Shown one piece after another: positions 1 to 33,434 of a stretch of DNA of 33,434 bases. The stretch is from Phycisphaerae bacterium (GTDB lineage Bacteria; Planctomycetota; Phycisphaerae; Phycisphaerales; SM1A02). The first letter of the stretch is position 1. Every line of letters starts with the position of its first letter. The notes below the pieces were generated by a model. That model worked only from the letters and a program-made list of their open reading frames with translations, made no database searches and had not been told where the DNA came from. Both the position numbers and the translations under genes were made by a program. Where the stretch lies: the NCBI GenBank assembly GCA_002709295.1, contig PAQL01000012.1, forward strand, positions 14,133 to 47,566. The letters run 5' to 3'.

Positions 1-573
1 GTGGGCGTCGATCACATGAGCTCCGTGCTCGACTACGACGACCGCAGCTGCTCGATCCTCTTCGGCGACGCCGCCGGAGCCGCGATCCTGGAGGCCACCG
101 ACGATCCCACCAGGGGCGGCGTCTACCAGACCATGCACGCGGACGGTCGGGGTTGGGAATCGCTCTACATCCCCAGGAGGGAATCCGACCTCGTGGAGGG
201 GGCCGATCCCGACGAGATCAGGATCGGCTGCCTGCGTATGAACGGCCGCGAGGTCTACAAGTTCGCGGTCACCAAGTTCCAGCGATCGATCAAGAAGGCT
301 CTCGAGGCCAGAGGCCTCGAGCCCGATGACGTGGGCTCGTACATCTGTCACCAGTCCAACGCCAGAATCATCGAGAGCGCGGTCGAGAAGCTCGGCCTTC
401 CGCCCGATCGGGTGTACATCAACATCGACGAGTACGGAAACACCTCCGCCGGATCGGTCGGACTCTGCCTCGACGAGATGATGAGCAAGGACCTGATCGA
501 TCAGTCGAAGCCCACGCTGCTCGTGGCGTTCGGAGGCGGCATGACCTGGGCCAGTTCACTCTGGTACTGGTAG
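1..573 (+). CDS. fabH: 3-oxoacyl-ACP synthase III (KAS III), 3' part
   Basis: C-terminal part of beta-ketoacyl-ACP synthase III, which condenses acetyl-CoA with malonyl-ACP to start fatty-acid synthesis. The 5' end lies outside the window, so the first codon here is internal and the catalytic cysteine is not seen. Visible are the LFGDAAGAAIL segment, the catalytic histidine in ICHQSNARI (about residue 116 of this fragment) and the catalytic asparagine in YGNTSAGSV, followed by the usual C-terminal FGGGMTW stretch. It ends 97 bases before fabD and heads a fab cluster on the same strand. Family assignment is secure; only the missing 5' end limits it. Confidence 0.95.
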   Translation: MGVDHMSSVLDYDDRSCSILFGDAAGAAILEATDDPTRGGVYQTMHADGRGWESLYIPRRESDLVEGADPDEIRIGCLRMNGREVYKFAVTKFQRSIKKALEARGLEPDDVGSYICHQSNARIIESAVEKLGLPPDRVYINIDEYGNTSAGSVGLCLDEMMSKDLIDQSKPTLLVAFGGGMTWASSLWYW

Positions 574-631
574 CACCTCCCCCCCTTCACACAGGCACGA
601 GGGCGAGGTCGCCTTCGACAACCGCGTTCCT

Positions 632-650
632 CGCCGGAGATCCTCCGGCG
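632..650 (+). other. Hairpin between fabH and fabD
   Basis: A perfect 8-bp inverted repeat (CGCCGGAG, loop ATC, CTCCGGCG) lies in the short gap between fabH and fabD. There is no T-run after it, so it does not look like a classic terminator. It may be an mRNA-stabilising or processing structure, or a weak attenuator. It sits 21 bases before the fabD start and just ahead of its Shine-Dalgarno sequence (GGAG at 658-661). Confidence 0.5.
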
Positions 651-670
651 CCACCCTGGAGTCAGTTGCG

Positions 671-1636
671 ATGCAGAAGCCACGAGTCGTTCTCCTCTGT
701 CCCGGACAGGGCGCTCAGGCCGTCGGCATGGGCAGGGAGTGGATGAGCGGGTACCCCGCATCCGCCCAGACCTTCGCCGCTGCGGACGAAATCGTCGATC
801 TCGGGGATCTCGGCCCCCTCACCCGACTGTGCTTCGATGGTCCGGCGGAGAGCCTGAACCGGACGGATGTGAGCCAGCCGGCCCTGTTCGCCACCGCGGT
901 GGCGAGCTACCAGGCGCTCCTCGAGCACTGGGGAGGCGTCGAACTCCAGGCCACCCTGGGACTCTCCCTGGGCGAATACACCGCGCTCCACCTCGCGGGC
1001 GCCTTCGGATTCAAGGACGGGCTCCGGCTGGTCGCCACCCGCGGTCGACTCATGCAGGAGGCCGCGGAGGCGTCGGAAGGCGGCATGGTCGCCCTCGTCG
1101 GCGCCGACGAGGAACAGGCCGACCAACTCTGCGAACAGGCTCGAGGAGACGACGTGCTCGTCCCCGCGAACTTCAACTCTCCGGGCCAGATCGTGGTCTC
1201 GGGCAGTGCCTCCGCCTGTGACCGGGCCGTCGAGGTCGCCGGCACCATGGGCCTCCGAGCAAGCCGGCTCTCCGTGGCCGGAGCATTCCACAGCCCCCTC
1301 ATGGCCCCCGCGGCTGAAGGCATGGCCAGAGCCCTCGAGGAGGTGGAAATCCAGCCTCTGAACACCGTGGTCTACTCCAACGTCACCGGACAGCCCCACG
1401 AATCGGACAATCCCGAACTTCTCAAGCAACGACTGATCGAACAACTCACCAGCCCGGTACGATGGAGCGAGGACTGTTCGGCCCTCGCGGCCACCCTCGC
1501 CGGCGTGGCCGAGGAGGATCGTCCCCAGGTACACGAACTGGCTCCGGGCAAGGTGCTCAAGGGCCTGTTCAGACGAATCGACAAGAGCGTGAAGGTCACC
1601 AGTCATGATGAACCAGACACCACCCCGGTTTCTTGA
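671..1636 (+). CDS. fabD: Malonyl-CoA:ACP transacylase
   Basis: FabD loads malonyl groups from malonyl-CoA onto acyl carrier protein in the cytoplasm. The 321-residue length is normal for the family. The N-terminal PGQGAQ motif is present. The nucleophile serine is S99 in GLSLGEY, the malonate-binding arginine is R124 in VATRGRLM, and the catalytic histidine is H207 in GAFHSPLM. The YSNVTGQP segment is also typical. GGAG at 658-661 lies 9 bases before the ATG. The gene follows fabH and its 3' end overlaps the next gene, a lipoprotein, by 32 bases, suggesting coupled expression. Confidence 0.95.
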   Translation: MQKPRVVLLCPGQGAQAVGMGREWMSGYPASAQTFAAADEIVDLGDLGPLTRLCFDGPAESLNRTDVSQPALFATAVASYQALLEHWGGVELQATLGLSLGEYTALHLAGAFGFKDGLRLVATRGRLMQEAAEASEGGMVALVGADEEQADQLCEQARGDDVLVPANFNSPGQIVVSGSASACDRAVEVAGTMGLRASRLSVAGAFHSPLMAPAAEGMARALEEVEIQPLNTVVYSNVTGQPHESDNPELLKQRLIEQLTSPVRWSEDCSALAATLAGVAEEDRPQVHELAPGKVLKGLFRRIDKSVKVTSHDEPDTTPVS

Positions 1637-2435
1637 AACGGCAGCCCGCGGGCTCACCTGCGGCGCGATCATCTGCGTGATGGTCGGGCTCGGTGGCTGC
1701 GGCGAGGAGGAAGTCGTGCAGGCTCCTCCCAAGCCCCGCAAGACCGCACCCGCCCCGCCGCCGCCGCCGCCGCCGCCGTCGGTCACGCCGGTGGCCGATC
1801 TCATGGCCCGTTATCAGATCGATCCCCGAGTCTCCCTCCCCGAGGATCAGGCCCCGGACAACGACCCTGATCGCATCGCGGTCCTTCGATTCTTCGATGG
1901 GTTCGCCAAGGGCGACGCCGGCCAGGTCGGCGGACTCCTGAGTGGGCCCGACGCCGCTCTCCTCGAGCGCATGGATCAGTCCGGAAGCTTCCAGGAAGCG
2001 ACCGACGGGATCATGGCCATCAACGTCCAGACCGGCAGCGCCACCATCGGTGACTGCGCCCTCGCCCTGATCATGGTCGACGGGGAGTTCGAAGCCCAGC
2101 TGTGGACCTTCGAGGTCGACGGCGATCCGGCCGCGGATGGCGCCCGGTTCGACTCGGTGCCCGCGTCCCCCGACATCATCGAGCACCTGAGCGGCGACGA
2201 CTGGATCGCGGCCTGGATCGAGGTCATGGAGGGTGAATGGGCCCGGGCTCTGGAACCCGACGAGGTGGTCGAGATCGCCAGCACCGACCTCAGCGACGAG
2301 GAGGAGGAATCGGCCTCGAGCCCGGGTGGAAACGCCCCGATCGGCCCCGGAGGTGGGGCACCGGGCCGGAAGCGACACCCCGGTCCGGTGGTCGATCCGA
2401 ACCCCCAGGGGCCGGGCGGCCCGACCGGCCGCTGA
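1605..2435 (+). CDS. Proline-rich lipoprotein of unknown function
   Basis: I do not recognise a family. The N-terminus has a hydrophobic stretch ending in a lipobox (VGLGGC, cysteine at residue 32), so the protein is probably lipid-anchored outside the inner membrane. An Ala/Pro linker with eight consecutive prolines follows, then a globular part of about 190 residues resembling small SnoaL/NTF2-like folds only in general character (a guess). The tail is rich in Gly and Pro. The start overlaps fabD by 32 bases, with AAGG about 10 bases upstream, and a strong terminator follows at 2462. It is thus the last gene of the fabH-fabD transcript and sits between fabD and fabG, where no lipoprotein is expected from fatty-acid synthesis. 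Function unknown. Confidence 0.8.
   Translation: MMNQTPPRFLETAARGLTCGAIICVMVGLGGCGEEEVVQAPPKPRKTAPAPPPPPPPPSVTPVADLMARYQIDPRVSLPEDQAPDNDPDRIAVLRFFDGFAKGDAGQVGGLLSGPDAALLERMDQSGSFQEATDGIMAINVQTGSATIGDCALALIMVDGEFEAQLWTFEVDGDPAADGARFDSVPASPDIIEHLSGDDWIAAWIEVMEGEWARALEPDEVVEIASTDLSDEEEESASSPGGNAPIGPGGGAPGRKRHPGPVVDPNPQGPGGPTGR
1755..1778 (+). repeat. (CCG)8 trinucleotide run
   Basis: Eight CCG copies in a row encode the polyproline stretch of the lipoprotein. Slippage in units of three would change linker length without a frameshift. Translation of such a run normally needs elongation factor P. Confidence 0.85.
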
Positions 2436-2461
2436 AGCGACTTACAGCATGAACGTCGATT

Positions 2462-2498
2462 CGGGCTCCCGATCTCAGGATCGGGAGCCCGTTCTTCT
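2462..2498 (+). terminator. Intrinsic terminator after the fabH-fabD-lipoprotein unit
   Basis: A perfect 13-bp stem (CGGGCTCCCGATC, 2462-2474; loop TCAG; partner 2479-2491) is followed by TTCTTCT. It lies 26 bases after the lipoprotein stop and before the fabG promoter. This is the best intrinsic terminator in the window and implies that fabG is transcribed from its own promoter. Confidence 0.85.
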
Positions 2499-2588
2499 GG
2501 CCTCCGAAGGGCCATGGATCCGAAGGATCCAGTTTCCCCTGCTTCGGGGATCCACCGCCGTTCCTCGCACGCCCGGGCGGCCAACCGC

Positions 2589-2594
2589 TACACT
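2589..2594 (+). promoter_or_regulatory. Probable -10 box for fabG (TACACT)
   Basis: TACACT lies between the terminator at 2462-2498 and the fabG reading frame. A transcript would start near 2601. No good -35 hexamer is visible at 16-18 bases upstream. It matches the TAnnnT form found upstream of many genes in this window, and it excludes the in-frame ATG at 2514 as the start if it is the only promoter. Confidence 0.5.
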
Positions 2595-2612
2595 CTCGCC
2601 CCTTCGGAGCGG

Positions 2613-3377
2613 GTGATCCCGCACCACAGACGGAGTCGAATCATCGATCAACGACTTGCCATCGTGACCGGCGCCAGCCGCGGTATCGGCCGTTCCATCG
2701 CGAGCCGCCTCGCTGCCGACGGCCTTCATGTGGTCGCCGTCGCCCGCTCGGCGGAGCCCCTCGGCACCCTCGTCGAGGAGATCACGGCTGCCGGTGGCTC
2801 CGCGGAGTTCCGCACCTGCGATGTCGGTGAGGGCAACGCCCTCGGCGACCTCGTGGAGGAGGTCGCCGAGACCTCCGGCCGACTGGACGTCCTGGTCAAC
2901 AACGCCGGCATCACTCGGGACGGACTCATCCTCAGGATGTCCGACGAGGACTTCGACCAGGTGATCGCGGTGAATCTCCGATCGATCTTCTCCGCCTGCC
3001 GTGCCGCCGCCCGCCCCATGATGAGAGGCCGCTACGGCCGGATCGTGAACATCGGTTCGGTCAGCGGGATCGCCGGAAACGCCGGGCAGGTCAACTACGC
3101 GACCGCGAAGGCGGGCCTGATCGGCATGACCAAGTCCGTCGCCAAGGAGCTCGGAGCCAAGGGAGTCACCGCCAACGTGGTCGCCCCGGGCTTCGTCCGA
3201 ACCGACATGACCGAAGCCCTCGCCTCCGGCCGGGAGGACGAGATGGCCAAGATGATCACCGTTCGTCGACTCGGAGAGCCCGAGGACATCTCGGGAGCCG
3301 TCTCCTACCTCGCCTCGGAGCAGGCCGGCTACGTGACGGGCCAGGTGCTCGTGGTGGACGGGGGATTGGTGATCTGA
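2613..3377 (+). CDS. fabG: 3-oxoacyl-ACP reductase
   Basis: FabG reduces 3-oxoacyl-ACP with NADPH in the elongation cycle. It is a classical short-chain dehydrogenase: TGASRGIG cofactor-binding loop, NNAG, catalytic serine in IGSVSG (S149 in this numbering), YATAK with Y162 and K166, and the C-terminal VVDGGLVI. The start is uncertain. The GTG at 2613 has a GGAG only 3 bases away, giving 254 residues. The in-frame ATC codons at 2640 and 2643 follow GGAG (2632-2635) by 4 and 7 bases and would give 245 or 244 residues, the usual FabG length. The ATG at 2514 lies upstream of the apparent -10 box and gives an atypical N-terminal extension. Function is secure, start is not. Confidence 0.95.
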
Positions 3378-3464
3378 TTCCGGACCAAGGACCACCCCAT
3401 CCTGCCATCAGGGCGGATTGGGCGGTATGACGATGGGGCCCCCCCGCTCGGGAGGAATCCCCGG

Positions 3465-3470
3465 TATATT
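3465..3470 (+). promoter_or_regulatory. Probable -10 box for acpP (TATATT)
   Basis: TATATT is a near-consensus -10 element in an otherwise GC-rich stretch. It would start a transcript near 3477 with a leader of about 37 bases carrying the Shine-Dalgarno GGAG (3502-3505). No clear -35 element was found at 17 bases. A dedicated promoter fits the high demand for acyl carrier protein. Confidence 0.6.
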
Positions 3471-3481
3471 CCGACTGCCCG

Positions 3482-3501
3482 GCCCCAAGAGGGGGCTTTT
3501 T
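3482..3501 (+). other. Hairpin plus T5 in the acpP leader
   Basis: GCCCC (3482-3486), loop AAGAG, GGGGC (3492-3496), then TTTTT (3497-3501), directly followed by the Shine-Dalgarno GGAG. The shape is that of a small intrinsic terminator. It could stop readthrough from fabG, act as a 5'-end stabilising hairpin on a transcript starting at about 3477, or attenuate acpP. Confidence 0.5.
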
Positions 3502-3513
3502 GGAGACTCAACC

Positions 3514-3762
3514 GTGACCGAAGCCGAGATCGAAACCAAGGTGATCGACATCGTTGCGGAGCAGATGGGCGTTGATCGCGCCGAAATCAACCGCGACACC
3601 AGCTTCACCAACGACCTGAACGCCGACAGCCTCGACACTGTCGAGCTCGTGATGGAATTCGAGGACGAATTCGACACTTCCATCCCCGACGAGAACGCCG
3701 AGAAGATCCAGACGGTCGGCGAGGCGATCGAGTTCATCAAGGCCAACCTGAACAAGAGCTGA
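3514..3762 (+). CDS. acpP: Acyl carrier protein
   Basis: Small acidic carrier of growing acyl chains in fatty-acid synthesis; 82 residues, the normal size. The phosphopantetheine attachment serine is S39 in [10 protein letters not shown]. The reading frame extends further upstream, but GTG at 3514 is chosen because it is preceded by GGAG at 3502-3505 with 8 bases spacing and gives the standard N-terminus ([13 protein letters not shown]). It lies between fabG and fabF, as is usual. A dedicated -10 box and leader hairpin precede it, and two hairpins follow it before fabF, which would favour more acpP than fabF mRNA. Confidence 0.97.
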
Positions 3763-3770
3763 GCCAACGC

Positions 3771-3827
3771 GACGGCGTCCCGATGTCGCCGTCTGAACGA
3801 TCACTCCCGGGCCCCGGTCCGGGGAGT
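3771..3827 (+). other. Two stem-loops between acpP and fabF
   Basis: The first hairpin pairs GACGGCG (3771-3777) with CGCCGTC (3787-3793). The second pairs ACTCCC (3803-3808) with GGGAGT (3822-3827) and has an inner GC-rich core. Neither has a T-run, so they are more likely mRNA 3'-end stabilisers or partial terminators than full terminators. Confidence 0.5.
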
Positions 3828-3841
3828 CACACGGCCCAATC

Positions 3842-5101
3842 ATGCGGACCATCACCCTTCGTCGTGTCGCGGTCACCGGCCTCGGCGCCATCACCGACCT
3901 CGGCCATGACGTCCCTTCCACGTGGGAGGCCATGATGTCGGCCCGATCCGGCATCGGCCCGATCACCGCGTTCGAACAGAACGAGGAATGGACGGTCCGT
4001 TTCGCCGGTGAAGTCGGCGACTTCGACACCTCGAGCTGCGTCGAGGGCCGCGAGGCCAAGCGGATGGACCGCGCCTGTCTCCTCGGCCTGGTGGCCGCGG
4101 AAGAGGCCGCACTTCATTCCGGCATCGACTTCCAGTCGGGTGATCACGGCCGACGGGGCGTGGCGATCGGCTCGGGCATCGGCGGCATCATCACCATCGA
4201 GATCGGCTACGGGAAGCTCCTGAAGACCGGGCCGAAGAAGATCAACCCGTTCACCGTCCCCAAGCTGATGGTGAACGCCTGTGCCGGAAACGTCTCGATC
4301 CGCCACAAGCTCCAGGGTGCCAACATCGCCACCGCCACGGCGTGTGCCACCGGTGGACACTCGATCGGCGCGGCCTTCCAGATGATCCAGCGTGGCGACG
4401 CGGACGTGATGCTCGCCGGCGGCACCGAAGCCGCGGTCAGCTCGCTCTGCATCGGTGCCTTCTCCACGATGAAGGCCCTCTCCACTCGAAACGACGATCC
4501 CGAGGGCGCCTCCCGCCCCTTCGATCAGGATCGAGATGGATTCGTCCTCGCCGAAGGGGCCGCGGTGCTGGTCCTCGAGGAATACGAGCATGCGAAGGCT
4601 CGTGGCGCGGAGATCCTCGCCGAGATCGTGGGCTACGCCTCCAGCGGCGACGCCCACCACATCGCCGCTCCCGACGAGTCGGGAGTCGGTGCCCGCAACG
4701 CGATGACCTGGGCGCTCAAGGACGCCGAGCTCGAACCCGAGCAGATCGGCTACATCAATGCCCATGGCACCTCGACCCCTCTCGGGGACGCCGCCGAGGT
4801 GAACGCGGTCAAGGCCGTCTTCGGCGACCACGCGAACAAGCTGGCGATGAGCAGCACCAAGTCCATGACCGGACACGCCCTCGGGGCCGCCGGCGGGATC
4901 GAGAGCGTCGCCGTGGTGCAGGCCCTCCTCTCCGGCAACCTGCCTCCCACGATCAACCTCGACGCTCCCGACGAGGAGTTCGATCTCGACTTCGTAGCCA
5001 ACGAGCCCCAGGCCCGGCAGGTGGACTACGCGATCAACAACTCCTTCGGCTTCGGCGGGCACAACGTCAGCCTGATCTTCAAGCGTCATCAGGGGGACTG
5101 A
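3842..5101 (+). CDS. fabF: 3-oxoacyl-ACP synthase II (KAS II)
   Basis: FabF condenses malonyl-ACP with acyl-ACP in chain elongation. The 419-residue length is typical. The thiolase-fold triad is complete: C168 in TACATGG, H308 in HGTSTPLGD and H345 in KSMTGHALGAAGG, with K340 also present. The C-terminal NNSFGFGGHN motif is intact. It starts 79 bases after acpP; no clear Shine-Dalgarno sequence lies at normal distance before the ATG. Its stop codon lies inside an 11-bp tandem repeat (5092-5134). Confidence 0.97.
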   Translation: MRTITLRRVAVTGLGAITDLGHDVPSTWEAMMSARSGIGPITAFEQNEEWTVRFAGEVGDFDTSSCVEGREAKRMDRACLLGLVAAEEAALHSGIDFQSGDHGRRGVAIGSGIGGIITIEIGYGKLLKTGPKKINPFTVPKLMVNACAGNVSIRHKLQGANIATATACATGGHSIGAAFQMIQRGDADVMLAGGTEAAVSSLCIGAFSTMKALSTRNDDPEGASRPFDQDRDGFVLAEGAAVLVLEEYEHAKARGAEILAEIVGYASSGDAHHIAAPDESGVGARNAMTWALKDAELEPEQIGYINAHGTSTPLGDAAEVNAVKAVFGDHANKLAMSSTKSMTGHALGAAGGIESVAVVQALLSGNLPPTINLDAPDEEFDLDFVANEPQARQVDYAINNSFGFGGHNVSLIFKRHQGD

Positions 5102-5134
5102 GGGGGGACTGAGGGGCGACTGAGGGGCGACTGA
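5092..5134 (+). repeat. Four tandem copies of an 11-bp unit at the fabF 3' end
   Basis: Four near-identical units of the form GGGGCGACTGA (first unit 10 bp, the others 11 bp) start in the last codons of fabF. Each unit ends in TGA. Because the period is 11, the TGAs fall in all three frames (5099, 5110, 5121, 5132). Confidence 0.9.
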
Positions 5135-5463
5135 GGGACGATCGGGGGGCGACCCGAGCCCGGGTCCGTTCCATCGCCGCCCCTGAAGCCCTCCCCGGCC
5201 CGACACCACCGGGCCCCATCCTCCATCCAGATGGTTTCAGACCCCCTCCTGGCGGTCCCTCCAGCCCAATCCGGGACGAAGGCGGGCGGCTTTCCTCGAT
5301 TCTGGTGAACGAGCCGCGGCTCCCGGGGATCCTCACTGTGGAATCGCCTCACTCCCCGACCGCCCCGGGCTCCCACTGGATCCCAGCGGCCCGGCGAGCC
5401 GATGACACTCCTGGAGCGACCCACCGGTTGGGGGTCTCCAATCCCCCGAGACGGGCCTCACGA
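5135..5463. other. Gene-poor gap between fabF and fliN
   Basis: No coding sequence with recognisable features is seen here. It contains a hairpin GGCCCG/CGGGCC (5197-5202 with 5210-5215) without a T-run, and GGGGG/CCCCC (5430-5434 with 5443-5447) in the likely fliN leader. No convincing promoter is visible; GACACT at 5404-5409 is a weak -10 candidate. Confidence 0.5.
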
Positions 5464-5730
5464 ATGCCGGAAGATCTCAGTTCCATCCTCTCGCTCGAAG
5501 TCCCCCTGATCGTCGAGGTCGCTCGACGACGGATGGCCCTCGCCGAAGCCGTGAACCTCGTCCACGGGGCGATCATCGAGTTCCCCCAGTCCAGCGACGG
5601 CGAACTCCGGGTCCTGGTCAACAACAAGGCCATCGGCACCGGGACCGCGGTGAAGGTCGGGGAGAACTTCGGGGTGAGGATCTCGAACGTCGGGGACGTC
5701 ACCAGCCGGGTCCAGGCCCTGGGGGCCTGA
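5464..5730 (+). CDS. fliN: FliN-type flagellar motor switch protein (SpoA domain)
   Basis: FliN forms the bottom of the flagellar C-ring and takes part in switching and export. The 88-residue product is almost entirely one SpoA domain: LEVPLIVEVARRRMALAEA, then VHGAIIEF, LRVLVNNKAIGTGTAVKV and FGVRISNVG at the end, which fits the family consensus. The ATG at 5464 is chosen over the upstream frame extension because the family fold starts here. No strong Shine-Dalgarno is seen. No other flagellar gene lies in the window, so it is isolated. A role in a type III secretion C-ring (YscQ/HrcQB-like) cannot be ruled out from the sequence alone. Confidence 0.85.
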   Translation: MPEDLSSILSLEVPLIVEVARRRMALAEAVNLVHGAIIEFPQSSDGELRVLVNNKAIGTGTAVKVGENFGVRISNVGDVTSRVQALGA

Positions 5731-5772
5731 ACTCGGGCTCGATCGAGATCCACATCTCCATGCCGCGAGGAT

Positions 5773-5788
5773 TCGCGATCAGTCGCGA
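5773..5788. terminator. Hairpin over the stop codon between convergent genes
   Basis: TCGCGA (5773-5778), loop TCAG, TCGCGA (5783-5788) forms a 6-bp stem with the stop codon of the minus-strand gene in its loop. It lies between the convergent fliN and Bax-inhibitor-like genes. No T-run follows; a weak bidirectional terminator is possible. Confidence 0.35.
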
Positions 5789-6588
5789 TTCATCATCGTG
5801 ATGTACAGCACGAGCTTCAGCGACTCGTAGTAGATCCAGACCAGCGACGCGATGAGGCCGAAGGCCGCGTACCACTCGGTCTCCTTCGGAGCCCCGGATT
5901 CGACAAGGTCCTGCGCCTGTCGGAAATCCAGGATCAGCGTGAGCGAGGCCAGCCCGAGGAGGAAGATCGTCGCGACCATGCCGATCAGGAAGGTGTTTCC
6001 CGAGGCGAACGCGCTGCCGGGGTTGAAGACGATCGTGTTGATGCCGAACATCCACAGCACCCAGGAGATCAAGACCGCCACCATGACTCCGGCGACCGCG
6101 ACCTTGATGATGCTTGTGAACAGCGGGCCGCCGGTGAGGATCCCGGCCCGAAAGAGCGCCAGCATCGAGATCAGGCAGCCGACTGTGATCACGAACGCCT
6201 GGACCGCCACGCCTCCGGCCACCGCGATTCCCCGGGAAGCGAGCATGCCGTCGAAGAGCATGGCCACCCCACCGAGGAAGAGCCCCTGCAACACCGAGTA
6301 GACGAAACCGAAGTTCCTTGCCCTCGTCGCACTGCCTCGAATGAGGAAGAACATGCCGATGGACACCACGACATTCACCAGCATCAGCGGCGGGAGGAGT
6401 TTCGGCTGTCCCTGGAAGAAGGCATAGCCACCCGCCCCCGCAATCGTGGTGATGATCGCGAAGAGCCCGGTCTTGTTGACGACCCCGGAGATCGTCGCCG
6501 TCTCGGCGGCCTTGCTCTCACTCCACCAGTCGGCGCCCTTGAGAGCGCTGTCGCTCAGGGCGGGATTGCTTGATTGCAGCGCGCTCAT
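5779..6588 (-). CDS. Bax inhibitor-1/YccA-family membrane protein
   Basis: 269-residue protein with a soluble N-terminal segment of about 45 residues and about seven hydrophobic helices, matching the Bax1-I (YccA-like) family of bacterial inner-membrane proteins. The segment NFGFVYSVLQGLFLGG and the C-terminal WYAAFGLIASLVWIYYE followed by LKLVLYI are characteristic. Family members have been linked to membrane protein quality control and ion leak, but the role here is unknown. The ATG has GGAGG 8 bases upstream (6597-6601) and a TATTCT box at 6647-6652. It follows the PhoH-like gene on the same strand by 88 bases. Confidence 0.85.
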   Translation of the reverse strand: MSALQSSNPALSDSALKGADWWSESKAAETATISGVVNKTGLFAIITTIAGAGGYAFFQGQPKLLPPLMLVNVVVSIGMFFLIRGSATRARNFGFVYSVLQGLFLGGVAMLFDGMLASRGIAVAGGVAVQAFVITVGCLISMLALFRAGILTGGPLFTSIIKVAVAGVMVAVLISWVLWMFGINTIVFNPGSAFASGNTFLIGMVATIFLLGLASLTLILDFRQAQDLVESGAPKETEWYAAFGLIASLVWIYYESLKLVLYITMMNRD

Positions 6589-6646
6589 GGTGTCGACCTC
6601 CGATTTCGGTGCAGTCTGCTTCGGCCGTATTGCCTTGCCTGGTCCA

Positions 6647-6652
6647 AGAATA
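6647..6652 (-). promoter_or_regulatory. Probable -10 box for the Bax-inhibitor-like gene (TATTCT)
   Basis: TATTCT on the minus strand lies 58 bases before the ATG and would give a leader of about 52 bases with GGAGG in place. TTGACG at 6675-6680 is a possible -35, but the spacing (22) is too long for a standard promoter. Confidence 0.5.
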
Positions 6653-6676
6653 GCAGTCGGGACCGCTTCGCGATCG

Positions 6677-8167
6677 TCAAAGCAGCTCCGCCGCGATCGA
6701 GGCGAGCTCGCTCCGCTCCGTCCGGTCCAGGGTCACATGTCCCGCGATCGGATGGGCCTTCATCCGCTCGATGACGTGGCTGAGGCCGTTGCTGGAGGAA
6801 TCCAGATACGGGCTGTCGATCTGCCCGATGTCGCCGCAGAGCACGATCTTCGTGCCTTCCCCGACCCGACTCGCGATCGTCCGGACCTCGTGCGGAGACA
6901 GGTTCTGGGCCTCGTCGACGATGATGAACTGGTGCGGGATCGATCGGCCGCGGATGTAGGTGATCGGTTCCATCACCACCCGACCCGTGGCGAGCAGCTG
7001 ATCGAGCCGCTGTTCCGCGGAGCGACTGTCGGCGTCGTTGAACTGACTGCCCCGGGTGGAGAGCAGGTAGGCGAGGTTGTCGAAGATCGGCTGCATCCAC
7101 ATCGCGAGCTTCTCGTCCTTGTCGCCGGGGAGATAGCCGATGTCGCGGCCCAGCGGCATGATGGGCCGGGCGGTGAGGAGCTTGTCGTAGCGTTCCTCCT
7201 TGATGACCTTCTGCAGCCCTGCGGCGAGGGCCAGCAGCGTCTTGCCCGACCCCGCCGGACCGATCATGGTCAGCAGCTTCACGTCGTCGTCGAGCAGCAG
7301 GTCGAGAGCCATCTTCTGCTGGAGATTCCGAGCCATGATGCCCTGGACCGGCTTGCGGGGCCCGGTCACCGGGATCAGGTGTCCGGTGTCGGCGAGCAGC
7401 CTGCCGAGACCGGTATGGGAGTTGTCACCTTCGTCGACGAGCACCACGTACTGGTTCGGAAGCAGCACCGGATTCTCGATCTCGGCTCCGTCCGGCGTGG
7501 TCGCGGGATGTCCCACGAGGCTTTCGGCCTGAAGCTGCCGCTCGTCGTACAGGGTGTCGATCAACCCCCCCGGGACCACCATCTGGATCCAACCGGTGTG
7601 GAGCCAGTCGGCGTCGACGCGGTCGTGTTCGAAGTCCTCGGCCGGGATGTCGAGGGCATCGCACTTCACCCGTGCGTTGATGTCCTTCGAGATGAAGATC
7701 GTGTGCAGACCCGCCTCGTGGAGCTCGCTGGCGACACCGAGGATCCGATTGTCGGCGATGTCGAGGTCGAGGGAGAAGGATCTCGTCCGGTCGCAGCGGT
7801 GGATGCGGACCGAGCCGCCCTGGTCGTTCCACTGGACGCCCTCGAAGAGACGTCCCTTCGACCGAAGGTGATCGAGATCCCTGATGACCTGCCGGGAGTT
7901 GCGACCGGTCTCGTCGTTGTTCTTCTTGAAGCCGTCCAGCTCCTCGATGACGGTCAGGGGGATCACCACCTCGTGTTCCGCGAACCTGTAGATCGAGGTC
8001 GGATTGTGGAGCAGGACGTTCGTGTCGAGGACGAAGTGCTTTCTGTCCCGATCGGTCACCGGGGTCGGGGAGTCATCGAACTCCTTCCCGGGATTCGAAC
8101 GGTCGGATTCGGTCGTGGAAGCGGGCGTTTCGACCGGCTGACTCAATGGAGGGACCTCCCTTGTCAT
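6677..8167 (-). CDS. PIN domain plus PhoH-like ATPase
   Basis: 496-residue protein of the PhoH2 type, an N-terminal PIN (RNase-like) domain joined to a PhoH ATPase/helicase domain; family members act on RNA. The PIN domain starts with FVLDTNVLLHNP (about residue 46) and contains VIEELDGFKK. The ATPase has Walker A GPAGSGKT near residue 303 and Walker B FIIVDEAQN near 414, followed by LCGDIGQID, as in PhoH proteins. GGAG directly abuts the chosen ATG, so the start may be slightly different. A TAGGCT box lies about 66 bases upstream, divergent from the NIF3 gene. Confidence 0.92.
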   Translation of the reverse strand: MTREVPPLSQPVETPASTTESDRSNPGKEFDDSPTPVTDRDRKHFVLDTNVLLHNPTSIYRFAEHEVVIPLTVIEELDGFKKNNDETGRNSRQVIRDLDHLRSKGRLFEGVQWNDQGGSVRIHRCDRTRSFSLDLDIADNRILGVASELHEAGLHTIFISKDINARVKCDALDIPAEDFEHDRVDADWLHTGWIQMVVPGGLIDTLYDERQLQAESLVGHPATTPDGAEIENPVLLPNQYVVLVDEGDNSHTGLGRLLADTGHLIPVTGPRKPVQGIMARNLQQKMALDLLLDDDVKLLTMIGPAGSGKTLLALAAGLQKVIKEERYDKLLTARPIMPLGRDIGYLPGDKDEKLAMWMQPIFDNLAYLLSTRGSQFNDADSRSAEQRLDQLLATGRVVMEPITYIRGRSIPHQFIIVDEAQNLSPHEVRTIASRVGEGTKIVLCGDIGQIDSPYLDSSSNGLSHVIERMKAHPIAGHVTLDRTERSELASIAAELL

Positions 8168-8233
8168 CTCCGAACCGGGTGATTTCGACCGTCCGGACCA
8201 ATCGGAGGCGGTTTCTCCTCGGAGACTTCATGG

Positions 8234-8239
8234 AGCCTA
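8234..8239 (-). promoter_or_regulatory. Probable -10 box for the PhoH-like gene (TAGGCT)
   Basis: TAGGCT on the minus strand, the same hexamer as the gatC and M28 peptidase boxes. A start near 8227 would give a leader of about 60 bases. An ATG only 2 bases downstream is out of frame with the gene. Confidence 0.45.
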
Positions 8240-8341
8240 GTCCGGTGGGGTCGATCCGTGGCGGAAGTTCCATGAAGTTCGCGTCGGGAGCGGGGCCCCG
8301 GGGGGCGTGAATGCGACACCATCCGCGAACGGGTCGGTCGC

Positions 8342-8347
8342 TACCCT
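8342..8347 (+). promoter_or_regulatory. -10 box (TACCCT) 7 bases before the NIF3 ATG: leaderless promoter
   Basis: TACCCT ends 7 bases before the ATG at 8355, so transcription would start at or next to the start codon. No Shine-Dalgarno sequence is present. The arrangement is repeated at four other genes in this window. Confidence 0.6.
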
Positions 8348-8354
8348 GTGCTGC

Positions 8355-9482
8355 ATGCCGGAAAGCAACACCGTCGCCTCGCTGGTCACCGCCATGAACG
8401 AGATCGCCCCTTCCGCGCTCGCGGAATCCTGGGACAACACCGGTCTCCTTCTCGGGCTCGAGAGCGATCCCATCCAACGCGTCCTCCTCTGCATCGATCT
8501 CGTCGACGGAGTCGTCGACGAGGCGCTCCGACGCGAGGTCGATGCGGTGGTCGCCTATCACCCTCCGATCTTCAGTCCTCTGAAGTCCCTCACCGGATCC
8601 GAGGCCGGAACCGCGAGGATCCTCACCCTTGCCCGGGCCGGCATCGCGGTCCACTCGCCGCACACCGCGGCGGATGCTGCGCCGGGAGGGGTCAACGACT
8701 GGCTTCTCGGTGTTCTCGGCGCCGGCGAGGGACGAGCGATCCAACCCGCCGCTCTTCTCCCCGCCTCGGAACGCCTCAAGATCGTCACCTTCACGCCCCA
8801 CGACTCCGTCACCGCGGTGCGCAACGCCCTCGCTCGCGCCGGTGCCGGCCGGATCGGCGACTACGACCACTGTGCCACGGAGATGGAGGTCACCGGAACG
8901 TTCCGCGGCGGCGAGGGAACGTCGCCCGAGATCGGGAAGGCGGGCCGGATCGAACGGGTGGAGGAAAGACGCCTCGAGGTCGTCTGCCACCCCTCGCGAC
9001 TCGCCGACGCCCTGGCCGCCCTCCAAGAGAGCCATCCCTACGAGGAACCGCCGATCGAGGTGCATGAACTCGAGCCACGTCCCTCCCGTGGAATCGGAGC
9101 CGGTCGCATCGGACGACTCGCTCCGGGAGCGACAACCCGGCAGCTCGTGGAACGCATGCGGAAGGGGATTCCTGCCGGCAGGTTCGCGATCCATGATGCA
9201 TCCCCTCGCCGGAGGCACGAACTCGTGGGACTCTGCGCCGGGAGCGGCGGAGAGCTTCTGGACGATTCGATCGCATCGGGTTGCACGGTCTTCGTGACCG
9301 GCGAGCTCAAGCATCACGACGTGCTCAGGGCCGCCTCGCAGGGATGCTCGGTGATTCTCGCCGGACACACCAACACCGAGCGTGGGTGGTTGAAGGTCCT
9401 GCAACGCCGTCTTCGCAAGTCGCTGCCCGATGTCGCCTTCGATCTCTCGAGAAGCGACCGGGATCCCCTCCAGCTCGCCTGA
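8355..9482 (+). CDS. NIF3/DUF34-family dinuclear metal-centre protein
   Basis: 375-residue NIF3-like protein (YqfO type) with the central insert domain typical of the longer members. Metal-binding motifs are visible: AYHPPIFSP, VHSPHTAADAAPGG near the N-terminal half, and TGELKHHDV plus GHTNTERGWL near the C-terminus. Proposed roles in the family include GTP cyclohydrolase I type 2 or a metal/nucleotide-related function, none settled. ATG 8355 is chosen over the upstream frame extension because it gives the family N-terminus (VASLVTAMNEIAP, ESWDNTGLL) and sits 7 bases after a TACCCT box. The stop codon directly abuts the stop of the convergent RND pump gene. Confidence 0.9.
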   Translation: MPESNTVASLVTAMNEIAPSALAESWDNTGLLLGLESDPIQRVLLCIDLVDGVVDEALRREVDAVVAYHPPIFSPLKSLTGSEAGTARILTLARAGIAVHSPHTAADAAPGGVNDWLLGVLGAGEGRAIQPAALLPASERLKIVTFTPHDSVTAVRNALARAGAGRIGDYDHCATEMEVTGTFRGGEGTSPEIGKAGRIERVEERRLEVVCHPSRLADALAALQESHPYEEPPIEVHELEPRPSRGIGAGRIGRLAPGATTRQLVERMRKGIPAGRFAIHDASPRRRHELVGLCAGSGGELLDDSIASGCTVFVTGELKHHDVLRAASQGCSVILAGHTNTERGWLKVLQRRLRKSLPDVAFDLSRSDRDPLQLA

Positions 9483-12400
9483 TCAGCCGGATCCGAGCCG
9501 GGCACGCCGCTCTTCGCGGCCCATCCCGAACCAGAGCCAGTGGATCGCACCGACCATGTCGTCGACGATGACGAGGATCGCGGGAAGCAGCAGCAGGGTG
9601 AGCACGGTGGCGCTGGCCAGTCCGCAGGTGATCGAGATCGCCATCGGCACCAGGAATCTCGCCTGGAAGCTCTGCTCGAGCATGAGCGGCGTGAGTCCGA
9701 GGATGGTCGTCGTGGTGGTGAGAACGATGGGACGAAGCCGCCGCTTGCCCGCTTCGACCAGCGCCTTCTCGAGGGGCATGCCCGCCGCCCGGTTGAGATT
9801 GAAGAACTCGACCAGGATCAGCGAGTTGTTGACCACCACTCCCGCAAGGGCCACCACCCCGATCAGACTCAGGAACGTGAGCTGATAGCCGAGCATCCAG
9901 TGACCCCACACCACGCCGATCAGTGAGAACGGAATCGCGAGCATGACCGCGAAGGGCTGGATGTAGCTGCCGAAGAGCCATGCCAGAATCACGTAGATCA
10001 TGATCGAGGCGGCTCCCATGGCGACCGGAAGCGAACTGAACGCGTCGTAGACGTCCTGCTGACGTCCCCCGGTCTTGATGACCACGCCGGGACTCGATTC
10101 CCTGAGTTCCTCGAGCTCGGGAGCCATCGCCGAGACCACGGACTCGGGGCTGGTGAAGGCATCCACCTCGGCGGTGATCGTGACCGCTCTCCTCCGGTCG
10201 ATCCGCCGGATCGCCGAACTCGATTCCGCCTCCTCGATCCTCGCGATCTCCTCGAGGGGGATCGCTCGTCCGTCCCGGGAGATGACCCACATCTCCTCGA
10301 TGCCGCCGACCGATCGGCGACTCTGCTCGTCGAACACGACCCGAACGTCGATGTCCTCCCGTTCCGCGCTGTACACGTGGGCCTCGAGTCCGTGAACCGC
10401 CCCCCGGACCTGGTTGGCGACCTCCCGCACGTCGATGCCCAGGGAGGCGGCGGAAGAGATGAGCGAGATCCTCAACTCCCGCTGCCCCGGTTCGTCGTCG
10501 TTGGAGATGTCGTAGACCCCCTCGTACCCCGCGAGGATGGCCTCGAGTCCGGCCACCGCGGTGTCGACTCGCTCCTCGTCCTCGCCGGTGACCTCGAAGG
10601 TGATCGCGGCTCCTCCCGGTCCGCCGTCGATCTCCCGCCAGGAGATCCGTTCGACCTCGGAGAGATCCCCGGTCGCTGCCCTGACCGCATCGATCACCTC
10701 GGGACTGGGGCGATCGCGTTCCTCGATCGGGGAGAGCTCGAAGAAGATCTGGGCGACCGAGGTCGTCGCGGGATCGGCCAGTCCGGTGTTGATGTCGAAG
10801 GTCTGTCCGACCGTGAGGCTTGTGTAGACCACTTCGGGCTGGGCCCGGGCCGCGTCCTCGATCCGACGGGCGACCGCCCGGGTCGATTCGAGTTCGGTGC
10901 CCGCAGGCATGCGGAGATCCACCACCACGTTCTCGGCATCGTCCACCGGGAGGAACACGAACTCCACCCTTCCTCCGAAGACCATCCCCAGGGATGACAC
11001 CAGCACCGCGATCGCGATCGACGTCGCGATCCAGCGGAAACGGACGCTCAGTGCGGCGACCCGGGCGTAGACGTTCACCAGACGGGCCACCACGTGCTCG
11101 TCCCGCCACGCGGCGAAGCGATCGGCGAAACCGAAGATTCCGCGACCACCACCACGACGGATCCCCTCCAGGGCATGCACCATGTGGGAAGGGAGGATCA
11201 GCATCGATTCGACCAGACTGATCAGCAGCGCACAGAAGACCACCGTGGGAAGCGCGCCGAGCAGCTTGCCCATGTTGCCCTTCAGGAATACCAGCGGCAG
11301 GAAGGCCACGATGGTCGTGAGCACCGTTCCGACCACCGGCCAGAAGACCTGCTCGCCACCCCGGGTGGCGGAGACCACCGGCTCCTCGTCGTCATGGTCG
11401 GCGCGTGCGGCGATGTTCTCCGCGACCACGATCGCATCATCGGTCAGCATGCCGAGGGTCACCAGCAGCCCGAACATGGTCAGCAGGTTCAACGTCACCC
11501 CGAGCGCATTCATGACCAGCAGGGTCCCGCAGATCGCGGTGAACAGGCCGATCATCACCCAGAACGCGACTCGCAGGTTGAGGACCAGCAGAAGCGCGAT
11601 GAAGACCAGGATCGCCCCCTGGAACGCGTTCCTCGACAGCAGCTCCAGTCGTCCCTGAATGAATCGGGACAGGTCGTTGTGCACCACGAGTTCGGCGGGA
11701 AGCGGCTCCGGGCATTCCAGTCCGATCCGATAGGCCTCCCACCGTTCGTCACCGAGCCATGACGACCAGATCGGTCCCGGAAAAGCATCGCCTCTCCGGC
11801 CCGCGGCATACGCATAGGCCATCGAGGCGATGTGGACCGCATCCTGACGACCGGTCTTGTAGATCGTGATGCTTCCCGCCGGGCGGCCCTCGAACCGCTC
11901 CTCGACCGGACGATCGACGAATCCGTCGCTCAGCCGAGCGAGATCCTGCACCCGGATCGACTGACCCCCGGGGAGGGCACGAACCACGATGTCCCCGATC
12001 GCATCCGCGCGCTCCTCGACGCCCATGGTCCGGATGCTGATGTTCCCGCCCCGGCTCCGGACCGTGCCGCTCGGAAGCTCGAGCATCCAGGCCCGCACCG
12101 CATCCGCGACCTCGGTGATCGGAATGCCGTACTCGACGAGACGATCGGGATCGACCTCGACCTGGATCTCGTAGTCGCGGAGACCGGAGATCTGGAGGGA
12201 TCCCATGCCCGCCAGCGATTCGAGGTCGTCGGCGATCCGGCGGAGCCCGCGCTTGAGGACCCGCTCCTCGACGTCTCCGAAGAGCGTGATGATGACCACC
12301 GGCAGATTGGGTTCGAACTCCAGAACCCGGATCTTCTCCGATTCATCCGGAAGGTCCGACAGACGTTCGAGGGCGCGTTCCACATCCTCGACCCCCTCCT

Positions 12401-12704
12401 CGACGTCGGTCCCCTCCTCGAACTTGACCACCACGACCCCGGTGCCCTCCATGACCGTGGTCTCGATCCTGCGGACCTCGTTCACGGTGCCGATGGCATC
12501 CTCGACCTTGCGAGCCATCGACTCCTCGAGTTCCTTCGGAGACGCGCCGGGATAGAGAAGTTCGACGCGGGCCGCCTCGGGGTCGATCTCGGGAAAGAAC
12601 TCCCTCCGCAGACTGAGTCCGGACCAGATGCCTCCGACGATGAGCACCATCATCAGGAGGTTGGCGGGAACCGGGTTCCTCGAACCGAAGGAGGGAAGAC
12701 TCAC
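9483..12704 (-). CDS. RND-family efflux pump, inner-membrane permease
   Basis: 1073-residue proton-driven RND transporter (AcrB-like, ACR_tran family) that would export small hydrophobic compounds across the envelope. It has the N-terminal SLPSFGSRNPVPANLLMMV segment, two large periplasmic loops and twelve expected membrane helices. The paired aspartates of helix 4 are present in GMLTDDAIVVAENI (about residue 422). In helix 10 the AcrB-type lysine position reads VNNSLILVEF, with asparagine. The start is GTG, overlapping the stop of the upstream fusion-protein gene (GTGA), with GGAGGAG 7 bases upstream. It forms an operon with that gene; no outer-membrane factor is in the window. Substrate unknown. 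Confidence 0.93.
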   Translation of the reverse strand: MSLPSFGSRNPVPANLLMMVLIVGGIWSGLSLRREFFPEIDPEAARVELLYPGASPKELEESMARKVEDAIGTVNEVRRIETTVMEGTGVVVVKFEEGTDVEEGVEDVERALERLSDLPDESEKIRVLEFEPNLPVVIITLFGDVEERVLKRGLRRIADDLESLAGMGSLQISGLRDYEIQVEVDPDRLVEYGIPITEVADAVRAWMLELPSGTVRSRGGNISIRTMGVEERADAIGDIVVRALPGGQSIRVQDLARLSDGFVDRPVEERFEGRPAGSITIYKTGRQDAVHIASMAYAYAAGRRGDAFPGPIWSSWLGDERWEAYRIGLECPEPLPAELVVHNDLSRFIQGRLELLSRNAFQGAILVFIALLLVLNLRVAFWVMIGLFTAICGTLLVMNALGVTLNLLTMFGLLVTLGMLTDDAIVVAENIAARADHDDEEPVVSATRGGEQVFWPVVGTVLTTIVAFLPLVFLKGNMGKLLGALPTVVFCALLISLVESMLILPSHMVHALEGIRRGGGRGIFGFADRFAAWRDEHVVARLVNVYARVAALSVRFRWIATSIAIAVLVSSLGMVFGGRVEFVFLPVDDAENVVVDLRMPAGTELESTRAVARRIEDAARAQPEVVYTSLTVGQTFDINTGLADPATTSVAQIFFELSPIEERDRPSPEVIDAVRAATGDLSEVERISWREIDGGPGGAAITFEVTGEDEERVDTAVAGLEAILAGYEGVYDISNDDEPGQRELRISLISSAASLGIDVREVANQVRGAVHGLEAHVYSAEREDIDVRVVFDEQSRRSVGGIEEMWVISRDGRAIPLEEIARIEEAESSSAIRRIDRRRAVTITAEVDAFTSPESVVSAMAPELEELRESSPGVVIKTGGRQQDVYDAFSSLPVAMGAASIMIYVILAWLFGSYIQPFAVMLAIPFSLIGVVWGHWMLGYQLTFLSLIGVVALAGVVVNNSLILVEFFNLNRAAGMPLEKALVEAGKRRLRPIVLTTTTTILGLTPLMLEQSFQARFLVPMAISITCGLASATVLTLLLLPAILVIVDDMVGAIHWLWFGMGREERRARLGSG

Positions 12705-14089
12705 GAATCGTCTCCTCCGGCCTCCGAACCGCTGGCGGAGATCGGGGCCCGCGGATCGACCGCCATGCCCGACTCGAACGAACGACCGCCGTCGACGACG
12801 AGCAGGTCACCTTCGGGAATCGGATTCTCGAGGACCAGCCACTGGGTGTCGGCGAGACCCGAAGCCGGTCTCTCCTCGTTCAGAGGGAAGAGGATGCTGA
12901 CCGGTTCGAATCGAATCCGTCCATCCTCCACCAGCATGACCTGCTGGTTCACGACCGAACGTCGCGGCACCACCGATCGGGCGACGGACTCCGACTCGAT
13001 CACCTCTCCATGCACGAAGAGTCCCGGGACCACCCGACCCCCGTCGGCATCGAGTTCGATGAAGACGGTCATGGTCCGACTGCCGGCATCGTCCTCGGGT
13101 GCGATGCGAGTGATGCTCGCGTGGATCGGTTCGTCGGTCACCGTGCGGTTGATGATCACCCGATCCCCCACCGCGACCCTGCCGCGGGCGGAGGCGGGAA
13201 TTCGAAGCGGCAGCTCGATCAGGGACGGATCGAAGACCCTGGCGATCGGAACCCCGGGACCGACCTGCTCGCCCACCTCCACCATGACCGCGGCCACCAC
13301 CCCGTCGAAAGGAGCCTTGATCAAACAGCGATCGACCTGGGACTCGGCCAGACGGCGTGCGCTGATCAGCTCGTCCTGCTGGGCGACGAGGGCACGCCGC
13401 CGAATGGGTAGCGTCGAGACCAGCTCCTCGATCGTGACCTGACCGCGTCGAGCGGTGAGAACCTGCTGCTCCGCGGTGTCGATCTCCCGCTGCACCGCGG
13501 CCCCGCGCCCCTGGGCGTCACGGACCCGGACCAGATCCTGCTCCGCCAGCTCGAGCGCCCGATTCGCGATCTCCAGACGGGCCCGGGACGTCTCGAGCTC
13601 GCTGTCGAGCCGGTCGATCTCCGCATCGATCTGGACGAGTCGTTCGGCCGCGGATTCCGCCTGTCGCTGATAGTCCTCCGGATCGAGCCGGACGATGACC
13701 TCCCCCTCCTTCACCGGCATGCCGACATCCAGACCCTCGTGAAGCGACTCCACGGTCGAGGCCACCCGGGAGGGGACCATCGAGGTCATGGATGGATGCA
13801 TGGTTCCGAAGCCCCGCCAGCGGCGGGCCACGGGCTCCGAGATCGGCTCGATCACGACCACCGGAGTGGCGATGTCGGATCGATCCACCCGGGCGGGAGT
13901 GGGCGCACTGACCGTCAAGGAGATCGCGATCCCCGCTCCGAGAGCCAGCACGAGGAGACAGACGATGCCGCGGAAGATGCCCGCCATCACGGGGTGAGCC
14001 CGTCCCACGCGTCCGGGGACGGGACCGGTGCCCGAAGCCTCCTCCACGGGAGACTCCATCGGCGGACTTTCATCATTGGGGCTGGACAT
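12701..14089 (-). CDS. RND efflux periplasmic adaptor (membrane fusion protein)
   Basis: 462-residue HlyD/AcrA-type adaptor linking an RND pump to an outer-membrane channel. After a soluble N-terminal stretch of about 40 residues there is one membrane anchor (GIVCLLVLALGAGIAIS). The lipoyl half-motif EGLDVGMPVKEGEVIVRLDP, a long coiled-coil hairpin (DAEIDRLDSELETSRARLEI and on), the second half-motif (IKAPFDGVVAAVMVEVGEQV) and beta-barrel domains follow. The frame is open farther upstream, but ATG 14089 is chosen because GGAG lies 6 bases before it and a TAGGAT box lies about 41 bases upstream. The pump gene overlaps its end by 4 bases. Confidence 0.9.
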   Translation of the reverse strand: MSSPNDESPPMESPVEEASGTGPVPGRVGRAHPVMAGIFRGIVCLLVLALGAGIAISLTVSAPTPARVDRSDIATPVVVIEPISEPVARRWRGFGTMHPSMTSMVPSRVASTVESLHEGLDVGMPVKEGEVIVRLDPEDYQRQAESAAERLVQIDAEIDRLDSELETSRARLEIANRALELAEQDLVRVRDAQGRGAAVQREIDTAEQQVLTARRGQVTIEELVSTLPIRRRALVAQQDELISARRLAESQVDRCLIKAPFDGVVAAVMVEVGEQVGPGVPIARVFDPSLIELPLRIPASARGRVAVGDRVIINRTVTDEPIHASITRIAPEDDAGSRTMTVFIELDADGGRVVPGLFVHGEVIESESVARSVVPRRSVVNQQVMLVEDGRIRFEPVSILFPLNEERPASGLADTQWLVLENPIPEGDLLVVDGGRSFESGMAVDPRAPISASGSEAGGDDS

Positions 14090-14130
14090 CGAAGGCTCCG
14101 GAGCCTGCTGGACCTGGACAGAGAGAGGGA

Positions 14131-14136
14131 ATCCTA
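14131..14136 (-). promoter_or_regulatory. Probable -10 box for the efflux operon (TAGGAT)
   Basis: TAGGAT on the minus strand, giving a transcript start near 14124 and a leader of about 35 bases that keeps the Shine-Dalgarno GGAG. It is divergent from the gatC promoter box, 35 bases away. No -35 consensus is visible. No operator for a TetR- or MarR-type regulator stands out. Confidence 0.5.
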
Positions 14137-14171
14137 CCTTGGACGATCCCGACACCCGGGCCGCCACCCGG

Positions 14172-14177
14172 TAGGCT
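14172..14177 (+). promoter_or_regulatory. -10 box (TAGGCT) 7 bases before the gatC ATG: leaderless promoter
   Basis: TAGGCT ends 7 bases before the ATG at 14185. A CCGACA 17 bases upstream (14149-14154) matches four of six positions of TTGACA. There is no Shine-Dalgarno sequence between box and start. The same spacing is found at the NIF3, 16.9-kb lipoprotein and DUF1573 genes. Confidence 0.6.
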
Positions 14178-14184
14178 TCGCTCC

Positions 14185-14517
14185 ATGACCTCAAGCGATT
14201 CGCAACCCACCGATCCCGGAGGACCTTCGATCGAGGAGATCGCCCGGACCGCCACCCTCGCGAGGCTGGCCCTCGACCAGGAGGGGCTGGAGGCCGCCCG
14301 GACGGACCTCACCGCGATCCTCGAGCACGTGGCCCTGCTCTCCTCCCTCGACGTGGAGGGCGTCGAGCCGATGCCCCGTCCCCACGACATCGTCAACCGC
14401 CTTGCCGATGACGTTCCCGGACCGGTGCTCGATCGATCCGTGATCCTCTCGCTCGCTCCGGCCGTCGAGGGCGATTTCATCGCCGTTCCCAAGGTTCTTG
14501 GCGAAGGCGGAGCCTGA
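14185..14517 (+). CDS. gatC: Asp-tRNA(Asn)/Glu-tRNA(Gln) amidotransferase subunit C
   Basis: 110-residue GatC, the small subunit that holds GatA and GatB together in the enzyme that amidates mischarged Glu-tRNA(Gln) or Asp-tRNA(Asn). Family features are IEEIARTATLARLALD, ILEHVALLSSLDVEGVEPM and the C-terminal VEGDFIAVPKVL. It has an N-terminal extension of about 14 Ser/Pro-rich residues. It is followed by gatA after 12 bases; gatB is not in the window. The ATG is 7 bases downstream of a TAGGCT box, suggesting a leaderless mRNA. Confidence 0.95.
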   Translation: MTSSDSQPTDPGGPSIEEIARTATLARLALDQEGLEAARTDLTAILEHVALLSSLDVEGVEPMPRPHDIVNRLADDVPGPVLDRSVILSLAPAVEGDFIAVPKVLGEGGA

Positions 14518-14529
14518 ATCGAACCCGGC

Positions 14530-15999
14530 ATGAAGATGACCGACTCCAAACCCGATTCCTCGAACGACCTCCTCGCCCGCGTCGACGACTTCAAGTCCGG
14601 CCGGATCTCGGCGACGGAAAGGGTGGAGAACGCCCTCTCCACGATCGCCGGGCTCGATCCGACGATCAACGCCTTCCACGACCTTCTGGCCGAAGAGGCG
14701 CGATCCACGGCGAAGGAACTCGATGCGACCCGGGAACGTGGAGATGATCTCGGCCCGCTGGCGGGATCGATCATCGCGATCAAGGACAACATCTGCATGA
14801 ACGTGGGGCGGACGACCTGCAGTTCACGGATGCTCGAGGAATACCGATCCCCCTTCGATGCGACGGTGATCGAACGACTTCGCGCCGCGGGAGCGATCCT
14901 GCTGGGCAAGACCAACCTCGACGAGTTCGCCATGGGTTCCTCGAGCGAACATTGTGCCTGGGGCCCGGTCCGCAATCCGCATGCGACCGATCGGGTTCCC
15001 GGCGGATCCAGCGGAGGAAGCGCCGCGGCCGTGGCCGCCGACTGCGTGGATGCCGCCCTGGGCAGCGACACCGGCGGGTCCATTCGACAACCGGCCGCGT
15101 TCTGTGGAACCGTGGGCTTCAAGCCGACCTACGGCCGGGTCTCCCGCCACGGCCTCGTCGCGTTCGGCTCGAGCCTCGACCAGATCGGACCCCTCTCCCG
15201 CAGCGTGCGTGATGCGGCCGCGATCTACGAGGCGATCGCCGGCCTCGATCCGGCGGATTCGACCACCTCGGATCTCGAGGTGGCGAACTGCCTCGCCTCC
15301 GGACCCGCGGATCCCGCCCGACTCCGCGTCGGGATCCCGAGAGAGCATCGAAACGACCGCAACCACGCCGGCGTGAACGAGGTGCTGGATCATGCCGTGG
15401 ACCGGCTTCGCGCCGCGGGAGCGACGATCGTCGATGTCGATCTCCCCCTCACCCGGCAGGGCGTCTCCACCTACTACGTGATCGCTCCCGCCGAGGCCAG
15501 CAGCAACCTGACCCGTTTCGACGGCATTCGATACGGCCACCGCGCGGAGTCCGTGCCGGGCGAGGGACTGGAGGATCTCTACGCACGAACGCGGACCGAG
15601 GGATTCGGCGACGAGGTCCGTCGGCGGATCCTCCTCGGCACCTACGTGCTGAGCGCCGGCTACTACGACGCGTACTACAAGCGGGCACTCCAGGTGAGGC
15701 GTCTGATCAAGCAGGAGTACGACTCGGCCTTCGAACAGTGCGACGTCCTGCTCGGCCCGACCACCCCCACTCCCGCCTTCCCAATCGGCGCCGATCTCGA
15801 CCCGGTCTCGATGTATCTCAACGACGTCTACACCGTGAACTCCAACATCGCCGGGATCCCCGCCCTTTCGATTCCCGCGGGACTGGTCGATGAGGATGGA
15901 GAGAAGCTTCCCGTCGGCGTGCACCTTCAGGCCCCGGCCTTCGCGGAAGCGGATCTTCTCGCTGCCGCAGCCGCTCTGGAGTCACTCCTCGCCGACTGA
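14530..15999 (+). CDS. gatA: Asp-tRNA(Asn)/Glu-tRNA(Gln) amidotransferase subunit A
   Basis: GatA is the glutaminase subunit that releases ammonia for tRNA-dependent amidation. It has 489 residues, the usual size, with an intact amidase-signature Ser-cisSer-Lys triad: K85 in IAIKDN, S160 in PGGSSGGSAA and S184 in DTGGSIRQPAA. Spacings between the three equal those known from characterised GatA. The C-terminal NIAGIPALSIPAG and GVHLQAPAF segments are present. A second in-frame ATG lies at 14536. No clear Shine-Dalgarno is seen, so translation may be coupled to gatC. Its 3' end overlaps the convergent lipoprotein gene by 18 bases. Confidence 0.96.
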   Translation: MKMTDSKPDSSNDLLARVDDFKSGRISATERVENALSTIAGLDPTINAFHDLLAEEARSTAKELDATRERGDDLGPLAGSIIAIKDNICMNVGRTTCSSRMLEEYRSPFDATVIERLRAAGAILLGKTNLDEFAMGSSSEHCAWGPVRNPHATDRVPGGSSGGSAAAVAADCVDAALGSDTGGSIRQPAAFCGTVGFKPTYGRVSRHGLVAFGSSLDQIGPLSRSVRDAAAIYEAIAGLDPADSTTSDLEVANCLASGPADPARLRVGIPREHRNDRNHAGVNEVLDHAVDRLRAAGATIVDVDLPLTRQGVSTYYVIAPAEASSNLTRFDGIRYGHRAESVPGEGLEDLYARTRTEGFGDEVRRRILLGTYVLSAGYYDAYYKRALQVRRLIKQEYDSAFEQCDVLLGPTTPTPAFPIGADLDPVSMYLNDVYTVNSNIAGIPALSIPAGLVDEDGEKLPVGVHLQAPAFAEADLLAAAAALESLLAD

Positions 16000-16944
16000 T
16001 GCCCGGTCCGGCCCGGGGTTCTTCACGATCCCGGAAGCGGGCATCTGCGGTGCCGGTACCCGTCCCCATGCCTCCAACGACCTTCGAAAGGCGGCTTCGA
16101 GCTCCTTCGTCCTAAGGTCGTTCTCGAACAGCCCCGCCTCGGCACGGATCGAGAGGATCCGCGGCTCGGGTTCACGAAGAACCGTGAGAGTCGCCTGCTC
16201 CTCGTCGAGCATCAACAGGACGAACCGGTACTGCTCGGGTTCGGTCCCGGACGAGAGGACCCGGCCACCCCTGGAACGGACCGAGGCGCGGATGATCGCT
16301 TCGGCGGAGCGGCCCGAGATCGTCGGACCAGCCTCGGTCGTCGCCACCTGCATGCGATCCTCGAGATCGATGAGCTGATTCGATCGTTCCCGCGCCGCAT
16401 CGGTGCCGGGCACCCGATACTCGACCGAGGCGATCGGACCTCGCTCCCGCAACCGGATCGTGGCGACCGCGCGACGGCCTCGACTGTCGAGATAGGTGAC
16501 CGACGCCTTCTCGGGGTCGTGATGGGACTCGAGGATGGCCATCTCCACACTGGGAGCGGCGATGATCATCGCCTGCGGTGAATCCTCGAATCGGACCCCG
16601 TGTCGAGCCGGCGCCATGGGAAGGACGGGACCCGCGACCGCATCCCTCAGAATGCCCCGAACCTCGGCCCGCTGGGACTCGTCGAGCACGATGGAGGCCC
16701 ACCGATCGTCGAGCGTGCCAGCCTGATGGTCGTAGACCTCGTTGCTGGCCGCGGCCGGCGTGGGCGGGGGAGAAGTCTCGCACCCGGTGACCGGGACGCC
16801 CATCGCCATGATCAGCCATCCCCGACCGAGTCGGTGAAAACGGCCCCGGGATCGAGGATCCCGGGCAACGAGTTCGATGCCACGCCCGGCTTCCGCAGCC
16901 GGTGCGGAGCCCCGAGAAGGGCCTTGGGGGTCGAGAAGTCCCAT
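15982..16944 (-). CDS. Lipoprotein of unknown function
   Basis: 320-residue product; I do not recognise a family. It has an Arg-rich N-terminal region (about 40 residues), a short hydrophobic stretch and a lipobox PVTGC with the cysteine at residue 55, then a Pro/Ala linker and a mixed alpha/beta region. The reading frame stays open 240 bases upstream, but ATG 16944 is chosen because a TAGGAT box lies exactly 7 bases before it, the leaderless arrangement seen at other genes here. A start at an internal ATG just before the lipobox would leave a very short signal. It converges on gatA with an 18-base overlap and diverges from pgpH. Confidence 0.7.
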   Translation of the reverse strand: MGLLDPQGPSRGSAPAAEAGRGIELVARDPRSRGRFHRLGRGWLIMAMGVPVTGCETSPPPTPAAASNEVYDHQAGTLDDRWASIVLDESQRAEVRGILRDAVAGPVLPMAPARHGVRFEDSPQAMIIAAPSVEMAILESHHDPEKASVTYLDSRGRRAVATIRLRERGPIASVEYRVPGTDAARERSNQLIDLEDRMQVATTEAGPTISGRSAEAIIRASVRSRGGRVLSSGTEPEQYRFVLLMLDEEQATLTVLREPEPRILSIRAEAGLFENDLRTKELEAAFRRSLEAWGRVPAPQMPASGIVKNPGPDRASVGEE

Positions 16945-16951
16945 GAAAGGC

Positions 16952-16957
16952 ATCCTA
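16952..16957 (-). promoter_or_regulatory. -10 box (TAGGAT) 7 bases before the lipoprotein ATG: leaderless promoter
   Basis: TAGGAT on the minus strand ends 7 bases before the ATG at 16944. It is divergent from the TACAGT box of pgpH, 71 bases away. No -35 consensus at normal spacing is visible. Confidence 0.55.
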
Positions 16958-17028
16958 CCGGCCCCTGATGACCGATAAAGACAATCTGCTCGCCCTCCCT
17001 CCTGATCGGGATCGAGCCCCGGACCGAC

Positions 17029-17034
17029 TACAGT
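17029..17034 (+). promoter_or_regulatory. Probable -10 box for pgpH (TACAGT)
   Basis: TACAGT overlaps the first GTG of the open frame (17033). A transcript would start near 17041, so the start codon must lie downstream if this box is used. The same hexamer with a good -35 precedes the gene starting at 20974. Confidence 0.45.
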
Positions 17035-19528
17035 GCTCTCGACCGGTCGGCACCTCCCCGATGCCGGAGCCGACCTTCGAACCTGCGGAGCCGTCGACAT
17101 CCCCCTCTTCAGTCGATACTTCAAGCCTCGTTCGAGCCGTCGCAGTCGAATCGCAGCCGCCCTGCGACCGAAGGCGCCGTCCATCGTCGAACTGGTCCGG
17201 CAGCCGAGGTTCTTCTACGGCGGCGCCGTGATCCTGGTCGCCGCGATGCTCATGACCATGATCGTGGGCTGGGGTCGCACCCAGCCTCGCATCTGGGTGG
17301 GACAGGTCGCGACCGAGAGCCTGGTCAACCCACGGTCCTTCGAACTTCCGGATCGAGCGGAGACCGAACGACAGCAGGAAGTCGCCAGGATCGCGGCCCC
17401 CCGCTTCTATCAGGCGAACTCCGCGGTCCTCGATGATCTGCGTGCCAAGATCGCGGGCCTTCCAGTCGCGGTCCGTTCCGTGACGGTGCTCGACGAGGTC
17501 GATTCCGAACTCCGGGACCGCTTCGAGCTCAAGGACGGTTCGCTTTCGATCCTCAAGCGGTTCGCAGGCACCAACGGACCTGATGCGGCCCCCAACTGGC
17601 GGGAGTGGACCGACGAGTTCGTTCGAAGACTATGGAGGGTCGAACCGCTGCTCGAGACCCAGGAGTTCCAGAAGTTCTCCACGGTGTCGAGCCGCCGCGT
17701 GCTTCCCCCACGCCCCCTGGTGCTGACCGACGGCGAGGACGGAAACCCCGACGGGTCCGGAGACCCGGACCTCGCAGCCGGAGACGAGGAGGGTGCAAGC
17801 AGGACGGCCGAACCGCCGATCGCTCCCCGCAATCTCGCGGATGCGGTGCGCATCACCGACGCGGTCGATCTGACTCCCGAAGTCGGGGATCCGAACCTCC
17901 GCAAGGCGGTGGAACGCCTTGCCGAAACCGCCGGATTCTCCGGAGCCGCTGCCCGCATCGTCGCCGCCGCGATCGCGACCAGACCCGCGCCGACGATCCT
18001 CTTCGATGCGTCCGCGACCCAGGAGGCGGCCGACCTTGCCGCAGCCACGGTCGTGCCGGTTGAGATATCGCACCCCGCCGGAGAAGTGATCTATCGACGA
18101 GGGGACGTGGTCGGACTGGATGAACTCGCAACGGCACGAGAGGCCCTCACCCGCGCCTTCTCGGGGGGGGTTCTCGACGGTGGCTGGGGGCAGGTCCCGG
18201 GCTGGCTGCTGCTCGCCATGGTGGTCGTGCTCATGCTGGCAGGACACGGGGTCATCTTCTACCCCCGCATCGCCAACTCGACCGCTCGACTCGCGGTCGT
18301 CGTCTTCCTGCTCGTGGGCGCCACCGGACTCGGCACCGCGTTCGCGGCGATGCTTCCCCGCCTCGCGCCGTTCGGAGCCGGGCTCGCCGTCTCCATCCTT
18401 TCGATCACCCTGGCTCTCGCCTACGACCGTCGCATCGCCATCTTCGCATCAGTGCTCCTCGCCATCGCGTTGACGGTCTCCACCGGACAGAAGCCGGCCG
18501 CCACCATCGCCATCCTCGCGACCGGAGCCGGCTTCGCCTCGCTGCTCGCCTCGATCCCCAACCGCGGCGCGTTCGTCCGCGCCACCGCGATATCCGGTGG
18601 CATCGCCGGGCTCGTCTTCCTTGCCGCCGGTCTCGCGATCACTCCGCTGTCCACCTCCGGAGCCGGACTTCAGATCGCGGCCGGAGCGGTGCTTGCCGGT
18701 TCCGGAGCCCTTGCCGCGGGTTTCCTCATGCTGGGGATCATGCCGACGATCGAACAGCTGTTCGACATCACGACCGGCCTCGCCCTCGCGGAACTCCGCG
18801 ACACCCGACAACCACTGCTTCGCGAACTGCAGTCGAGAGCCCCCGGCACCTACAACCACTCGCTGGCGGTGGCCTCGATCGCGGAGAACGCCGCCGAATC
18901 CATCGGGGCCGACAGCCGTCTGGTGTACGTCGGCGGTCTCTATCACGATGTCGGAAAGCTGAACAAGCCCGAATACTTCATCGAGAATCAGGGCGGCGGC
19001 GACAACAAGCACGACAAGCTCAGCCCCGCGATGAGCCTCCTGGTGATCATCGGTCATGTGAAGGATGGTCTCGAACTCGCCCAGGAGTACGGACTTCCCC
19101 GGGTGCTGCGCCACTTCATCGAGAGTCATCACGGCACATCGCTCGTGGAGTACTTCTTCCACGCGGCGCGGGAGCAGGCGGCCGACGAGGGCGAGGAGAT
19201 CGAGGAATTCTCCTATCGCTACCCGGGCCCCAAGCCTCGGACCAAGGAGGCGGCCATCCTCCTTCTCTGCGACGGGATCGAGAGTGCCACCCGGGCGATG
19301 AGCGATCCGACCCCGAGTCGGATCGAGACCCTCGTCCGAAGTCTGTCGCGACGGCGCCTCGACGACGGGCAGCTCGACGAATCCGAGCTCACATTCAGCG
19401 AACTCCGGATCATCGAGGACTCGATCATCAAGTCGCTCTGTGCGATCTACCACTCGCGCATCGCCTACCCCGGCGGTCGCGAGGAACGCGAGGAACGCGA
19501 GACCGCTGGTGTCGTCGGCGGTTCTTGA
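17033..19528 (+). CDS. pgpH: PgpH-like membrane HD-domain phosphohydrolase (cyclic-di-AMP phosphodiesterase family)
   Basis: 831 residues from the first GTG. Order of domains: one N-terminal membrane helix, an extracellular 7TMR-HDED region, about seven membrane helices (residues about 385-575), then a cytoplasmic HD domain. HD motifs are seen in order: YNHSLAV, GGLYHDVGKLNKPEYF, DKLSPAMS, IIGHVKDG, ESHHGTSLVEYF and LLLCDGIESATR. In Firmicutes such proteins hydrolyse c-di-AMP; substrate here is inferred. The start is doubtful: GTG 17033 overlaps a TACAGT box, and an in-frame ATC at 17099 has GGAG (17087-17090) 8 bases upstream, giving 809 residues. A G8 run lies inside the gene at 18173-18180. 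Confidence 0.92.
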   Translation: MLSTGRHLPDAGADLRTCGAVDIPLFSRYFKPRSSRRSRIAAALRPKAPSIVELVRQPRFFYGGAVILVAAMLMTMIVGWGRTQPRIWVGQVATESLVNPRSFELPDRAETERQQEVARIAAPRFYQANSAVLDDLRAKIAGLPVAVRSVTVLDEVDSELRDRFELKDGSLSILKRFAGTNGPDAAPNWREWTDEFVRRLWRVEPLLETQEFQKFSTVSSRRVLPPRPLVLTDGEDGNPDGSGDPDLAAGDEEGASRTAEPPIAPRNLADAVRITDAVDLTPEVGDPNLRKAVERLAETAGFSGAAARIVAAAIATRPAPTILFDASATQEAADLAAATVVPVEISHPAGEVIYRRGDVVGLDELATAREALTRAFSGGVLDGGWGQVPGWLLLAMVVVLMLAGHGVIFYPRIANSTARLAVVVFLLVGATGLGTAFAAMLPRLAPFGAGLAVSILSITLALAYDRRIAIFASVLLAIALTVSTGQKPAATIAILATGAGFASLLASIPNRGAFVRATAISGGIAGLVFLAAGLAITPLSTSGAGLQIAAGAVLAGSGALAAGFLMLGIMPTIEQLFDITTGLALAELRDTRQPLLRELQSRAPGTYNHSLAVASIAENAAESIGADSRLVYVGGLYHDVGKLNKPEYFIENQGGGDNKHDKLSPAMSLLVIIGHVKDGLELAQEYGLPRVLRHFIESHHGTSLVEYFFHAAREQAADEGEEIEEFSYRYPGPKPRTKEAAILLLCDGIESATRAMSDPTPSRIETLVRSLSRRRLDDGQLDESELTFSELRIIEDSIIKSLCAIYHSRIAYPGGREEREERETAGVVGGS

Positions 19529-19540
19529 ATCGAATCCGGA

Positions 19541-20230
19541 TCAGCGGCGACGTCGACGCAGAAGTCCTGCCGTCGCCATCGCCGCGATTCCGCCGATGCC
19601 TGGGACGGGGTTTTCACCGGAGCTCGCGAGGGTGACGTTCCAGGAGGCATCGTTGCCGGTCCCGAAGTCCAACTGCAGGTCCTGGCCGTTCACCCAACCG
19701 ATGTTCTGGGTGAAGTAGGTGTCCCAGTACTGCAGGACGACCCAGTCGCCACCGATCGACATCTCCGAGGAGAGCATGTTGAAGGCGCCGCCCCCCTCGT
19801 CGGTGATGAAGTACATCAGCTGATGCCAGCGGCTGGGCTGCAGGTCCGCGGTGTAGTAGACGTCGAGAGACAATCTTGTTTCTCCCGGCGTCTCGGTGTC
19901 GAAGGTGGACACCCGGAGGTTCGAGCCCCCAAGCTCCCCGTCGGTGATGACGCCCCCGCCGATCGAGATCGTCGCGTCCGTGGGGCCGTACTGCCACCGG
20001 GTCGGGCAGTCCAGGTTGTAGTGCCCATCCTCCTCGTAGATCGAGCCGACGCTGCCGGGAATGGTGATGGTCATCGTCTCGTTCTGGAACGAGGTGTCCC
20101 CGAGGGAGCCGGTGACTCCGTTGAAGGTCAGCTCGTACTCGAGCATGACGTCGGCGGAGAGGACGGGTGCGACCATGCCCACGGCCATGCCGAAGGACAG
20201 GACGCGAAGGCGGTTCGAACGATGGTTCAT
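19541..20230 (-). CDS. Secreted protein with C-terminal PEP-CTERM-like sorting tail, copy 1
   Basis: 229 residues. An N-terminal signal peptide (NRLRVLSFGMAVGMVAPVLSA) is followed by a beta-rich region and, at the C-terminus, NPVPGIGG, a short hydrophobic helix and a final run of five arginines. This tripartite tail is the form of PEP-CTERM-like sorting signals processed by exosortase-type enzymes. ATG 20230 is chosen because the signal peptide starts there; AGAGAGA lies just upstream. It resembles the product of the next gene upstream (20327-20974), so the two are tandem paralogues. A run of nine C (minus strand) lies in the leader. Function unknown; surface or extracellular location inferred. 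Confidence 0.85.
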   Translation of the reverse strand: MNHRSNRLRVLSFGMAVGMVAPVLSADVMLEYELTFNGVTGSLGDTSFQNETMTITIPGSVGSIYEEDGHYNLDCPTRWQYGPTDATISIGGGVITDGELGGSNLRVSTFDTETPGETRLSLDVYYTADLQPSRWHQLMYFITDEGGGAFNMLSSEMSIGGDWVVLQYWDTYFTQNIGWVNGQDLQLDFGTGNDASWNVTLASSGENPVPGIGGIAAMATAGLLRRRRR

Positions 20231-20250
20231 GGATCTCTCTCTGCGAATCC

Positions 20251-20259
20251 GGGGGGGGG
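20251..20259 (-). repeat. G9/C9 homopolymer in the leader of secreted-protein copy 1
   Basis: Nine identical bases lie 21-29 bases upstream of the ATG at 20230. Slippage here would alter leader length and possibly expression. Confidence 0.8.
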
Positions 20260-20289
20260 TGACGATCATCGGGACTCGTGGAAATCGCC

Positions 20290-20307
20290 TCGACCCCGGA
20301 GGGTCGA
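20290..20307 (-). terminator. Hairpin between the two secreted paralogues
   Basis: TCGACCC, loop CGGA, GGGTCGA forms a perfect 7-bp stem 20 bases after the stop of the upstream paralogue. On the minus strand it is followed by GGCGATTTCC, a weak T-run. It could be a partial terminator that lowers readthrough into copy 1. Confidence 0.45.
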
Positions 20308-20326
20308 ACGATGCTCCATGTCATGC

Positions 20327-20974
20327 TCAGCGACGGCGACGTCCAACGACACCGAGGGCCGCCAGGCAGGCGATGCCACCGATGCCGGGAATGGGATTGC
20401 CGGTACTGCTGCTGGGCAGGACGTCCCACGACATGCTGCCGTCCCACGTGTCGATCTGAAGGTCGCGATTGCCCACCTGGCCACCGATGTCGTTGAAGTA
20501 CCACTGCCAGTAGACCTCGTGGTACAGGAAACCGTCGTTCGGCTGATAGGAGCCGGGGGTGGTCAGGAGCGTCAACGCGCCGTGACCGACCTCCTCCAGG
20601 ATGAACAATGGTGCATGGGAACCATTGCCCTGATCGGTGCCGAGCGAGAGTGAACCGTCAGAGGCACTGAGCCGCATGTCGACTCCGTTGATCTGATCGT
20701 TCACCACGTCGTCGATGTTCACGTTGACCAGCGTCGGACCGTCTCCGGGAAGGAGCATCGGGAAGTCGTAGTACAGGTGATCGCTCTCGACGCTGATGTA
20801 GTCGGTGTTGGCGATCATGGTGAAGGTGATCGTCTTGTCTGAGAACGAGCTGCCGTCGTACGAGCCGGAGATCCCACCGAAGGTCGCCACGTATTCGAGG
20901 ATCTCACCGGCGAGCGCAGGACTCGACGTGATGGTGATCGCACAGATCGCTGACATCGCCGCGGACTTGTTCAT
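20327..20974 (-). CDS. Secreted protein with C-terminal PEP-CTERM-like sorting tail, copy 2
   Basis: 215 residues with an N-terminal signal peptide (MNKSAAMSAICAITIT, cleavage after ALA), a beta-rich body and the tail NPIPGIGGIACLAALGVVGRRRR in two overlapping parts: the NPIPGIGG motif, then a hydrophobic helix ending in four arginines. The body shares with copy 1 the pattern (A/L)TF(G/N)G(I/V)(S/T)GS near the N-terminus and a similar layout, indicating tandem duplication. GGAGAGAG lies just before the ATG. A good promoter (TTGGGC, 17 bases, TACAGT) lies at 21041-21069. No exosortase gene is in the window. Function unknown. Confidence 0.87.
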   Translation of the reverse strand: MNKSAAMSAICAITITSSPALAGEILEYVATFGGISGSYDGSSFSDKTITFTMIANTDYISVESDHLYYDFPMLLPGDGPTLVNVNIDDVVNDQINGVDMRLSASDGSLSLGTDQGNGSHAPLFILEEVGHGALTLLTTPGSYQPNDGFLYHEVYWQWYFNDIGGQVGNRDLQIDTWDGSMSWDVLPSSSTGNPIPGIGGIACLAALGVVGRRRR

Positions 20975-21040
20975 GGTCTCTCTCCAGAGTCATGTTGACT
21001 GTCTCGTTCGATCGAAGGTCCGATCGAATGCTCCATCGAC

Positions 21041-21069
21041 ACTGTAACCAGCCGCCGGGCTCAGCCCAA
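21041..21069 (-). promoter_or_regulatory. Promoter of the secreted-protein pair (TTGGGC - 17 - TACAGT)
   Basis: On the minus strand TTGGGC (21064-21069) is separated by 17 bases from TACAGT (21041-21046). The transcript would start near 21034 with a leader of about 60 bases and the Shine-Dalgarno GGAGAG. The -35 element overlaps the last codons and stop of mutY. Confidence 0.65.
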
Positions 21070-22197
21070 GAGGAAAGGATCGTCCCGGGCCTCAGTCCAT
21101 GCAAACCGGTCCAGGAGCGTCCTGACGGGCTTCGCGCAACCGAGTTCGGACGCCCGATCCCTGGTGAACCAGCCTGTCTCCCGCTCGGATCCGAGTTCCG
21201 GATCCCCGACCGGAGCACCGGCTTCGAACAGGTGGAGATGAACCTCGCGATGGGTCAGCAACCGACGCACCCGGGCCAGTGGGTCGAGCGTCCCCATCCA
21301 GGAGCCGAGCCGTTCGCCCACGACCCGTGATTCGAGTTCGGTCTCGGACTCGACACCGATCGGCTGCCAGAGCCCCCCCCAGACCCCTCCGGACGGCCGC
21401 CGCTCGAGCAGGATCTCCTCTCCGCGGCGCACGATCACCAGATGGATGTGGACCACGGTTCTCACCGGGCGGGACTTCGGCCTTGGAATCTCGCCTTCGA
21501 TGCCTTGCCCGCGGCCCAGACAACTCGATCGGATCGGACATCGGTCGCAACGCGGGGAGGCCGGCGTGCAGACGGTCGCCCCGAGTTCCATCACCGCCTC
21601 GTTGAGGGTGCCGGGCCGATCCGTCGCTTCCACCAACGCGGTGGAAGCGGCCCACGCCGCGTCGATCAGGGCGGGGTCGTCCGCCTGGTGATCCAGTCCT
21701 CCGATTCGAGCCACGACCCTCGCCACGTTGCCGTCAACGATGGGTGCGGGTCGATCGAACGCGATCGACGCGATGGCCCCCGCGGTGTACCGGCCCACCC
21801 CGGGCAGAGCCAGCAACATCGCAGGGTCCGAGGGCACCTCGCCACCGTGTTCATCCACGACGGCCTTCGCCGATCCATGAAGAAACCGGGCCCGACGGTA
21901 GTACCCGAGTCCTTCCCATGCGGCGAGAACCGCATCCTCACCGGCATCCACCATCGCGCTCGGGGTGGGAAAACGTTCGAGAAAGGCCTCGAATCGCTCC
22001 TCCACTCTGGCCACCTGGGTCTGCTGGAGCATGAACTCGCTGACCATGGTCCGCCAGGGGGACCGGACTCGACGCCAGGGGAGATCGCGCCCCTGGTCCT
22101 CGAACCACTCGAGAAGGGGCTCCACGATGCCCCCGTGGAGCACCGAGGGGTCGCTGAAGGGCGGAGGAGGGGCGGGACTGGGAGGTGCCGGAGGCAT
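21061..22197 (-). CDS. mutY: A/G-specific adenine DNA glycosylase
   Basis: MutY removes adenine mispaired with 8-oxoguanine. 378 residues: a Pro-rich N-terminus, the helix-hairpin-helix glycosylase domain with E54 in SEFMLQQTQV and catalytic D155 in IVDGNVARV, LPGVGRYTAGA as the HhH motif, and the iron-sulfur loop with cysteines C210, C217, C220 and C226 (C-x6-C-x2-C-x5-C). The C-terminal part is the NUDIX-like 8-oxoG recognition domain (VVHIHLVIVRRGEEILLERR). CAGAAT lies 6 bases before the ATG, close to the leaderless pattern but lacking the first T. It diverges from the HTH/membrane protein gene. Confidence 0.95.
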   Translation of the reverse strand: MPPAPPSPAPPPPFSDPSVLHGGIVEPLLEWFEDQGRDLPWRRVRSPWRTMVSEFMLQQTQVARVEERFEAFLERFPTPSAMVDAGEDAVLAAWEGLGYYRRARFLHGSAKAVVDEHGGEVPSDPAMLLALPGVGRYTAGAIASIAFDRPAPIVDGNVARVVARIGGLDHQADDPALIDAAWAASTALVEATDRPGTLNEAVMELGATVCTPASPRCDRCPIRSSCLGRGQGIEGEIPRPKSRPVRTVVHIHLVIVRRGEEILLERRPSGGVWGGLWQPIGVESETELESRVVGERLGSWMGTLDPLARVRRLLTHREVHLHLFEAGAPVGDPELGSERETGWFTRDRASELGCAKPVRTLLDRFAWTEARDDPFLLG

Positions 22198-22246
22198 TCC
22201 CCCATTCTGAGGGGGATCCGCCCGCCGTGGGCCGCGAATCGGGTTC

Positions 22247-22275
22247 TTGCAGGTGCCTTCCTGGCGGGGTAGCCT
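22247..22275 (+). promoter_or_regulatory. Promoter of the HTH/membrane protein gene (TTGCAG - 17 - TAGCCT)
   Basis: TTGCAG (22247-22252), 17-base spacer, TAGCCT (22270-22275). This is one of the two boxes in the window with a good -35 at ideal spacing. The transcript would start near 22282, giving an 80-base leader. Confidence 0.65.
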
Positions 22276-22362
22276 TGTCCCCTTCCGACCTGAGGGTCTC
22301 CCCCTCCAGGTTGTTCGTCACCCCCCGGCGGCCCAGCCGCCAGATCCGGAACCGGACCCGTC

Positions 22363-23247
22363 ATGGCGAAGATGTTCTACACGGCCGAAGAAGCCGCCGA
22401 AAAGCTCGGAAAAACCGTCGATGAGATCCAGGAGATGGCCTCCAGCGGAGCTCTCCAGTCGTTCAAGCAGGACGACCAGGACATGTTCCGGGTCGAGCAG
22501 ATCGACATGATGGCCTCCACCGATGATGACCTCGGCGATCTCGACATCAGCCTCGAGGACAGTGGTGAATCCGATCCTCTGAGCCTCTCGGGCTCCACCC
22601 CGGCGATGGATCTGGCCGCCGGCGGTTCCGGCGACGATGCCGGCGACGATGGCCTCGACCTCGATCTCAGCGGTGGCGACATCGGCCTCGAGGACTCCGC
22701 CGCGGCCAGCGAGGACAGCTTCCTCGCGGGCAGCGGGGTCAGTGCCTTCGAGGGCGGCGAGTCAGCGAAGCAGGGTGACGACCTTCTCGACGACGACCTC
22801 TCGCTCGAGACCGTCGGCAGCGGAAGCGGCCTTCTGGACCTCACCCGGGAATCGGATGACACCTCCCTGGGCGCCGAACTGCTCGACGAGGTGTACTCCA
22901 GCGACGACAGCGGTGCCCCCGCCAGCGCGAGCGGGCTCTTCGAGGCCGTCGGCGGCGACTCGCCCATGGGCAACGAGGACATGGGTGGCGTCGGCATGGC
23001 AGCCAGCGTTCCGGTGGTCGTGGAGACCTACGAGGGTGGCTGGTCCGGCCTTGCGGTCGGCATGGGCATCGTGGCGGTCGTGTCCCTCAGCCTCGTCGGG
23101 CTGATGGCCATGGTCTCCGGCACCGACACCCTGCCCGCGATCTCCGACATGATGGCCGGCAACATGCTGGTCTGGTTCGGCGGCCTTCTGGGCGGCCTGA
23201 TCATCTTCGGACTCCTTGGCTTCTTCATCGGCAAGGCCTCCGAGTAG
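22363..23247 (+). CDS. HTH (MerR/excisionase-like) protein with acidic linker and two C-terminal membrane helices
   Basis: 294 residues. The first 50 residues (MFYTAEEAAEKLGKTVDEIQ and on) look like a MerR/excisionase-type DNA-binding helix-turn-helix. A long acidic, Ser/Gly-rich, probably disordered stretch follows (about 55-225) with short repeats such as LDISLEDSG, LDLDLSGGD and the segment LLDLTRESDDTSLGAELLDE. Two membrane helices close the protein (about 228-253 and 268-290). If the HTH binds DNA, it would do so tethered to the membrane; it may instead bind another protein. I recall similar unnamed proteins in planctomycetes, but no function. A strong promoter precedes it; psd follows after a short hairpin. 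Confidence 0.85.
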   Translation: MAKMFYTAEEAAEKLGKTVDEIQEMASSGALQSFKQDDQDMFRVEQIDMMASTDDDLGDLDISLEDSGESDPLSLSGSTPAMDLAAGGSGDDAGDDGLDLDLSGGDIGLEDSAAASEDSFLAGSGVSAFEGGESAKQGDDLLDDDLSLETVGSGSGLLDLTRESDDTSLGAELLDEVYSSDDSGAPASASGLFEAVGGDSPMGNEDMGGVGMAASVPVVVETYEGGWSGLAVGMGIVAVVSLSLVGLMAMVSGTDTLPAISDMMAGNMLVWFGGLLGGLIIFGLLGFFIGKASE

Positions 23248-23253
23248 GACCGC

Positions 23254-23269
23254 TCCCCGGGACCGGGGA
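23254..23269 (+). other. Hairpin between the HTH/membrane protein gene and psd
   Basis: TCCCCGG and CCGGGGA form a tight GC-rich hairpin 6 bases after the stop codon, with no T-run. It may mark the mRNA 3' end or partly insulate psd. Confidence 0.4.
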
Positions 23270-23290
23270 CGCCATGGACACTCGATCACC

Positions 23291-23968
23291 GTGCTACTGA
23301 CCCATCACGGCCGTCGCGAATGGGGATTCGCGACGGCCGTTCTCATCCTCCTCGGCGTGCCCGCCGCGATCTACGGCCATTGGTGGGCGGTGATCCTGCT
23401 CGCTCTGGGCTGGATCGTGGTCGCAGGGTTCTTCCGGGATCCTCTTGGTCGTCGGCCCGCCACGGACGATCCCCACGACATGGTCTCGCCCGCCGACGGC
23501 CGGGTCAGCGCGGTGGAGAAGGTCCCCTCCCACGAGGCGACCGGAGATGGCCCCGCGATCATCGTGCGGATCTTCCTGAGCGTCCTCGACGTCCATCTGA
23601 ACCGTGCACCATGCGATGCGGTCGTGGAATCCGTCACCCATCGACCCGGTCGATACCTCGATGCCAGAACCGAGGAGTCGGCGAAGGTCAACGAAAGCAA
23701 CCTCGTGCGCTTCATCACCGACGATCAGGTCATGATCGGGGTGCGGCAGGTCTCCGGGGCGATCGCCAGACGAATCGTCTGCCCGATCCGCAGCGGCGAT
23801 CGGGTGGAACGCGGGGCGCGATACGGGATGATCAAGTTCGGCTCGACGACCGAACTCATCCTGCCCGACACCCCGGGCACCAGCATTCACGTCAAGGTCG
23901 GGGATCGCACCACCGGTGGCGTGACGATTCTCGCAAGACTCGAACCGGATTCGAAGGCCGGGAACTGA
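23291..23968 (+). CDS. psd: Phosphatidylserine decarboxylase (short form)
   Basis: Psd makes phosphatidylethanolamine from phosphatidylserine and is made as a proenzyme that cuts itself to create a pyruvoyl group. The 225-residue length fits the short, archaetidylserine-like subfamily. It has an N-terminal hydrophobic region (two helices), SPADGRVSAVEKV, the conserved histidine in LDVHLNRAPCD, and the self-cleavage site in KFGSTTE (between Gly and Ser). GTG 23291 is chosen because the family sequence starts here; no clear Shine-Dalgarno is visible and the frame is open upstream. The phosphatidylserine synthase gene often found next to it is absent. It converges on the next gene with a 13-base gap. 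Confidence 0.92.
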   Translation: MLLTHHGRREWGFATAVLILLGVPAAIYGHWWAVILLALGWIVVAGFFRDPLGRRPATDDPHDMVSPADGRVSAVEKVPSHEATGDGPAIIVRIFLSVLDVHLNRAPCDAVVESVTHRPGRYLDARTEESAKVNESNLVRFITDDQVMIGVRQVSGAIARRIVCPIRSGDRVERGARYGMIKFGSTTELILPDTPGTSIHVKVGDRTTGGVTILARLEPDSKAGN

Positions 23969-23981
23969 ACGGGAAGTCGGC

Positions 23982-25079
23982 TCAGGCCGCCATGTCGTCC
24001 CAGTCGTCCTCGGGCTCCTCCGGCCACGCATCCTCCATCCGGTTGTGGATGCGGATCAACGTCGCCAGCTGATCGGCCAGGATGCCTCGAAGGGCGTCGA
24101 GGTCCGCCCCGACGCTGTCGGAGAAGGTCGATTCGCCGCCTCGGAACATGTACAGGATCGCGAGGCACTCGCCTTCATGCAGGCACGGCACCGCGATCAT
24201 CTCCAGACCATCCTCGATGGTGGTCTCGAGTTCGCAGTCGGCGATGAACTCGTTGGCGTCGTCGAAGCGGAGGATGTCCTCCTCCGAGGACAACCGGGGA
24301 CAGGCCTCGTCGGCAAGCCTCTGCAGCATAGGCTCGACGGATCGCCTCGGATGCTCGTAGTTGACGTAGGCACCGAGCCCGAACCGTCCGTCTCCTCCGG
24401 CAAGGAACACGGCGGCATTCGTGGGTCCGGTCTTGACCAGCAGATATTCGAGTGCGGTTCGAAGCAGGTCCTCGACATCCAGCTCCTGACGGAGAAGGGT
24501 CCGGAACTCGCTGCACATCGCGACCCGCCCGCTGTCGTCGTCGATCATGACGTCATCGACATCACCGACCGCATCCTCGACGGGCATGGAGATCGGTTCA
24601 TCGGCCGGTTCGATCCGCCCACCAAGCTCGGCAAGCCGGTGAGCAACACGATCGCGGGTGACCAGCGCACGGCTGCGTTCGATCGCCTGGACGAGTCGAT
24701 CCTCGACCTGATCGGCATCGAGATCGCCGGGCAGGAAGTCGGAGGCGCCGAGCCGCATGGTCCGCGTCACCTCTTCGACCCGGGCGGTCGCCGCGACGAC
24801 GACCACCGAGGCGTTGGGCTGAAGCCTTCGGATGTCGGCGGAGATGCTTTCGTCGAAGTCGCAGGCGGGAATCACCACCACTTCGTAGCGGTCATCAAGA
24901 ACCTTCGAGCGGATCTCATCGACGCCTTCGGCGACCTGGCATGACCAGTTCGCACCGGCCTCGACGAGAGCAGCAAGAGTCATGGCCTCGGTTCGGGTGA
25001 CGCACACGAGGATCCGGCCCTCGGTCGTTTCCCTTGATTCGGACCGGCTCATTCCAGAAGTTTCAGGCTCGAAGTCCAT
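23982..25079 (-). CDS. Pseudo-receiver plus GAF-domain protein
   Basis: 365 residues. Residues about 20-135 look like a response-regulator receiver fold (ILVCVTRTEAMTLAALVEAG, YEVVVIPACDFDES, VVVVAATARVEE, ASDFLPGDLDADQVEDRL), but the phosphorylated aspartate position reads Pro and the conserved lysine reads Gly, so it is probably not phosphorylated. After an acidic linker, residues about 195-345 form a GAF-like sensor domain (LDVEDLLRTALEYLLVKTGP, AVPCLHEGECLAILYMFRGG). The C-terminus is acidic. No output (DNA-binding, cyclase, kinase) domain is present. AAGGAGAG lies just before the ATG. Ligand and partner unknown. Confidence 0.8.
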   Translation of the reverse strand: MDFEPETSGMSRSESRETTEGRILVCVTRTEAMTLAALVEAGANWSCQVAEGVDEIRSKVLDDRYEVVVIPACDFDESISADIRRLQPNASVVVVAATARVEEVTRTMRLGASDFLPGDLDADQVEDRLVQAIERSRALVTRDRVAHRLAELGGRIEPADEPISMPVEDAVGDVDDVMIDDDSGRVAMCSEFRTLLRQELDVEDLLRTALEYLLVKTGPTNAAVFLAGGDGRFGLGAYVNYEHPRRSVEPMLQRLADEACPRLSSEEDILRFDDANEFIADCELETTIEDGLEMIAVPCLHEGECLAILYMFRGGESTFSDSVGADLDALRGILADQLATLIRIHNRMEDAWPEEPEDDWDDMAA

Positions 25080-25476
25080 CTTTCTCTCCTTCCCCAGACC
25101 CTGGATCGATCCATCCCGCGAATCGATCCTCTCACTCTCATGTCCAGCACGTCGAACTGCTTCGCGCCTCTTCAGGAGTCACCATCGGTCATTCCGAAGG
25201 CCGCTTGAAGTCGGAACCCGGATCGGACGCGCTTCGTCGAAATCCACGGCGGCGCGACCCGTCCCCACGGAGAAGTCCGCCGTTCTTCGGACGTTTGCAA
25301 CCGGGCGTGAGCGTGAAATGGTCGAGACCGGCGGCATCGCGTGCCTGCCGCGCCCACGCTGCATCACGAGAGGCCGTGGTTCGATCACCTCGCAGGCAAC
25401 ATCTGCGCCCGGAGTCCGGGCGACGCCTGCCTCCGCGGCGGAATGATGATCGTGAGGTGACCGGAGAGCGATGCCG
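25080..25476. other. 397-base gap without a recognisable gene
   Basis: Between the receiver/GAF gene and tsaB, both on the minus strand. Open frames here (about 60-165 codons on either strand) show Arg/Ser/Pro-rich compositions typical of out-of-frame GC-rich DNA and no family features. It must hold the promoter of the receiver/GAF gene, but no TAnnnT box with good placement stands out. A nested stem-loop occupies 25385-25460. Confidence 0.5.
25385..25460 (-). other. Nested three-part stem-loop downstream of tsaB
   Basis: Three inverted repeats are nested: TCACCTC (25385-25391) with GAGGTGA (25454-25460); GCAGGC (25392-25397) with GCCTGC (25425-25430); and CGCCCGGA (25406-25413) with TCCGGGCG (25415-25422). 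On the minus strand it begins 16 bases after the tsaB stop. It lacks a T-run. It may be a 3'-end stabilising structure, a factor-dependent terminator, or part of a non-coding RNA. Confidence 0.45.
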
Positions 25477-26211
25477 TTATCGGCCGGACTTCGCCTTCCA
25501 GAGCCGCACTGCTTCCGGCTCCCGAGGATAGATCGGTCGAAGCGTGGCGGGATCGTCGGAGACGTGCCACGAGGCGGGTGGTGGGCCGGAAGTCGATCGC
25601 CTCAGAAGCCCGATGAGTCCCTGAGCCGAGTGATCGGGTTCCACGATCTCGATGCCGAGGGATTCGAAACGGCTTCGCCAGGAGGGATCCAGGTGCTCGT
25701 CCGCGAGGACGGTGTCGAATCCCTCCTCCGGAGGTGCACCCGCCAGCATCCCCTCGCCGACCGACCTCCAGTCACGATCCGGATCATCCCGACTCAATCG
25801 GGTGGTCCAGGCCGTGCCGTTCCTGGTGGCGGAGACCACCAGGATCGTTCCGGTCCTCGTTCCGCCGAAGACGGTGGAGGTGGATGCCGCCGCGACCTCC
25901 GCACCGGGGATCCCCACGATGGTCGCACCTGCGACCTCCGCCAGCATCTGACCTGCCGCGATGGAGATGCGAAGGCCGGTGAATCCTCCCGGGCCGATGT
26001 CCACCGCGACGGATTCGAGATCGCGGACCGCGACTCCGGCGGAGTCCAGGACCTGTCGGACCGCGGGAAGGAGCTCGTCCTTCTCCCGTCGCCCCCCCGT
26101 GACCGGAAGAACCACGGGATCGATGTTCTCGCCCGCGAGTGCCACCCCGCCCGTCCGCTGGGAGAGCTCGATGGCCAGGAACGGCATCTTGAGGATGCTC
26201 GACGAGGTCAA
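25477..26211 (-). CDS. tsaB: tRNA threonylcarbamoyladenosine biosynthesis protein TsaB
   Basis: TsaB (YeaZ family) works with TsaD and TsaE to make t6A37 in tRNAs that read ANN codons. 244 residues from TTG 26211. Family features are FLAIELSQRTGGVAL near the N-terminus, the IGPGGFTGLRI motif and ISIAAGQMLAEV. The TTG overlaps the stop of the upstream metallophosphatase gene (TTGA) and has GAGG 7 bases before it. The in-frame ATG at 26187 (MPFLAIELSQ) matches the usual family N-terminus better, so the true start could be there (236 residues). It is the last gene of a three-gene operon. Confidence 0.9.
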   Translation of the reverse strand: MTSSSILKMPFLAIELSQRTGGVALAGENIDPVVLPVTGGRREKDELLPAVRQVLDSAGVAVRDLESVAVDIGPGGFTGLRISIAAGQMLAEVAGATIVGIPGAEVAAASTSTVFGGTRTGTILVVSATRNGTAWTTRLSRDDPDRDWRSVGEGMLAGAPPEEGFDTVLADEHLDPSWRSRFESLGIEIVEPDHSAQGLIGLLRRSTSGPPPASWHVSDDPATLRPIYPREPEAVRLWKAKSGR

Positions 26212-27098
26212 CCGTGGACCTCGACGGATGCCAGGGGGACGGCGTCGAACACCGCCGATTCCACGGTGGGGGCCGGAATCCCCAGATCGATGGGCAGCAC
26301 CATGGCCTGATCATGATCGGAGTTGAGAAGGATCGTGCGGGGCCCTCCGATGCCGATGCCGCTTTCGACATAGGCATGGCCGAGACAGAACAACGAGATC
26401 CCCCACTCCTCGGCGAGCATCTCCACCTGCGACTCGGCGTGGCCACGACCCCAGACCATCATCCAGGCGCTCCCCTCCATGGGGGCGTAGTCGTCTGCCT
26501 CCAGCTCGCGGTCGAGGATCCCGGTATCGAATCGATCCATCATCATCGGACCGGGCAGGGAATGGGAACAGAGCACCCCGTTCTCGGTTCGCGCCGCGAG
26601 AGGAAGGGCACGAACGAACTCGCCGATCGCGGAGGCGACGAGATCCGCCTCCTCCTCGAAGACCGCACGAAGCCCCAGGTCGAAGAGGGTGGTCATGCAG
26701 CCTCCACCCTTCGAGACCGAGTGACCCTCCATCTGGGCGAGTTCATGATTGGCGAGCAGGACATGGACCCGGCCGGGATGCTCGAGGACCAGGCTGGCGA
26801 CCTTGACCAGCATTCGATAGCTGAGATCGAGACCCTGCTGGAGACGTTCGCCATGGATCAGCTCGTGGAGAACGATGTGGGCATCCGTTTCCCGAGCGAT
26901 CCTCGAGCATCGAACGACCTTCGAGAGGTTCGTGGGATTGTCGTGAAGATCCCCGGTGAAGAGCAACGATCCACGTCCATCGATCATGGACACCGAGCCC
27001 CGGCGATTCGGTGCCTCGCGCATGGCTGCCGCGGCCGCCGAGAGGCGATCCACCACGGCGACGGCATCCTGATCGTCGATGGGACGGACCTTCGTCAA
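26208..27098 (-). CDS. Metallophosphatase (calcineurin-like phosphoesterase)
   Basis: 296 residues with the binuclear-metal phosphoesterase motifs LLFTGDLHDNPTNL (about residue 46), LANHELAQMEG and the C-terminal CLGHAYVESG with a further histidine in LNSDHDQAM. Substrate is unknown; the layout is that of Ser/Thr-phosphatase-like or nucleotide-cleaving enzymes. It sits between the DUF1573 lipoprotein gene and tsaB with 4-base overlaps at both ends. The TTG at 27098 overlaps the upstream stop as TTGA, so translation is probably coupled. Start is uncertain because a later in-frame ATG (residue 27) also exists. Confidence 0.85.
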   Translation of the reverse strand: MTKVRPIDDQDAVAVVDRLSAAAAAMREAPNRRGSVSMIDGRGSLLFTGDLHDNPTNLSKVVRCSRIARETDAHIVLHELIHGERLQQGLDLSYRMLVKVASLVLEHPGRVHVLLANHELAQMEGHSVSKGGGCMTTLFDLGLRAVFEEEADLVASAIGEFVRALPLAARTENGVLCSHSLPGPMMMDRFDTGILDRELEADDYAPMEGSAWMMVWGRGHAESQVEMLAEEWGISLFCLGHAYVESGIGIGGPRTILLNSDHDQAMVLPIDLGIPAPTVESAVFDAVPLASVEVHG

Positions 27099-28267
27099 GG
27101 ATCGACCCTCGCGGCAACCTCCAGCACTCCTGTACCGGTGTCGGTGGAGACCTGGATTCCGGCGTAGAGAAGGAGTTCCGCCGGCCCGTTGAACCGGATC
27201 CGAATCACCGCATCGAGCTGCTCGGAGGACGCGACGTTCGAGGACATCAGCGTGGCCTCGATCCGGGGATCGAGACTTCGCACCGAGAGCCCCTTCGACC
27301 AGTCCGGTCGATCGATCGCGCCACGCCCTCTGGGGTTGTAGTGATCGAGCTGGATCGGGACATCCACCTCCGAACCGATGCCGACCGAGCCAAGCTCCGC
27401 GAAATCATCGAGGATGATCCATCGGCGTTCGAATCGGGTGGGATCCCGGCGAGAACCGGTCTCGGGATGACGGACACGACACGCCACCAGAGGACAGTCC
27501 ATCCGGTCCGTCGTGAAGACCCACCACCTTGGAATCGTCTGAGGAGCGATCCCGGCGACCGACCAACCGAGCTCGTATGAGCTTCGGGGGTCGTCTCCGG
27601 ACTGGAATGCGACGAAGGATGGTGCGCTTCCATTGGAAGCCAGCACCCGGAACGGCCTTCCATCGATCGATGACAGTCGGATGGTCCCGTTCTCGACTCC
27701 CTGAAGTGCCGACGCGAAGGCGGGAACAGGTTGCACCGGAAGGGTGACCATGCCGTTCAACTTCACGACCGCAGGCTGCTGCATGCCCTCGAGCTGGACG
27801 AAGACCTTCGCCTCCTTCTCCCCCGCCTGCTTCGGGGCATCGAGAGAAGCCTCGAGCGACACCGTCTCACCAGGCTGGATCACCTTTCCCGCGAGGTCCG
27901 AGAGCGTGGTGCAGACACAGCTCGGCGTCACGCGAAGCACCCGGACCGGCTGCCCGCCGCGGTTGGTGAGCTTGAAGGCACCCCGGTTGATCGTGCCGGG
28001 GCCGACGGCACCGAAGTCGATGAGCTCCGGAACGATGTCGAAGGCTCCCGCCGCGGTCTGGACCTGGATCGAGCCCTTCATCACCGAGGAGCCGAGGGGC
28101 GGTGACGGCATCGCATCCGAACCGTAGGTCGAACCCTCCGTTCGAACCGCTTCTTTCGAGGGAGCCGATGGAGCGTCGGCATCACTGCCACCACAGCCGG
28201 AAGCGATCGCGATCACGATCGAGGACAGGATCCACACGGAGAGTTCGGCAGAGCGGGATGGCATCAT
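27095..28267 (-). CDS. DUF1573-domain lipoprotein
   Basis: 390 residues. A signal peptide ends in a lipobox (IAIASGC, cysteine at residue 25), then a Ser/Pro linker, then a DUF1573 domain (IDFGAVGPGTINRGAFKLTN, VLRVTPSCVCTTLSD, IQPGETVSLEASLD), a beta-sandwich common in Bacteroidetes and planctomycetes. A second region of about 200 residues follows with no family I can name. Probably attached to the membrane on the periplasmic side; role unknown. A TAGACT box lies exactly 7 bases before the ATG, so the operon with the metallophosphatase and tsaB appears to have a leaderless transcript. A second ATG follows directly. Confidence 0.88.
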   Translation of the reverse strand: MMPSRSAELSVWILSSIVIAIASGCGGSDADAPSAPSKEAVRTEGSTYGSDAMPSPPLGSSVMKGSIQVQTAAGAFDIVPELIDFGAVGPGTINRGAFKLTNRGGQPVRVLRVTPSCVCTTLSDLAGKVIQPGETVSLEASLDAPKQAGEKEAKVFVQLEGMQQPAVVKLNGMVTLPVQPVPAFASALQGVENGTIRLSSIDGRPFRVLASNGSAPSFVAFQSGDDPRSSYELGWSVAGIAPQTIPRWWVFTTDRMDCPLVACRVRHPETGSRRDPTRFERRWIILDDFAELGSVGIGSEVDVPIQLDHYNPRGRGAIDRPDWSKGLSVRSLDPRIEATLMSSNVASSEQLDAVIRIRFNGPAELLLYAGIQVSTDTGTGVLEVAARVDP

Positions 28268-28274
28268 GAATCAC

Positions 28275-28280
28275 AGTCTA
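28275..28280 (-). promoter_or_regulatory. -10 box (TAGACT) 7 bases before the DUF1573 ATG: leaderless promoter
   Basis: TAGACT on the minus strand ends 7 bases before the ATG at 28267. It drives the DUF1573-metallophosphatase-tsaB operon. No -35 consensus is visible. Confidence 0.6.
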
Positions 28281-28329
28281 GTGAACACCGGTACGGACAC
28301 GCTTCGGAACGCCTTTTCTCGAATGACGA

Positions 28330-28390
28330 CGCGAGCCCGGTCATGACGACCGGGCTCGCGGAAAATCCTGGGTCCGGCTTCGAGCCGGCC
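28330..28390 (-). terminator. Terminator region after the sugar dehydrogenase gene
   Basis: Two hairpins follow the stop codon at 28399. The first (28371-28390) has a CCGGCT/AGCCGG core and is followed on the minus strand by CAGGATTTTC. The second is a perfect 13-bp stem, 28330-28342 with 28348-28360 (loop ATGAC), the longest in the region. Together they should end transcription ahead of the DUF1573 promoter. Confidence 0.7.
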
Positions 28391-28398
28391 GTCTTCGA

Positions 28399-30183
28399 TC
28401 AGCCGCCGCAGGCACCCCAGGCGGCGAGGATCAGACCGAGGTCGCTGCCACCGATGCCGTCGCCGTTGCCATCGACGTCGTAGGCGTCGGTGCCCCAGGC
28501 GGCGAGCAGGAGGCCGAGGTCCGCACCACTGACGATGTCGTCACCGTTGAGGTCCTCGGGGCAGGGATCATCGAGGGGATCGAAGGTGATGTTCAGGAGA
28601 CCTTCGCCCTGGTCGTTGTCCTGGGACGAACCGACCCGGATCACCACCGTCTGGCCGGCGAAGGCCAGCGTCGAAATGCTGGCGTCATCACCGCATTCGT
28701 CGTCGCCACAGGCGATGACCGAGGACGAACCGTTGGGGCACGACTGGTTGTAGATGGCGATCCGACTGTTGAAGCTGCTGTTGCAGGTGTCGATGTCGAG
28801 GAAGCCGTTCGCGGGAGCGACGAATGTGAACCAGACGTCGGAGTAGACATCGGGACCGCTGGTCGAGCTGCAGCTGATCGGCACTCCGAAACCGGAATCC
28901 GAGGCCTCGACCGTGGTGAACGGGGTGGTTCCCGCGGACACCGCGATCGCACCGGCACAGTCGTCGTTGGCCGGGGGCGGATCGCAGCTTTCGGAACCGT
29001 CCTCGGGGACGATCTTGAAGATGCGACCGGACTGCGACACGATGTAGATCTCGCCGCGGGCATCCTCGCCGAAGCTGGCGACCTGGTTGACCGCCACTCC
29101 GGTGGTGGAGGTTCGAAGGTCGCTGTTCCGGCTCTGGACCGACACGTTTCCGTTCTTCTGGGGCACCGCGCTCCAGAAGTTGGAAAGGACGTAGTCGGCG
29201 TAGAAGTAGGTGCCCTGAAGCTCGGGAATCGCACATCCACGATAGGGGTAGCCACCGGTGATCGAGTAGCCGCCACTGGAGTTGTGGTTGTAGACGATCT
29301 GCGGGTCGAAGAACGGACCGCTGGATCCGCAGGAGCTCGAGTAGGTGCTCAGACCCTCCTTGCACTTCCAGCCGAAGTTGGCACCCGAGAGCTCGTCGGG
29401 CCTGACGTAGTTGACCTCTTCACGAGCGTTCTGACCGACATCCGCGATCCAGAGGTCGCCGGTCAGCCGGTCGAAGGCGCAACGCCAGGGGTTTCGCAGC
29501 CCGTAGGCGTAGATCTCGTCGTCACCGCTCGTACTCACGAAGGGGTTGTCGGCCGGCACCGAATAGGGCGTTCCGTTGTCGATGTCGATGCGGAGGATCT
29601 TGCCCAGCCGCTGATTGGTGATGTCCTGGCCCCGGTTGCCGGGGTCACCGCCGGATCCACCGTCACCCGTGAAGATGTAGAGATAGCCGTCGGGGCCGAA
29701 CTCGATGAAGCCACCGTTGTGGTTCGTGTACGGCTGGTCGAACGACATGATCGTCAACGCACCCGCGGTGGTGGCGTGGTCGGCGTCGGCACCACGGTTG
29801 TAGCGGCGGATGTAGCTGTCGCCGTTGCCCGCCGTCGCGGTGTAGTAGACGTAGAAGTACCCGTTGTTCTGGTAGTCGGGGTGGAACGCCAGTCCGAGGA
29901 GACCACGTTCGTCACTGGTCGAGTTTCCGCCGGTGACCAACGAATCGATGTTGAGGAAGTAGTCGCTGTTCAGCGTCTCGGTGTCGAGGTTCAGGATTCG
30001 AATGCGACCCTGCTTCTCGATGATGAAGAGGCGACTCTCGTCCCCGGGAGCATGCGTCGCATAGATGGGACGCGACAGTCCGGAGACCACGAGGCGGCTC
30101 GCGATGTCCTGAGCAGGCGCCAGAGCAGCGAGGAACGAGGCCGCCACGGCGGCGAGAACGAGGGAGCTACGGCGAATCGACAT
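28399..30183 (-). CDS. Secreted PQQ-type sugar dehydrogenase with C-terminal dockerin
   Basis: 594 residues. A signal peptide (SLVLAAVAASFLAALAPAQ) leads a six-bladed beta-propeller of the soluble glucose/aldose dehydrogenase family: FIIEKQGRIRIL, GLLGLAFHPDY, LYIFTGDGGSGGDPGN, GLRNPWRCAFD and WIADVGQN. A second domain begins NDDCAGAIAV (about residue 405) and a dockerin-type pair of EF-hand loops (DLNGDDIVSG, DVDGNGDGIGG, each followed by LAAWG) ends the protein. The frame is open upstream, but ATG 30183 is chosen for the signal peptide and the GGAAG just before it. Sugar oxidation outside the cell is inferred; cofactor and substrate are not provable here. Confidence 0.9.
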   Translation of the reverse strand: MSIRRSSLVLAAVAASFLAALAPAQDIASRLVVSGLSRPIYATHAPGDESRLFIIEKQGRIRILNLDTETLNSDYFLNIDSLVTGGNSTSDERGLLGLAFHPDYQNNGYFYVYYTATAGNGDSYIRRYNRGADADHATTAGALTIMSFDQPYTNHNGGFIEFGPDGYLYIFTGDGGSGGDPGNRGQDITNQRLGKILRIDIDNGTPYSVPADNPFVSTSGDDEIYAYGLRNPWRCAFDRLTGDLWIADVGQNAREEVNYVRPDELSGANFGWKCKEGLSTYSSSCGSSGPFFDPQIVYNHNSSGGYSITGGYPYRGCAIPELQGTYFYADYVLSNFWSAVPQKNGNVSVQSRNSDLRTSTTGVAVNQVASFGEDARGEIYIVSQSGRIFKIVPEDGSESCDPPPANDDCAGAIAVSAGTTPFTTVEASDSGFGVPISCSSTSGPDVYSDVWFTFVAPANGFLDIDTCNSSFNSRIAIYNQSCPNGSSSVIACGDDECGDDASISTLAFAGQTVVIRVGSSQDNDQGEGLLNITFDPLDDPCPEDLNGDDIVSGADLGLLLAAWGTDAYDVDGNGDGIGGSDLGLILAAWGACGG

Positions 30184-30303
30184 CGAGCTTCCGATCTTCA
30201 AAGGGTGCGAGAGGACGGCTGGATCCGGAGCCGACCCATCAGGAAGACGCATCGGGGTGGCGTTGGTTCCCCGAACGGCGGTGAAGTCCTCACCGACCCA
30301 GTA

Positions 30304-30309
30304 AAGATA
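30304..30309 (-). promoter_or_regulatory. Possible -10 box for the sugar dehydrogenase gene (TATCTT)
   Basis: TATCTT on the minus strand lies about 120 bases before the ATG. No clear -35 is visible. The long leader has no obvious riboswitch fold. Confidence 0.35.
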
Positions 30310-30418
30310 GCACCGGTGCGGCGGGGAACCGCTGAAGACGGTGGAAACAGCCGTTTCAATTCTGAAATGAGGCTTGGAGACGCCCCCCACCCCAACAGAA
30401 CGTCGGAAAACCCCGATC

Positions 30419-32521
30419 TCAGGGCGCTATCCGGTCAGCAGCCTCGCGGACCGTGATCATCAATGTCCGATATCTCAAGACGGCCTCATCGAGCGCCTCC
30501 TGATCACCATCTCGAATGGCCTCGGAGAATCTCGGCAGGACCACCGATCCGTAACCACTGTCCCGATCGCTGGCCGCGAACTCGTTCCGAAACCAGGGCC
30601 GACCGGGAAGGCCCTCTTCACCGATCCAGGCCCGATCGAAGTCGATCAACGCCTGAACCGTCCGATCGTCCTCCTCCGCCTCCTCGAGTCGACGGGCCGC
30701 CGATTCGCACGCCTGAAGAGTCTGCTCGACCTCCGCCCGAAGCGCAACGAGATCGATCGAGAGTCCGGCATCCTCCGCCGCCGTCTCGTAGGCCTTCAAC
30801 CGACGCTCCAGTCCGGCGACTGCCGGCACCGGATCGATGGGCGGCAACGGGGAATCGGCGAGATCCGCCACCAGGGCCGCGGTGATCCTCGACAACATCG
30901 TCGCTCCGACATAGTCCTCACCGACCGTCGCCCGATACCAGGCGAGGGTGTCGTAGTTCGAGTGGTGGACGCTGCCCTGACTCCCTCTCGCGGAGAGTGC
31001 CACCGAAGGCACCCCGACATGACAGAGGAATCCGATGTGATCGCTTCCACCCCCGAGATCACCGACGGGTGGCGTGTCACGATCACCCTGCCACGCCTCG
31101 AGGACGGATCCCTCCCCACCGGGCTGCGGAACGTCCTCGGTGGCTCGAACGATCGACCTGATCAGGGACGGGGTCGCGGATGATCCGAATCGAGTGCCCA
31201 TCGCCGCCATGTCGAGATTCACGTAGGCGACCGCGTCACGGCGGATGCGATCGGCTTCGGCCTCCACCCATTCGCAGGAACCGATGATGCCGAATTCCTC
31301 GGCTCCCCAGGCCGCGAAGACGATCGACCGTCGCGGTCGAAGTCCGCGATCAGCGGCTTCCGCGAAGACCTTCGCCGTCTCCAGCAGCACGATCATCCCG
31401 GCCAGGGGGTCGGCCGCGCCGAAGCCCCACGCATCATGGTGACAGCCCACGACCACCATCTCGTCGGGGCGCTCGGATCCCGGAAGCACGCCGAACACGT
31501 TCGCGGTCCTCATCAGTTCACGCACCTGGGAGACTTCGAGTCGAAGCTCCAGATCCCCGCCCTCCACGCGGTAGGGAACCTTCATCCCCCCCGTCCAGCC
31601 CTCGAGCCCCATCATCTCGACGGTCGGACCCTTCATCGCGGCCATGATCCGACTGGCCGCGGCGTAGCCGATCGGCTGGACCGGAATTCGCGGCAGCGCC
31701 ACCTCGTCGGGGTCGAGGCGGGCCACATCACCCCGAGCCGGCACGAACGGCGTCAACGGATCGCCCTTCCAGGGAAGGGTGACGATGGATCCCCGCTGGA
31801 TGCAGGTCTCGTTCGCCCAGCCGCCCTGCGGCCAGGTCGGACCTCGCCCCTCGCCGTAGTCGCCGGGATCGAGGAAGATCACGAGTCCCGCCGCCCCCGC
31901 CTCCTCCGCGAACTTCACCTTGAAACCACGGTAGTTCCCACCGTATCGGGCAAGCACGATCTTGCCGGTGCAGTCCACACCAAGCTCGCGAAGTCGCTGG
32001 AAGTCCTCCGGTCGACCGCGATTGGCATAGACCACCCCGGCTTCGACCATTCCCGAACCCGAATAGGCGTTCCAACCCCAGCGCAGATCGGGATGGTAGG
32101 TCGCGGGATCCTCGAGCAGTTCACGCTCGCTGATCGGCAACGACGTGACACCACGGCGAGCTCGTCCTTCCACCGCAGTCGGATCGGGGGCCGAGTCCCC
32201 CACGATGCTCAGGCTGGCGGAGACCGGTCTGGCGAGGAACGGTTCGAACCACCAGACCTTCGTCTCCAGTCCCATGCCTTCGAAGGCTCCGGCGATCGAA
32301 TCGATGACGATTCGATCACCCTCCGTGCCGGCGACGTGGGGTCGGGATCCCAGGAGATCATGCCAGTCGGACAGCCGTTCCGAGCGGGGTGCGCCAAGGA
32401 CATCGGCACGAAGATCCCCCGGCCCCTCGGCGAGAGACGATGACGAGGCACAGACCGACAGGGCTGCGACGAGGGCCGTCGATCGGGCGATAGCGGAGAC
32501 GATCTTCTTTCGGTTGATCAT
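30419..32521 (-). CDS. Glutamate-carboxypeptidase-II-like M28 peptidase
   Basis: 700-residue secreted metallopeptidase of the M28B type (GCPII/transferrin-receptor fold). A signal peptide (about residues 1-31) is followed by a protease-associated domain and the zinc peptidase domain, then a helical dimerisation-like C-terminus. Two-zinc ligands can be placed by analogy: H in CHHDAW, D in AADPLAG, EE in WGAEEFG, D in NLDMAAMG, and H in HHSNYDT. The segments match GCPII closely (AEEFGIIGSCEWVE). It may trim peptides or N-terminal/C-terminal glutamates outside the cytoplasm. A TAGGCT box lies 6 bases before the ATG; nagZ lies 28 bases upstream on the same strand. Confidence 0.92.
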   Translation of the reverse strand: MINRKKIVSAIARSTALVAALSVCASSSSLAEGPGDLRADVLGAPRSERLSDWHDLLGSRPHVAGTEGDRIVIDSIAGAFEGMGLETKVWWFEPFLARPVSASLSIVGDSAPDPTAVEGRARRGVTSLPISERELLEDPATYHPDLRWGWNAYSGSGMVEAGVVYANRGRPEDFQRLRELGVDCTGKIVLARYGGNYRGFKVKFAEEAGAAGLVIFLDPGDYGEGRGPTWPQGGWANETCIQRGSIVTLPWKGDPLTPFVPARGDVARLDPDEVALPRIPVQPIGYAAASRIMAAMKGPTVEMMGLEGWTGGMKVPYRVEGGDLELRLEVSQVRELMRTANVFGVLPGSERPDEMVVVGCHHDAWGFGAADPLAGMIVLLETAKVFAEAADRGLRPRRSIVFAAWGAEEFGIIGSCEWVEAEADRIRRDAVAYVNLDMAAMGTRFGSSATPSLIRSIVRATEDVPQPGGEGSVLEAWQGDRDTPPVGDLGGGSDHIGFLCHVGVPSVALSARGSQGSVHHSNYDTLAWYRATVGEDYVGATMLSRITAALVADLADSPLPPIDPVPAVAGLERRLKAYETAAEDAGLSIDLVALRAEVEQTLQACESAARRLEEAEEDDRTVQALIDFDRAWIGEEGLPGRPWFRNEFAASDRDSGYGSVVLPRFSEAIRDGDQEALDEAVLRYRTLMITVREAADRIAP

Positions 32522-32527
32522 GTCCGA

Positions 32528-32533
32528 AGCCTA
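32528..32533 (-). promoter_or_regulatory. -10 box (TAGGCT) 6 bases before the M28 peptidase ATG: leaderless promoter
   Basis: TAGGCT on the minus strand ends 6 bases before the ATG at 32521. It lies in the 28-base gap after nagZ, so the peptidase gene seems to have its own leaderless transcript in addition to any readthrough. Confidence 0.55.
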
Positions 32534-32549
32534 ATCCGGAACCGGCCGC

Positions 32550-33434
32550 TCAGTCGCGTACGAAATCAATGAACAGTCGGTCCAGACGTCGATGGGCGTC
32601 GGCGATCCGCGGTTCGTCGATCCGGCCGGATGCGATCGCATCCGCGATCGCCTCGACCACTCGTCGTTGTCGCTGCGGCTCGTGGCAGCAGAGCACCAGA
32701 TCCACGCCGGCCTCGACCGCGCGGACCGCCGCCTCACCGAGATCCCCCTCCAGTTCAGGAAGATCGGCGATCGCCGCCATCTCCAGATCATCGGAGATCA
32801 CCACCCCGTCGAAACCGAGCTCCTGCCGAAGAAGTCCGTCGATCGCCGCCCGACTCATGGTCGCCGGCACGCCCGGATCGATCGCCTCGAAGACCACATG
32901 GGTGGTCATGATCGCCGCGACTCCCGCCTCGATCACGGCCCGGAAGGGTGGCAGTTCCACAAGATCGAGACGACCCCGGTCGTGTCGAAGCACCGGCAGG
33001 TCGTGGTGACTGTCGGAGTCGGTGTCTCCATGACCGGGGAAGTGCTTGCCGCAGGCGGCCACCCCCCCCGCCTGCATCGACTGCACGAGCGCGGCACCGC
33101 AGCGACCGACGAGATCCGGATCACGACCGAAGGACCGCCGCCCGATGACGGGATTGGCGGGATTCGAATCCACGTCCACCACCGGGGCCAGATCGAGATC
33201 GACGCCGACCGGTCGCAGATCCGCGGCCAGTGCCGCTCCGATCCGCGCAGCCGACTCCGGACCTTCGGCACCGACCTCGCGCATGAACGGGGGCGGGTGG
33301 AATCCCTCCCGGAAGCGGATGGTCTCGCCGCCCTCCTGGTCGACGCAGACGAGGATCGGATCCGCGGGATCACGGGCGAGGGCCTTGATGCTCGAGATGG
33401 TCTCCGCCACCTGATCCCGCTCGCCGGCGTTCCG
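32550..33434 (-). CDS. nagZ: Beta-N-acetylhexosaminidase (GH3), 5' end outside window
   Basis: NagZ-type glycoside hydrolase family 3 enzyme, which removes N-acetylglucosamine from recycled cell-wall muropeptides. 294 residues are seen; the frame runs on through the window edge (RNAGERDQVAETI is in frame), so the GTG at 33410 is not the start. Family motifs are present: VCVDQEGGETIRF, the GKHFPGHGDTDSDSH loop with catalytic His/Asp, and FDGVVISDDLEMAAI with the nucleophile aspartate. The gene is followed closely by the M28 peptidase. It is probably cytoplasmic, since no signal is visible in this part. Confidence 0.93.
   Translation of the reverse strand, partial: RNAGERDQVAETISSIKALARDPADPILVCVDQEGGETIRFREGFHPPPFMREVGAEGPESAARIGAALAADLRPVGVDLDLAPVVDVDSNPANPVIGRRSFGRDPDLVGRCGAALVQSMQAGGVAACGKHFPGHGDTDSDSHHDLPVLRHDRGRLDLVELPPFRAVIEAGVAAIMTTHVVFEAIDPGVPATMSRAAIDGLLRQELGFDGVVISDDLEMAAIADLPELEGDLGEAAVRAVEAGVDLVLCCHEPQRQRRVVEAIADAIASGRIDEPRIADAHRRLDRLFIDFVRD

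What the first reader, a model, noticed from the sequence alone, without database searches (positions are those of the whole stretch)
8342..32533. Recurring TAnnnT-N6/7-ATG arrangement suggests widespread leaderless transcription
Five genes have a TAnnnT hexamer 6 or 7 bases before the ATG and no Shine-Dalgarno in between: NIF3 (TACCCT 8342-8347, ATG 8355), gatC (TAGGCT 14172-14177, ATG 14185), the unknown lipoprotein (TAGGAT 16952-16957 minus, ATG 16944), the DUF1573 gene (TAGACT 28275-28280 minus, ATG 28267) and the M28 peptidase (TAGGCT 32528-32533 minus, ATG 32521). By rough base-composition reasoning in DNA this GC-rich, such a hexamer at two fixed spacings should occur at about one percent of starts or fewer, against 5 of about 26 visible starts. 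This mirrors leaderless promoters of Actinobacteria and Deinococcus (established knowledge). Other genes carry like boxes (TACACT, TAGCCT, TACAGT, TATATT) at leadered distances.
Basis: partly seen in the sequence, partly recalled or inferred. Interest (0 to 1): 0.65.

Follow-up and report, generated by a model that had tools for sequence, protein, structure and literature searches.

The report
Promoters abutting start codons in Phycisphaerales
In this uncultured planctomycete about one gene in ten has its promoter box so close to the start codon that the message probably begins at the start codon itself, a known mode of gene expression for which no earlier report in this order of bacteria turned up.

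Summary
In a motif-blind sample of a third of the genome, 74 of 876 starts have TAnnnT at gap 6 or 7; shuffles of the first 588 gave a mean of 5.6 against 52. Whole-genome counts are 401 at gap 6/7 against 108 at a frame-matched gap. These starts almost lack Shine-Dalgarno sequences (3 of 74, against 358 of 876 overall), favour genes transcribed away from their upstream neighbour (43 of 272), and show a weak -35-like signal. At gatC the box stands at gaps 5-9 in 24 of 30 Phycisphaerales loci, own included, and at gap 6/7 in 5 of 8 named genomes, but at 0 of 35 relatives' starts of window genes that lack it. The excess appears in 19 of 19 genomes of the order tested, 0 of 9 from other orders of its class, and patchily elsewhere. 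Best reading: sigma-70-type -10 boxes of leaderless mRNAs, a known kind in a new lineage. The lipoprotein start is doubtful and the M28 site not conserved. No transcript ends exist.

The parts
8342..8347 (+). TACCCT, putative -10 box 7 nt before the NIF3 start codon
   Evidence: gap-6/7 box at the nearest start in 9 of 30 NIF3 loci of the order, own included, and gap 7 in Phycisphaera sp. TMED9 (L051)
8355..9482 (+). DUF34/NIF3 family gene, probably leaderless
   Evidence: Pfam PF01784 E 2e-61; start matched from residue 1 in L051
14172..14177 (+). TAGGCT, putative -10 box 7 nt before the gatC start codon; the best-conserved site
   Evidence: TAnnnT at gaps 5-9 in 24 of 30 gatC loci, gap 6/7 in 16 of 30, own included; 5 of 8 named genomes
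14185..14517 (+). gatC (Asp/Glu-tRNA amidotransferase subunit C), first gene of gatCA, probably leaderless
   Evidence: Pfam PF02686 E 8e-15
14530..15999 (+). gatA, second gene of the operon; no TAnnnT box at its start (internal control)
   Evidence: 0 of 10 orthologue starts in named genomes carry the motif at gap 6/7
16952..16957 (-). TAGGAT 7 nt before an ATG at 16944; doubtful as a promoter of the lipoprotein gene because that start leaves a very long stretch before the lipobox
   Evidence: gene finder chose 16809
15982..16944 (-). lipoprotein-like gene without Pfam match; true start uncertain
28275..28280 (-). TAGACT, putative -10 box 7 nt before the DUF1573 start codon
   Evidence: start supported by a lipoprotein-like signal read by eye; the only relative tested (39% identical, L054) lacks the box
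27095..28267 (-). DUF1573 lipoprotein gene, probably leaderless
   Evidence: Pfam PF07610 E 3.4e-13
32528..32533 (-). TAGGCT, putative -10 box 6 nt before the M28 peptidase start codon; not conserved in relatives
   Evidence: 2 of 24 M28 loci, own included
30419..32521 (-). M28 family peptidase with Sec-type signal peptide (by eye), probably leaderless in this genome
   Evidence: Pfam PF04389 E 2.4e-23

Best explanation
The hexamers are -10 elements of housekeeping (sigma-70-type) promoters placed directly against the coding sequence. RNA polymerase starts at, or within a base or two of, the A of ATG, so the mRNA has no 5' leader and no Shine-Dalgarno; the ribosome presumably engages the 5'-terminal AUG directly. 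About one gene in ten of this Phycisphaerales genome, mainly genes transcribed away from their upstream neighbour, is expressed this way; SD-led initiation continues for many others. Shown here: the positional enrichment, absence of SD, gene context, sigma-70 geometry and conservation. Inferred: that the box is a promoter, the exact start of transcription, and leaderless translation.
For: Enrichment confined to gaps 6-10 with the peak at 6, the usual spacing between a -10 box and the transcription start (spacing rule recalled; 74 of 876 starts at gap 6/7). Whole-genome frame-matched count 401 against 108, while three named outgroup genomes give 1584/1589, 3050/3030 and 5523/5739. SD-like word in 3 of 74 motif starts against 358 of 876 starts. 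Divergent context 43 of 272, same-strand neighbour within 25 nt 6 of 179. -35-like match at spacer 17 in 8 of 52 against 1.4 expected, and best match at spacers 15-20 above all 2000 control draws; in the second sample the same measure is reached by 54 of 2000 draws, and at spacers 16-18 by 16 of 2000. Footprint: gatC box at gaps 5-9 in 24 of 30 loci, at none of gaps 0-4 or 10-19, while the 40 bases before the box average 30% pairwise identity, maximum 47.5%; relatives' starts of window genes without the box lack it at gap 6/7 in 35 of 35. One-letter variants of T1, A2, T6 among 447 starts with neither signal show no clear excess. The same box at 6-7 bp was shown by experiment to drive leaderless genes in Deinococcus radiodurans (PMC12340547, sections 7 and 11 and passages read).
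Against: No transcript 5' ends exist here. The -35 signal is weak: in the second sample spacer 17 alone gave 1 of 22 against 0.4 expected, and TTG itself is not enriched (4 against 2.7 shuffled). Some variants lean upwards (GAnnnT 22 against 13-15 at three control gaps, TGnnnT 13 against 6-9), so the box may be less strict than T1-A2-T6. The M28 site is not conserved (2 of 24 loci with the own one), the one DUF1573 relative lacks the box, and the lipoprotein start is doubtful. 6 of 179 closely spaced same-strand starts also carry the motif, so some may be chance or internal promoters. ATG use is only mildly raised (88% against 83% of SD-led starts).
Confidence: 0.88

Rival explanations
1. The boxes are -10 elements, but transcription starts a few bases away, giving very short leaders (1-5 nt) or starts inside the codon; functionally near-leaderless rather than strictly leaderless.
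For: Gaps 8, 9 and 10 are also raised (13, 7 and 4 of 876 starts, against a mean of 2.9 per offset at gaps 15-60); gatC loci use gaps 5, 8 and 9 in 8 of 30.
Against: Gap 6 is the mode (51 of 876) and gaps 0-5 are nearly empty (4 in all), which places the start codon at the usual start of transcription.
Confidence: 0.09
2. TAnnnT near the start codon is a translation-initiation or start-context signal (for instance an S1-binding A/T-rich patch or an in-frame stop codon before the start), not a promoter.
For: It replaces the SD (3 of 74 motif starts have one); a one-genome Planctomycetes sample in PMC5397173 (passages read) was described as leaderless and/or S1 bias.
Against: The middle bases of the box and the bases around it are mostly G or C, so there is no A/T-rich patch; a weak -35-like signal lies upstream; the motif favours divergent genes (43 of 272) over closely spaced same-strand ones (6 of 179); about half of the 52 boxes are TAC or TAT, not stop codons, and gap 7 is out of frame.
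Confidence: 0.02
3. Chance hexamers in a region picked by eye.
For: The five sites were chosen after reading the window; the M28 site is not conserved.
Against: Excluding the window and contig C13, 71 of 840 starts still carry it; frame-matched genome counts 401 against 108; 19 of 19 genomes of the order tested show the excess.
Confidence: 0.01

Closest known systems
TANNNT '-10-motif' leaderless genes of Deinococcus-Thermus (Zhong et al. 2025, PMC12340547; outline, passages and sections 7 and 11 read)
   Same: Hexamer TANNNT about 6-7 bp before the ORF with T1, A2, T6 nearly invariant, most often TACACT (also the commonest of the 24 gatC boxes here, 5 of 24), beside a GGAG ribosome-binding motif.
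   Different: About 30% of ORFs there, about 10% here; promoter function shown by reporters and RNA-seq there, inferred here; a different phylum. Its domain-wide survey figure (S7) could not be seen, so whether it covers this phylum is unknown to me.
TA-led leaderless genes of Actinobacteria and other bacteria (Zheng et al. 2011, PMC3160421; section 7 and passages read)
   Same: TAnnnT with uninformative middle bases in high-GC genomes, about 10-12 bp before the start, coexisting with SD-led genes.
   Different: The groups it lists with leaderless genes (207 of 953 genomes) do not include Planctomycetes, and the word does not occur in its main text; its supplements were not seen.
Leaderless transcriptome of Mycobacterium tuberculosis (PMC3898074; passages read)
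   Same: TANNNT -10 without a conserved -35; start of transcription on the start codon.
   Different: Mapped experimentally, about a quarter of genes with a primary start site; here about a tenth of genes, unmapped, with a weak -35-like signal.

Membership tests
Bacterial leaderless (TA-led) genes | TANNNT about 10-12 bp before the start codon in more genes than shuffled sequence gives | tested here: met
   52 of 588 against a shuffle mean of 5.6 (single-base shuffles, not dinucleotide ones); 22 of 288 in a second sample; 401 against 108 genome-wide
Bacterial leaderless (TA-led) genes | No Shine-Dalgarno between box and start codon | tested here: met
   SD-like word in 3 of 74 motif starts against 358 of 876 starts
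Bacterial leaderless (TA-led) genes | Found at first genes of transcription units | tested here: met
   Divergent 43 of 272; same strand within 25 nt 6 of 179; gatC 5 of 8 and gatA 0 of 10 in named relatives
Bacterial leaderless (TA-led) genes | Primary transcript 5' end at the start codon | not testable with these tools
   No transcript data held
Bacterial leaderless (TA-led) genes | Translation from a 5'-terminal AUG or GUG | not testable with these tools
   Needs reporter or ribosome profiling
Sigma-70-type promoter | -10 hexamer with T1, A2, T6 | tested here: met
   TAnnnT sharply enriched; one-letter variants among 447 other starts show no clear excess, though GAnnnT (22 against 13-15) and TGnnnT (13 against 6-9) lean upwards
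Sigma-70-type promoter | -35 element about 17 bp upstream | tested here: inconclusive
   First sample: 0 of 2000 control draws reach it; second sample: 54 of 2000 at spacers 15-20, 16 of 2000 at 16-18 (range set after the first sample), 1 of 22 against 0.4 at spacer 17 alone
Shine-Dalgarno-led genes | GGAG-like sequence 4-17 nt before the start | tested here: not met
   3 of 74 motif starts; the anti-SD CCTCC itself is intact in the 16S

The most novel reading that the evidence does not exclude
Leaderless expression is an old trait of the order Phycisphaerales and a patchy one across Planctomycetota, and at particular genes, gatC above all, selection has kept the promoter box locked to the start codon while the sequence before it turned over to chance-level similarity; that would mean leaderless initiation has gene-specific value there (for example control of the supply of amidated tRNA under stress) and is not only tolerated.
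Probability: 0.35. Interest if true: 0.55.

Novelty: new member of a known kind. Interest (0 to 1): 0.42.

Why it matters
It extends leaderless expression, best documented in Actinobacteria and Deinococcus-Thermus, to a planctomycete order with an intact anti-Shine-Dalgarno; it offers a motif for correcting start codons in GC-rich Phycisphaerales genomes (here the DUF1573 start); and it gives gatC as one named gene at which leaderless initiation can be tested in a cultured member.

Tried and rejected
Gene finder: my own codon-usage finder is motif-blind but chooses starts imperfectly (28081 for DUF1573, 16809 for the lipoprotein). It failed on two small or high-GC samples of relatives (G184: 0 of 9 starts ATG; G109: 10 of 52), whose start-based results I discard. 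Starts within 60-100 nt of a stretch end were dropped, and the part of L014 that overlaps the window was cut.

Reversed-pattern control of the tool (own genome 401 against 275): rejected as a yardstick because its codon-frame background differs; replaced by the same pattern 12 bases further out.

Signal by genome: the 66 genomes are the 28 of the class (19 of the order, 9 of other orders, all that one search drew) and 38 others that I picked after seeing their counts, so 21 of 38 positive outside the class is not a prevalence. In low-GC genomes the background is up to thousands of matches, so a modest number of leaderless genes would be missed.

-35 element: TTG alone at spacers 15-20 was 4 against 2.7 shuffled, so there is no classical TTG.

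First gatC footprint script ignored that minus-strand loci are not turned; redone.

M28 footprint: six weak domain-only loci (L272-L277) dropped; 2 of 24 remain with the box, own included. Footprint loci were the best places only: 30 of 53 gatC places and 30 of 63 NIF3 places. In one search, 6 rows without a usable start for window genes without the motif, and 1 for the lipoprotein, were left out.

Base before ATG: C in 61% of SD-led and 74% of motif starts against 35% before any ATG; a general feature of starts here, not specific to leaderless genes.
Full report
What was claimed and whether it is there. The five hexamers are at the stated coordinates, 7, 7, 7, 7 and 6 bases before ATG. The window is G000:C12:14133-47566 of a 3.68 Mb, 43-contig genome; its GatA is closest among the named records returned to Phycisphaera sp. 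TMED9 (71%) and other Phycisphaerae.

Is it more than chance? With a motif-blind gene finder, 52 of 588 starts in 828 kb have TAnnnT at gap 6 or 7; shuffling the upstream 30 nt gives a mean of 5.6, maximum 13 in 300 shuffles. A second 400 kb gives 22 of 288. Pooled, gap 6 has 51, gap 7 23, gap 8 13, gap 9 7, gap 10 4, while gaps 0-5 have 4 in all and gaps 11-13 have 1; without the window and the odd contig C13 it is 71 of 840. Allowing other in-frame starts near the chosen one, 105 of 907 genes carry the motif against 11 at a control gap. In the whole genome TANNNTN{6,7}ATG occurs 401 times and TANNNTN{18,19}ATG, which keeps codon phase, 108 times; with GTG 153 and 103. The excess of about 340 sites is some 10-13% of genes if gene density in the sample holds for the genome. 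The window's 5 of 27 is ordinary for this genome (P = 0.14).

What it is. Motif starts lack SD-like words (3 of 74, against 358 of 876 overall; the control offset of the first sample gave 98 of 588) although the 16S anti-SD is intact. They sit at genes transcribed away from their upstream neighbour (43 of 272) far more than behind a close same-strand neighbour (6 of 179). Among 447 starts with neither signal, variants with one fixed base changed show no clear excess at gap 6/7; the largest leanings are GAnnnT, 22 against 13-15 at three control gaps, and TGnnnT, 13 against 6-9. A weak -35-like signal stands upstream: 8 of 52 have at least 4 of 6 matches to TTGACA at spacer 17 against 1.4 expected, and the best match at spacers 15-20 exceeds all 2000 control draws. 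In the second sample 54 of 2000 draws reach the value at spacers 15-20 and 16 of 2000 at spacers 16-18, but spacer 17 alone gives 1 of 22 against 0.4. Gap 6 puts the A of ATG where a -10 box normally places the first transcribed base (spacing rule recalled). These features fit a promoter better than a ribosome-binding signal.

Footprints. In 30 gatC loci of the order, own included, the nearest ATG carries TAnnnT at gap 6/7 in 16 and at gaps 5-9 in 24, with none at gaps 0-4 or 10-19. The 40 bases before the box in those 24 average 30% pairwise identity, maximum 47.5%, and no column reaches 70%, while T1, A2 and T6 are fixed by selection of the rows. In named records gatC has the gap-6/7 box in 5 of 8, its operon partner gatA in 0 of 10, and all window genes without the box, gatA included, in 0 of 35. 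NIF3 has it in 9 of 30 loci, own included; in family f5 the six loci show GGAG-like sequences near GTG or ATG starts instead (read by eye; the automatic count, which prefers ATG, scores only 1 of those 6 as SD). So the same gene appears to switch between SD-led and leaderless. M28 has it in 2 of 24 with the own copy, so this site is recent or accidental; the single DUF1573 relative and the single lipoprotein relative with a usable start lack it. DUF1573 and M28 starts are supported by signal peptides read by eye; the lipoprotein start is not.

Distribution. With the frame-matched control, 19 of 19 genomes of the order have an excess (z above 4; ratios from 1.25 in an f4 member and 1.27 in the f5 member to 7.3 in family f1), 0 of 9 from other orders of the class, and 21 of 38 hand-picked genomes elsewhere in the phylum. 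Named genomes: TMED9 389/123, Plancto1 316/107, Ja1_bin-1028 401/74, ZRK34 1367/990, a Pirellulales MAG 864/862; outgroups Thermogemmatispora 1584/1589, Planococcus 3050/3030, Halanaerobacter 5523/5739; in all 8 of 13 named genomes have z above 4. Start-based samples agree: families f1-f4 of the order 20 of 268 starts, f5 1 of 56, other orders of the class 2 of 78, f29 0 of 53, f67 1 of 40, f47 0 of 46, f35 4 of 60 (two failed genomes left out). Low-GC genomes give little power.

What is known. Zheng et al. 2011 found TANNNT-led leaderless genes in 207 of 953 bacterial genomes; Planctomycetes are not in the list of groups. A 2017 comparison with one planctomycete speaks of 'leaderless mRNA and/or RPS1'. 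Zhong et al. 2025 show by experiment the same box at 6-7 bp in Deinococcus; their domain-wide figure I could not see. Searches for leaderless with Planctomycetes (11 papers), Planctomycetota (2) and Phycisphaer (1), and for start-site mapping with planctomycete names (best 15 and 12 listed of 408 and 241), showed, from the listings and from passages of PMC5397173 and PMC10783764, no report of leaderless promoters in this order; the other listed papers were not opened and the library is open-access only. The mechanism is known; the lineage and the gatC footprint appear new.

Noticed in passing
G000:C13 (L015; gatC/gatA-like stretch at G000:C13:6816-7492): The first 20 kb of contig C13 have G+C 0.563, below every other own stretch sampled (0.60 or more), and the contig carries a second gatC/gatA (gatC 48% identical); estimated contamination of the assembly is 4%, so this contig may be foreign.
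   Followed up: partly
L054 (CAMBUI010000059.1): A MAG labelled Candidatus Kuenenia stuttgartiensis has a GatA 66% identical to the window's and the same leaderless signature (281 against 43); probably mislabelled.
   Followed up: no
starts sampled in the window, L003-L042 and L281-L300: The base before the start codon is C in 61% of SD-led and 74% of motif starts against 35% before any ATG.
   Followed up: partly
L053 and L054, gene divergent from gatC: The orthologue of the window gene at 12701-14059 has TATACT 11 and 13 nt before its ATG, so the short gap between the two divergent genes may hold two promoters with very short or no leaders.
   Followed up: no
L232-L236, L247 (NIF3 in family f5): The six f5 NIF3 loci fetched show GGAG-like sequences near GTG or ATG starts where many loci of other families have the TAnnnT box (by eye), suggesting an exchange of initiation mode at one gene.
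   Followed up: partly
window 16809-16944, minus strand: The lipoprotein gene has several possible starts; its lipobox cysteine is residue 55 counted from the ATG at 16944.
   Followed up: partly
G000:C32:54923-55780 and G000:C5:65111-65752: The 16S rRNA gene is split between two contigs, the C5 part lying at the contig end.
   Followed up: no
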